Shown here: positions 1-64,000 of the stretch, piece by piece
Layout of the letters: every line of letters starts with the position of its first letter
Numbering within the stretch: position 1 is the first letter of the stretch
From: Hemileia vastatrix
Lineage: Eukaryota > Basidiomycota > Pucciniomycetes > Pucciniales > Zaghouaniaceae
Length of the DNA stretch: 64,000 nucleotides
Assembly (NCBI GenBank): GCA_030280995.1
Contig: JASXTE010000012.1
Location: 7,346,001 to 7,410,000 of the forward strand
Reading direction: 5' to 3'
Made by a program: the position numbers and the translations under genes
Notes under the pieces: generated by a model
What the model saw: the letters and a program-made list of their open reading frames with translations, nothing else
Database searches by the model: none
What the model was told of the DNA's origin: nothing

Positions 1-1016
1 CGCCTTACTTTAATTGGTAGGAGATCACTCAGTTTACCAGAAAAAATCTTGTTGTCCACAAAGAGATCCTTCTATTCAACTCTCTGTTGCACTGTGTTAT
101 TTTGGATCAAATGGAAATGGTACCACTTTAACCTTTCTTGAAAACCTCTTTCAGATTAGTCAAGGAACCATCCAACTTTATACAAAGTGTGTAATTACCA
201 CCATTCTTTCCCTTCAAGATAAACTTTTGACATGGCCCAATAAGAATGAACACTTAGAGAACTCTCTTGTGATGCAAGAAGAAGGGTTTCCTGGCTGCAT
301 TGGTTTTGTTGATGGTACCACCATACCATTACGTCAAAAACCTGCCAGAGATGGAAATAAATATTTTGATTGCAAAAGAAGGTTTTTCTTTTCAAATAAA
401 TGCTCAATTGAACTTCAAACTAATCTTTTCCTTTTTTTCCCTCAAGGTATTCTATTTCTCTTCAACTGGTTTGCAATATCAACAAGCAATTTATTACTTT
501 CCATGCTGGCTTCCCTGGGGCTTGTCATGATTCCTCAGTATTTCAACAAATGTCTATTTCTCAACAACCTCAATCTTTTTTTGATGAAAACCAATATCTT
601 CTTGCTGATTCAGCATATTCAAGTGGAAACTATGTCATCACAGCTTTTAGTGGTACTAGTGATGAAGAAAGTGAGAAATCTAGATTCAACAAAAATTTGG
701 CCAAATCTTGTGTTAGAATTGAGCATGAAATAGGGATACTGAAAGGCCAATTTTCTTCTCTAAGAGAAATTAGATAACAATTACGCAATGAAAAGGAAAT
801 GAAGTTCATGGTACATTGGATTACAACATGTCTCATTTTGCACAATCTTCTTGCAAATTTAAAGGATGGATGGAACAAACTTTATGAAGATGAAATTCCT
901 GACCCACCCCCTCCTATTGAATCTCATAATACTTCTTCATCCTCCTCCTCCCAAACCAATAAAATGCGTCCTAAAATACTACCAACCACCCTTTCTCATT
1001 TTAATGAGCTACATTA
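1..1016 (+). pseudogene. PIF/Harbinger DDE transposase (element D), 5' end outside window
   Basis: Transposase of the PIF/Harbinger (DDE_Tnp_4-like) superfamily. The reading frame is open from the left edge and passes the family block GCIGFVDGTTIPL, whose Asp is the first catalytic carboxylate. A gap at about 385-455, pyrimidine-rich and probably a small intron, separates this from the next block in another frame, with GACHDSSVF (second Asp) near 515-540 and LADSAYSSGNYVI near 600-635. The third acidic candidate lies in RIEHEIGILKGQ near 712-745. A TAG codon at about 775 and a frame change precede the helical C-terminal block WITTCLILHNLL. All three catalytic positions survive, unlike in copy C (54910). 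Homologous copies lie at 25100-26311 (minus) and 54910-56060 (plus). The protein would bind terminal repeats and cut DNA in the nucleus. The stops make this copy inactive. Confidence 0.85.
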
Positions 1017-1484
1017 ATGTTTTTGTAATTTTATTTTATCAATTATTATCAATTTTTTTTGTGTGCAATGAATTTGCCCAGTTTCCCAGTTTCATTTGTT
1101 TTGTACATCTACCCAGCCTGGAAATTGCATAACTTTTCAATGTTTCTGTCTCTCCCTGATAACTCATATTCTCTTCAAACTTCACTTACTTCAATTCCTA
1201 CAATTTCTGGTATATCTCATTCCATAAACTTAAAGGTATATCACTTTCTTCTTTTTTTTCTCTTAATTGCTGATTAAATTCTCTTTTTATTTTTATTTTT
1301 AATTTTTTTTGTTCCTATAATTTTGTATTTCTCTCCCAACCTTATTTGATTTTATTGATTAACTGACTTATGTTTTTTTCTCCTTTTTTCTTTTTTTTTG
1401 GTTCCACCTCTTTTCTAGCATTTCTAGGTGTTTTTGGTGATTTGGAACCTTTTTTTCTCCTTAAATTGCTTCAGAGTTGCACCA
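1017..1484. other. T-rich spacer in element D
   Basis: About 470 bp with a strong pyrimidine bias on the plus strand after the transposase. The short open frames reflect low complexity. I see no domain, RNA gene or clear repeat. Confidence 0.5.
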
Positions 1485-1840
1485 AATCAAATTGGAATAG
1501 TTTTCTAATCACTCCTACATTGTTTATGAGTCAATTGGTGGATTTTTTTTATTTTTTTTGGCAGTGGTTGTGGGCTGAATCAAATCAGTGGTATTTTCTA
1601 ATCATTCCTACATCATTTCCAAGTTGATTGGCAGCTTTTTTTGTTTTTTGGCTGAGTTCGTCTGCTGAATCAAATTGGTGGTGTTTTCTAATTGTTCCTA
1701 CATTGTTTCTGAGTCAATTGGCGGCTTTTTGTTTTTTGGAGGTGGCCATCTGCCAATCAAATCAGCAGTATTTTCTTATTGTTCCTACATTTTTTCTGAA
1801 TTGTTTTGGACTTTTTTTTCTGGTTTTTCTGGGTTTTTCT
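1485..1840 (+). repeat. Four-copy tandem repeat, 87-93 bp units
   Basis: Units start with AATCAAAT at about 1485, 1578, 1668 and 1755, so the spacings are 93, 90 and 87 bp, all multiples of three. One plus-strand frame is open across all four units except for a single TGA at 1625-1627. It encodes a repeated peptide of about 30 residues with the core FLIxPTxFxSQLxxF. No homologous family is recognised. It could be a decayed hydrophobic repeat protein or a minisatellite that is open by chance. Confidence 0.65.
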
Positions 1841-1989
1841 TTTGGTTTTACTTCAAAAGTATTGTGGACCTGTTTTGAATGATATTTTGGAAAAAAAAAC
1901 TTGTTTTAAATGTATGTAACTTCTATTCTGTACTGTGTTTCTTCAATTATGTTGATTTTTTTTCTTAGATAAAAATGAATGAAAATGAA

Positions 1990-2113
1990 AAAAAACTTCA
2001 TCTTCATCTTCACTTTCTTTTCTCACTTCACTATCTAGCTCTTCACTTTCTTCAATTTCTTCTTTGTCATCTTCTTCACTTTCCTCACTAACATCACACT
2101 CATCAAAAATAAA
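1990..2113 (-). other. Acidic coding-like stretch (unassigned)
   Basis: On the minus strand about 40 codons read without a stop as a Glu/Asp/Ser-rich segment (for example SEESEEDDKEEIEE). It lies between the element D transposase and the Tet-like gene, on the opposite strand. It may be an exon of an unrecognised protein or simple GAA/GAT-rich repeat DNA. No start codon, splice partner or family was found. Confidence 0.25.
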
Positions 2114-2270
2114 ATAAAACTTATTAAATCATATTCACTCCACCAAATCTTTTGAAAACAAAGATTCTATTAGAAGAAAAAAATTTTGTGAAAGTTTTTT
2201 TGGTTCTTTAACTGGTATCACCTTCTTCAAAATGACAGTTTAAAAAAAGAAAAAAAATTAACTAAAGAAG

Positions 2271-3190
2271 TTGTCTGAAAATAATAAGTTTTTGCCTCGT
2301 CCTGGATTGAATCAAGTAGTCCCTGTAGTTTCTAATGGTTTCAAACCACAATTCATTTTTGAAGTTCAGTCTTTTCAAGAAATTCAAAATGAAATGTTTC
2401 AAAAATTATCAGATCTCATTTTCAAATTATATCTAATAGATTTATCTTGTCAACCTTTAGAAAATAAAAATCTTTCTAGTGGTTATATGTTTGGGATTGG
2501 TTGGAGGCCTGGGTATGATGAGGTTTTTTAATTGGGTATTTATTTTTGATTTTTTTTGTGTAATTTTTTATCAATCCTGATTAATTTTTTCTCCGATAAT
2601 AATTTTTTTATAATTTATAGAAATATATTTGCTACTTAGAAAACTTAGTCTTAATGAAAGAAGACCTTAAAAGATGGGATTCTTTACAATCTTTTAATAA
2701 TTTTCTAGCTGGTCAATTAAAGAAACTTTGTATACCAGCATTTTAATCTAGTAATGAACTTGCTAAGAAATTTGGAATACCTAATTGGACTGAAGCAGAA
2801 TGGATTCAACTTAAAAATAAAAATATTTTTGCTTCTAATGTTTTAATAATGTTTGGTGGATTTCATAATAAAATTCAATGCAACAATAATGATTTTAATT
2901 ATCTTAATTATGGAATATTCTCATACATTGATCCCAAAACTGGAAGACTGATCCCTTATCCTTCTCCCACTATCAAAGTACATGGTCTCTACTTTTCAGA
3001 TCATCAAGCAATTATTGATTTTTGAACTGGAAATGGTATTTTAGAAAAAATTTGGCATTTTTTCCAATCATCATCATCAAACAACTAAGGCTCCTCCAGG
3101 TTTAGAATCATGTGAAGGTTTCACCCACTTTGGTTGTTCTTTTCAGATCATTAGAATTTTGATAAATAGGATCAAAAAGGTAAGAAAAGA
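2271..3190 (+). pseudogene. Tet/JBP-like 2OG-Fe(II) oxygenase-domain gene, HxD lost (element D)
   Basis: This resembles the expanded Tet-like 2OG-Fe(II) oxygenase-domain proteins of rust fungi, known in basidiomycetes as transposon-associated TET/JBP relatives. Exon 1 (2271-about 2519) ends in GIGWRPGYDE. A GT...AG gap runs to about 2620. Exon 2 reads YLENLVLMKEDLKRW and then the core NYGIFSYIDPKTG, IKVHGLYFSDH and, after a frameshift near 3085, KAPPGLESCEGFTHFG. There are in-frame stops near 2745 (TAA) and 3023 (TGA). Where active members have an HxD iron site, this copy reads QCN, and the distal His appears replaced. It shares this state with the copy at 7913-8227. The active family oxidises 5-methylcytosine. 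This copy should be inactive. Family assignment rests on motif memory, so confidence is moderate. Confidence 0.6.
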
Positions 3191-3525
3191 AGGTAATTTA
3201 AAGTGAAAAACATTAGATAGAAAAACAAAGTATGGGGTCTAAAATATATTGTCAAGTTTTATTTTTATTTCATTAATTGATATTTAAAAATTCATATATA
3301 TTAATCTACTTACTTAAATTAATGAGCCTGTTCCAACCTTGCTTTCATGTAAATTGTAATCATGAAAATTTTTGTTTTCATGGGGTTCATATATACACAT
3401 GTTGTATGATTTCATTGGCCTTGGTCACACTCGATTTCATGCACATTGATATATGAATTGTCATTAATTTAACTTTGTTTATTAACATATATGATTTTTT
3501 TGTATTAATTTATGTAATGAGCATA
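3191..3525. other. AT-rich 3' flank of the Tet-like gene
   Basis: AT-rich spacer between the degenerate Tet-like gene and the hairpin pair. No gene or repeat seen. Confidence 0.4.
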
Positions 3526-3657
3526 AAATTTGGCAATCTAGACCCCTACTTAAGTAAAAAGAAGGGGGGGGTATTGCCAATTTTTTTTTGACATTAAAAT
3601 TTTGGCAATCCCTACCCCCTATTATAGTAAAATTTAGGGGAGGGTATTGCCAAAATT
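3526..3657. repeat. Twin G/C-armed hairpins (element D)
   Basis: Two adjacent imperfect palindromes, 3526-3584 and 3596-3657. Each has an arm reading TTTGGCAATC-CTACCCC, an AT-rich loop and the return arm GGGG-GGGTATTGCCAA. They lie between the 3' end of the plus-strand Tet-like gene and the 3' end of the minus-strand Myb-like gene. The same pair occupies the equivalent place in element A (7373-7525). They could be bidirectional terminators, small nested MITEs, or part of transposition or silencing. The function is not known. Confidence 0.7.
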
Positions 3658-3904
3658 ATAAATTAGAAAAAAAAATTATGAATTTATGTATCTTGTGGAT
3701 TTAATGAACCCTTATAAAATGCCTATTATGGAAAATTATTAAATTTACCATGCATATCATGCATACTCAAAATCTATAAAGTATTAAAGTTTCAAATCAT
3801 TTGCCAAAAAACAAAAAGTTAATATCATTTACGTTTCAACTTGCCAAAATCTTGAATTTTTTAAATGAGTACCTCATCTAGTATGGACCAAAGTACTTTA
3901 AGAT

Positions 3905-4463
3905 GCAATGATGGGTTCATCCACCTCAGGATCAGAATGTAAGGCAGGTTTTTCAAGTTCAGGAGAGTTAAGTAAAGAATCTAAAGGTAAATCTTCTTCA
4001 TCAGTATTTGGATCACATGGTTTAGGTGCTTGCGGTTTGTACAAGGGATTGACATTGTGTCTTTGTTTAAAGAGTTAATCCATTTGATGATAAAGAGGAC
4101 ACATAGCTTTGAGTTCTTCAGATATAGAAGTTATACCTTGTTTCTTGTCATCTTCTGTCACTCCAAATCCAGTTGAAGAAGAAGCCATCTTTGCCTTCTT
4201 ATATTTACCTTGATAATTTTTAAATTTTTCTCTCATTTGCTTTATTGAAAATCCATCTTACCTTTATTTTTGGACTTTAATTTGAGTGCCATTTGATTAT
4301 AACCACTTAATTTGGAGGCAGGTGGAGGACCAACTTGGGTAGCCTTTTTACAAACAAAGCACACTTCAAAATTTTATTTAATTTTTATCCAGTTAATTAA
4401 CATCTGAAGATCATCTGGCTTTAATTGAGTAAATTTTTGTGAAGTAGCTTTTCAACAAGGCAT
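3905..4463 (-). pseudogene. Myb/SANT-like Harbinger accessory protein (element D)
   Basis: The minus frame starts at an ATG (4463-4461) reading MPC followed by a TGA. It then gives the block LMLINWIKIK / PPASKLSGYNQMAL typical of the Myb/SANT-like protein encoded beside Harbinger transposases, then (after frame changes) GKYKKAKMASSSTGFGVT and LKAMCPLYHQMD. The gene is homologous to copies at 5692-7047 and 58686-60043. Such proteins bind the transposon ends and escort the transposase. It runs convergently to the Tet-like gene. At least three stops or frameshifts make it a pseudogene. This copy is the most diverged of the three. Confidence 0.7.
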
Positions 4464-4976
4464 GGTGAAAAAGAACTATAAAAAAAATATTTTTCAGTGA
4501 AAAAATAAATGTTTGATGAAGAATTAAAAAAACCCAAACAAGTTTATGTATGGACTTAAAATGATAGCCTTAAATAAAGATAAGAAGTTTAGAGAATAGA
4601 AAATTGAACTGGAAGTGTTGATAAACTTACTGGGGTAAAATGGATAAAAATTAGTATCGGAGAAGTGGGAGGGAAAAGATGTGATATGTGATGTACAGGG
4701 AGGATCTATGTATAGGTGGGTATAGGTGGGCTGATCTGCGGTTTGAAAAATTTGCAAAAAGTGGTAGGGAAAATATGTGATATTTGGTGGATTGGTGGGT
4801 ATATTTATAGGTGGGCTGACCTGTGGTTTGAAAAATTTACACTAAAGTGAAACATATTCGACCCCAATTTTGAGACAACAGATACCAAATCAGCCATCTT
4901 TCATGGCATGTTTGTATGGCGTTTTTCAGATGAAATCTGCTAGGCGTATTTGGTAATGTTTGAGACCCACTAATGA
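4464..4976. other. Spacer with imperfect direct repeat
   Basis: No gene recognised. Around 4660-4845 a segment containing GGTGGGCTGA and GGTTTGAAAAATTT occurs twice in direct orientation, roughly 100 bp apart. The Myb-side terminus of element D should lie here by analogy with elements A and C (about 306 bp upstream of the Myb start), but no terminus like theirs is visible. Confidence 0.4.
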
Positions 4977-5118
4977 CTTATCTGGAGAGATGAGATGAGA
5001 AAATAAGTGAAACCAAATTATTTGAGGGATGTTTTAGGAGAGGAGGAAACAGATATGAGGAATGAATGAAAAAAATAAATAGTGAAAAATTATTTGATTG
5101 CTAAAAATATGTGATTTC
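4977..5118 (-). mobile_element. Harbinger B, fragment left of the copia insertion
   Basis: Collinear with 9181-9318 of Harbinger A (shared blocks AGATGAGATGA, GAAACCAAATT and AATATGTGATTTC). At ATTTC (5114-5118) it is interrupted by the copia LTR, and the homology resumes at 24942-24946 (CTTTC) with ATGTTGAGCTGGTG. This is the target of the copia insertion. Confidence 0.75.
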
Positions 5119-5381
5119 TATATAACAGCAAGCCTTTTAGGAGGATTCAGAAGTCCAAGTAAGCAATAGCACAACAAGAGATCAAGGATTCAGATCTAGT
5201 CACCTGCAGTGGAAAAAAGTTAACTGATATGATTTACAAATAGGACAAAAGACAACACAAGTATACTATGGTAAATGAAAAATAAAGTAAAGTACCTTTT
5301 AGGAGGATTCAGAAGTCCAAGTAATAAATAGCACAACAAGAGCTCAAGGATTCAGATCTAGTCACCTAAAAAATAAGAGGA
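5119..5381 (-). repeat. Copia 3' LTR, part 1 (split by Harbinger A)
   Basis: Matches 24345-24609 of the 5' LTR almost base for base, including an internal two-copy duplication of about 162 bp (CCTTTTAGGAGGATTCAG at 5133, repeated at 5295). The other half of this LTR is at 10165-10496. Confidence 0.88.
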
Positions 5382-5691
5382 GACTAGGGGTATTAATGTT
5401 GAACAATCCACAATTAAATTAATTGCTGATAGAAATCATTATACCCCAATTATCTCCCACAATAATTTTTGCTAATAATTGGGTTATTAGACCTTTTAAA
5501 TGTCAATGTTCACCTCTATCCGACATTTTTATCTTCAATTTTTCATAACCACATCTTGGACAGCTTTCTGGATATCCCAAGCTTCCTACCTTGCTGCACA
5601 CTCCCATCCTTTCTATTCATTCTATCTGCTCAGAACCACTTCCCATCTCATCTGTTTTTCTCTTTTCCTTTTCATCTTAAAATATCTCAGC

Positions 5692-7047
5692 ATTCCTTGT
5701 TGTCATAGACCTTCTCAAAGGCAGGCTTCCATCAGTTGTTCATCAAATCCCATTACTCCCTCTTTCCCCCACTCAGCTGAGAAATCAAAGATTTTTCAAC
5801 TAAAAAAAAATTATCATCTCATACTTATCAACTGGCTAAAAATAAAAACTAATTATGATTCTTGTTTTGGTACTAAGAATGCAACTAAATTAGGACAGCC
5901 CCTTGCATCAAAATTCATTGGCTATCTTCTAATGGCCAATTAATTAAGAAAAAAGACAAAGGGAAGGATTGATATTTTGGATAAACAGATGTCTGAAAGT
6001 TTCAAGCATTACTGAACCAAATACAAGAAGGCAAAGACACTTTCATTTTCTACTTGTTTTGGTATTACTGAAATTGATATAAGTAAGGGCATAAAATCCA
6101 TAGATGATAAACTTGAATCTCTATGTCAATACCTTAAAGAGATGGATGCTATTTTTGGAGAGCAAGCTGATTTTAATCCAGCAAACATGTTGGATGGTGA
6201 AGACTCTATCTCCAAATGTGATATTGAAGCAAATCTTTTTCCTTCTTCTTTTACTCAAGCCTTCCCTCATTAAACTTCCACAAATCAAGATATCTTTTCA
6301 ATAGATTCTTATGGCAATATAAATAAACCTGATCTAACTCAAGTATGTTTTTATTTCTTGTCTAGTTGTTTTATTTTTTTTATTTCTAAAAAGGCTAATG
6401 AATGAATCAAGGATCCTCAAACAAGTGAGTCTGATTCTAGCATAAATGATGTAGAGGAAAATGTTACCTCCAAAAAAAAGCAAAGAACATCAACTACTTT
6501 GAATTTCAAAAGTCAAAGAAATAAAAACAGAGATAGTTTTTCCCAAACCCCTTTTTCTTCCATTGATGATTTTCTGGAAAAAAGTGAATCTGGTAAGTGA
6601 TAGTATACCTCTTAATAATTAAGTGATTATTTTTTCCTTTAGTTAATATTCCTTTTCACTATAGGTAAATTTGAAGTTGCAAGAGATACTCTCAACTTTC
6701 AAAAGAAACAATACAAGCCCTCTTTACAAAGGGATGATAGGGCACAATACTTGGAGGAGAAGAAATTTGAGCTTTCTTTACAGAGGGATGAAAGGGTACA
6801 AGACTTGAAGGAGAAGAAATTTAAGCTTTCTTTAAAGAGGGATGAGAGGGCACATGAATTGGAGGAGAAGAAATTTGAGATAAAGAAAGAGGGGAAGGCT
6901 CTTGAGTAAAATTTCCTATTTGATCAAATGAGACTCAAGTATCAACTTGAGGATGGTTCAAAAAAGAAAGATTTCTTGAGAGAATGTGTTAAAGCTAATA
7001 AATCTATTGAGGAAATTGAATGCTTTATGAAAATGTTTGATAACTAG
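5692..7047 (+). pseudogene. Myb/SANT-like Harbinger accessory protein (element A)
   Basis: Homologue of the protein at 58686-60043. The codon aligned with the start Met of copies C and D is ATT here (5692-5694), so the start is lost. The conserved N-terminal block LILINWLKIKTNYDSCFG and PLASKFIGYLLMAN (to 5940) resembles a Myb/SANT-like DNA-binding domain. Then come KYKKAKTLSFST and an acidic-polar middle. Two introns are shared with copy C: GTATGT...AAAAAG (about 6343-6394) and GTAAGT...CTATAG (about 6594-6665). The C-terminus has three 18-residue charged repeats (6721-6882) that look like a coiled coil, then FDQMRLKYQLEDGSKKK and a stop at 7047. Stops near 5941, 6014 and 6272 inactivate it. 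Confidence 0.75.
6721..6882 (+). repeat. Three 54-bp in-frame repeats in the Myb-like gene (A)
   Basis: Units 6721-6774, 6775-6828 and 6829-6882 each encode an 18-residue segment of the type SLQRDERxxxLEEKKFEL. The same number and length of units occurs in copy C at 58852-59013, so the array predates the split of the copies. It is predicted to be an alpha-helical charged rod. Confidence 0.85.
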
Positions 7048-7372
7048 TTTTTTTATTTCATTTAGAAAGTTTTTTTGATAGAATGCATTAAAGCTAATAA
7101 TCAATCCTCAGCACACACTCCTCACTAAGATATGAAACATTTTGTAGAAACATTTTAGATTATTTGTTTGTTTGGTTAAATAAATTTTGTTTAATTTCTT
7201 TTTGGTGATAATTTCATATGTGCTGACTTTTTAATGGTCTTGATTCTAGATGATTTTTTTTTGCAAAAATTTGTAAAACCCATACATTTTTTCTTCTTTA
7301 GATTCAAATAATTAAATTTACTTTTCTAAATACAGCTAAGTCAACAAAACTATATATCTTTTTTAAAAAATT
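7048..7372. other. AT-rich spacer after the Myb-like gene (A)
   Basis: About 325 bp, AT-rich. It includes a partial echo of the preceding coding tail (AATGCATTAAAGCTAATAA near 7081). No gene seen. Confidence 0.4.
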
Positions 7373-7525
7373 TGAAATACCCTCCCCTGCATTTTATTGA
7401 AGCAAGGGGTGGGGTGGGTATCACCAAAATTTTTCCAAGTCATCAATTTCACTTATCAGATTTGAAACTTTGGCAATACCCTCCCCTGAATTTTATTGAA
7501 GTAAGGGGTTAGAATCACCAAAATT
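7373..7525. repeat. Twin G/C-armed hairpins (element A)
   Basis: Two imperfect palindromes, about 7373-7430 and 7468-7525. Both contain ACCCTCCCCTG, an ATTTTATTGAAG loop and a GGGG...ATCACCAAAA return arm. They lie between the Myb-like gene and the oppositely oriented Tet-like gene, as in element D (3526-3657). Confidence 0.7.
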
Positions 7526-7912
7526 TAATATAAATACATAAATTAATATATAAACAACTAATATATATCAATTTCCCTAGTTTTAAAGTAATGACAATTC
7601 TTCTAGCCAAAATGTGGATACATCTAGAAACAAATGATTGGGACTTTCCACAAGTGTAGGCTGAGGAACCTCATGAAAAAAATAAATGTTGTCATCATTA
7701 CCATTTATACAACACAGGATCATTTTCCCATTACTTTATTTTAGGAATTTGAAATATAAGAGTTATTTATAAATTTTTTTTGAAAAAATAAAAAATATTT
7801 GATGACTCTACTCATCCCCATACTTTTTTGATCTACATCAAGTTTCTATATATCTGTTAAATTTAACTTCTTTTTTTACCTTGTTTATTTTGTGGATTAA
7901 GTTTTGACTGAT
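7526..7912. other. AT-rich spacer before the Tet-like 3' end (A)
   Basis: No gene or repeat recognised between the hairpin pair and the 3' end of the minus-strand Tet-like fragment. Confidence 0.4.
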
Positions 7913-8227
7913 TTAAAAAAAACATTTAAAATGTGTGAACTCTTGACAAGATTCCAAGCCAGGTGGAGCTTTGTTCATTTGGTTATGATCCTGAGAAGAG
8001 TTCCAAATAGTTTCAATGATTCCAGTTCCAAATCCAAAATTGATTATACAGTTGTGATCCAGAAAGTATAACCCATGAACTTTTATTTTTGCTGGGGAAG
8101 GAATAGGTTCTCCTGTAATAGGATTAATATAAGAGAAAATCCCCAAAGTAAGATAATTGGCTTCATTCTTATAAGTATAAATCTTGTTATGATAACCAGA
8201 ATGTAATTCTTTCAAGAAATTGGCCAA
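7913..8227 (-). pseudogene. Tet/JBP-like oxygenase C-terminal half, HxD lost (element A)
   Basis: About 104 codons without a stop, homologous to the element D gene. Shared blocks are LGIFSYINPITGEPIP, KIKVHGLYFLDH, the FG-x-GTGIIETIW segment and NKAPPGLESCQEFTHF. The position that holds HxD in active Tet/JBP-like oxygenases reads YTY, and the distal His position reads Asn. The N-terminal exons seen in element D are not recognisable upstream, so this is a 5'-truncated copy. It runs convergently to the Myb-like gene at 5692-7047. The frame has stayed open in this half even though the iron site is gone. Confidence 0.6.
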
Positions 8228-8347
8228 GAAATAATTGAGTGATCCTAAGCTTTGGAAGATAAAATACTAGATAATCATTAGATAAGAGTTTCAGAAGCCT
8301 TATTCTCTAATTATGCAATATAAAAACTTGAAATAAATTATGTGATA

Positions 8348-8701
8348 TTTGGAAAAAAAGGCTCAACTATAAAGGTCAATATCTCAGCAACCAATGAACC
8401 AAATCAAAATCTGTTTATGGTAAATGAAGGATAAGCTTCATGAGAATCTTCAGTTAAAGGTAATGTGATTTAAATAAACATAGCCCTAATTTGTTACATA
8501 AAAACATGAAATAAAAAAATTAAATTTGGAAAAAAAGTCTCAACCTTAAAGGTCAATATCTCAGCAACCACTGAATCAAATTAAATCTGTTTTCAGGAAA
8601 AGAAAGTTAGCCCTCCAAAGAGTCTTCAGTTAAAAGGACATTAGATTTGAATAAATCTAACCCTAATTCCAAGTCATATTTTCAAAATTTTACAAAAACT
8701 T
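8348..8701. repeat. Direct duplication, period 177 bp (element A)
   Basis: Two head-to-tail copies starting at TTTGGAAAAAAAG (8348 and 8525), each with the block AAGGTCAATATCTCAGCAAC. Divergence is moderate. Function unknown. The sequence is non-coding in all frames I read. Confidence 0.7.
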
Positions 8702-9300
8702 GAAAAGTGGTAATGGAGATGAGAACAAGAGGAGTTTAATAAGTTCACAGTTATCAAGATAAGAGTTATACATATATTTAAGTATGAAATTTTCATAGAA
8801 GGAATAAGATATCATATAGGCATGGAAAAAAAGGAGATGAGACTCACCTTTATTGAAAAATAGGAAAAATAGAGTGAGAAAGATTGATGTTGTAATTTGG
8901 GAGAAATTGAATATTCATTAAGTGAAATGCATAAAGAATGTGCGATGTATGTGCTTTAATGACATGGAGCCAAAAAAAAGTGAAATAGGGGAAAGGAGGG
9001 ATGAAGAGTAGGATGATAGAGCTAAAAACAAAAGTAAAGAGGGAGAGAAAAAAAGGTTAATTTTACCATTGAAATTAAAAATAACCACTTACAAAAAAAA
9101 ATTCAGATACAAAAAATAAAAAAACAGAAAAAAAAATTATAATTAGCAATCAAAAAATCAAAAAAAGGATAAAATAACTTACCTGGACAGATGAGATGAA
9201 AAAATAAATGAAACCAAATTGTTTGAGGGATGATGGAGGAGAAGAGGAAAAGGGTATGAGGGATAAATGAAAAAAAAGAAACAGTGAAAAATTATGCAAT
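8702..9300. other. Purine-rich spacer (element A)
   Basis: A/G-rich on the plus strand. Near 9178 the minus strand has a splice-donor-like CAGGTAAGTTATT. No gene was recognised. Confidence 0.4.
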
Positions 9301-9368
9301 TGCAGAAAATATGTGATTTCATGTTGAGGTGGTGATTGAAAACAAATGAGATATCCAAAATATAAAAT

Positions 9369-9690
9369 TCAGTGTAAATTCAAAATAAAAATGAATATGC
9401 AAAATAAAAACACCAAACCAAGTGAATAAAAACAGAAACTGAACATTTGGAGAGTATGAAAAAAATTAAAAGGGTTGTGTTTCAAAATGTTGGAAGGTTG
9501 TTGGCATAATGACAGAGTGTATGCTGGTGGAAAGAATGTTTTGTGATGCAAGGGAGGGGAGAGCTGATGCAGGTCTGTGATCCTCTTCTTCTTAAAGATT
9601 ATTGAAAAGAAAGATAAGCTAAAGTGTCTTCCAAACCAGAGTCAGAGTCAGAGTCAGCAGCTAAAACTAAAGTGATAGCATTTGTAGCTG
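9369..9690 (-). pseudogene. Harbinger transposase remnant with core deletion (element A)
   Basis: Minus-strand sequence matches both ends of the transposase of element B: the 3' part (about 9369-9598, compare 25007-25228) and the 5' part (about 9605-9690, DSDSGLEDTLAY, compare 26225-26311). About 1 kb holding all catalytic residues is missing between them, with the junction near 9598-9605. The codon equivalent to the start ATG of copies B and C is also changed. Confidence 0.75.
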
Positions 9691-10164
9691 TGTGAAGTTT
9701 CTTCCTAGTAGAGAGGTGCTTCAATATTTTCAGTAGAAAAGGTTTTCCATAGAAGGTTTAGATGATGAGTTGTAAGTGGTAATTTTCCACTAAATGAGCA
9801 GATGGGGTGTGTAGATAGAAAAAAATTTTATGTACTCACCACTAAAATTAAGTATCATAGAGTGAAGAGACACATAAAGATGAGAAAAAATGTTATGTGT
9901 TTGCCACCAAAATTAAGTATCATAGAGTGATGAGATACATAAGGATGGTATCAGTAATTATATGGTGTTTGACTTGCTTAAAAATTAATCATGGATGTGA
10001 TGAGTTTGGGGTCAGGAATTAGGAATGGAAATTGGGGTATAAGAGGCAGGATAATGCATTATTGTGGATTCCTTATCCACTAGCCCTTGGGCTAGTCGAT
10101 TAGAATCTTCTGCAATTGATAATTTCTGATCCATAATTGCTGATCCCTCAATATTGATACCCCC
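9691..10164 (-). repeat. Transposase-side terminal region of Harbinger A
   Basis: Matches 26300-26796 of element B and, inverted, 54474-54905 of element C. Contains the palindromic-looking block ACTAGCCCTTGGGCTAGT near 10079-10096, conserved as CTAGCCCxGGGGCTAG in the other copies, and ends in the terminal repeat CATTGATACCCCC. It probably holds the transposase promoter and binding sites for the transposase or the Myb-like protein. Confidence 0.75.
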
Positions 10165-10496
10165 TATTATAAAAAAGATATTAGAAATGGAGGTGGATAA
10201 GAGGATGAGAAAGAACATTACCTGCAGCCAAAAACAATTAGCTGATGAAGGGAGACTGTACAATCTGTTCTTTTATATAGTTACTGATCTAGTTTCTGCT
10301 GCAGGTAAACATGTGAGGGGATCACAATTAATACTAAGCAGGTGTAAATACAAGTAAAAGAGAGGAGCTACACTGGTAGTAAATACACATATTTTTAATG
10401 AGATAGGATACTAGAAAAAAAAGATGGCTGATGTGATGCTGAAGTGTTATTCAAGAGATGGGAGATAAAGTATGGGTTGAGTCTTTTATTCTGACA
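10165..10496 (-). repeat. Copia 3' LTR, part 2
   Basis: Collinear with 24610-24941. Ends (plus strand) in ATTCTGACA, the complement of the LTR start TGTCAGAAT. Parts 1 and 2 total about 595 bp, against 597 bp in the 5' LTR. Confidence 0.88.
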
Positions 10497-10509
10497 CCCT
10501 TCTGTCTTG

Positions 10510-11074
10510 AGTGTCTGTGGGGAGGAGACTGAAAGACTTTAAGAAAGAGGAGAGTTCTTTATCCAGATTTGACTTGGTGAGAGAATTGGCTAACATTGAG
10601 TTAGTAGGATTGTAGGGGATTTTTATTTTTCCAGCTAGGACTTTCTCACAAATCCAATGTTATTGTACTTCAATGTGCTTTGTGTGGGCTTGAAAAATGG
10701 GGTTTTGTAAGAGAGAAATAGCACCTTGGTTGTCACGGTAGATGGTAATTGGTAGGGTTACCGGGAAATTCAGAGCTTCAAAAAGTGAAATAAGCCAGAT
10801 AGCCTCTTTTTCAGCAGAGTTACATGATCTATACTCCACTTCTGAACAAGAGAGAGCAACAGTGTGTTTTTTCTTTGATTTCCATGAGCTGGCTCTACCA
10901 TTGAGGAAGAAAATATACCCTGTTGTGGATCTGCGAGTGCTGGGACGACTTTCCCAGTAAGCATCATCATAACCTGTGGGTAAAGACCATGAGTGGTGGC
11001 CTAGGGGTTGTTTTGATTAACGGGCTTAGAGAAAGTGAGTTCTAAATTTTTTGTGACTGATAGGTATTGGAGAA
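10510..11074 (-). pseudogene. Copia RNase H / 3' end of pol
   Basis: Minus-strand remnants of the copia RNase H region. SRPSTRRSTTGYIFFLNG followed by SSWKSKKKHTVALSCSE lies at about 10945-10840. After frame changes come SAEKEAIWLI and a degraded C-terminal stretch. It is continuous with the RT part at 20796 once gypsy 1 and one copy of its TSD are removed. The frame then reads HILQYL, the usual copia H-x-L-x-YL block. Confidence 0.8.
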
Positions 11075-11916
11075 TGTCAGCCAGGCTACTAGACTTACCC
11101 AGTAAAATAATTAATTATTTACTGGATGAAGCCACACCTTATTATTTTAATTATTTAATTAAATTAGTTACATTAAAATTACCTGTAATAAATTAACTAA
11201 TTACAGAATGGTAAAATTAAATGAATAATTAAAAATTAAATATAAAATGTACCTTATATTTTTATTCTCTAACAACGTGCTCATTGACAGGTTAGAAGAA
11301 ATAAAGATTTATATTAAAAAATAGATTTTTAAATTAAAATAAAATTTTAATATTCAGATAAAAATAAATATATACAAAAAATTCAAATTTCTTATTTAGA
11401 ATTGACTTCTACAGTAAATATTATATAAATTTATGTATTTCTGACATACTCTGTAAATACATCTTTAAAATACATTTTTTTGACGCCTTCTTTTTAGAAC
11501 AACTTTGTTATTTGAAATACTCCTTCTGGAATATTCTTTTTCTCTCTCTCTCTCATACTACTGTTTTTAGAATTTCATTGCCATGGTTTGTCCCTCCTTT
11601 GCCTATATAAGGCCTCTCTCTTGGTTGTTTTTTATTCATTCATTACTTACTTATTTTATTACAATTATTTACAATCCTTTTATTACTATTTATTATTGCC
11701 TTAGTATTTACATTAAATGTAATTCTAATCCATTAATTTTAATAATAATTCAACTATTTACCTCTTATTATTGAGTAAATAATCTTTAAGATTGGAAAAT
11801 ACATACCTGAGTTTGAATCCCTTGAAATCCGTTGTTACCGCCATTGGACCTCCCTATAAAACCTTCTAGACTTGAAAGACCCCTTGAAAGTTAGGAACCT
11901 TTCCAAATCTTTGACA
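11075..11916 (+). repeat. Gypsy 1 5' LTR (842 bp)
   Basis: Starts TGTCAGCC and ends TTTGACA. Nearly identical to 19980-20790 except for a segment of about 27 bp (11888-11914) absent from the 3' LTR, where the flanking TTG could have served as microhomology for a deletion. Confidence 0.88.
11604..11610 (+). promoter_or_regulatory. TATA box of gypsy 1 LTR
   Basis: TATATAA within GCCTATATAAGGCC, present in both LTRs (second copy at 20505-20511). Its position in the middle of the LTR fits a pol II U3/R promoter. Confidence 0.6.
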
Positions 11917-12730
11917 GCGCATTGTTATCTTGAGGACCGGAGACTGTGGTACCATTGCCATTGAGGTACCTATAAGGACGAGTGGACAACGAAAACGACA
12001 AACGTCATATATCATGTGACTTATTTTTTGCTGCGAACGGGAATCAAACCTTGCTCCAAAACTTAGGCTTATATACTAAAAAATAGTTATATATTTCATG
12101 GTATTTATTGATTACTATTTGTGGGTCACTTTTCACTCTTCATACTCTATGTATTTCCTTTTGCTCAGCACTCTATAAGTGCCATTAATTTGCTCATTTT
12201 ACAGGGGGAGGTGTCTGGTAAATTGAAATTATTTTTTTTATTTTCCTAGTTGAAAAAGATAGAGCAATTGTGTTCTTAGTCCTATAAGTAATAAATTTTT
12301 ATTTTTTTAAAAAATTAATTGTAATTTTCAGTTGACTTTGTCCTGATAAATTAAAATATTTTTTTTTGTTCCAGTTGACAAATTGTCCTGACAATAAAAA
12401 TTTTAACTAATGAAAAATAAAAAATATACTAAAATATTTCAGTTGACATTGAGTCCTGGCAATTAAATATACTTCAGTTGATTTAAATCCTGATAATCAT
12501 CATAAATTTATTTGTTAAATTAAAAATTATTTTTTTCTTCAGTTGATTTCTTGTAAATCTTGGTTATAAGATTATTTTGAATTAATAAATAATTGATTAT
12601 TATTTTCAGTCGATTTTTATCCTGAAGAATTTTATATTCTTTTTTTTATTTATTTTTTCTTTTATAAAGCAAAAATAAAAGTGATTCATCTTATTGTTTC
12701 TTTCCCTCACTTCAGTTTAGATTTAAAACA
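11917..12730 (+). other. Gypsy 1 leader with repeated CAGTTGA motif
   Basis: Non-coding leader of 814 bp. From 12327 to about 12630 the motif TTCAGTTGA, followed 3-8 bases later by GTCCTG or ATCCTG, occurs six times in the same orientation (starts near 12327, 12371, 12438, 12473, 12538 and 12605). The spacing is irregular and the DNA between copies is AT-rich. This may be a packaging, splicing or protein-binding array. A primer-binding site was not recognised just after the LTR. Confidence 0.6.
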
Positions 12731-13351
12731 ATGATTGACCAAAGTTTTTCTGCTGCATGTGAAGATGAACTGGATCTGATTTATTATGATGAGGCTACTT
12801 CTGTGAGTTCTCCTTGAACTACAAAATTAGCTCAAATTAATAAATCATTGAACCAATCAGGATGTGGAAATGGAGGAAGTGGAGATTCTGGTAGAGACAA
12901 ATGCCCAGGAAAAAACCCTTCAATAAACCCCCCAGAAGAGCTTCCCAAAGGCTTCAAGATAAAAAAGATGCCCTTAAACCAGCAGGTAAAAAATCTCTCT
13001 ACTCACATCAAGGAGTTGAGGACAGAAGACCTCAAGCTGAGGTCAAGAATTGACTGTCTAGAAGACAAGGTAAGAAACATAGAGTCTTTCCTTCAACAGA
13101 AGAAGAGACCTCCTCCTCCAAAAGCCCTTCCACAACTGGCCCCCCAGAAACAAGAAAAGGTGGAAGTCTCAAAGTGGAAGTGGGATTGGCTGAACACCCA
13201 GTGGGATTATCTGTCCCAACAGCAACAGAAACAAGCACCTCAGGCAGGTCCTTCAAGAACAAATCAGTTCAATCCAAAACCTCCTCATCCATATCAAGGA
13301 GGAAGAAAGAGAAATAACAACCACATCAAAGTATTTTCCAAGCCATGGTAA
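12731..13351 (+). pseudogene. Gypsy 1 ORF1 (coiled coil, KWxWDW motif, basic tail)
   Basis: The frame starts ATG 12731 (MIDQSFSAACEDELD) and has one TGA at 12815-12817. It is then open to TAA 13349-13351. Past the stop it has a basic segment, a heptad-like coiled coil (about 12985-13110), a Pro-rich linker, the motif KWKWDWLNTQ, a Gln-rich run and a basic C-terminus ending KPW. The equivalent ORF of gypsy 2 (36651-37209, minus) shares the coiled coil, KWEWDW, HPYRG and the terminal PW. No known domain was recognised. It may be a nucleic-acid-binding structural protein translated before gag. Its stop overlaps the next ORF as ATGGTAA. Confidence 0.65.
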
Positions 13352-15566
13352 GCCCCTCTATTGAATCTCAAGTACCATTTCTTGTAACTGATTCAGTTCC
13401 TTCAGGTAATTCTGGAAGAGGAGATGAGACTGTGACACCTGTAGAGGCTGAGAACAGTAGAAAAATTGCTCAAATTTCAAATTTATCTAATCCTTTAGTT
13501 CTAATTGCTACTTCAATGATAAATCCTGATATGGCTATTATTGATGAAACACTTGAGCCTGAGTTTTATGAGAATCTGGAAAGTTACTCTGTTTCCTTAT
13601 TGAGAAAAACTCCAGATGTAGCTAACATTAATGATGAATATTTGAGGGATATTATTGCTAAACAAAATCATATAATGAACAACATGCAATTGACTCAGAA
13701 ATATAATAGTTTGTTAACTGAACAGGGTTATCAAGCATTGAGGAGTGAGTTACAGAGAGTTTCTGTCAGCCTAGATATCCCTAGGACTGAGTATTTCTTA
13801 TACTTAAAATAAGATAACCTTAAGTACATTAAGCTTATATCGTAAAAATAAGGTTAAAATAATAATATATATGATTATATTACATATATATATAATTATT
13901 ACTCTATTATATAAACTATAGTAGTTTAAATGGCTTATCCATAGCCTAATAATACTTATTAAGGTGTTAATGGAGTCATAATATACTTATCTTAAGTGAT
14001 ACTAAGTAATTATTGACATACATAAGCTTATATGTATACATAAATCTCATATTCAGTGAAATATGCAGTATATTATGTACATTTAGGTATATAAGTGGGT
14101 TTTAGCCTCTTAATAGCCTATAAACTTTGTTTTTCTGCTTATTTTAGGTCATATGGACCTATCCAGTGAACTCACAACGCCTACAGAAGCATAAACATCT
14201 ATTTCAGGCGCATAAACTCAGTCTGGACAGCTTAATCTGCTTCCTTGGATGGATATTCACAGATTTATGGGTTGGGAGGTCATTTTTGGGCTATTATGGA
14301 TTCTTGGAGATGTTATTGGGAGCTTGGAAATTTCATTTGTTTCCTTTATATGCTTTGGGTTTCATTATATTCTCTTTGGATGAGTTATTTTACCTGTTTC
14401 TTTATGGTATCCACTTTTATCTGGATTTTCTATTTATGGTATAGGTCTGTGTTATCATTAATTGTGATGGAGGCTCCTTACTGGAGGTCTGGGTGTTTAA
14501 TCTGCTTGAAGTGGAAGCCATGGGGAGGTGATGGGCCCTCACAGTGCTGTAATTGCTGGGGATAGCAGTGACATCATTTGGATTGAAGGTCTGTGCACTC
14601 CAGTGGATTTTGGTATAAGTAAGGGAGGATTTTGACGGTTATTAGACATCATTCACTTACTACAATTCAAACAAACATTATAACACAATTATTATTATTC
14701 AAAGATATATTATAAAGCCATTATAAATTGATATTATCTTTATATAAGCTATAACTATATTATATTTATCTATTTTCCACCACTAGCATGCATTTAAATC
14801 CAATTATTGTGAGTTTTATTTGAGTATAACTATTTTATTAGTCTTCCCCTGAGGTTTAATCACTAAATCATTTATCAATAAGTAGTAGGACCATAAATAA
14901 ATACTATTATATCATACTTAAACACTAGATACACTGACAGTTTCTGATTATTTGTTTCATTACAAAGCAACCCATGAAAAGAAAGTTGCTTTATAAAAAA
15001 ATATCAAAAATGATTTGTCTAAACTTCAAGATGCTGTATCTACATGTTTCCTGGAGCTAGAGGTAAATAAGATGAGCCTGAAAAGATTGAGTGATCATTA
15101 TTCATCTTTTCAAAATAAAACCCAGTTATCTTTTGCAACAATCAATGAGATTTTATCTAGTCTTCCAAGAGTGAAAACCAGACTAACAACCATTGAAGAA
15201 AAATTAAATTCATTGTTTAATGATCAAAAATATTCTGAAACTTCTTTGAGGGAACATATTGTACAGGATGCTCCAAGTTTACCTGTTTCTAGTTCATATA
15301 AAGTAAAATTAGATTCAGAAATGCCTGTTGATACCACTGAGCTTCCATCAAAAAGTGATGATGCACCAGGATCTTCAACAGAAGTATTAAACAATGAGAT
15401 TATTGCACAATTGGAGAAGTTACAGCTTCTTCTTACTCATAAACAAGCTAATACTAAGGAGGCTCCTTCAAATCAAAAGAATTGGCCAAAACTTGACCAG
15501 TACCCAAAATTTGATGGTGATTCTTCTTCTGATTGGCAGCAATTCTTTTGCAGAATTGATAACTGA
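13345..15566 (+). pseudogene. Gypsy 1 gag, N-terminal part (interrupted by a solo LTR)
   Basis: Starts at ATG 13345, overlapping the ORF1 stop by 7 nt. It is open to 13763, where a solo LTR (13764-14939) is inserted. Removing the LTR and one copy of GTTTC joins 13763 to 14945 in the same frame, which then stays open to 15564 apart from one TAA near 14997. The protein is acidic at the N-terminus and then coiled-coil-rich. From about 15480 it enters the capsid-like block KNWPKLDQYPKFDGDSSSDW shared with gypsy 2. Two TGA codons (15564-15566 and 15579-15581) follow, where gypsy 2 has sense codons. Confidence 0.8.
13764..14939. mobile_element. Solo LTR (1176 bp) nested in gypsy 1 gag
   Basis: Begins TGTCAGCCTAGATATCC and ends ACACTGACA. 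A perfect 5-bp TSD, GTTTC, lies at 13759-13763 and 14940-14944. It is almost the same length as, and very similar to, the solo LTR at 29543-30719. No internal retroelement sequence remains, so it arose by LTR-LTR recombination. Short open frames inside (for example around 14245-14565) recur in the other copy but have no coding signature. Confidence 0.93.
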
Positions 15567-15581
15567 AAAAATTTTTACTGA

Positions 15582-17309
15582 CTCCCAGATGAGGAAATTG
15601 TGTCTAAGTTAATTTCTTTGTTTACCAATGTAGACCTAATGTGGTATGAATCTGTTCTCCTGGATAGGAATAACTACTCATGGGAAGATTGGAAAAAATT
15701 GATTAAAGCACGATTTGGTGGCTCCAAGTTTAGGATGGCACAACAAAAGCAGAATGAGGAGACTAGATATAGCTCTTCTACTGATAAAACTATTAAGTTC
15801 TTAATAAAACTTGTAAAAATCTTGAGGGCTATGGACCCAAATATGGAGTTTGAGTTATGGAAGGACAGGATCCTTTATAAATTACCAATGTCTTTGAGAG
15901 TCTTGATAGTGGCTAGGACTGAGTTCTCCAGAGAACCTTCTTCCTTCATTAATACTTGTAATGAGATCCTTCTAAACAACAAGTATGATTCCAGAAGATT
16001 CATTCCTAGGACCCATTTGGAGAAATCCTCCACTTACCAACAGAAACCTCTGGAAAAGGTTGGTAAACCTTCTGCCCCTGTTTCACTTAAAAAGTATGCA
16101 ACAAACACTTGCTTCAAGTGCAACAACCCTTGGCAGAAAGGCCATTTCTGTGACAATAGGATAAATCTTGTTGAACAAACTGAGGAGCAGGCTGATTACA
16201 CAACAGCACTGGATGATACTTCAAGTGATTTTGCCAGCAATATTTCATATGAATCTCAACAAGAAATCTTGATGCTGGAAGAAGATATTCATTATTTAAA
16301 TACTATTGATATTGATAATAATGATATATCTACAGTTGAGGATGCTGAGATCATAAGGAATATTGAGGATAGCTCAATTGTTATTTCCCCTTTCAAAGAA
16401 CCAGTCTTGATCAATGGAACCAGAATTGAAGTTGTTCTGGATTCTGGAGCTGGAGGAAGTGTAGTATCTGAAAAAGCACTTGCTTCAGTGGATCAAGACT
16501 ATAAATCAAAACTGATGCCTATCATTTCTGAAAATTGGAGAGGTTATGTCTCTGTTTTGTCCCCCATTGGTAAATACAAAGCCACAGTGTTTTTTAAATA
16601 TAACCATGTTTTTGTAAGAGCTATTTGTGATTTTGTTGTCATGAAAAATGATAATTTAAGCAGTTGGTTTATCATAGGAAATGACATTTTAACCAAATAT
16701 GGCATAAAATTAGATCCTTCAAACCAATGCTTCACAATGGGGATGAATGGGAAGAGAAAATTTAAGATTTCCTCCCCCGAAAAATTTTTAAAACCAGAAT
16801 TGAACACATGTAATTCTGTGATTCAATATAAAGGAAGGTCTACAAAGGAAATGCATACTCTTATGTCTGAAATCGTCAATTCTTCTTTTGGAGAACAACT
16901 TTCTGGTGAGGATAAAGATTCCATCATTAAATTGATAAAATCTTTTCATATGGCCTTTGCTCATGGGTCACATGAACTAGGATTAGTTAAGAAAGAAATT
17001 AAAATTTCATTATCTTACCCAATTACTGACATACCACCTAGTTTAAAGAAGAAGCCTTACCCTGCTTCTCCCACAAAGAGAAAAGATATTGAGGATAATA
17101 TCTCTACCCTTTTGAAAATGAATATTATTGAAAAGGTAGTTGAAACACCTAAATATTTTGTTATCTCACCTGTCCTAATTTTTTATGAGAAAGACAAAGC
17201 CAGGTTATGTGGTGATTATAGAGCATTGAATACTTATACTGTTGATGATATCTACCTTTATCTAGAATTAGCTCTATACATGCTACCTTACAATGTGCTA
17301 AATATATAA
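15582..17309 (+). pseudogene. Gypsy 1 gag C-terminus, zinc knuckle, protease, RT start
   Basis: Same frame as the gag above, open from the TGA at 15579-15581 to TAA 17307-17309. It contains the capsid C-terminal block, a CCHC-like knuckle with C-x2-C-x7-H-x-C spacing (CFKCNNPWQKGHFC near 16110-16150), and an aspartic protease with VLDSGAGGSVVS (catalytic Asp in DSG, near 16435-16470) and IGNDIL. The RT N-terminus follows, with KKPYPASPTKRKDIED and DKARLCGDYRALN. The frame is lost near 17255. Gag, PR and RT in one frame is common in fungal gypsy elements. Confidence 0.88.
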
Positions 17310-17879
17310 GCTGCTTGGATGGTAACAAGGGATATCACCAGGTACCTGTTGAGAAGAATTCCCAGAATTTTCTGATGATTGCTACTCATATGGGTATTTA
17401 TAAGTATATTAGGATGATATTCGGCTTTAAAAATTCCCCTTCAGTTTTCAAAAAGTTATGGATAACACATTCCATCAGGTGATAATTGATGCATGGCTGA
17501 TGGTTTATATTGATGATATCATTATATTCTCAAAAAAATTTGGGGACCATCTCAACCACCTGTGTAAAGTGTTCCACAAAATGGATGAAATAAATATGAA
17601 CTTTGCTTTGAAGAAATGTAAATTTTGTTTTCATTCCTTAAAAGTGCTGGGTCATGTTGTTTCAGGGTTACAGATATGTGTTGACCAAAATAAAGTGGCA
17701 GTCATACAGCAGGTGAAGGCTCCTACCACGGTTAGAGAGCTCCAGAGTTTTTTGGGAATGTGTGGATACTATAGACAGTATATTAAAAATACCAAGTCAT
17801 AGCTTTACCCCTTACCCAACTGACTAGAAAGGATGTTGCTTTTTTCTGGAATAGTGAAAGACAGAGAGCTTTTGAAACT
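17310..17879 (+). pseudogene. Gypsy 1 RT palm with YIDD, frameshifted
   Basis: Continues RT in other frames: CLDGNKGYHQVPVEKNSQNF (about 17313-17372), then the frame from 17458 with the catalytic YIDDIIIFSKK near 17504-17536 and VLGHVVSGLQICVDQNK. It ends at a TAG (17800-17802) after GYYRQYIKN. Another frameshift follows before RNase H. Frame changes near 17255, 17455 and 17800 make it inactive although the YIDD box is intact. Confidence 0.88.
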
Positions 17880-19946
17880 ATGAAACACTGTTTGATGTCA
17901 GCACCAATTCTTGCTTTACCTGACTTTAATCAGCCATTTGTTTTGTACACTGATGCCAGTTTTATTGGTCTTGGTACTGCCCTCTATCAAAAACAAATGA
18001 TGAATGAAAAAGTATCAGAAGTGTTAATTTGTTATATTTCAAGAACCTTGAGAAATAGTGAATTGAAATATGGTGCCACTCAATTTGAATGTTTAGCCAT
18101 AGTGTGGGCTCTAGAAAAACTACATTATTACCTATATGACCAGAAATTTGAGCTTGTTACTGACTGAAGTGAAGTTAAATCCCTTTTAAACTTTAAAACA
18201 CCTAAAAGACATATGTTCAGATGGCAGTTAGCTGTTCAGGAATACAGAGGGAGAATGACAATTATTCATAGGGCTGGTATTGTTCACTCAAATGTGGATA
18301 TGTTATCAAGGTTACCTTTACCGAATGATGACTCTAATCCTGCTGATGATCCTGAGGATGAAATTATTCATATTCATGAAATATATGTGGTTGATATGGA
18401 GGAAAAGCTATTACAGCTTATTCTGGATTCATATGATAAAGACACTGACATGAAAAAGTTATGCACCATATTAAATGATCTAAAGAATGCTTCCATACAA
18501 GCACTAATTAAAACCCTTCCAACAAAGTACCAGAAGGCTTTGGAGAAAGGTAAATTTTTAATTGATGAAGGATATCTATATTATAGAAGAAAGTTGAGTA
18601 ATGTCATTGTTATTCCTCCTTCTATGAAAGAAATAATCTTGAAAATTTGTCATGATGACATATTAGCTGGACATTTTGATCTTGAAAAAACAATGATCAG
18701 AATTAAAAACACTGCTTGGTGGGTTAATATGTCTGAAGACACCAAATTATATGTTGAATCTGGTGATTCTTGCCAAAAATCAAAAAGATTAACTGGTAAG
18801 AGAGCTGGATTAATGCAACATATTGAACCGCCTGATGCACCATGGCAGATAATAATTATGGATTTTGTAACAGTATTACCTATTACTGGAAAAGACAGTT
18901 ATAACTCTTGCTGTGTTATTGTGGAAAGATTCACCTAAATGTTTAAATTTATCCCTACTCACAAGGATGTTTCCACTAAGGAATTAGCTTTCTTATGGTG
19001 GTCTCATATTTTCAATACTGCTGGTTTTCCTAAAGCCATAATCTCTGACAGAGACCCTAAATTTACTTCTGAATTTTGGATGTCTCTGATGAATGTGTGT
19101 GGTTGTAATCTGAAACTATCTACTGCCCATCACCCTCAGACTGATGGATTAGCTGAAAGAATGATTCAGACTCTAGAGGACATGATAAGAAGGTACTGTG
19201 CCTTTGGCCTTGAGTATAAAGACAATGACAGATTCACTCATGATTGCGTTACCTTACTGCCTGGGTTGGAATTTTCTTATAATAGCACTGTTCATTCTGT
19301 TACTCAAAGAAAGCCTTTTGAGCTCTGGCTTGGATATGTTCCAAATACTCTTGCCCAAATTCTCAATAATAAAATACCTAAATTTGATTTACATCCTGGT
19401 GTAAAATCTCTTCTTCAAATGCAACAACTTTGCAGAAGTCATGCTCAAACATGTATTGAAAAATCATTTGAATATGAGAAGAAAAGATGGGACAAATCCC
19501 ATAAAGAATAAACTTTTAAAAAGGGTGATGAGGTGTTTATTTCTACAGTCCACTTCAATTTACAAGGTAATAACAAATTGAAAGACCCATTTGTTCGTCC
19601 ATTTGTTGTCAGAAGAATGGTTGGTGATAATGCAGTTGAAGTTATTTTGTATTCTCCATATGACAGAAAACATCCTATTTTTCCAATATCTCTTTTTAAA
19701 ACTTATACATCCAATAGTGATTTATTTCCCAAAAGGAGGGGAAGACCAAAAAAGACCCCTAATGAAAGCACTGAGACAGAAGAAATTGATAAGATTCTAA
19801 ATGACAGAATAGTTTTTGCTGAAAAAGGTACAGAATATTTATTGAGATTCAAGAATAAATCTTCTGAATATGATTCTTGGATACCTTGGAAGGAAATATC
19901 TAATCTTCCCACTCTGCTAAAGAAATATAAAAAGAAAAAATCATAG
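17880..19946 (+). pseudogene. Gypsy 1 RNase H, integrase and chromodomain
   Basis: One frame with three stops (18165-18167, 18936-18938, 19509-19511). RNase H has VLYTDASFIGLG and ECLAIVWALEKLHYYL. The integrase zinc region has GHF and a damaged CxxC (GDSC where gypsy 2 has CDSC). The catalytic core has [10 protein letters not shown] (Asp), ISDRDPKFTSEFW (Asp) and HHPQTDGLAERMIQTLEDM (Glu). The C-terminal 50 residues (GTEYLLRFKNKSSEYDSWIP) form a chromodomain, placing the element with chromoviruses, which direct integration to modified chromatin. The end is followed at once by the polypurine tract and 3' LTR. Confidence 0.9.
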
Positions 19947-19979
19947 CATTTTTTTTATTGTTTTTTTAGAGTGAGGGAG

Positions 19980-20790
19980 TGTCAGCCAGGCTACTAGACT
20001 TACCCAGTAAAATAATTAATTATTTACTGGATGAAGCCACGCCTTATTATTTTAATTATTTAATTAAATTAGTTACATTAAAATTACCTGTAATAAATAA
20101 CTAATTACAGAATGGTAAAATTAAATGAATAATTAAAAATTAAATATAAAATTTCCCTTATATTTTTATTCTCTAAAACCGTGCTCATTGACAGGTTAGA
20201 AGAAATAAAATTTTATATTAAAAAATAGATTTTTAAATTAAAATAAAATTTTAATATTCAGATAAAAATAAATATGTACAAAAAATTCAAATTTCTTATT
20301 TAGAATTGAATTCTACAGTAAATATTAAATAAATTTATGTATTTCTGACATACTCTGTAAATACATCTTTAAAATACATCTTTTTGACGCCTTCTTTTTA
20401 GAACAACTTTGTTATTTGAAATACTCCTTCTGGAATATTCTTTTTCTCTCTCTCTCATACTACTGTTTTAGAATTTCATTTCCGTGGTTTGTACCTCCTT
20501 TGCCTATATAAGGCCTCTCTCTTGGTTGTTTTTTATTCATTCATTACTTACTTATTTTATTACAACTATTTACAATCCTTTTATTACTATTTATTATTGC
20601 CTTAGTATTTACATTAAATGTAATTCTAATCCATTATTTTTAATAATAATCCAATTCTTTACCTCTTATTATTGAGTAAATAATCTTTAAGATAGGAAAA
20701 TACATACTTGAGTTTGAATCCCTTAAAATCCATTGTTACCGCCATTGGACTTCCCTATAAAACCTTCTAGACTTGAAAGACCCCTTGACA
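19980..20790 (+). repeat. Gypsy 1 3' LTR (811 bp)
   Basis: Matches 11075-11916. Begins TGTCAGCC directly after the polypurine tract and ends CTTGACA, with a TATATAA box at 20505-20511. It lacks about 27 bp near its end relative to the 5' LTR. Confidence 0.9.
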
Positions 20791-20795
20791 GAGGA

Positions 20796-22730
20796 TGTGC
20801 TTGAAGGCAATCCAGTGTGTGATTCCTGGATTCTCCAAGTTTTAGGAAAGTTTACTGACAGAGAAGGAAAGATCTGGCTGAGGGAATTGTATTAAGTAGT
20901 TGAGAGAACAAACAGCACTGTGGAAATTGATGTTTAGGTTGTTGAAGTGTTCAATCTTGATTGGGGTTGCAGGCAGTAATTAATTGTGAAGTAATAGAGG
21001 TTTAGTGACTGTTTTTCAGGATGACATATGGTATTCCTTTAAAATTTGGAAGATGTAGGACATTTTGGATAATTGAATTGAGTTCTAATGTAGATTTCTA
21101 TCTATTTTCATTCCCACGAAATATTTGATGGGTCCTAGGGATTCCATGTCAAACCTGATGCTGATTTGTTGCTTGAAGGAGGTTAATTCTTTCCCAAACA
21201 CAGCCAGTTCATCCACATGGAGGTAAAAAAATAGTGGGTTACTTTTATTTTCTGAGGTGAATAGACACAGATTGGCTGTTGAGGGTGAGAGATTTACTGA
21301 TTGAAAGAAATTGTTGATTTTTTTTTACCAGCAGCATGGTGACTGTCTCAAACCATAGATTGAATGTTTGAGTTTTAAGGCAGGGTATCTCAAGCCTTTG
21401 TTTATTTTCACACATGGGGGTATTTTGAGATAGAATTCTTCCTCTAAGGAGCCTTGAAGAAATGCACCTTTAACATCCATGTGTTCCATTTGGTACTGAT
21501 GCTGTTCTGTGAGTGCCGAGAGGATACGGAAGGTTGTGAGGCATCCTGTGGGTGTGTAGGTTTTGAAATAGTCAATTCCTTCTTTTTTATGGAAACCTTG
21601 GGCAAAAAGTCAAGCTTTAAACTTTGAGATCCCTCCTAGCTCATTTTCTTTAATGGTGAATACCTGCTTTGTGCCAATGGGCTTAGCCCTCATGGGTTTT
21701 TCTACAACATTCCAGACTTGGTGTTTTAACATATTCTATAGCTCTATGTTAATGGCCTTAGTTCATGCTTTGGCATCCTTGCCTGAGACTGCAAGCTGAT
21801 ATGTGGGGGGGATTTGAACAACTAAGTCTAACGGAATAGATTCAGTGTGATGGAGTTGGTTTGGAGGATGTCTCTGTTGTGGCTCATTGATAATACTGTT
21901 GGGATTGATGTTGGAGTTGAATTCTTTTGGATGAGGTTTATCCTCCAGAATATACGTGAATAATTCAGACACTGGGATGTTTCTTTTTCAGATAAGACAT
22001 AGAACTTCTTCATCCTCCATGTCTTCAGGTTCAGAAGGCTCAGGGTCAGGAGTGTAAGGTCCTTGTGGAGGAGATGTTGGAAAAGGCTGATTAGGGTCTT
22101 CAGTTGTTTACTCGTGGGATGTTTTAGTAGTAAAGGTATCTGAACATTCTTTAGTGAGTGAAGGAAATGGAAAGAGAGAATGAGTAGTATATCCCTGCCT
22201 TAGTTTTAGGTAAGGGAAGTCGTCTTCATTGAACACTAAATTGTGTGAGTATGAGATGGAGTGGTCAGAGGGAATGAGTAGCCTATAAGAGCTTAATTGT
22301 TCATCATATCTAACTAATATTAAGTGGAAAGAGGAGGAATTGAATTTCCCTTTTTGAAGTTTCTTTGGAATCAGGGAGTAGGCACTACATCCAAAAGGAT
22401 GTAGGTGGGAAAGTTTTAGGGAAGAACAAAACAGTTTCTCATAGGGAGATATCATTTTTTGACTTTTAGTGGGGGCTCTATTGTAGAGGTACACATCTTT
22501 GGTTAAATCCTTGGCCCAGAGTTCTGGAAGTAGATTAGCTTGAAAAAAGAGGGCTTTGGCTTTTTCAGTGGTTGCTCAGTTGGCTCTTTCAGCTACTGGG
22601 TTCTGCTTGGGGGTATATGGAGCTGTGACATGCATTTTTATCCCTTCTGTATACAGGTAATCTTTGCATTATTTATTTCAGTATTCAGCACCACCACCAT
22701 TAACTAGGTTACAAATTTTAGTATTAAGTG
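20796..22730 (-). pseudogene. Copia integrase end, linker and reverse transcriptase
   Basis: Minus-strand copia pol. The 22494-22108 segment is the integrase C-terminal region (MYLYNRAPTKSQKMISPYEK, HPFGCSAYSLIP). It is followed by a Pro/Glu-rich linker and RT blocks: PIGTKQVFTIKENE, MEHMDVKGAFLQGSLEEEFY, HSIYGLRQSPCCW, the polymerase box as HVDELAVFGKEL (YVDD-type, altered) and ISIRFDMESLGPIKYFVGM. It ends in PGITHWIAFKHIL at the gypsy 1 insertion. Many TGA/TAG/TAA codons and frame changes. Confidence 0.85.
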
Positions 22731-24279
22731 CTAGTTCAATTGTTTTTTTAAAACGGAGGAATGTAGGAAAGGTATCATTTTTTTTAAGATATAGATGAAT
22801 TGGTATGAAGTATAGAAGTCTGTTAATTGAAAATAGTAAAGGAAGCCTCCTAAAGAGGGAGGAAAAATCTTTCCACTTAGGGCAGAATGGATGTACTCAA
22901 GTGGTCTGGAAGCTTTAGTTAAGATACCGTTGAATGGGAGTGCATGGTGTTTGGAATCAATGGAGTCTGATGGATTAATTAGCTTGAGTTCTTGAAGGTG
23001 ATCCATTACATGTTTTTCTTGGTGGCCTGGTCTGTTGTTCCAGGTAGAGTAGCTGTTATCAACTGAAAGAAAAGAAACATTAGTAGAGGAAGACTTACCA
23101 GTGAAGACATTTTTGAGAATGAATAAATCATTCACAAACTCTCCTGCTAATCTGAATAAAGAATTTGTATTTAGAAAAAATTTATTCCCATTAATTGTAA
23201 GTTTCATGCCACTATGTTTCCTACTATGAGCGCCCAAGCTAATGAAGTTTTATTTTTAGAGTTGGGAAAAATAGGCATTTTTCAAGGATAATCCTTTGGT
23301 TGTCCAAAGCTAGAATGACTGTGCCACTTCCTTCAGAGGGTTCTGTAGAGTCATTGCCAAATGCAACAGTAGATTGTACCTTTTTAAGTGAACAGAAATG
23401 GTCCATGGAGTTAAACATGTGTTTGGTGGCACCGCTGTCCAGTATAAATGTATCCTCAGTTGGTGCAGAAAAGTTTGAAAGGCATTTAGGTATTGAATGC
23501 TGAAATTGGGATAGGTCTATAGCAAGTTTTGCTTTTACAGTGTCTTCTTTCTTGGTTCACAGGTGAGGGTGAAGTTTAAAACAATCTTTTTTGTCATGTT
23601 TGGTCCTTGGATTGTGTTCTCCTCCAGTGCAGATCTTGTAAGTTTTCTTATTGTAGAATTTAAGGGCCTTGGGATGCTCTGTTTGGGTGATGGTGTGTTT
23701 GAAAATGAAGCTGTTGAGGTCTTAAATTAAGTTATTGATAGTGATGGACTCCATCCTAGCATGAGAATTGTGAAGTAATGACTCTTGCAGTGAATTGGAT
23801 TATTTTGGGAGACAGTAGAGGAATTAAGATGCCAGCAGGTACTCCTTGAGCTTGATCTTGAAAGCACCTAGCTCTGACTCAATTGTTTTGATGAGCTCAA
23901 TGTATTTTGGAATATCCCCTGGTTAGGTGACTAAGGAAAATTTTTGGAAAGCTCACATCTGATTGGTCTCACTCAATGACTTATAGTGGTCTGTTAGTCT
24001 TTTCCATAGCTTATGGGGCTCATTTTTATTTTTGGTAATGACAAATACTTGGAGATGGTATGGTTTTGTGAATTGGATTATTTAACCAGAGGCTTTTTGT
24101 TTATGAAGTCTGAATGGTTTAAAATCTGGGTCTGCTTCCAGAGGAGGTGAGGTATTCTTGATCACCATGTTGTAAAGATTTTGTTGCATGAACAGACTTT
24201 CCATACAAAAGTACTACAGTTCATAGTTATCCTTGTCAAGGATTGGGACTACTGATACATTGACATCAGAGGATTGCAT
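22731..24279 (-). pseudogene. Copia gag, zinc knuckle, protease, integrase N-terminus
   Basis: Starts at ATG 24279-24277 (MQSSDVNVSVVPILDKDNY) and covers the gag domain (NKNEPHKLWKRLTDHYKSL). The knuckle-like CTGGEHNPRTKHDKKDCFKL is near 23620-23560. The aspartic protease FILDSGATKHMFNSMDHF is near 23450-23395. The GAG-pre-integrase block WNNRPGHQEKHVMDHLQELK and the start of the integrase core SRPLEYIHSALSGKIFPP lie near 23045-22860. At least eight stops or shifts. Order and motifs are those of Ty1/copia. Confidence 0.85.
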
Positions 24280-24344
24280 GATGAGGTGAATGTAATGGAT
24301 TGCTATTGTCTGGATTAAAGTTAAGATAACACCCGGTCTCATAA

Positions 24345-24941
24345 TATATAAGACAGCAAGCCTTTTAGGAGGATTCAGAAGTCCAAGTAAGCAATAGCCC
24401 AACAAGAGCTCAAGGATTCAGATCTAGGAATCTTCAGCGGAAAACAGTTAACTGATATTAATTACAAATAGGAAAAGAGACAACACAAGTATACTATGGT
24501 AAATGAAAAATAAAGTAAAGTACCTTTTAAGATGATTCAGAGGTCCAAGTAAGAAATAGCGCAACAAGAGCTCAAGGATTTAGATCTAGTCACCTAAAAG
24601 ATAAGAGGATATTATAAAAAAGATATTGGAAATTGAGGTGGATAAGAGGATGGGAAAGAACATAGCCTGCAGCAGAAAACAATTAACTGATGAAAGGAGA
24701 CTTTACAATCTGTCCTTTTATCTAGTTACTGATCTAGTTTCTGCTGCAGGTAAATACACAAAGGGATCACAATTAATACTAATCATGTGTAAATAAAAGT
24801 GAAAGGGAGGAGCTACACTAGGAGTAAATACACATTTTTGTAATGAGATAGGAGACTAGAAAAAAAAGATGGCTGATGTGATGCTAAAGTGTTGTTTGAG
24901 TGATGGGAGATAAAGCATGGGTTGAGTCTTTTATTCTGACA
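24345..24941 (-). repeat. Copia 5' LTR (597 bp)
   Basis: On the minus strand it begins TGTCAGAATAAAAGACTC and ends at the start of the untranslated leader (plus strand TATATAAGACAGCAAG). It contains the two-copy internal repeat (24361 and 24523) and the empty Harbinger target TATTA at 24610-24614. The right flank CTTTC (24942-24946) is the TSD. Confidence 0.88.
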
Positions 24942-26796
24942 CTTTCATGTTGAGCTGGTGAATGAAAACATATGAGACATCCAATAAAGAGATATTCACC
25001 ATAAATTCAAAGAAAAAATTGAACATCCAAAAAAAACACCAACCCAATTGAATAAAGCAGACAAGCTGAACATTTGGAGAGTATGAAAAAAAAATTAAAA
25101 GTGTTGTGTTTTAAAATGTTGGAGAGTGATTGGCATAATGACAGAGCATACTCCAGTGAAAAGAATGTTTTGTGATTTAAGGGAGGGGAGAGCTGGCACA
25201 GGTTTGGGATCCTCTTCTTCATAAAGATAATTCAACTCATCCTTTAAATCAGCTATGATATTGTGGAGTATAATACAAGTCATTATCCAATGATTTGTAG
25301 TTTGATTTTCATTTTTTTTTGAAATTGGATTCTGAGTTCCTGCAGACTAGAAAATCTTCCCTTTGGAATCCCAATAGCATTTTCAATTAGTACTCTTGAT
25401 TGTGCAACATTATAATTAAAAGATGTTTTTGGGTCATTTTCTAAAGTTACACCTCGTAAAGTAGGTATAATGTATTTTCCACTTGCATATGCTGAGTCTG
25501 AAAGAGGTACTGAGATTTGTCAAAGTATTGGTCAGAATTTTGAGAAATCTTCACTCTTTGGAACACAGAAGAGTCATGAAATGAGCCAGGGAATCCACTA
25601 TGAAAAGCAATAAACTTTTTATTGATATCACACACAAGTTGAACAGCAATAGAGTATCTAGAAAGAAGATAAAAAGTTAGTTCATGAAGAAAAATTTGAG
25701 ATCATTTTGAAGAAACTTTTTTTTGCATCAAAATAATTGCTGCCATCATGAGAAGGCTTTTGGCTCAATGGTATATTTGTACCATCAACAAAACCTACAC
25801 AGCCAGTGAAACCTTCAGCTTGCATTACTTGAGATGATTCTAGTCTCTGTTGTGGAGTAGGCAAAGCAAGTGTCTGAGACTTGAGAGAAAGAATAGAAAT
25901 AATGCAGTGCTTAGTGTATAATATGATGGTACCATATCCTATAGTAAAAAGATTATCTTAATGTCTTACAGTAGTACCATTTGCATTTGAACCAAAGCAA
26001 CATAGTGCGGCAGCAAGTTGAAAGGCAGGATTACACCTTTTGTTATGGGAATTATTATTGAAGATAGGTTGATTGGAGATGGGTTGAGAAAGTTTAAAAA
26101 AAGAATCTGGAGAAGTTCAAAAAAGTTGTGTGAATTTTAAATGAGGAATTTCAAGAATTGAGGCAAGATCATATTCGGGATCATGATTAAGATTTGGTGC
26201 CCTTGGGATGATGTAACACTTTTAGGAAAGAAAAGACATGTAAGCTAAAGTGTCTTTGAAACCAGAGCCAGAATCATATTCAGCAGTTAAAGTTAAAATG
26301 ATGGCATTCATAGCTGAGTGAAGTTGCTTCCTAGTAGAGAGGTTCTTAATTATTGTCAGTAGAAGGTTTAGTTGATGAGTGGGAAGAGGGAATTAACCAC
26401 CAAATGAGCAGGTGGGGTGTGCAGATAGAAAAAAAATGTTATGTGTTTGCTACCAAAATTAAGTAGCATAGAGTGAAGACACACATAAGGATGAGAAAAA
26501 TGCTATGTGTTCACCACCAAATTCAAGTAGCATATATTGAAAAGACACATAAGGATGGAATCTGCAATTATATTTCATGTGACTTGCTTAAAAATCAATA
26601 ATGGATGTGATGAGTTTGGGATCAGTAATTAAGAACAGAAATTGGGGAATAAGAGGTAGGATAATGCATCATTATGCAATCCTTATCTACTAGCCCCAGG
26701 GCTAGTGGATAAGAATCATCCACAATTAATAATATCTGGCCCCGGAAAAAAAAATTTCTGATCCTTAATTGCAGTTCTCTGAACATTGATACCCCC
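24942..26796 (-). mobile_element. Harbinger B, transposase half
   Basis: The sequence right of the copia insertion, collinear with element A (9319-10164) and with inverted element C. It ends in CATTGATACCCCC at 26796, followed by TATTA. The part left of the copia is at 4977-5118. The Myb-side end of this element was not found. Confidence 0.8.
25100..26311 (-). pseudogene. PIF/Harbinger DDE transposase (element B)
   Basis: The probable start is ATG 26311-26309 (MNAIILTLTAEYDSGSG), the same start as copy C (54910). The minus strand reads DLASILEIPHLKFTQL, CCFGSNANGTT, then ESSQVMQAEGFTGCVGFVDG with the first catalytic Asp (about 25795). A short gap ending near 25650 is probably an intron. Then come GFPGSFHDSSVF (second Asp, about 25585-25550), DSAYASGKYIIP and RVLIENAIGIPKGRF (acidic residue, about 25390-25350). 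Frameshifts near 25530 and 25440 and several stops inactivate it, but the three catalytic positions remain. Confidence 0.82.
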
Positions 26797-26801
26797 TATT
26801 A

Positions 26802-26999
26802 GGGGGTATCAAAGTTAGAAATCTTCTATTTCCAAATACCTCTTTTTTCCATCAAATAAACCATGATTATTTTTTTAAATATGCCATATTTCACCCCAAA
26901 AAAACCTTTTCACTGAGAACTAATGTCCAGTTTGTTGCTTTCTATTTGTGTTGTGAAATATCTTTTAAATAATTACAAATTTCTAACTTTGATACCCCC
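26802..26999. mobile_element. MITE of the Harbinger B/C terminal family (198 bp)
   Basis: A perfect 21-bp terminal inverted repeat, GGGGGTATCAAAGTTAGAAAT, at both ends. The 5-bp flank TATTA is duplicated (26797-26801 and 27000-27004). The interior is non-coding. The left TATTA is also the flank of Harbinger B, so the two elements share one target copy. The first bases of the repeat match the Harbinger termini, so it was probably mobilised by that transposase. Confidence 0.92.
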
Positions 27000-27076
27000 T
27001 ATTAGGTATTCCTGGAGTAAAACACACCTATATTTCTGTTCTTAAGCCATGAAATAAAAATTTTATCTGCAAACCT

Positions 27077-27316
27077 CACTCAAAGACTTGTCAGAGTCAC
27101 TTTCACCACTCATAATTTTGCCTAAATCAATTTCAAAGCTACAACATTTGTCTGAGTAACTCTTACCACTCAGAGATTGTTTTAAGTCAATTGCAGCACT
27201 TGAAGGTTTGTCTGATTCACTCTCACCACTTGGAGATTTTTCTGTCTCACTCTTGCCACTTGGATATTTGTCTAAGTCAATTGCAACACTCAAAAATTTG
27301 TCTGGGTCATTCTCAC
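27077..27316 (-). repeat. Eight 30-bp repeats encoding a Ser/Asp decapeptide
   Basis: Eight units of 30 bp (two middle units are 32 and 28 bp, keeping the sum). One minus-strand frame is open through most of the array and gives variants of SGESDSDKSL alternating with AIDLDKYPSG-like units. It looks like a decayed low-complexity acidic/serine repeat of a protein. No start codon or family can be assigned, and the flanking minus-strand frame has stops. Confidence 0.75.
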
Positions 27317-27640
27317 CAATCTTGGGATTAACTGTAGAGTAAGGAAAACCCCTAATAATTCTACCTCAAATTTGGAGTGTTCTTCTGAAAATCCAAGTTG
27401 CCACTGGATTATTGTATTAGTGTGAGGACTTTAATTGGCTGCAGCAACTCTGAGGTTAGGTAGAAGAGATCCATCCGAATATTAGATTACATCAAGTGGG
27501 GAGAAAGAGCAAATAAGATTAGAAATTAGGGGAGTTTGGGCTGTTCTGGGTGCTTGGAATGTTACTGTGGAAAGGAGAGATGGGAGCAAGGGTTAATCCC
27601 AAGGTGCAAAAGAGAAAGGGTTGATGATTAAGAATTAAAT
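27317..27640. other. Unassigned segment of B'
   Basis: About 320 bp between the decapeptide array and the part matching element C. Minus-strand frames have frequent stops. No domain recognised. Confidence 0.35.
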
Positions 27641-27649
27641 TTATTTGTG

Positions 27650-28020
27650 GGTGGGCTACAAACTAATAAACCCCACTTGAAGCCCCATACAGGCCTGAAG
27701 GAAGCACATTTGATTTGTTAATTTTTTAGTTGAATGGTTTTTGATTTCCTAGATGAGCAGAGAAAAGGGAGGGTAGTTGGATTTAAAGAACAAGTGTGAG
27801 AAGGCTGCATTTGAGAATATATGGGATAACAAGGTATGTTAGGATATTCAATGATGAAAAGGAGAAGAAATGAGCAGATCAGATGGGGAGGGATCTGAAT
27901 GAATAGAAGGAATAGACAGGATGGGATGAGGGTGAGAGTGCACAGAAATGTAGGGAGGCTAGGATATCCAGAAAGTTGTCTAAGATGTGGTTATGAGAAA
28001 TTGAGCATAAAAATGTCAGA
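27650..28020 (-). pseudogene. 5' piece of Myb-like gene in B'
   Basis: Matches the 5' region of the Myb-like gene of element C: a start-region block CCTTGTTATCCC near 27835 and Pro/Ser-rich codons upstream of the Myb domain. It is preceded by a GGTGGGCTACAAACTAATAA motif found twice in C near 57500-57580. The DNA-binding domain itself is deleted. Confidence 0.55.
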
Positions 28021-28141
28021 TAAGAGTTGAAAATTGACACATAAAAGGTCTAATAACCCAATTATTAGAAAAAATTATTGGGGTATAAGGATTTTTATCC
28101 ACAATTAATTTAATTGAGGATCGGTCAACATTGATACCCCC

Positions 28142-28459
28142 TAATAATAATAAGAAGAACAAGAAAAAGAAAAAGAAAATAAAGAATGAAACAAAAGACA
28201 TTTGTGATATTTGTGAAAAAGATTTTGATATTATTTATTTTAATTATTTTTGTACATTTAGTTTAATGTTCTGGTAAATAATTGAATAAATAAATCTCTT
28301 AGTACATATATATATATATATATATATTGATTGTTTTTGTGTCTGAATACTTTGTTTTCTTGGATATATTACATGGATCTTTTTTTGTTTTCATTTGATA
28401 ATGAGATGTGTGTGTGTGAGGATTTATTCCTGGCTACTTTTTTCACATTTATGTATTTA
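28142..28459. other. AT-rich gap with (TA)n microsatellite
   Basis: No gene. A (TA)n run lies at about 28306-28327 and a GTGTGTGT run near 28408. The last five bases, ATTTA (28455-28459), are the left TSD of gypsy 2. Confidence 0.6.
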
Positions 28460-31137
28460 TGCAAGGCTGAGGTCAAGTACAAAGATGTGAACTAGCTTGA
28501 ATGGTCAGTTGTCTAGAAGATTTTAACCATCCTATATGAATACTGTAGTACAAATTTAATAAGTATTAAAATATAACTCAATATAAGGATCTCAGTAATT
28601 CTAATCTCACTAATTATATATGGCTTACAATCTTTATAGTTGGTAGAAAAGTATATTTAATAAATTCAGATACTATTCAAAGACTTTATAAGTACTATTG
28701 ATATGTATTGTAATTGTATTGGTTATACGTTTAAATTGTAATGATAAAGAATGTAGAAAACAAGACTTAAAACCCCCTCCTTTTATACACAATAAGTTCC
28801 CCAATGAATCCCTTAATTTACCAGTCTTATAGACAGTTAATGACTCCCCCATCCAACTAATAGACATTCCCATAAACATCTCAAGTGACCCATAACATAA
28901 TTAGAAGAATATCACCCGCCAAAATCCTGTAATAATAGGGAAAATCCATCAAAATTAAAGAATAAGTAAAAAAGAGAGTATATGCATATTATACATCAAT
29001 ATAAAAGACTAAAGAGGTAAAATTAAGGCTAATAAGAGCTTAATAAGAAGCAGGGTTCACAGTAGAAATGATTGTGCTAATCCTGACATTATACTACATG
29101 AAATTCCCATTCAAAAATGACCCAAATTGACTTAGAAACCACCTAGAAACCCAAAAAAGGGTGTAAGATGTGGGGTAACTATATGCAGTTCTTGGCAGGC
29201 GCTTGCAGGGGTAAATCCTTGACTAACTTGAGGCAAATTTAAGCGTGGTAGTGAAATAAGGCACCAAGAGTGAGGTTATTAATGTAATTAGTGCATATAA
29301 AAAGGGTCAATGCATTATTAATTAAGCTAGGACACCAAGTAAGCACCTCTTGCCTATTTTAGTGTATTTCCCCACAGTGGGTGTAGAATGTGGGGTAATT
29401 ATAGTGCGAAAAAGCTAACTTTGCTAAAAATGAAGCTATTCACACGGGAAAAATGCAGGCAGTATGTGGCCAGTACACAGAAGCCATTTCTGGCATAAAA
29501 TACACTAAATTTGAAAAGTGTTATTTTTATGCATTTAAGTAGTGTCAGCCTAGATATTCCTAGGACTGAGTATTTCTTATGCTTAAAATAAGATAAACTT
29601 AAGTAAATTAAGCTTATATATTAAAAATAAGGTTAAAATAATAATATATATTATTATATTATATATATATATAATTATTATTCTATTATATAAATTATAG
29701 TAGTTTAAATAGCTTATCCATAGCCTAATAATACTTATTAAGGTGTTAATAGAGTCATAATATACTTATCTTAAGTGATATGAAGTAATTATTGACATAC
29801 ATAAGCTTATATGTATACATAAATCTCATATTCAGTGAAATATGCAGTATATTATGTATATTTAAGTATATAAATGGGTTTTAGCCCCTTAATAGCCTAT
29901 AACCTTTGTTTTTCTGCTTATTTTAGGTCATATGGACAAAATCAGTGGACTCACAACGTCTACAGAAGCATAGACATCTATATCAGGCGCATACACTCAG
30001 TTTGGACAACTTAATTTACTTCCTTGGATGGTTATTCACGGATTTATGGGTTGGAAAGTCATTTCTGGGTTAATATGGATGCTTGGGGATGTTATTGGGG
30101 GCTCGGACATTTCTATTGTTTCCTTTATATGCTTTGGGTTTCATTAAATCTCTTTTTGATTGCTTATTTTACCTGTTTCTTTATGGTATCCGCTTTTATC
30201 TGGATTTTCTATTTGTGGTATAGATCTGTGTTATCATTAATTGTGATGGAGGGTCCTTACTGGAGGTCTGGGTGTTGAATCTGCTTGAAGTGGACGCCAT
30301 GGGGAGGTGATGGGCCCTCACAGTGCTGTAATTGCCAGGGATAGCAGTGACATCATCTGGATTGAAGGTCTGTGCACTCCAGGGGATTTGGGTATAAGTA
30401 AGGAGGGATTTTGACGGTTATTTATCATCATTCACTTACTACAATTCAAACAAACACTACAATACAATTATTAGCATTCATAAATATATTATAAAGCCAT
30501 TATAAATTGATATTATATTTATATAAGCTATAACTATATTTTATTCATCTATTTTCCACCACTAGCATGCATTTAAATCCAAGTATTGTGAGTTTTATTT
30601 GAGTATAACTATTTTATTAGTCTTCCCCTGAGGTTTGATCACTAAATCATTTATCAATAAGTAGTAGGACCATAAATAAACACTATTATATCATACTTAT
30701 ATGCTAGACTATACTGACAAGTAGCCAAATCAATAGTCCTAAATGAGACAAATTGAACTGTCAAAGCACATTTTTAATATTCTTAAATCTATAGCACATA
30801 TAATCAACTTTTAAGTGATTTAAAGCAAATTTCTTGTTTTTTGTATAAAACAATGAAAATAACAGCTTTAAGTGTACTTGAAAATTATGTAGCCTTATAA
30901 TTAAGGTTCTTAAGGTTACCCTAGCATATTCCAATTTAATATTAAGTACATAAGACTTATAAAAGGTGGATATATGTGTTTATATAAGGTGTTATAATGG
31001 CATTTTTTGTGTATTATCATAATTTTACTTATGTATACTGTTTGTGTACTCTAATTTATTGTTCCCATGTATATTTCATGTGTTTAATGTAACTTATAAG
31101 TACTTTTTACTCAGTCCTGGGGATATACAGGCTGAAA
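28460..31137 (-). repeat. Gypsy 2 3' LTR with nested solo LTR
   Basis: Matches 37864-39359 on both sides of a solo LTR at 29543-30719. 2678 bp in total; 1496 bp after removing the insert and one TSD. Same family as the split solo LTR 54114-61688. Confidence 0.93.
29543..30719. mobile_element. Solo LTR (1177 bp) nested in gypsy 2 LTR
   Basis: Begins TGTCAGCCTAGATATTCC and ends ATACTGACA, with a perfect TSD AGTAG (29538-29542 and 30720-30724). Close relative of 13764-14939. Confidence 0.94.
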
Positions 31138-31318
31138 CTTGCCCACCCAAAAAAAAACAATAAAAAAAATGATAAGTTATACATTTTCTTTATTTATTTG
31201 TTATTTTTAAGGTATTCAGATTAATTCTGTAGCATTAAAGATTATTCTTTAAAGAAATAAAACATAATAAAATATTATTAGTACTGGTTTTTAACCCCTC
31301 ATCTGGTTGAACAGAAAT

Positions 31319-32506
31319 TTATTTCTGTTTAAATTTTTTAAGAAGGGAGGATAAATTTGAAATTTCTTTTTCAGCTATCCATTTATCAAATTCATTTGAT
31401 TTCCCCTTAAATCTTAATAAATACTCAGTTCCTTTTTCCTTAGTAAGGATTCTTTTCTTGAGTATTTTTTCAATCTCTGATTTTTCCACAATTTCTTCAG
31501 GTTTCTTTTTAGGCCTTCCCCTTATTTTTGGAAATAAGTCAGGATCATTTGCATGGTAAGGTTTCAATAATGAGATAGGTAAAACTGGATGTTTCCTATC
31601 ATATGGGGGATATAATATGACTTCCACTGCATTATTACCAACCATTTTGCTTACTACAAAAGTTCCTACAAAGGGATCCTTTAATTTAAAATTACCTTGT
31701 AAGTTAAAATGTAGTGTTGAAATTAGGAATTCATCACCTTTTTTGAATTCAAATTCTTTATGAGACTTATCCCACCTTTTCTTTTCATATTCAAATACTT
31801 TTTGAATGAATTCTTCTGCATGTTTTCTACACATTTGTTGCATATGAATAAAGTATTTAGTACCAGGGTGTATATCTAACCTTGGTAATTTATTTAAATG
31901 ATTTACTGGGGTATTTGGTACATATCCCAGCCAGAGTTCAAATGGTTTCTTCTCTGTTACAGAATGAGTTGTGCTGTTATAAGCAAATTTAACTCCAGGA
32001 ATTAATGTTACCCAGTCATGTGTGAACTTCTCATTGTCTTTGTATTCTAATCCAAAGGCACAATATCTTCTGATCATGTCTTCAAGAGTTTGTATCATTC
32101 TTTCAGCTAAGCCATCAGTTTGTGGATGGTGTGCTGTAGACAATTTCAATTTACAACCTGATACTTCCATCAAAGATTTCCAGAACTCTGAAGTAAATTT
32201 AGGGTCTCTGTCAGAGATTATGGCTTTGCGGAACCCAGCAGTATTCATCATTTGAGTCCACCATAGTAATTCCAAGTCTTTTTCAGATACCTCTTTATGG
32301 GTAGGGATAAATTTAAACATTTTTGTTAATCTATCCATAATTACCCAGCAAGAATTGAAACTTTCTTTTCCTGCTAATGGCAAGCCAGTGACAAAATCCA
32401 TGTTTTTAATTTCCCATGGAGCTTTTGGCTGCTCTATTTGTTGTAACAACCCAGCTCTCTTCCCAGTCAGTCTTTTAGATTTCTGACAAGAGTCACATGT
32501 TTCAAT
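31319..32506 (-). pseudogene. Gypsy 2 integrase and chromodomain
   Basis: Open from just after TAA 32509-32507 to the natural stop at 31319. It begins [15 protein letters not shown] (second half of the integrase zinc finger). The core has NMDFVTGLPLAG (Asp), ISDRDPKFTSEFWKSL (Asp) and STAHHPQTDGLAERMIQ plus TLEDMI (Glu). A GPY/F-like beta domain (HFNLQGNFKLKDPFVGTF) follows, then a basic GRPKKKP linker and a chromodomain (KGTEYLLRFKGKSNEFDKWI). The catalytic D, D, E and the chromodomain are all intact. Only the upstream TAA separates it from the polyprotein. Confidence 0.92.
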
Positions 32507-34405
32507 TTATTTTTGTACATCTTCTTTCATGTTTATCCACCAGGCTTTATTTTTAACTCTGGTTAATTTTTTGTTAAAATCAAAATGACCATCTAAGATT
32601 TCATCATTAAAAGTACTCAACATTAACTCTTTCATAGATTGTGGTATTACTATTACATTACTTAGCTTTTTCCTGTAATATATGTATCCATCTTCAATTG
32701 ACAGTTTACCTTTTTCCAATGCATTTCTATACTTTGGAGGCAAGGTTTTAATTAATGCACTCATGGAGGCATTAGTTGGATCATTTAGAATGGTAGACAT
32801 TTTAGTCAAATCTTTATCAGACAAAAAATTTTCCAATATATTTTGCATAAACTCTTCCTCTAAATCCACTATATAAATCCCAAATATATTTATAACCTCA
32901 TTTTCAGGTACATAAGCTGGGTTGTCAGCATCATTTGGCAAAGGACTTCTGGATAATAAATCCACATTAGAATGCAATGTTCCTGCTCTATGAGTGATTG
33001 TCATTCTTTCTCTGTACTTTTGTACAGCTAGTTGCCATCTAAACATGTGCCTATTAGGGGTTTTCATGTTTAGTAATGATTTTACTGCACTGCAATCTGT
33101 TATTAGTTCAAACTTCTGGTCTTCCAGATAGTAATGAAGTTTCTCCAAGGCCCACACCACGGCTAAACATTCCAGTTGTGTGGCACCATACCTTAATTCT
33201 GTCTTTCTTAAGGTTCTGTATATATAACAGATAACTACTTCAGATAATTTTCCATTTATTACCTGTTTTTGCTGTAAAGCAGCACCTAAACCTGTGAAGC
33301 TTGCATCAGTGTACAAGATAAAAGGTAGGGTGAAATATGGCAGTCCCAATATTGGAGCTGACATTAAACATTTCTTTAATTTATTAAAGGCATTTTGTCT
33401 TTCATTATTCCAAATGAAAGCCTCATTTTTCCTGATTAATGTTGTTAAAGGAGCTGCAATGGATTGGTAGTTTTTAATATACTGTCTATAATATCCACAC
33501 ATACCCAAAAAACTTTGAACATCTTTTACATTCTTAGGTATACCAATTTTTTTAATTGCTGCCACCTTATTCTGGTCAACACAAATTTGTAATCCAGATA
33601 CAACACGTCCAAGTACTTTCAAGGATTGAAATCCAAACTTACATTTCTTTAATGCAATTGTCATATTAATTTCATCCATCTTTTGAAAGACTCTCTTCAG
33701 GTGATTTAAATGTTCATCATATGTCTTTGAGAACACTATGATGTCATCAATATAAACTAAAAGCCATCCTTCAACCATTTCCTGATGAAAAACACTATCC
33801 ATCAATTTTTGGAAGACTGAAGGCGCATTCTTTGGGCAAAATGGCATTCTCACATACTTATATATTTCCATATGTGTAGTTATTAATAAGTAATTCTGAG
33901 AATTCTTTTCCACAGGAATCTGGTGGTAACCTTTTTTTCCATCCAGACAGGAAATATATTTTGCTCCTTGTAAGGTAGCATGGATAGAAGCTATCCTTGG
34001 TAGAGGGTAAATATCACTTACAATGTATTTATTCAGAGCTCTATAATCACCGCATATTCTTGCATTATATTTTTCATAAGAGATTAATACTGGTGAAATA
34101 ACACAATACTTAGGTGCTGTGTCCACTTTTTCAACAATACCTATTTCTAACAACATTTTTATGTTGTCTTCAATATCTTTCCTTTTTGCAGGAGATGCTG
34201 GGTAAGGTTTCTTTTTCAATATTCCAGGAATATTATCCAAATAAAAACTTATAGAGATTTTCATCTTATGGTCTTTGACTAATCCTAGTTCATTTGAACC
34301 ATGAGCAAATGCCATAGGATAAGATTTTATCAACCTCAAAATATTGTCTTCTTCAATTTTTGAGAGTTGAGGACTGAAAGAGGCCTTTTGGATTTCATTG
34401 TTCAA
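32507..34405 (-). pseudogene. Gypsy 2 reverse transcriptase, RNase H, integrase zinc region
   Basis: 632 codons open between two TAA stops (34408-34406 and 32509-32507). RT blocks: KKPYPASPAKRKDIED, ARICGDYRALNKYI, CLDGKKGYHQIPVEKNSQNY, VRMPFCPKNAPSVFQKLMD and the catalytic LVYIDDIIVFSKTYDEHLNH. RNase H: FILYTDASFTGLGAALQQK and ATQLECLAVVWALEKLHYY. The zinc region includes DGHFDFNKK. All catalytic motifs are intact, so this part looks functional by sequence apart from the two bounding stops. Confidence 0.92.
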
Positions 34406-36657
34406 TTATACCACTTCAGTGGTGGTTCTTCCACCTTGCAGTTGTTCCTCTTTAGGAGAAATGGAATAAACTGAATTTTCAGAACATATCTTGAATTTTC
34501 TCTTACCATTTATGCCTATAGTGAAGCAAATGTTTGCAGGATCTAGTTTAATTCCAAAGTTGGTCAATAAGTCATTGCCAATAATAAAACAATCATTACA
34601 ATTATTATTATCCATTACAACAAATTCACACACTGCTCTTACATATCCATTATTATATTTAAAGAATACAGCAGTTTTGTATTTGCCAATTGGATTTAAT
34701 ACTGAACCAAAACCCCTCCAGTTCTTTGTCTGTACAGGTTCTAGTTTTTCCTTATACTTACTGCCAAGTTTCATTAATGTATTAATAGAAACTACACTAC
34801 CTGAAGCCCCAGTGTCAAGAATGGCATTTATTTCTCTTCCACATATAATAACAGGTGCTCTGATAGATTTTATTTTGTAAGTATCATGAGATACATCTTT
34901 AATTATTTCAGCTTCTTCAATGGAAGTTAAAGATGTATCTGTATGAGGTATAGCATCATTCAGGAACATAATATCCTGTTCTAATACAAATATCTCATGT
35001 TCATCATCACTGTAAGAAATGTTACTTTTGCAATCCTCACTGGATTCCATGTTCTCATCTTCATGATTACTTGGTTCAGAATTTTGTGAGTTTTCAATAA
35101 CATTGATTCTTTTTTTACAAGTGTGACCCTTAACCCAAGGTTCATTACATTTGTAACAAGTGTTATTTTCTTGTGTTTTAGGGAAAAGTGGAGCTGAAGG
35201 TTTTTTCTTCTCCACTGGCAACTTACTTGTAGTAGGTTTTACTACATCAACACTTTGTCTGTAATTATTATACTTGGTTTCATATTTGTGGTTTAATAAT
35301 ATTTCATTGCATACATTAATGAACCCAGAGGTATCTCTGATGGTGTCAGCTCTAGCTACAATAATGTCTCTAACTGATATAGGCAATTTATATATTATTT
35401 TTTCCACTCATCATAATCCATTTTTGGATCCATAGCCTTCATGATTTTTATTAAATTCATTAAAAAGACCATGGGTTTATCTCCAGCATTTAGATTATAT
35501 CTGGCTCTTTCATACAATATTTGTTGAGTGATTCTGAATTTCGGGCCACCAAATTGCTTTTCAATTAGTGCCTTCCATTCATTCCAGGAGTAGTTAATTC
35601 CCTCACTTAATACAGATTCAAACCATAAAAAGGCAACATCTGTAAATAAAGATATTAATTTTGATGTAATTTCTTCATCAGGTAATTTGTATGAAAACTT
35701 TAAGTTATCAATTCTTTGAATGAATTGTTTCCAATCAGATTTTGAATCCGTGTCAAAAGAAGGGTACTGATCTAACTTAGGCCAGTTCTTTTGGCTAGTT
35801 TTTGCTTCCCTAACCTGAGGAATATTGAGTAATTCACTCACTTTAGAAATATGATTGTTTATTTCATCTTTTACTGATTTTATACTCTCAGAGCCCATGA
35901 CACTATGTTCATGTTAAATCATTGGTTTATCATCAGAGTGTTTCATAAAAACTGGTACTCTTTCCACATAAGAGGTATTATCTTTTATTTTGTCAAAATA
36001 TTTCAAAATTTTAGCTACTTCAATTTCTACTCTTTTTAACCTATCTTTTATTACAGGTACATGACTTAAGGTATCATTCACATTTGAAAAAGACAATTTT
36101 ACACATCCCTCTATGGTAGCCACAATATTCTGAGAATGATCCAATTTATTTTCTAAATTTTTAATCTCAGAGTTTAATCTTTTGTTTTCATTTATTAATT
36201 CATTATTTGAATTCTCAATAACTTTTAACCTATTGGCTGTTGTACTCAATGACTGTGTGAGGTGTAATAATACACTTTCTGTACTATTGTTTGACTCTCT
36301 AGAGAATTCTTCTAATTTTCCAATTCTTAATAATAATTTACCAATTATTTTTGATTCCATTGGATTTTCTTTTAGAAAATATTCAATTTTTTCTGTGTCC
36401 AATTCAGAAGACTCATCATCAGGTTCAAGATTTAATTAATTTGGTTCCATTTTTATATTAATAGCATTTTTCTGGTGGTCAATAAAACTATGTACATTGT
36501 CATCATTTAAAGACAAGTTTAACATGTTATTTTCAAATGAATAATTATTTAAATCCTTATCAATTATATCCATTAACTCTCTATCAATTTCATTACCTAT
36601 AAGTAATTCATTTTTAGGATTATATAATTGATTCTGAGAAGATGGATGACTTACCAA
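34406..36657 (-). pseudogene. Gypsy 2 gag, zinc knuckle and protease
   Basis: Starts at ATG 36657-36655, overlapping the ORF1 stop as ATGGTAA. Interrupted by TAA at 36438-36436 and 35916-35914 and by a frameshift in an A-run near 35400, then open to TAA 34408-34406. It has an acidic N-terminus, a long coiled coil (36300-36060), and a capsid with KNWPKLDQYPSFDTD and DEEITSKLISLFTDV. The knuckle is CYKCNEPWVKGHTC (C-x2-C-x7-H-x-C). The protease has AILDTGASGSVVS (catalytic DTG) and IIGNDLLTNFGIKLD. Homologous throughout to gypsy 1. Confidence 0.88.
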
Positions 36658-37209
36658 GGTCTTATTCCATTTCCCCTGCCTCTCCTTGGATTTCCCCTGT
36701 AAGGGTGACTGCTGGAGCGCTGCTGTTGAGGGTTTTTACAGTTTTGGGCATACCAATCCCATTCCCATTTTCTTACAGTAACTTTTTGGTCCTCCTCTTG
36801 GGCTGGAGGTGTTGCTATGGAATTTTTGGGTGCCACTGTTGGTGGTTGAGCCTTTGTTTCTACTAGAGCTTGATTGACTTCTATGAAACCCTGAGCTGCT
36901 CTTTTCTCCAGATTGTTTATCTGGTCCACTATATTGTTGCCTCTTACTATCAAGGTCTTCATTAGAGTGGAGAGGGAGTGAATTTGTTCTTGTAAGGTAT
37001 TTCTTGTTTTCTTTATTGATACCTGTTTTAATAGTTTTTCCCTTTCTTCCAGAGACATTTGTGGAGTGTTGCTGTTTGTGGGGGAATCCTGGCCCTCCAT
37101 TTGAATGTCCTGTAACAGGTCTTTCAGCTCTAGGTCTTAAGCTATAAGGTTTTGCCTTATTAATCACAATATCATTGTTGTCACACATTTTTACGTGGAA
37201 TTTAATCAA
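36651..37209 (-). pseudogene. Gypsy 2 ORF1 (coiled coil, KWxWDW motif, basic tail)
   Basis: Counterpart of 12731-13351. One frame (MCDNNDIVINKAKPYSL, from 37185) runs until about 37105. The rest is in the +1 frame from about 37100 (MEGQDSPTNSNTPQMSLEER), with coiled coil, VRKWEWDWYAQN, a Gln/Ser patch and a basic Gly-Arg tail ending IRPW at 36651. This suggests one frameshift or two separate products. No known family recognised. Conservation of ORF1 in two diverged elements indicates it had a function. Confidence 0.65.
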
Positions 37210-37863
37210 AGAATTTGAAATTCGAGATTTTAAAACTTCAAAAAGGAGTTTTATCAGTATTTATCAATACCACTGAAGACAATTTTATTGCTTACTTGTA
37301 GGTATGAAGTGAATATATAAGTGTCAAAAGTCAAATATGCTTTTATGTGGTCACTTGATTTAACTGGTCTACAATATGTAGCCATGTTTTTATATTTAAA
37401 AAAGAAAATCTGTGAGTAATATTCTTTCTAAATATTAAATGAATTTTACAAACCAATAAAAGGGGATTAAGGGTCCTGTTAAAAGAAAACAATTGATCAG
37501 TTTAATTGGTTTATAATCTGAAAAGATCACAAATTTAATTGGTCTATTGACAGACTCCCACTAATAACAATTTTATGTTAAATTAGTGGTAAAAATTTTA
37601 TCTGAAAAGATCGCAAATTTAATTGGTCTATTGACAGACCCACTAATAACAATTATATGTTAAATTAGTGGTAAAATTGGTGATTCAATATCACACTTTT
37701 ATTATATAACAGGGCTTCTTTTTCTGAAATCATTATATAAGTGACCCCAACCTGTTGTAATTATCCAAATATTTCTATAGGGATTTTATTTACTTATAGC
37801 CTCTTTTTGAATATTTACTTACTGGAAGATAACCAACAGAATTCTTGAGGAAAGGCTCCCAGT
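37210..37863 (-). other. Gypsy 2 leader with 84-bp duplication
   Basis: Non-coding leader of about 650 bp. A direct duplication at 37518-37601 and 37602-37683 carries AATTTAATTGGTCTATTGAC and AACAATTxTATGTTAAATTAG in both copies. No primer-binding site was recognised next to the LTR. Confidence 0.7.
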
Positions 37864-39359
37864 TTTCAGGCTGAGGTCAAATACAAAGACGTGAACTAGC
37901 TTGAATGGTCAGTTGTCTAGAAGATTTTAATGGTCCTATATGAATACTGTAGTACAAATCCAATAAGTATTAAAATATAACTCAATATAAGGATCTCAGT
38001 AATTCTAATCTCACTAATTATATATGGCTTACAATCTTTATAGTTGGTAGAAAAATAGATTTAATAAATTCAGATACTATTCAAAGACTTTATAAGTACT
38101 ATTGATATGTATTGTAATTTTATTGGTTATATGTTTAAATTGTAATGATAAAGAATGTAGAAAACAAGACCCAAAACCCCCTCCTTTTATACACAATAAG
38201 TTCCCCAATGAATCCCTTGATTTACCAGTCTTATACACAGTTAATGACTCCTCCATCCAACTAATAGACATTCCCATCAATATCCCAAGTGACCCATAAC
38301 ATAATTAGAAGAATATCACCTGCCAAAATCCTGTAATAATAGGGAAAATCCATCAAAATTAAAGAATAAGTAAAAAAGAGAGTATATGCATATTATACAT
38401 CAATATAAAAGACTAAAGAGGGAAAATTAAGATTAATAAGACCTTAATAATAAGGGGGGTTCACAGTAGAAATTATTGTGCTAATCCTGAAATTATACTA
38501 CATGAAATTCCCATTCAAAAATGACCCAAATTGACTGAGAAACCACCTAGAAACCCAAAAAAGGGTGTAAGATGTGGGGTAACTACATGCAGTCCTTGGC
38601 AGGCGCTTGCACGGGTAAATCCTTGACTAATTTTAGGCAAATTTAAGTGTGGTAGTGAAATAAGGCACCAAGAGTGAGGTTATTAATGAAATTAGTGCAT
38701 ATAAAGAGGGTCAATGCATTATTAATTAAGCTAGGACACTAAATAAGCACCTCTCGCCTATTTTAGCGTATTTCCCCACAGTGGGTGTAGAATGTGGGGT
38801 AGTTATAGTGTGAAAAAGCTATCTTTTCTAAAAATGAAGCTATTCACATGGGAAAAATGCAGGCAGTATGTGGCCAGTACACAGAAGCCATTTTTGGCAT
38901 AAAAAACACCAAATTTGAAAAGTGTTATTTTTATGCATTTAAATAGCCAAATCAATAGTCCTAAATGAGCCCAATTGATCTGTTACAGTGCATTTTTGAT
39001 ATTCTCAATTTTATAGCGCATATAGTCAACTTTTAAGTGAAATAAAGTGCATTTCTTGTTTTTTGCGTAAAACAATGAATATAACAGCTTTAAGTGTACT
39101 TAAAAATTATGTAGCCTTATAATTAAGGTTCTTAAGGTTACCCTAGCATATTCCAATTTAATATTAAGTACATAAGACTTATAAAAGGTGGATATATGCA
39201 TGTATATAAGGTGTTATAATGGCATTTTTTGTGTATTATCATAATTTTACTTATGTATACTGTTTGTGTACTCTAATTTATTGTTCCCATGTATAGTTCA
39301 TGTGTTTAACATAACTTATAAGTACTTTTTACTCAGTCCTGGGGATATACAGGCTGAAA
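37864..39359 (-). repeat. Gypsy 2 5' LTR (1496 bp)
   Basis: Matches the other LTR in length and sequence. On the minus strand it begins TTTCAGCCTGTATATCC (canonical TG altered to TT in both LTRs) and ends GACCTCAGCCTGAAA. The related solo LTR at 54114 begins TGTCAGCCTG. Confidence 0.92.
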
Positions 39360-39364
39360 ATTTA

Positions 39365-40088
39365 TGTATGTATGTATATAAATTGTTTGAAACATGGTTC
39401 ATGATTAATTCTTTATATTGCTTTCTTTTTGGTGTTTCTTTATTTTTATTTATTTATTTTTAAGAATGATATATTTTTATTTCTTTATCTATTTAATAAA
39501 AGATTACCAAACCCTACTCGCACATTTTAGAGAATAACTAGATCAAACCCTCTCTGAGCGCAACTGACTCAACATTGAATACATGGGACTGTGCGTTGGC
39601 TGGGTGAAGCCTAGCTGCATGCAGCAACCTACGTCAGTAATTCTGATTCCACATTATATTCCATGCAGAGAATGAGTCATGCTATGCTACTTGTTATGAA
39701 ACTGATGATTAAAGTTTTTGTGAGATGAAGTTTATAAAGATTTATTTATATTGCTTTGATATAAATAAATAAAAAAAATGTAAAAAAAAATAGGAAATGA
39801 AAAGAAGAACAGACCATTATTATTATTATTTTGAGTTCCAAGACAGATTACATATTAGTTTTTAAGGATACATTTATAACAAAAAATAACAATAACAATA
39901 ACATTTTGTTTTTTGTTTTTCGTTTCAGGAGAGAGGTGAATTAATAGGGTTTGATTTAATTGAAATGACCAGAACTTAATTATTACTTTGAATATGTAGA
40001 CGACGATGATGATGATGTTGAGGTGTTTCTAGTTGTGAAGACGATTTTTTAATCTTGAAATTTGGTATTTGAATCTAAAATTAAACCA
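39365..40088. other. Intergenic region downstream of the fucosyltransferase-like gene
   Basis: AT-rich with short ATGATG and TTTATT repeats. A less AT-rich patch near 39510-39660 has no recognisable gene or tRNA. A possible final exon of the neighbouring minus-strand gene (HHHH/RR-coding, about 39980-40050) is not excluded. Confidence 0.4.
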
Positions 40089-42458
40089 TTAAACAATCAA
40101 CATAAAAGAAAATATAAACTTATCAAAAAAAAAAGTTGACTCAACTCCCATCCAAGTTTGTTCAAATGGTAAATCTAAATTAATCCATTTTGATTGAATG
40201 AAAGATTTATCCCAACCTAATTGAACTGCTACAAACTGGCACATGTTGGAAGAAACTGTGCAAATTGTGGCTAATGGCTATCATATCATTCGAAAAAAAA
40301 AAAAAAAAAAAAGTAAAAATATATTTATGGAAAAAAAAACAAGTGTCAGGCGCTGATAAACAAACATCAACATGTCGAGAACCAACTATTTTCACAAAAA
40401 TTTGAGTTTTTTGAAATGATGGTGAGCAAATGGAACAAACCTTTATATCAGACATAGTTTCTGTTTTGTCATGTTCACCATCTATTGAAGTTTGAGACCA
40501 ACCTCCACCTATAAAAGCCATATCAACAATTTGACTCCTTGTGAACCCTACTCTTTCAGATCTAACATGATTGCTAAAATGGGATTGAGAATATTCATGA
40601 GGATGTGCAATAGTTCTGAGTTCTCTATTCCTTGAAGAAGACATTTGAAAAATTGACCACGAATCCGGAATAAGAGAACTGAGAAGATCAAATACAAGAG
40701 GTGTATCTGAAGCAAGATATCTATATGTGGTAAGAATTAAATATGTATAGAGTTTTAAATGGATGATCAATTTTGATTGAACATTGTTTGGATAGTTGGA
40801 GAGAGAGAAAGATATTTACATATTAGGGTATGGTGGAAGTTGTGTATCTTTCAATAAGAGTGCACTCCAAGTTTCATTGATTGCTTGAACATACCTCTCG
40901 AGCGGAATGTAATCAAGTTGGTGAGCTGTATCATAGGGATGGCGATCACCTCTGTTTTGGATTATATATATATTGGAAAAAAAATGTCAACTACATCTTC
41001 AAACGAGTAAAGTAAGAAAAAAACACCGAATGGGAGATTCTCCATCAAGAAACTGACTTTCGAATATGAACTGCTATATATGGTGGTAAAGATGAACCAT
41101 TCTTTCCTCCGTTTCCTCCGTTCCAAATATTAGAATCCAAAATGTCTTGTTTGGTCAATTCAACTAGTCTAATATTTTCTTGACTGAGATACATGAACTT
41201 TTCAAAACTTTCCCGAGCCATATCGAAAATCGCTTTACGACTCCAAGGGATGATACCAACATTAGTTTTTTGATCTTGATCGGGTAAGCTTCCAAACGCA
41301 TTTAAAAATTCAAGGTCATTAAAATGATATTTAAAGATAGCTGATGTTAAGATCCAATGTCTTGCTCTAGGACATCCAAGCATTTCTTCATTTGGAGGAG
41401 GCTCGCAATCAGGTTTAGGTCTGTTAATATTTTTAAAATAATTCAATTGATCAAGGTATAGAAATAAAAAATAAAAAAAGAATAGAAACTAATACCAAAA
41501 TGAACAAAGCTCACAAATGATGAAAGTGTTCTGTCCAAAGACCTCGATCCCAATTGGCATCTATCAAGAAAAATGTTCGATCATCCATTTTAGCCATTTG
41601 TATGGCTAAAGAAATGGCGTTTAAATGATAAGAAAACTATCATTGAATTTATTAAAATAAAAATAAGAAGTAAAGATTTGAAACATTCAGCCTGGTTTGA
41701 AAAAAAAGGAAAAAAAGAAAGTTATAAAGTATGTTTCGAATCAATTAACTTACACCAAGCTCCCAATCAAGAAGATAACTTAATGTTTTTTGGCAAATTC
41801 TCTTTTTCTGGGGGTTTGTTTTATAATAAATCCGCTTCTCGTCCAACATTTTTTCTTCTTCAGTCAAGTTAAAATATTCCATGTGGTTTTGAACATTGGT
41901 GTTATGAGAGGGGGAGTTTTCACATTCATTAATATAGTGAGTAGTAAAATATGGAAAGTGTGATGAGATTTCAGCTGATGGGCCGGAAAGTGATTCATGT
42001 TTCTTATTGGTCGAAATCTGCGAAGGTTGTTCAGGACTAAATAAAGAGATAACCCCTAATACAGCCAATACAAGGCCTATTACTATAAGCCACACATCAA
42101 GAGAATCGGCTTTTTTGGTAAACGCAATTATCTTATCATAAGAGTTTCTTCTTTCTTCACCTTGTCCTTGAATAAGACGTTCACTTGAGCTACTTTCTTG
42201 TAATCTTGGTTGCCAATCTGCTTGTCCACTAGATTTCTCAACAGTTTGGATTTTAGCCGTGATAGGTGTGCGCTGAATGAGAGGTGAGAAAGCTGTATAG
42301 TGTCCGTTAGGGCTCGGCGCAGAAGCCCAGTTATCGGCTTGCTGTAAGCGTCGATGAGGATGAAGAGGTATAGCAGCAGATGGAGTGTCAACATCTTCAT
42401 TGTTGATCAAGTTATACATTTCAACCTGTTGAGCAGGAGATGAACTAGGACCTGCCAT
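40089..42458 (-). CDS. GDP-fucose protein O-fucosyltransferase-like type II membrane protein
   Basis: Six exons fit with GT-AG introns in matching phase: 42458-41754, 41636-41515, 41420-41058, 40951-40820, 40720-40341 and 40255-40089, summing to 1869 nt (622 residues). The N-terminus is a polar cytosolic tail of about 125 residues. One membrane helix follows (VWLIVIGLVLAVLGVISLF, about residues 127-145), then a lumenal catalytic region, as in Golgi type II glycosyltransferases. Fucosyltransferase-like signatures are FFLIDANWDRGLW (exon 2) and VHIRKGDRHPYD across the exon 3/4 junction (HIR-x-GDR nucleotide-sugar motif). Exons 5 and 6 add YLASDTPLVFDLL, GFTRSQIVDMAFI and CQFVAVQLGWD. A sugar transferase of the GT65/68-like fold is likely; donor and acceptor are not shown. 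The C-terminus is uncertain because of a T10 run near 40124-40133. Confidence 0.75.
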
Positions 42459-44374
42459 TTTTCACAAAATAAAAAATAAAAAATGACACGACAAAGTACT
42501 AAAGCAAGAATGTTTTGTAATTTTGAAAACCGGAACCGAATTACTTGACGATTTAACTCAACCGCTTTATAAATATATACGTGTTTGTTGGGTTGAGGTC
42601 AAAAATCAAACTCTCAAGGTAAATTTCCGAAATTAAGAGAATATTTTAATCAATTAAAGGCCAAGGCTTCTTTTTGCAAGCTCACGCTTCTAAAGACAAT
42701 GATTGTCACTCTTTTGCCTTGGTATTAGATATCAAATAAATTGACCATGAAACAGCGGGAAATCATGTGTTTTTTCAACAATTCGGAATGACTGCTTTGG
42801 GTTATTTTTCTGTGGTCTAACCTGGTTATCTTAAAAGCCTACTTAGCTTCACCCGGGTAAAAAAAAAGTCCACTATGTAAGCCCCTCTCCTGAATGAAGG
42901 TATTTTTCAACCATCACCATCATCACCACTTAAGTAGAATGATACTTAAACACGTTTGAATTACAACTTTTATGAAAAAGAATACAAAAGATTATTCACT
43001 TGAGTTGGTGCAACGTTGGTAAACAGGCTAGAATAAAAGGTAGCCTTGGAACAAAATGGCCTGGCATTATTTAAATTTTACTACTTTGACCATATTATCT
43101 GATGTTAGTTAAATTACGTGACCAAATGATACATTCCCTTCTCCACAAATGATCAGCTTATAGATAGCAACGGTACGAAAGCAGCGGTGAAATGAATAAC
43201 CAAAAGAACCAATTCAGCCAAGATGATAAACGAAGCATCATGCAAAGGATTTCCAGTCATATGGATGTTATCCCTCACATGGGTGGCTAAAAAAACTATT
43301 ATGTACTAATTTTACTTCATTTCTTGCCTTTGCGCTTTTTAAAACGACGTAATCGTTGCTTAAAATGTTGAAAAAGCGGGAGAAATAGTGGATAAAACTA
43401 TAGAGATGAACACAATTCTCCAGAGTAAAAACCAGTCTTACTTACTAGTCTCAGAGTTTTAAAGGGAGTTTGTGGGCGTTTTTGCTGTTTAAAGTGGTGA
43501 AAGTGGAAGAGTGAGTCGACAGTTTGCTCATTAAGGAACCATGTTGGCTTGGGAGGACGGGCGGAAAGCTCAAGCTGAGCGGCTGTGAAGCGTGGAAGAG
43601 CTGTCCCGAATGAGCGGATAAAGAATGAGCCAGAGACAAGAAACGCCATTTGAAGTATCGAGCAAAGAATAACGAGAGAAGAGCCAAACGGCGGAGAGAG
43701 GCCGACTGAGATAAGATTGAATAATGGAATATTTGACTCGTTTCACCATTCAATAGGCGGTGTCAAAGTCCTTAAAGTCAGCACAAAATCAGCCAGTACA
43801 AATTCACTTCTCAACTTTTGAAATAACTGGATTGTTTCAAACACAATAAAACCAATTATTTTCTGATTAAAAGAGGGTTGGTTTTAACAACCCAAACAGA
43901 CATTTTTTGAATTTGAAGTACACCATGATGAGTTACGATGTGTTTCAGAAACTGGATATGGATGATTACTAATTCTGTCATAATCAATGGCGGATCTTTC
44001 AATTTTGATACCCACCAACATTGAATTTTAGAGATGAATCTTTATTACTATGTAGATACATAAATATTTTCACCTATGTATAAATGTTGTTTAAAAGTTT
44101 AATGGGAAGAATTCTAGTTTATGAAAACAGGAAAGAAGACACCAAATGATTCTAAACACATATTGTTCTCAAATTTTGATCTATTATTTCCTTTTTCTCT
44201 ATATCTGCTCGGGATGGTATTGGAGTTTAATCCGTGGGATCAACAAAATACTCCCACTGATAGATAAACCCCATTTTCAAATTGCATACTGAATGCATTA
44301 TGGGCCAAAGTGTTGGCCTCAACTCCAAGAACAAGTCACAATATTTGGGTGTTCTCCTTCTCTCCTTGGCCATA
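42459..44374. other. Divergent intergenic region between the two host genes
   Basis: About 1.9 kb with higher GC content than the transposon regions. It must contain the promoters of the minus-strand fucosyltransferase-like gene and the plus-strand LST8 gene. One short minus-strand frame (43398-43649) is listed separately. No transposon recognised. Confidence 0.6.
43398..43649 (-). CDS. Small hypothetical protein with mitochondrial-type presequence
   Basis: 83 codons from ATG 43649. The first 25 residues (MAFLVSGSFFIRSFGTALPR) contain Arg, Ser and hydrophobic residues but no acidic ones, as in mitochondrial targeting peptides, and are followed by PPKPTWFLNE. GC content is above that of the surroundings. 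No family was recognised, and overlapping frames of similar length on the same strand weaken the case. It may be the first exon of a longer gene or noise. Confidence 0.3.
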   Translation of the reverse strand: MAFLVSGSFFIRSFGTALPRFTAAQLELSARPPKPTWFLNEQTVDSLFHFHHFKQQKRPQTPFKTLRLVSKTGFYSGELCSSL

Positions 44375-46342
44375 ATGAACGACATCAATGCGTTTGATAG
44401 CTCAGCGGCGCAGACACAAACCGATCCTTTGGATGTCATCCTTGCTACTGGTGGATACGACAACACAATCAGGTTTTGGGAGGCCTGGAGTGGCATCTGC
44501 ATCAAAAGTATTAGCCATCCTCAGAGTGTTGGTCTCTCGCTTCCTTTTCTCTCCCTCTCGTCTTGTCTTTATGATTTTTAACTTATTCTTGTTGATCTTT
44601 CTGGCTATTTCTCAGCAAATAAACCGTTTGGCTATTTCTCCTGACAAGCGCTACTTGGCTGTGGCTGGAAATGCTCATGTTCGGCTTTATGATGTTGCTA
44701 TCGCTACCTCTTCCACCCCACCTGCTCCCATTCAAATCACCAGTCAAAGCGACAGAGCTGCTCAACAGCAAGCTCAAGCACAGATTCAAGCCGGCTTGGT
44801 AACCTTTTTTTTTTTCTTTATTACCTTGACTCATGTACTCACTATTTGTTTGTTTTTTTTGTTTTTTGTTTTTATTTATTTATTTGTACTTTCACTACAT
44901 GAAATTAGGTCATGAACTTTCCGCATAATGCAAACGTTACCAGTGTTGCTTGGCCCAAGGAATGCAAGTGGTTTGTTACTGGCAGTGAAGATGGAAAAAT
45001 GCGCATTTGGGATACTAGGTCAGCAAGTTAAATTATAAATGCTTAATATTAAGTGACTTTGTGTCGACTTTACATTGTTTCTATAAACAGGAGGAGTTAT
45101 TTATATATGCGCTTATACATGTTATTTCACTTTATTTAGATCCCCTATCGCACAGCGATTAGTAAGTTTTTCCTAAAACTTTGTTATCCATGTTTGGGTT
45201 AATATCTGTTTACGCGGCGCATTTTTCTGATCAAAAACAGTATGATCATAATTCACCTGTGAATGGTAATTGGTATTATTGTTTTTTTCCTCATTTCTTA
45301 AGGTTTGCCCTACTCATTTTGTTCGTTTATTTATTTTTGGTCTAGATATTGCTATTCATCCTAACCAAGGAGAAATTATATCATGCGATCAGAGTGGCGC
45401 CATCAAAATTTGGGATTTAGCTGCTGATTCATGTACTCACGAGCTTGTGTGTCTCCACTTTTATATCTCTAGCTCAAATAATCTGATGGAGATTGTGCGT
45501 GTGTGCGTTTTTTCGCCTCAAAATCCTCTTTTAGTTTCCTGAGGAAGATGTACCACAGCGGAGCGTTAGCATCGCCACAGATAACTCCTGTTTAGTGGCT
45601 GGTAACAATGCTGTTGAGTTGCCTGTATTTTTATATAATTGTTTAATTTATTTTTATCATTCTGTTCATGTGGGTTCTTTTTTCATTTTCTTTTCGACTT
45701 AATAGGGTAATGTTTTTGTTTGGAACATCTCAACTGGAGGTAGTTTTACAGATTTACAGGCTGTAGCTAAATTTGAGGCGCACAAGCGGTATTGTTTAAA
45801 GGTTCTTCTAAGTCCAGATGTAAAGTTAGTTGTTTTAAATTTGACATGGAACCGAACAATTTTCTGATTCAATTTTTTTGGAGTAATTAAATAGACAGCT
45901 TGCCACTTGCTCAGCTGATACGTCAATCAAGATTTGGTCTCTGAGTGCATCTGATTCACAAGCTGAGAACCAATCAATTTCTTCGCGCTTAAACAGAATT
46001 ATTGAGCCTCATTTAGACAAAACGCTGTATGGCCATCAACGTTGGGTTTGGGATATGGCATTTTCTGCTGACTCAGCATACCTGGTCAGCGCCAGTAGTG
46101 ATCATAGTGCACGACTATGGGAATTAGCAACTGGCCAAACTGTGCGGCAGTATAGTGGTCATTCTAAACCATGTGTAGCTGTGGCTTTAAATGATAGTGA
46201 GTTTTATGTCAACAGCTATATATCCCGATTAGAATCTAATCATTTTATCTGGGTACTCATCATTTGTTATGTTTCTTATTCCTACCTCATGTTCTTTTTT
46301 CTTTTCTCTTTCGATGGACAAATTACGGTAAATACTAGTTAA
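44375..46342 (+). CDS. LST8: LST8-like WD40 protein (TOR complex subunit)
   Basis: Nine exons fit with matching phases: 44375-44527, 44616-44798, 44909-45018, 45140-45161 (22 nt), 45241-45265 (25 nt), 45346-45446, 45535-45612, 45706-45824 and 45895-46196. They encode successive WD40 blades: [91 protein letters not shown] and [20 protein letters not shown]. Sequence and blade order match LST8/mLST8, which binds the TOR kinase domain in TORC1 and TORC2. Start chosen at the Met 15 codons before the first blade ([10 protein letters not shown]). The family ends about where exon 9 ends (CVAVALND). Reading on gives a stop at 46340-46342. An alternative acceptor near 46472 would give a shorter tail, so the last residues are uncertain. 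Confidence 0.9.
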
Positions 46343-47353
46343 TATTTGTTAAATAATTTAAAAGATTTCTTGGGATTTATATTCATCAAATAATTAATGC
46401 AAAATGAAAATAAAATAGTGCAACAGGTAGAAAGTGCCAAATCTTAACCTTTGATTTCACTCTCAATTTTAGTTGTGTCTTGATGTTTCTTTGAAAAATC
46501 TACACATTTACAATTGATTGAGTTGCGCATAGTAGCTTTACACATGAAGGGGAAGGGAAACCGGGGAGTAAATTGTAGTTTTTGCCTTCAATTATTTATT
46601 AAGTTTGAAATGGTAGTAGTATCCTGCTTGCAGGTTTGAAATGTTTTGTTTTTGTTTTTTGTTCATTTGTTTTTGTTCTTTAATTATTATTTTTTGTTGA
46701 TGTCAAGATTGAAATGCTGTGAATATAAATTTTTATCTATCTGTCAATGTGGCACGCCCCCCCCCCTTCCTTCAATCTATAATGGATGACTTATCAAAAA
46801 GGCTGGGAGCTTTTTTTATCTTCATCTTCATCTTCACCTTCAGTTTTCTTCTTCATCTTTTTTCTTCCTATTTATATTTATATTTTTGATATCTTAATCT
46901 TTCGGAAGTGAGATTTGAGTATTTGAGTAGTATGTAAGGTGGTTAGAAACAAGGTCATTTTCATTTCTCATTTTCAGCATCATAAACATTTTTAATTGAT
47001 TCAAGAATGTGTCTCATAGTCTATTAGAAACATTTATTTATTTATTTTATTTCAGAATATGAATTAATATATATATATATATAAATTAAACTTTTGAAAT
47101 AATTTTTTTTTTTAAAAAAAAAAGAGGTTTTTTGTAAATAAATTATTTATAAAGCAAGAATTGTATCACGAGACAATGATGATAGATAGATAGATATAAG
47201 CAAAACATAACTTTCATATTTAGAGGGTGGTGTCAAAGTTGGTTTTGGTAAACTACAACCTTGATTTCTTATATATATATATATATATATTGAATTTTTT
47301 TTTTGTTTTGAATTTTTTGATTTGATTTACAACTGTTCCTGAATTGGATGTTT
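46343..47353. other. AT-rich gap with microsatellites
   Basis: No gene. Contains a C9-run near 46757, (TA)n near 47066-47083 and 47272-47290, and GATA repeats near 47182-47200. It ends at the inverted repeat of element F. Confidence 0.55.
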
Positions 47354-47445
47354 CCAAAATGAGTAAAAAAGAGAATTTTTTTCCCCTCTGTTCAAAACTT
47401 TTTGAAGCCCCTAAACTTTTTCTCTCATAATCATACTTTTAGTTC

Positions 47446-47479
<34 letters not shown>

Positions 47480-47849
47480 ATTTATCATATGTGTCGTTTT
47501 CCATATCTTTGGCTTATCCACCACCCTCTATCACCTGTCTGGTATTTGCTCATCAATCTTGTTCCACAAACCTGGTCTTCATTTTTGCATCCCACCTGCC
47601 ATATCATCAGCCAGTCTTCTTCACTTATCAACTTTCATTCCCTTCACCAGTCTTTCTGCCTGACCTCCTCTTCATGCCATTGGATTCTTGTGTTCTGTCA
47701 TTCACCTGTTGGTGTTGCCTGTCTTGTCATTGTCCTCTTCTTCCTACCATTGGATTATTTCACTCTGTCATTTTACCACTGGTGTTGCCAGTCTTTTCAT
47801 AGTCTTCTTCTTCCTGCCATTGTATTTTTGTGTTCTGTCATTTTCCTGT
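47354..47849 (+). repeat. Element F left inverted repeat, outer part
   Basis: Pairs with 53600-54105 in inverted orientation (shared AACCTGGTCTTCATTxTTGC and ATATCATCAGCCAGTCTTC). It includes a long T-run at 47451-47478 and the first copies of a 70-bp tandem repeat (units at about 47677 and 47747, with CCATTGGATTxTTGTGTTC). Confidence 0.85.
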
Positions 47850-49196
47850 TGTAGAAAGATTCTTACAGTCACTTTGCTGCAAAAAGAATCAAAGGGGGTT
47901 GAATAAACCTAAGAAAACCCTGTCCCTTTAAGTAAAATAAGCGTTCTCAATAATATAAGCTTTAATTTCTACTTGATATGAAAAAGACTTGTTGACTAGT
48001 TAATATTGACACTTTTGAGATGTTGGAATCTGTGTTCTTTGAAAAATATAAAGAAATACAACAAAACATTGTACCAGTGAAAAGTTATTTAAATGATTGT
48101 ATATATATGTTTTTAAAAGGTTTTTATTTTATGAAAAATACTATTATTTTTGAGATCCTGAATTTTAGACCTTTTTAATGGTACCATACAGGTATATCTT
48201 TATGAGTTGTTATGTAAAATATTTGTTATAATTATTAAAATGTTGAAATTATAAAGGTACTGTTATTTATGTAATATTAAGTTATAATAGTTATTTTTAT
48301 ATGTAATTTGTTGTTAGCTTTCAATTTCTATGATTGGGTCTCCTCTAAATCTGAGTCTACATCCAAAAATATGCATATAGTAGTCACATAACCCCATTTC
48401 ATCTTCTAACTGTGTCCTAGAGTTCATCCGGATCTCCACAGATCACCATGGAGCTTTTCCAGACTTCTGGACTCAATTGAAAACTAAAATATACTCTAAA
48501 AAAATTACAAAAATTTGAAAAGATAGCAACACCTCTGATTAACAATTCTCACCTTTTTTTTTTTTAGCCTGCATAGCACTATTCAATGAAATAAAAATTA
48601 TCAAAGTTAAGTAAACTCGGTAAATCAAAAATTCTATAAGTCACTAAATAAATTAATTAAAAATATAAGAAATTTTTTGAAAAATCCAGAAAAATTCTAG
48701 AAGCACCACACAATATGGGGGGCGGACTTGCTAGCAATTCCGCAACCTTGGACCCAAACCCACCACAGATTGAACACACATTGAGCTATTGATAAAGGAA
48801 CCATACAATCAGGGATGAACACCACTCAGCAGAACAGTTTTAGGTGGGTGTTCAAGTAGAGTTCAGTATGGGCTCAGTATGAGTTCAGTCTTAGTTCCAT
48901 CTTAGTTCAGGTTGAGGACTTTCTAGCAAGTCCACCCCCTATATTGCGTAGTGAAGGTTCTTGAGAATCTATATTATCTTTTTCATACACATTTGAACAT
49001 ATAAAAAATATTTTTGACTGTAAAATAAATGTTTTAATCTGAGCATTTTATAATTAACTTTTATGCTTTAAAATAACCAATTTTGTCTATTATAAATCCA
49101 GAATGGAAACCAATTCAGCCCAGAAAATTACTAAATGAGTGTCTCACAAATTTTTCCATACCATATTGGTGCCTTACTAAGCTTTAGTCTACCACA
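47850..49196. mobile_element. Probable solo LTR inserted in a repeat unit of element F
   Basis: It splits a 70-bp unit. Starts TGTAGAAAGATTC and ends TAGTCTACCACA (TG...CA, imperfect inverted ends). Candidate TSD CCTGT / CCATT matches at only three of five positions. No retroelement coding sequence inside. It contains a small inverted-repeat element at 48712-48947. Confidence 0.5.
48712..48947. mobile_element. MITE-like element with CAATATxGGGGG ends
   Basis: Imperfect terminal inverted repeats: CAATATGGGGGGCGGACTTG at the left and, inverted, CAATATAGGGGGTGGACTTG at the right, both followed by CTAG. The interior of about 190 bp is non-coding and holds several AGTTCAGT repeats. It may be a separate MITE or an internal palindrome of the surrounding LTR. 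Confidence 0.6.
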
Positions 49197-49660
49197 CCAT
49201 TAGTGTTACCTGTCTTGTCATTGTCCTCTTCTTCCTGCCATTAGATTCTTGTGTTCTGTCATTTTGCTGTCTTGTCATAGTCCTCCTATTCCTTCCTTTC
49301 GATTTTTATTTTCTGTCACTGGCCTGTCTCATAACTCATGTCATCCACCTGTCTCTCATTTCTCATCTTAATCCAGTTTTCTTTGACTTATCTCACATCT
49401 AAGGTAAGCAACCTAATATATTCAATTTTTGATTATCTTTTTAACTGATTTATGTCTTCATCTATGCACTCCTCCATTTTTTTGACTTATTTTTTCTCTC
49501 ACCTACACATGTCCTCTTACCAAAACAAGGACACAAAATGGCATACATCAAAGGAAAGCTGATCAATCACTAAAAATATTTTCTCTGAAAATCTGACTGG
49601 CTAATCATTTCTTTCTACTTTTTTTCATATCCATATCTTGTCTTTCTTTTTTAATTTACC
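49197..49660 (+). repeat. Element F left inverted repeat, inner part
   Basis: Continues the 70-bp repeat (ACCTGTCTTGTCATTGTCC) and then pairs in inverted orientation with 53225-53600. Shared blocks include AAGGTAAGCAACCTAATATA and CATGTCCTCTTACCAAAACA. AAGGTAAG is a strong splice donor conserved in both repeats. Confidence 0.85.
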
Positions 49661-49744
49661 TCCCATTCCTTAGTTCTTTTATTTTGATAGTATTTCATTT
49701 TGTTTTTACACTAAGTCATTTTTTTCAATTTTTGCCATATTCTG

Positions 49745-51393
49745 CAGCTGATACTATGTTATTCTTCCAGTAAGGTCTAATCTGAATCATGTTCTAAATG
49801 TCACATCTGTTCCTGTACCAGAAATCTCTCAAGTTTTTGTTTCTGATAATGAATATGCTGATAATCAATTTGAGTCAAACTCTGAATATGAAGAAGGAAA
49901 TGGTAGTAAGTCTTCCTTAGAAATTCTTAGGAGCTCTTATATTTTCAAACCCTCATCTTTGGGATTGATAAAATCAATCTGCAATACTTCTTCTTTGTCT
50001 CCAACTTCAGCCAACTCAAACTTAGTTGAAATAAGTTCCCATCAGTTTTTGGTATTTTCTTACCATTCTCCTTCCTTATCCTCCAAAATGCAAACACATA
50101 TCTCTATTCCTTGCACATGATTCACTTGTTTCCTCCAATTTTATGTTTATCTTATGAAGAATAACATTCCCTCCATCTCAAGAAGAATATAGGCTGCATT
50201 AACAAAAATAAACCTTTGGATTCTTACTGGAAAATTTTATTGGCACAACTAAAACTTTTTTTTAATTGACAGATTGACTCACAAATTTTAGAAGATTTCC
50301 AACAATCTTCTTATTCTGCTATCAGAGAAATTAAAAATGAATATTTGACTAATTTTCTTCAGGAGCAGTCATAGGATAGAAATATTCAATGGAATGTGCT
50401 AATCCCACATGGTGGTGCTTTGTCAGCAAGTCAAAAGACACAGCTCAATTCCAATGATATTTTTCAAGACTCTTTGAATATGGCTGAAATAACACCTTTG
50501 ACCTGAAAAATTGTTTTGTGACTTGTACAACTGGATCCATGATTGAAAGATTAAGTATATTTTTCTCTTTTAAATTTATTTGTTTTTTATTCTTGGGCAG
50601 CATATATTGGCTTATGAACATATTAAACCTAAATTAACATCAAAAAATAGTCTGATGCAGATTTTGTTCTGCAAACTTCAGCTGGGTTTCTTGCAGAGGT
50701 CCAGAATTTTAAAAAATTGACTTGATTATGAAGTATAACATTCCTTTCCCTGACATTTCTAAATTTCAGGACTTACCTATTTTTTTCAACCCCAAAAACC
50801 CAAATGAATATTTTTTACTCAATTGGAATCTTTCCAACACTTGGGCTAAGATTATTTTAAGTGTTTTATCTTATGTAATGTCTTACTTTCTCTATATTAA
50901 CATATATCTATTTACTGACCCAGAGGAAGAAAATACTTCCAAGGCCACTAATCTCTGCCCACCTAAAGGTCCTCAATTTTCATACAAACTTACTAAGAAA
51001 AATCATTTTTCAAGCAAAAATTACATCTCAGATTATGATTCAGCTGGGAGTGAAGCTTCAGGAAGTGTAAGTTCAACTCCTCACCATAGACACAAGCATA
51101 TGCAATTAAAAGAAAATAAATTTAAAAAAAAAGTAAATCTCAATGACATCAAGTTCATCATAGAAAATCAAGCAAACAATTGTGTTATATGTCAAGCTCA
51201 CCAAAAATGTCTTCTACTGACCTTCATCAATCTGAAGATAACTGAAAAATGTCTGATTATCTTTATTTTTGTAAATCAAACTTAAAGAAATAATTGATGA
51301 TAGTTTGAAGACTCTTGGAATTTCTCACTGGTCTTTTTTTGATGATGTGCCTACTAAAGACCTTCTAGAGGTAGGTATCCCAAAAGGTGTTTG
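49745..51393 (+). pseudogene. Accessory gene of element F with SAM-like C-terminus
   Basis: Plus-strand coding remnants in several frames. An acidic Ser-rich segment (VSDNEYADNQFESNSEYEEG, about 49835-49900) is followed by a stop-rich middle. The frame from 50722 is open to 51285 (MKYNIPFPDISKFQDLPIFF, then a polar region SDYDSAGSEASGSVSS). The C-terminal piece LKTLGISHWSFFDDVPTKDL with LLEVGIPKGV ends at 51391-51393 and has the shape of a SAM domain (LG...W..F....DLL.VGI). The family is not known to me. It may be a regulator encoded by this transposon family. SAM assignment is tentative. Confidence 0.4.
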
Positions 51394-52019
51394 AAGAGTA
51401 ATGATTAACTCAACTAAAAATTTAAAAATCATATAAAAAATTTATAATAATTTAGTATCTATAGCCTGTTTGTTTTTATGACATATAAACTGTTTATTAT
51501 AAATAAATAAAAATATCATATATCATAACTTTAACAAAAAAAAACTCTTTATTATAAAAATATAACAGTAAAATATAAATTATATATTATAAATTTGGTC
51601 TTTATTTCAATTATAATATTTATATAAAAATTATGATGATTGAATAAATATAACATTTGAATGTTAAATCTTAATGCAACATGAAATTCCCAGCATCTCA
51701 TACACAAAAGCAGAATCCACATAACCAGATGTCATTACAAGCTATCTCACACACATCACATATAACCAGATTTCATTACTTGAAATCTCACACACATTAC
51801 ATAAGTGCAGATGTGACTATCAGCTATCTTGCATGCACAATTAAAATCTGAATACTCACACACACAAGTAAAACATATATGAAGATGTAATTACCAGCTA
51901 TCTCAAACATCTAAGTTAGTCTCACATATACCAAAAAATGGTTTGCCATTTTTAATAGTCACAAAAAATTGAAAATATAGAAATAAAATTATAATAATTG
52001 GTTTACCCCAAAGACCTAT
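51394..52019. repeat. AT-rich spacer with 41-bp repeats between convergent genes of F
   Basis: Two units of 41 bp (51727-51767 and 51768-51808, starting AGATxTCATTAC and holding ATCTCACACACAT), plus two looser units to about 51920. No gene. Confidence 0.65.
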
Positions 52020-53160
52020 ACTTTAATTCAGAATCTTTAAATAGCTTTGGCATGAGTTGTGGAGTAAAACCAATCCCAACCATTGCATATATGATATCCC
52101 TATCCTCAGGACCCCCTGTCAAAGTTTCAATTTGTCATGGTCTACATTTGAGTACTCCAAAAGCCTTTTGAATTGGATTGAAATTGAGTGAATAAGGTGG
52201 AAAGTAAATGAGCTTAAACCCTCATTCTTCAACTATATCACTGATCCTTCCATTGTGATGGATTGTACCATTATCCATTACAAGAATACTGTTTGGTGCA
52301 AGGAAAGGGTTCATACGTGACACCTTTAAATAAAAAAATTTAAGATTAAAATCAAACAAAACATTAAAAAAATAGGACAAAGGTAAGTATCTACTGACTG
52401 GTATGTTTTTAAAAAAAAATACAAAATGGAATCAATTGACTTATTCCTCTCAAACTACCAATCCAAGTAATCCAGAGAGAAAATCCTGGGTATTACATTG
52501 AATTTATGTGGAGATCGACGGAAGTGGACATTTTGAGCTGAGAGCCCAACCTTAGACCATCCCTTAGTACCAGAAACACAATCTGATGTTACCCAAAACT
52601 CATCTAACATATATATTTCCTAAAAAGTTGTCAGAGATCAATTTAAAGAATAAAAATTTAAAAGGCAATTGACTTACCAGTGAAAACAATCCTTTAAGGA
52701 TTGACTAAAGCTACTATAAAGATATATTTTCATATTTTCATAGGACCTTGCTTTGGATGGACTTTTTTGATGTCTTTCTTTCTCATATCAAAACATTTAG
52801 TGAGTTCCACATGAATAGTGTTTAAAGAGATTGAGAGCTTGTTATTATCAAGCAAAAGTTTCTTCAGCTCAATAAAATAAGTGGTCAGACTTTTATTGAA
52901 AATTTCCTCAAGTAAAAACATTTCTCTTCATTCAATTGAATAAAGTGTTCTATAGTGAGATAGATGTCAGGGTTGGTGACTACAGCCTGTGTAGTGTCAT
53001 ATAATTTCACCCAACATTAAATGGATTGCAAGCTGAGAGAGGAACCATACATAGAGTTTATATCTTCTATTGAGTTCTTATTGAGGTATGCCATTACCAC
53101 AGAAAGTTTAAAATCCACTTTTAATGGATGAGACCCATGAAAAATACAGATAACCTGAAA
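52020..53160 (-). pseudogene. Tc1/mariner (IS630)-type transposase of element F
   Basis: The minus strand starts with a helix-turn-helix-like region (MAYLNKNSIEDINSMYGSS, about 53090-53035). The DDE core has EIYMLDEFWVTSD (first Asp, near 52615) and GWSKVGLSAQ, then SILVMDNGTIHHNGRI (second Asp, near 52290-52250) and LIYFPPYSLNFNPIQKAFGV (near 52220-52160). In the last block the family NPIE reads NPIQ, so the third catalytic residue is changed. Stops at several points and a region of lower identity between the helix-turn-helix and the core. It runs towards the accessory gene. Confidence 0.8.
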
Positions 53161-53224
53161 AATAAAACTACCAATTAATATTTAAAAAAATAAAATAACT
53201 AAAATAACAAAATAAAAGAAGTGG

Positions 53225-54105
53225 GGAATAAGAGGAATTATGGAAAGAAAGACCATATATGGATATATAAACAGTGGAAAGAAAGGATTAGTCAGATTTT
53301 CAGAGAAAATATTTGCAATGATTGGTCAGCTTTACTTTGATGTATTCTCTTTTTTTCCTTGTTTTGGTAAGAGGACATGTGTAAATGAGAGAAAAAATAA
53401 TTCACACAAATAGAGGAGTGCGTAAATGAAGACATAAATCAGTTAAAAATATAATTAAAGATTAATATATTAGGTTGCTTACCTTATATTTGAGATAATT
53501 CAAAGACAACCTAGATGAAGACAAGAAATGAGTGGCAGGTAGATGATGTGAGTTATGAGATTGGCCTGTGGAATAATTCAAGAATTAAATGGAAGGAGGA
53601 GGAGGACTATGATAAGACAGGTATCTCAAAAAGACAAATTACAGAACACAAGAATCCAATGGCAGGAAGATGAGGACAATGACAAGACAGGCAACACAAA
53701 TTTGAAAATGACAGAACACAAGAATCCAATGGCAGGAAGAGGAGGAAAATTACAAGACAGATGACACCAATGGGAAAATGAAAGAACATAAAAATCAAAT
53801 GGCTGGAAGACAAAGTCAGGAAGAAAGATTTTTTAAGGGAATGGCATGTGAAAAGTGAAGAAGACTGGCTGATGATATGGTAGGTGGGATGCAAGAATGA
53901 AGACCAGGTTTGTGGATGAAGATTAATGAGAAAATATCAGACAGGTGAATTAGGGTGGTGCATAAGCAAAAGATATGGAAAAGGACACATGATTAATTAA
54001 AGAAAAAAGGAGCTGAACTAGAAGTATGATGAAGGAAGAAAAAATTTGGGGGCTTAAAAAAGTCTTGAACAAAGGGATAAATTTCCCCCTTTTTTATCAT
54101 TTTGG
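53225..54105 (-). repeat. Element F right inverted repeat (about 880 bp)
   Basis: Inverted partner of 47354-47849 and 49197-49660. It includes about three 70-bp units (53600-53830, with AGAACACAAGAATCCAATGG). The transposase transcript probably starts in it, as the accessory transcript does in the left copy. Confidence 0.85.
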
Positions 54106-54473
54106 TGACATCTTGTCAGCCTGTATATTCCCAGGACTGAGTAAGATAAGGATATAAAATATGCTAAACACATATATTACACATGGGTACAATAAGTAAG
54201 GGTATAAAATATATATAAATAAGTGAAATAAGTCATTTAATACAATATATTCCATTAGAATACCTTAAATACATGCATATATCCACATTTTATAGGTATT
54301 ATATCCTTAATATTAAAATGGAATATGTTGGGGTAATCCTAAGTACCTTAGACATAAGGTTAAACAATTTTTTAGTGGTATTAAGGATTTTTTTTCATTA
54401 TTATGGTAAAATAATAGATAAATTCACTTACAATCACATAAAGCTGGATATATGCACTATAAATTTAATAATA

Positions 54474-54909
54474 GGGGGTATCAATTTTCAGGGATCCACA
54501 ATTAGGGATCAGGAATTTTTTTTCCCGCATCCAAGATTATTAATTGTGGAATATTCTTATCCACTAGCCCTGGGGCTAGTTAATAATGAATTGATGATAA
54601 TGCATTATCAAGCCTCTTATACCCCAATTTCCATTCCTAATTCCTGATCCCAAACTCATCTCATCCATGATTAATTTGTAAGAAAGTCACATGAAATACA
54701 ATTGCAGATTCCATCCTTAAGTCTTTATTCACTCTATGCTACTTAATATTGGTGGTGAACACAAATTTTTTTTTTTCTATCTACACTCCGCAACTGCTCA
54801 TTTGGTGGCAAATTCCCACTTCCCACTCATCACCTAAACCTTCTACCAAAAACCATTTCTCCCAACAATAATAAAGCACCTCTCTTCTAGGAAGCAACAT
54901 CACTCAGCT
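54474..54909 (+). promoter_or_regulatory. Transposase-side terminal and promoter region (C)
   Basis: About 435 bp conserved in elements A and B. It contains the partly palindromic CTAGCCCTGGGGCTAG near 54564-54579 and TTATACCCCAATTTCC. It lies directly upstream of the transposase ATG at 54910. Likely promoter and protein-binding region; no TATA box stands out. Confidence 0.5.
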
Positions 54910-56060
54910 ATGAATGCTATCACTTTAAATTTAGCCGCTGACTCTGATTCTCACTCTGGTTTGGAAGACACTTTAGCTTATATGTCTTTCCTTCCCAAAA
55001 AGCATTACATCATCCCAAGGGGGCCAAATCTTTATCATCATCCCAGATATGATCTTGCCTCAATTCTTGAAATTCCTCATTTAATCTTCACACAACTTCT
55101 TTGAACTTATACAGATTCTTTTTCAAACTTTCTCAACTCATCTCTGATCATCCTATCTTCCATAATAATTCCCTTAACAAACAGCGTAATCCTGCCTTTA
55201 AGCTTGCTGTTGCACTAGGTTGCTTTGGTTCAAATGGAAATGGTGCTGCTGTAAGAAATTTAGATAATCTCTATACAATAGGATATTGTACCATCATATT
55301 ATACACCAAGCGCTGTATGATTGCTATCCTTTCTCTCAATTCTCAAATGCTTTCTTGGCCAACTCAACAACAGTGACTTGAATCCTCTCAACTAATGCAA
55401 GATGAAGGTTTCCCTGGCTGTGTAGGTTTTGTTGTTGGTACAACTATACTTTTGAGCCAAAAGAGTGCTCATGATGGCAGCCATTATTTTGATTTCAAAA
55501 AAAGGTTTCTTCAAATGATCTCAGATTTCTCTTCATGAACTAACTTTTTATCTTCTTTCTAGTTACTCTATTGCCATTTGACTTGTGTGTGGTATCAATA
55601 AAAAGTTTATTTATTTTCATAGTTGCTACCCCAGCTCATGTCATTACTCTTCAATGTTCCAAAGAATAAATATTTCTCAAAATTCTGACCAATACTTTGA
55701 CAAATCTCAGTACCTTTTTGCAGAATCAGCATATGCAAGTGGAAAATACATTATACCTGCTTTCCAAGGTGCAACTTTAGGAAATTACCCAATACCATCT
55801 TTTAATTAACATCTTGCACAATCAAGAGTACAAATTGAACATGCAATTGGGATTTTAAAGGGAAGATTGTTTAGTCTCCGGGAACTCAGATTCAAATTTC
55901 AAAAAAAAATGGAAATCAAAACTTCAAATCATTGGATAATAACTTGCATTATACTCCATAATATCCTGGCTGATTTGAAGGATGAGTGGTATGATCTTTA
56001 TGAAGAAGAAGATCCTGAACCTGAACTAGCCCTCCCCCCTTGCTTCACAAAACTTAATTT
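54910..56060 (+). pseudogene. PIF/Harbinger transposase (element C), catalytic Asp residues lost
   Basis: Starts ATG 54910 (MNAITLNLAADSDSHSGLED), then DLASILEIPHLIFTQL, a frame change near 55100, and the frame to 55376 with LGCFGSNGNGAAV. Downstream blocks match copies B and D, but the first catalytic position reads GCVGFVVGTTI (Val for Asp) and the second SSCHYSSMF (Tyr for Asp). The acidic IEHAIGILKGR block remains (about 55835). An intron with TTCTTTCTAG acceptor ends near 55561. Stops at 55374 and 55807. The C-terminal helix block WIITCIILHNIL is intact. Confidence 0.85.
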
Positions 56061-56366
56061 CCATTGGAATGCACTCTATCATTATGCCAATCATACTCCA
56101 TCATTTCTCAGCACAACTCCTTTCAATTTTTTATTATATTTCACTCTTTTTTTATTTCACCCCTCATATCTTTTTCCTCCTCTGCTCTTGTTTACCTCAA
56201 TCTATATGTATTTAAGTTTCACATTCTGATAGAATTAAATTTATTTTTCTAATGATATAAATGCCTTTTGATAATAATAATAATAATAATTTTCAATTTC
56301 TAAACAACCATTATAATCCAATAATATTTGAAGAAAGCTACCATGTAAGTATTCTAACTTTTCTAT

Positions 56367-57440
56367 TTATTTAATTTTTATATAGTCAGACATTACAACA
56401 TCTGGTATCAGAATTTTTAATTTTTTAATAGATTTTGATAGTCTTTTGCTGATTTGAATTGAAGAACCTGGCCTTTTAGAGTTACCAAACTCTGTTAGTG
56501 GGGTGGTTTGATGATATAGTTTGTTAGCAGGCCAAATAACCACCCATAAACCATCACACTTCTCAAACTCCACCATATACTTGAGCTCTGGAAAGATAAA
56601 GTGGCCTCCATGGTTTCTAGGTGTGCCTTCCATCCAAGAATCTTCATCCAAAAGTCCATCGAAAGTTGTTAGCCACCAAACACCCAGGCTAATATCACTG
56701 ACATCCAAATCTTTGTGTGGGACATTGGAGAAGCCTCCAGAAGTCCAAGTTAAGTTACCTCCAAAAGAATTAACACCATTGTAGCAAGGAAGATCTAGTT
56801 CAGTCACCAGTCTCAGAAATCTATGATAGTACTTTGAAATAAGAAGCTTAAATAAAAAGGCTTAAAAAGAAAAGATGAATCCTAAAGCTTCTCAAATTTA
56901 TTCATCATCTATTTTTAAAATTATATAAAGACTTGGAGATTTAATAAGTATAATAAAGTTTAAAAATTAATAAATTTACTTACTGATGTCAAATATATGT
57001 TGAGTAGCAGCTCTTTCCCCAGCAGAATACATATTACCCTTGCCAACTCCTATTTTATGAGCAGAATTAGTCTTCATTTTATGCCTCAACATTCTTATGT
57101 ATTCAAAACATTTCCTGGAATCTTCTGACATCCCCAAGCTTTTCAATTCTTTAAGTTGAAGGGACTTTACAATCACTGGAAGAATTTCATGATTAGAAGG
57201 TTGAATCACAGAAGGTTTTGGTGAGACATGAGCTATGGGATAGGTCCCGGTGTTGTAAGAGTCAGAGAATGTAGGTATAGGGCCATGAGATGTAACACCC
57301 TCCTGAAATGGATAAGTTTGGTACCAAACCTCTTCATAATCAGCTCTCACCTCATTTATTCAGGCCTACCCCTCCCTTCTGAAATAAGAGCTTTTATTTG
57401 GATGTCTATTTCCTCTTCTTGTAATATTTAATCTGCTTTA
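56367..57440 (-). pseudogene. Tet/JBP-like 2OG-Fe(II) oxygenase with intact binding motifs (element C)
   Basis: The minus-strand exon 57350-about 56979 (ending ATQHIFDISK) and exon about 56819-56367 join across a GT-AG intron with matching phase. The second exon is the oxygenase domain: GGFSNVPHKDLDVSDISLG holds the HxD iron pair, GGHFIFPELKYMVEFEKCDG is the conserved beta-strand block, LYHQTTP gives the distal His, and RPGSSIQI gives the 2-oxoglutarate Arg 13 residues later. All residues needed for catalysis are visible. An upstream exon (EEEIDIQIKALISEG, about 57435-57375) is out of frame, so the gene as a whole is probably broken. Active family members oxidise 5-methylcytosine in DNA. Opposite strand to the transposase. 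Confidence 0.65.
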
Positions 57441-57788
57441 AATAAAAAAACCCAATAAAAAACCTAACAAACATCTCCCAAAAAAATTTTTTTTGGTGGG
57501 GGGGCTACAACTAATAAACCTCACTTGATTCCCCAAAATATGTTATTGTTGGTGGGAGGGGGCTACAACTAATAAAAACCACTTAAAACCCCATACAGAC
57601 CTGAAGGAAGCACATTTATTATAATTTAAATAGTAAAGAGCTTACATTATTAAACCTGAAAGTTCCAAAAATTGAGTTATATGAGAGCTTTAAGTTTAAA
57701 AGATAAATATTCTTCCCCAACAGTAAGGTGCTATTTATTTAATTGATAAAGTTGATTCCAGTCTTTTTCAGTGCTGCTATTAATTTAG

Positions 57789-58065
57789 AACCTGGATGGG
57801 AGAGAACCAAATTCACTTCTAGCTGCAGCAACTTTGGTAAGGTGAGTTTTTTTTTATTTTATTTTTTTATTGTTGCTTTGTTCTCTCCCAGCCAGGAAGA
57901 ACCTGTCTGGGCAAGAACCAAAGTTGCTGCTAGTTGCTGCAACTTCAATAAGGTGAGTTTTATTTATTTATTTTTTTGTTGATTTTTTCTCTCCCAGCCA
58001 GGAAGAACCTGGCTAGGAGAGAACCAAAGTTGTTGCTAGTTTCAGGGACTTTGGTAAGTTGAGAT
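57789..58065 (+). repeat. Tandem repeat with splice-site-like borders (period 106-111 bp)
   Basis: Two and a half units start at AACCTG (57789, 57900, 58006). Each has a non-T-rich block of about 60 bp ending AAGGTGAG (donor-like), then a T-rich stretch and TCTCTCCCAG (acceptor-like). It looks like a duplicated exon plus intron on the plus strand, between the Tet-like and Myb-like genes. Confidence 0.65.
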
Positions 58066-58685
58066 TCTTTTATTTTATTTCTTTATTTTTTTAATGTTTA
58101 AATTAATACAAAAATATTAAAATAAGTCAATGATATGGACTACTGTTTGGAAATACCTGAAATAGTCTATGAGACTAGATATATGATCTAATAGCCTAAA
58201 AAATTAAAATAAAAATGAAAATTATTTGAAGGAAAAATTAAAAAAATAAATAGATAATTAACTGATGAATAAAGAAATTACTATATTTCACCACATTAAG
58301 CATCTCTGTAAAAATAACTAAAAGGATGGCAAACAGTCATCTCTGTAGTCACAGTTTTATTTCTTAAAAGAATGTTGTATATATGTGTTGGGTGGTCACT
58401 TGAACAAAATTCTACTTATTGAGCTCTATTAAATAGGTGTAATTGTTTTAACAGAATCATTCATATTTAAATTTAATAAGGTATAAATTTAATGGAATTT
58501 TAAATCAGCACAAAATTAACATTTTCTAGGTAAAAATAAAGATATTTGTCAGATGAAGAGTACAAAAGTATGTACACATCAATTTGAAGTCTAACTAACA
58601 ACACAGAGTAAGGATCATACTAGTTAAATTTCATGTGCAAAAAATTATAAACAAGTGAAATGGGAAATAAAAAAAAAAGTAGAAA
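58066..58685. other. AT-rich spacer in Harbinger C
   Basis: About 620 bp. No gene, repeat or hairpin pair like that of elements A and D recognised. Confidence 0.4.
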
Positions 58686-60043
58686 TCAATCAAAAATTTT
58701 CATTAAGCATTCAATTTCCTTGACAGATTTATTAGCTTTAACATATTCTATCAAGAAAACTTTCTTTTTGGAACCATCTTCAAGTTGATACTTGAGTTTT
58801 CTTCTGATTAAATAGTAAATTGTACTCAAGAGTCTTCTCCTCTTTCTTTATCTCAAATTTCTTCTCCTCCAAGTCATGTGCCCTCTCATCCTAATGTAAA
58901 AAAAGCTCAAATTTCTTCTCCTCCAATTCTTGTACTCACCCATCCCTCTGTAAAGAAAGCTCAAATCTCTTCTCCTCCAAGTCTTGTGCCCTATTATCCC
59001 TGTGTAAAGAGAGATTGTATTGTTACTTTTGAAAGTTGAGAGTATCTCTTGCAAATTCAAATTTACCTAGAGTGAAAAGGACTATTAACAAAAGAAAAGA
59101 AAAGCTCACTTAATTATTAAGAGGTATGCTATCACTTACCAGATTCATGTTTCTCCTGAAAATCATCAATGGAAGAAAAAGGGATTTTGGGAAAAACTAT
59201 CTCTGATTTGTTTTTTTTTTTGACTATTGAAATTCAGAGTAGTTGATGGTCTTTGCTTTATTTTGGAGGTAACATTTTCATCCACATTATCAATGCTAGC
59301 TTCAGACTTGCTTGATTGTGGTTCCTGGGCTTGTTCATTTGCCTTTTTAGAAATAAAAAAATAAAACAACTGGACAAGAAATAAAAGCTCACTTGAGTGA
59401 AATCAGGTTGATTTATATTTCCATAAGGATCTATTGAAAAGATATCTAGATTTTTGGAAGTCAAATGAGGGGAGTCTTGAGTAGAAGAGGTAGGAAAACA
59501 ATTTCTTTCAACATAATGTTCAGAGATATGATCTTCTCCATCCAACATATTTGCAGGATTAAAATCAGCTCACTCTCCAAATATAGAATCCATCTCTTTA
59601 TAGTGAGGACATAAAGAATCAAGTTTATGGTCTATATAATTTACACCCTTAATGTTATCAAGGTCAGTAATACCAAAATCAGTGGAAGATGAAAGAGTCT
59701 TAGCCTTCTTGTATTTGGCTCAATAGTGCTTGAACCGTTCAGACATCTGTTTAGACAAAAGATAAATCCTTCCCTTTGTCTTGTTTCTTAATTCATTTGC
59801 CATTAGAAGATATCCATTGACTTTTGATGCAGGGGGCTTTCCTACTTTAGTTGCATTCTCAGTACCAAAACAAGAATCATAATTAGTTTTTATTTTTAGC
59901 CAGTTGATAAGTATGAGATGATCATCTTTTTTTAGTTTAATGGTCTTTGATTTCTCAGCTGAGCGGGGAAAAGAGGGAGTAGTGGGATTTGATGAAAAAC
60001 AGGGGGAAGCCTGTCTTTGAGAAGATCTATGACAACAAGGCAT
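58686..60043 (-). pseudogene. Myb/SANT-like Harbinger accessory protein (element C)
   Basis: Starts ATG 60043-60041 (MPCCHRSSQRQASPCFSS). The domain LILINWLKIKTNYDSCFG, KPPASKVNGYLLMANELR and LLSKQMSERFKHY resembles Myb/SANT-like or trihelix DNA-binding proteins paired with Harbinger transposases. One stop (TAG near 59727) lies before AKYKKAKTLSSST. An acidic middle part follows, then the two introns shared with copy A (for example GTGAGC...AAAAAG near 59390-59340), three 18-residue charged repeats (58852-59013) and the C-terminus ECLMKIFD with TGA 58688-58686. Expected to bind terminal repeats and import or position the transposase. Least damaged of the three copies. Confidence 0.8.
58852..59013 (-). 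repeat. Three 54-bp in-frame repeats in the Myb-like gene (C)
   Basis: Units 58852-58905, 58906-58959 and 58960-59013, the same array as 6721-6882 in element A. Confidence 0.85.
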
Positions 60044-60653
60044 GTTGAGATATTTGAAGATGAAAAGGAGAAGAAACAAACAGATGAGATGGGGATGGGT
60101 TCTGAACAGATAGAATGAATGGACTGGATGGGAGTGTGTAGCAAGGTAGGGAGGCTGGCACATCCAGAAAGTTGTCCAAAATGTGGTTATGAAAAATTGA
60201 TGATAAAAATGTCAGATAGAGGCAAAAATTGAAATGTAAAAGGTCTAATAACCCAATTATTAGCAAAAATAATTGCAGAAGATAATTGGGTTATAATGCT
60301 TTTTATCCAAAATTAATTTCATTGCTGATTGGTCAACATTGATACCCCCTAATAATATTAAAATTGCGCTTTGAAAGATCAATTTTCCATATTTAGCGCA
60401 ATTGATTTGGCTACTTAAATGTCTAAAAATAATACTTCTATAATTTTATGATTTTTTAGGCTAGAAAGGCTTATGTGTACTGGCCTTATGCTTCCTGCAT
60501 TTATCCCACAGGCATAGCTTCATTATGAAGAAAGTTAGTAATTTTACCCTAATTCATCCCACATTGTATGCCCCATATGTGTAAAAATGCTAAAATAAGC
60601 AAGAGGCACTTATTTAGTGTCCTAATTTCATTATTAGTGCATTTACCACATTA

Positions 60654-60852
60654 AGGGGTGTCAAACATTGCAAATCAGCCATTAGAAAATCTCATTTTTT
60701 CAGTCAAAAAAATAGCTTATAAAATTTCAATTATATTGTTTTAATATTAAATACCCTTCTTTTTATGACCTAATATAGATTGGATTCCTATTTTTTTGTG
60801 ACTAGAAATGAATTTAAAGTGTTTCCACATTTGCCATGTTTGACACCCCCTA
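60654..60852. mobile_element. Small MITE inside the solo LTR (about 199 bp)
   Basis: Terminal inverted repeats AGGGGTGTCAAACATTGCAA and, inverted, AGGGGGTGTCAAACATGGCA. Flanked by TTA (60651-60653 and 60853-60855), the classic Harbinger target. The gypsy 2 LTRs lack it at the matching place. No coding sequence. Confidence 0.85.
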
Positions 60853-62117
60853 TTATATGCAGTAATTTCATTGATAAACTCAAGATTGGCACCCAGATTT
60901 CACAACCACACTTAAAATTACCTATTTAGTCAAGAATTTACCTTTGAAAGCACCTTGCAATATTCTGCATTCAGTTGCCCCACATTTCACATCATCTTTT
61001 GGGTTTCTCAATGGGTTCTTAGGCTATCTTGGTTATTTTTGAACAAAAATTTTACAGTTAAAATTGATATAATTTATGTCTTAATTTCTATTGTTAATCT
61101 CCCTTAGAAATTATTTTTAGATCCTTTTATTTCCTTATTTAGTCTTTTATTTTAAGAATTACATGCATATACTCTCTTTTTGGGTTATTAATTTATTTTG
61201 ATAGATTACCCTATGTTATTCTTGTATTTTTGTGTGGGATATTATTCTTATTTTGCTATGGAATAGTCCTTGGGTTGATGTTCATGTGAAATTTTTAGGA
61301 TGAGGCATCATTAGAGATGGAAAGGACTGGGAAAAAAGGGGGTAACATTGGGTATTTATGGGTATATAAGAAGGAGGTTTTTGGGCTATTCCTCCACATT
61401 CTTTTACATCACCTTTTAAACATATATATAATCAATTACAATACATATTCATTAGTACTGTTGAAGTCTTTTAAATGTTGTTTCAAATCATTAGTTCTAT
61501 CTTTATGAAAAATGTAAGCTGTATACCATTTATATTAAGTGATATTAAATTACTGAGACCTTTATATTGAATTATATTTTAATACTTAATTGTATTTAGA
61601 CAATACTATTCATACTGTCCCATTTAAATCTTCTAGAAAACTGACTAACCAAGCTATTCATGTCTCTTTACTTGAACTCAGCCTGACACATCTGATTCAG
61701 GAAAAGCTGTATTTTTTTTTTTGATTTCAAGTTTGTAGAGATTTCTGCATCTAATACCTGACCCACTCCTTCTCCAAGCTTCTCTCTAACTGTTCTCCTC
61801 ATTCTCCAAGCTCATATTGTCTTTTTCTGGTCTTTTCTGCCAAGGAACCATCAAGATACATGCTCCAGCTTCAAGGACACCTATCCCTTCCCACCCTGAG
61901 TCATATTCCTTGACCTGGACCTTGAGGATGTGTTTCTGTAATTGGACTGTCAACCTGTCACTGTGTGGGAACTGTGTCTTTGTTTGTTTTGCTTTCTTTT
62001 CTGTTTCTGTATTGTAGTTTATTATTTTTTTCTCAACATTGAGCTGTTTTCTATTGTTTTTGATGGTGGAATTTGTCATATAATCAAGCCTCTTCTTTCT
62101 GTTTCTGTTTTCCCCAT

Positions 62118-62575
62118 CCAAATCTTTTTCTTTCAATTCTCTTTGCTCCCTCCACTGCTTCCCCTTTTGCCACTTCTGAAAGTCATTGCACTGTGTGGGA
62201 AGAATAGAGTCTTTTTTTCAGTTTCTTTCCTTCTCTACTAATATTTTTGATCCTAATCACAGAAGCTCACACTTGTGCCCCTTATAGTTTTAGCACACAC
62301 TTTGTTGTAGTTACTTGTTGTTGTAAGGTGCACAGTTGCTGATTGAACTGTGTTTAGGTATGTTTTATTCTTGCAATAAATCCAAATCTTTTTCTTTCTA
62401 TCATCTTTGCTCCCTCTACTGCTTCTTCCTGTCCACTTCTTCCCCTTTGGCCACTTCTGACAGTCATTGCACTGTGTGGGGAAAATAGAGTCTTTTATTC
62501 AGTTTTAGCACATGCTTTGTTGTTGTAAGGTGCACATTTTCTGATTGACCTGTTTTAAGCTTTCCCCCTCTGTGC
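62118..62575. repeat. Direct duplication, period 264 bp
   Basis: CCAAATCTTTTTCTTTC occurs at 62118 and 62382. Each is followed by CTTTGCTCCCTC, GTCATTGCACTGTGTGGG and TTGTTGTAAGGTGCACA. Function unknown; possibly promoter-like or retroelement-derived DNA. Confidence 0.75.
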
Positions 62576-62722
62576 TAAAATGTCTACAAAGTTGAATTAG
62601 TCAGTCCAAAAAAATAAAATAAAATAAAACTTGACTTGAGTTGTAGTATAGATTTTTTTTTTAAAAAAAAATGAATGAAGAGAGTTGTTTTTCAAACACA
62701 TGATCAAATTTAAGGTTTTCAG

Positions 62723-62750
62723 TTTATTATTATTATTATTATTATTATTA
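62723..62750. repeat. (TTA)n microsatellite
   Basis: Nine perfect trinucleotide units. Confidence 0.9.
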
Positions 62751-63911
62751 CAAGCATATGTGGCCTGTGCACAGAATGGGTTTTAGTGGAATCAGAATTT
62801 CTGGGATTTTTATCTGGAATCAGAATTTCTCTGTCATTGTAATGAGAAGGAGATAAGAGGCTTAGACCTTACCCTCACTTCAGCAAGTGAAAAATCTTGG
62901 TTGCTTAATGGTTGATTTTGAAGTTTTCTCTTCTATCCAATGAGTTGCAGAACAGCATGGACAAATTTGGTCACATAACTTCAGAGAGTGAGGTTTGGGG
63001 AAAGAGAGTTAGTCAAAGGCCTCTTTCTTGTTGGTAGATGATCTAAATTTCTGGAAGAAGTCTCATCTACAGGTAACATTGTTCTTTTAGTTGGAAGGTT
63101 AGTGTAGGTGTTTCAGGAAAGTTATCTTTATATAATATTTTTCAGAGAAGGTTGTGCAAGTGTTGCTCATCCTCTTTGTTCCCTGCACTTTACATTGTTT
63201 CTTTCCTCTTTATATAATTGGGCCATTGAAGCTGGAAGGTTTCATTTCATACTTACTAATAGAACTGAAATTAAGGTGACTACACATACTAACATTCTAG
63301 TTATGAGGTGCCAATAATTGATGTGAGGCATCAGGAAATATTATGATTTTACAAAATAATAATGTGTGTGGATATAAAATATCATGGAGGTGTATGCATG
63401 ATATATATTTTAAATAAAATTTTTTATTACACCTAAGTTATATAAGATGTATCATGCTATCATGAAGAATATGCATTTCAAAACCTCTAAAAAAATAATA
63501 AATAAAAACTAAATAATTTGTTTAAGGAAAACAGGTGAAGATTAGTTATTTTAAACAAAAGTTTTAAGCCTGAAAAACAACAACAATATGAGCATCATAT
63601 TATTGTAATTTGAAGGTTGATAGTTGATGATTTTACAACAAATCAAATGCACAATTTTTTATAATTTCATGAAAAAATTTAAGAAGTCAATGATGAAGAT
63701 TATCAAAAAAGATTGAGTTTAATGATTTGGAGGTGATTTAAGATTGTTGATGATATATTTTAAGAATGATTATTGAGGAAGATAAAATCATTTATAAAAA
63801 AAAATTTTATATATATGTGAAAAGAAGGGTTTATGTTTCTTCTGAATTTGATTTGAAGATGAAGATGATAATCATTAATTTGTATATATGATTATATTGT
63901 GATTATGATAT

Positions 63912-63938
63912 TGTTATTATTATTATTATTATTATAAT
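63912..63938. repeat. (TTA)n microsatellite
   Basis: About eight trinucleotide units near the window end. Confidence 0.85.
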
Positions 63939-64000
63939 ATAGTTTTTTTTTTCTATTGTGATTTGATGATGAAAATGTCAAACATTTTTCACCACAAAGA

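What the first reader, a model, noticed from the sequence alone, without database searches (positions are those of the whole stretch)
3526..60349. Harbinger-type transposons carrying Tet/JBP-like oxygenase genes beside transposase and Myb-like genes
Elements D (1-4463), A (5387-10164) and C (54474-60349) each contain, or contained, three genes: a DDE transposase, a Myb/SANT-like protein and a Tet/JBP-like oxygenase. The first two are the known PIF/Harbinger pair. TET/JBP genes are known in basidiomycetes as passengers of a different class (KDZ transposons). A Harbinger lineage with its own DNA-demethylase-like gene would be a self-protection device against methylation silencing. That the oxygenase lies inside the termini is directly visible for A and C. 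The functional reading is inference.
Basis: partly seen in the sequence, partly recalled or inferred. Interest (0 to 1): 0.88.

Follow-up and report, generated by a model that had tools for sequence, protein, structure and literature searches.

The report
Rust transposons with swappable TET genes
Jumping genes in what is most likely a rust fungus carry a gene resembling enzymes that remove methyl marks from DNA; that pairing is already published, but here closely related copies carry quite different versions of the gene, one of them pointing the other way.

Summary
A and C (and D, whose ends lie outside the window) are decayed Harbinger-type transposons with a DDE transposase, a third gene and a Tet-like 2OG-Fe(II) oxygenase (PF20515). 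In the window's own 748-Mb genome I sampled 20 of 150 scored oxygenase places: the transposase was found in 19 and the third gene in 20, always in one layout; in 9 of 20 both termini were recognised around all three genes. The class is published: TET+ Harbinger ('PHISTA') of Puccinia and Austropuccinia (PMC12730594). Not seen in the sections I read: closely related backbones carry different oxygenase modules. Transposase and third-gene trees agree with each other and conflict with the oxygenase tree. C carries a divergent, reversed module (26% identity), scored at 40 genomic places including its own; both further copies whose flanks I read share C's layout. Function is inferred: five young copies show CpG-specific C-to-T change, and the oxygenase shows past purifying selection. 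A and D have lost the HxD motif. Whether young copies without the gene are common was not measured.

The parts
54474..60349 (+). Element C: Harbinger-type transposon with divergent, reversed oxygenase module
   Evidence: GGGGGTATCAA at 54474 and TTGATACCCCC at 60339; TA both sides, flanks identical over 8 nt; same layout in L037 and L038
54901..56135 (+). Decayed DDE transposase of C
   Evidence: DDE_Tnp_4 sub-threshold on two pieces; frames
56984..57359 (-). First readable exon of the C oxygenase (start codon not located; no Pfam match)
56367..56860 (-). Second exon of the C oxygenase with HxD and distal His
   Evidence: PF20515 E 9.7e-21; splice reading
56136..58616 (.). Block of C that does not match L036 (the module that differs), with its own tandem array at 57787-58087
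   Evidence: blastn breakpoints; TRF
58680..60043 (-). Third gene of C, with stops
   Evidence: related genomic copies
5387..10164 (-). Element A, decayed, nested in another repeat
   Evidence: termini; empty site at 24345-24942
5692..7047 (+). Third gene of A, with stops
7916..8266 (-). Oxygenase remnant of A, HxD lost
   Evidence: PF20515 E 1.1e-5, just under the cut-off
9338..9757 (-). Transposase remnants of A
   Evidence: tblastn and ORF pieces
1..4463 (+). Element D, incomplete, no terminus in the window
   Evidence: same gene order as A and L024
14..1014 (+). Transposase of D, frame broken
   Evidence: DDE_Tnp_4 E 4.6e-19 on 424-774
2262..3203 (+). Oxygenase of D, broken, HxD lost
   Evidence: PF20515 E 1.4e-10 on 2747-3022
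3902..4463 (-). Third gene of D, broken
24943..26796 (-). Fragment B1: transposase end only, no oxygenase seen
26802..26999 (.). 198-nt element with A/C-type ends, no genes, TATTA on both sides

Best explanation
A, C and D are decayed members of a three-gene DNA transposon lineage of the Harbinger superfamily in a rust fungus, of the published TET+ PHISTA kind. The transposase and a probably Myb/SANT-like third protein are the presumed transposition pair; the Tet-like oxygenase is a stable resident between them. Shown: one fixed layout, oxygenase between the termini, long open frames in genomic copies, low dN/dS between families, and different oxygenase modules on closely related backbones. 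Inferred: the modules have been exchanged or replaced; the oxygenase oxidises 5-methylcytosine on the element's own DNA and so counters CpG methylation; and having some oxygenase is selected while which one is not.
For: PF20515 in all three window elements. In 20 of 150 scored places sampled at every fifth row, transposase on the same strand in 19 and third gene on the opposite strand in 20; both termini around the three genes in 9 of 20. Five F1 copies 95-99% identical over most aligned stretches, one stretch 88%. HxD and distal His invariant in 12 of 12 long-frame copies. dN/dS 0.06-0.11 in 12 F1-G1 pairs. Tree conflict with AU p 0.00085, 0.017, 0.0037 and 2e-5. CpG-type C-to-T: 31 at 151 CpG sites against 29 at 2,059 other C sites in five F1 copies. 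Rusts methylate CG and have DNMT1/DNMT5: P. graminis (PMC8444563, passages).
Against: No enzyme, methylation or expression data. CpG decay goes on in oxygenase-bearing copies, so any protection is incomplete. dN/dS compares sequences chosen for long open frames, dS is near saturation in F1-G1 pairs, and several close pairs are high (G2 0.42-0.81; L002-L024 1.37; winC-L037 0.61). Groups for the AU tests were named after looking at identities. Oxygenase-free copies were not counted.
Confidence: 0.7

Rival explanations
1. The oxygenase works on DNA in another way than demethylation, for example by leaving a lasting modified base, or acts in transposition itself.
For: The only PDB sequence match of C's second exon is CMD1, which adds a glyceryl group to 5mC, at a chance-level E 0.84. 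PMC12730594 section 3.4 says another activity cannot be excluded.
Against: CpG-type mutation shows that a 5mC-like mark is a main hazard for these copies; the characterised relatives named there oxidise 5mC.
Confidence: 0.25
2. The tree conflict is not module exchange: an ancestral element had two or more oxygenases that were lost differently, or backbone ends recombined around the oxygenase.
For: Both histories give the same trees; alpha- and beta-type modules share position and orientation. Tandem arrays beside the oxygenase, shared between families, could promote recombination.
Against: The two genes on either side of the oxygenase agree with each other; third-gene dS between L036 and L025 is 0.29 while oxygenase dS between L036 and G2 copy L016 is 2.6; C's module is reversed with different surrounding DNA. 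No element with two oxygenase types was seen in the 20 sampled stretches.
Confidence: 0.25
3. The oxygenase is a passenger without function for the element.
For: Window copies A and D have lost HxD; some close pairs have dN/dS near or above 0.6.
Against: dN/dS 0.06-0.11 between F1 and G1, comparable with the third gene between the same groups (0.10-0.32 where defined, one pair 0.08); fixed layout in the sample.
Confidence: 0.1
4. Chance insertion of a host gene or another transposon into single copies.
For: None found beyond the decay of the window copies.
Against: The same three genes in one layout in 19 of 20 sampled places, with the third gene in all 20.
Confidence: 0.02

Closest known systems
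TET+ PHISTA (Harbinger) families of Puccinia and Austropuccinia psidii (Kojima 2025, PMC12730594)
   Same: Harbinger-type transposase, TET-like gene and a third protein inside inverted termini; TA beside the ends; rust host; TCG-type hypermutation discussed for Puccinia
   Different: Here different oxygenase lineages sit on closely related backbones, one reversed; flanks often match over 5 nt; the third protein has weak Myb/SANT-like matches, which the paper denies for its families. I could not compare sequences with the paper's data.
Nuwa / canonical PIF-Harbinger (two-gene, Myb/SANT + transposase)
   Same: DDE_Tnp_4 transposase and a second gene with Myb/SANT-like matches
   Different: Extra oxygenase; no 3-nt target duplication seen
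KDZ (Kyakuja-Dileera-Zisupton) transposons with TET/JBP genes
   Same: Tet-like gene in a fungal DNA transposon
   Different: Transposase matches DDE_Tnp_4, DDE_Tnp_1 and Plant_tran, no KDZ model. C's flanks happen to match over 8 nt, the length given for Zisupton, but other ends do not.
Anti-silencing transposons: Vandal/MuDR regulators in plants, HarbingerS with SET genes (named in PMC12730594 introduction)
   Same: Idea of a transposon-borne tool against epigenetic silencing
   Different: Different proteins; function not shown here

Membership tests
PIF/Harbinger (PHIS) superfamily | DDE_Tnp_4-type transposase | tested here: met
   D 4.6e-19; intact L036 1.2e-24; C sub-threshold; A only by similarity to C
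PIF/Harbinger (PHIS) superfamily | Partner protein with Myb/SANT domain | tested here: inconclusive
   14 of 17 copies match PF13837 at E <= 1, best 8.3e-4; scores shown (17.1, 18.9 bits) are under the cut-off of 27; structure prediction failed; no PDB match
PIF/Harbinger (PHIS) superfamily | 3-nt target duplication | tested here: not met
   No exact 3-nt match among 14 end pairs; 2 nt in 12, 5 nt in 7
PHISTA (Kojima 2025) | TA target duplication | tested here: inconclusive
   TA on both sides in 12 of 14 end pairs, but 7 of 14 match over 5 nt, more than shuffled pairs (53 of 60, p 0.0023, register chosen afterwards); empty sites give 5 extra nt for A and 8 for C
PHISTA (Kojima 2025) | Oxygenase inside the termini | tested here: met
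   A and C, and 9 of 20 sampled genomic places
PHISTA (Kojima 2025) | Transposase groups with PHISTA in a tree | not tested
TET/JBP dioxygenases | Tet-like 2OG-Fe(II) oxygenase domain | tested here: met
   PF20515 over cut-off in C, D and intact copies, just under it in A; PF12851 not matched
TET/JBP dioxygenases | HxD...H iron ligands | tested here: met
   C, L037 and 12 of 12 chosen copies; not met in window A and D
TET/JBP dioxygenases | Oxidation of 5-methylcytosine | not testable with these tools
   No assay or methylation data
KDZ transposons | KDZ transposase | tested here: not met
   L036 transposase matches DDE_Tnp_4, DDE_Tnp_1 and Plant_tran only at E <= 10

The most novel reading that the evidence does not exclude
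The oxygenase is a plug-in module. On one Harbinger backbone family (third-gene identity about 69-95%) at least three oxygenase lineages have been installed, one of them reversed with its own spacer and tandem array, replacing everything between the end of the transposase and the 3' end of the third gene. This implies lasting selection for having some oxygenase, with turnover of which one, as in an arms race with host DNA methylation.
Probability: 0.6. Interest if true: 0.6.

Novelty: new variant of a known kind. Interest (0 to 1): 0.45.

Why it matters
It turns a published association into a natural experiment inside one genome: closely related transposon backbones with different, intact or dead oxygenases, so that their effect on methylation, mutation and spread can be compared directly. 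It also bears on the published statement that the third protein of these elements has no Myb/SANT domain.

Tried and rejected
Protein database searches with the C oxygenase (300 candidates, none at E <= 1e-5) and with a profile of C, A and D (2,690 candidates, none at E <= 0.01) found nothing. A control with a Gypsy polyprotein found 675 proteins, and most of the 120 listed bear Austropuccinia psidii names while the five best are unnamed or called hypothetical, best identity 57-60%. So the database holds rust proteins, the two nulls probably reflect the short-word filter and decayed queries, and the host is most likely a rust but is not named.

Structure prediction from window sequences failed for the oxygenase (mean pLDDT 34.9) and the third protein (48.1); no fold search was made. 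PDB sequence searches: only CMD1 at E 0.84 for C's second exon; nothing for an intact oxygenase or the third-gene profile. Plasmids, Rfam, tRNA and PHROGs gave nothing; NCBIfam gave only weak IS-type matches for D's transposase.

Not answered: a transposase-anchored census and a search for DNA methyltransferases. Two dN/dS gaps: the script stopped with an error before the transposase table was complete, and one third-gene set had undefined dS.

Target-site length stays open.
Full report
What is there. It is AT-rich (GC 0.30-0.35) and full of repeats: Gypsy-type polyproteins, one with a chromodomain, Copia-type pieces and Harbinger-like elements. A and C have inverted GGGGGTATCAA-type ends with TA on both sides; A's left end is degenerate. 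D has no end in the window.

Genes. PF20515 matches C, D and, one bit under the cut-off, A. C's oxygenase reads as 289 codons with one predicted 123-nt intron and keeps HxD and the distal His; its start was not located and its first exon matches no Pfam family. A and D lack HxD where relatives have it. C's transposase lacks two acidic residues that D, B1 and L036 have (that these are the catalytic ones is recalled motif knowledge). The third genes of A and C contain stops.

Own genome. The family search scored 150 of 10,849 first-look candidates, each of the 150 over the cut-off; the number of genuine copies is not known. I took every fifth row of the first 96 (20 places, 10 kb each). The transposase was found on the same strand as the oxygenase in 19 of 20 (not L032). 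The third gene was found on the opposite strand in 19 of 20 with the window query and in L027 too with an L036 query, so in 20. Nine of 20 have both termini recognised around the three genes: L024, L025, L026, L028, L029, L033, L034, L035 and L036, 6.3 to 8.6 kb. In the 8 hand-picked places the third gene was found in 8 of 8 and the transposase, in the shorter stretches, in 5. Five F1 copies are 95-99% identical over most aligned stretches. L036 has the window's own kind of ends, a 454-codon transposase frame and an oxygenase in two frames. So intact-looking copies exist, and the oxygenase is a standard part of the copies found through it.

Selection. In 12 F1-G1 pairs the oxygenase dN/dS is 0.06-0.11 (dS 1.15-2.4, near saturation). 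Within groups it is higher: G1 0.21-0.51, F1 0.45-0.55, G2 0.42-0.81, L002-L024 1.37 at dS 0.035, and C against L037 0.61. Sequences were chosen for long open frames, which lowers the ratio.

Module conflict. On the third-gene tree (28 rows) G1, G2, A and C form one side (100/99) against F1 and D; on the transposase tree (23 rows; three short rows left out) G1, G2, A, B1 and C do (100/100). On the oxygenase tree (28 rows; C has no row, being too different) G1, A and F1 form one side and G2 and D the other (100/99). AU tests reject the opposite groupings: oxygenase G1+G2+A p 0.00085, G2+A p 0.017; third G1+F1 p 0.0037; transposase G1+F1 p 2e-5. Cautions: groups were named after seeing identity tables; A fills 36% of the oxygenase and 26% of the transposase columns; the group A+G2+C has 92/96 on the third-gene tree. 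Identities: L036 against L025 is 82% transposase, 79% third, 53% oxygenase; L036 against F1 copy L029 is 59%, 55% and 73%. At DNA level the L036-L029 match runs through the oxygenase and a neighbouring tandem array (3671-5383, 78.5%).

Element C. It matches L036 only at its ends (C 1-1662 and 4144-5876); all between, from just after the transposase to just before the third gene's 3' end, is different. Its oxygenase is reversed and aligns with the others at 26% identity (profile comparison, probability 74%, E 2.8e-5). The 1.2-kb module was scored at 40 places (the window's included, the others at 85-89%) of 370 candidates. Both copies whose flanks I fetched, L037 and L038, have C's backbone and layout. 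L037 keeps an open HxD-bearing second exon; L038 is broken.

Methylation signature. In five F1 copies, C-to-T differences from the majority number 31 at 151 CpG sites and 29 at 2,059 other C sites; per 1000 sites and copy TCG is 61.5, the other CpG contexts 15-42, non-CpG 0-9. CpG observed/expected: L029 0.39, L036 0.34, L033 0.29, L025 0.15, D 0.11, C 0.06, A 0.03, two Gypsy regions 0.06. This fits 5mC deamination and the TCG pattern that Kojima's discussion cites for Puccinia. P. graminis has CG methylation and DNMT1/DNMT5 (PMC8444563, passages only).

Third protein. Kojima writes that the third proteins of TET+ Harbinger contain no Myb/SANT domain. Here 14 of 17 genomic copies match PF13837 at E <= 1 (best 8.3e-4), the only other family being matched by one member; the two scores shown are well under the cut-off. 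Suggestive, not settled.

Known and new. Of PMC12730594 I saw the abstract, introduction, methods, section 3.4, the first of two parts of the discussion, the figure legends and passages on Harbinger. It reports 15 TET+ Harbinger families with TA duplications in five Puccinia species and A. psidii, PU-type TET in seven transposon lineages, transfers between superfamilies, and PHISTA members in more than one TET cluster. I did not see there replacement of the module, or a reversed divergent TET, on one Harbinger backbone family; the supplements were not readable. My literature searches were made; only titles and abstract starts were seen for the other papers, except passages of PMC12210899 and PMC8444563.

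Mechanism. Shown: a three-gene unit in one layout, signs of past purifying selection, oxygenase histories that differ from the backbone, CpG-type decay. Inferred: exchange or replacement of the module, oxidation of 5mC, relief from silencing, arms-race turnover.

Noticed in passing
5119-5381 + 10165-10497; 24345-24942: A lies inside a repeat of about 600 nt whose second copy, without A, sits at the end of fragment B1; that repeat appears inserted in Harbinger transposase-side DNA (compare 4972-5118 with 9173-9320).
   Followed up: partly
26802-26999; L022 8357-8554: 198-nt gene-free elements with A/C-type ends and TATTA on both sides, probably non-autonomous relatives.
   Followed up: partly
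54473 and 60350; 30719-31140; 38941-39362: C is inserted in a repeat of which two copies without the insertion lie in the window; the joined flanks have 8 extra nt against them, so C's target duplication may be 8 nt.
   Followed up: partly
31319-35407 and 15600-18938: Two Gypsy-type elements, the first with a chromodomain at the end of its integrase part.
   Followed up: no
22108-23237: Copia-type remnants (SH3_retrovirus, weak gag_pre-integrs).
   Followed up: no
50722-51285: ORF with a sub-threshold match to PF20126 (TumE), probably spurious.
   Followed up: no
L036, L010, L029 and 9 others (alignment A3): Where C and CMD1 have Arg shortly after the distal His, the non-C oxygenases have His in the copies printed (FTHFGCSF); whether this affects 2-oxoglutarate binding is unknown.
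   Followed up: partly
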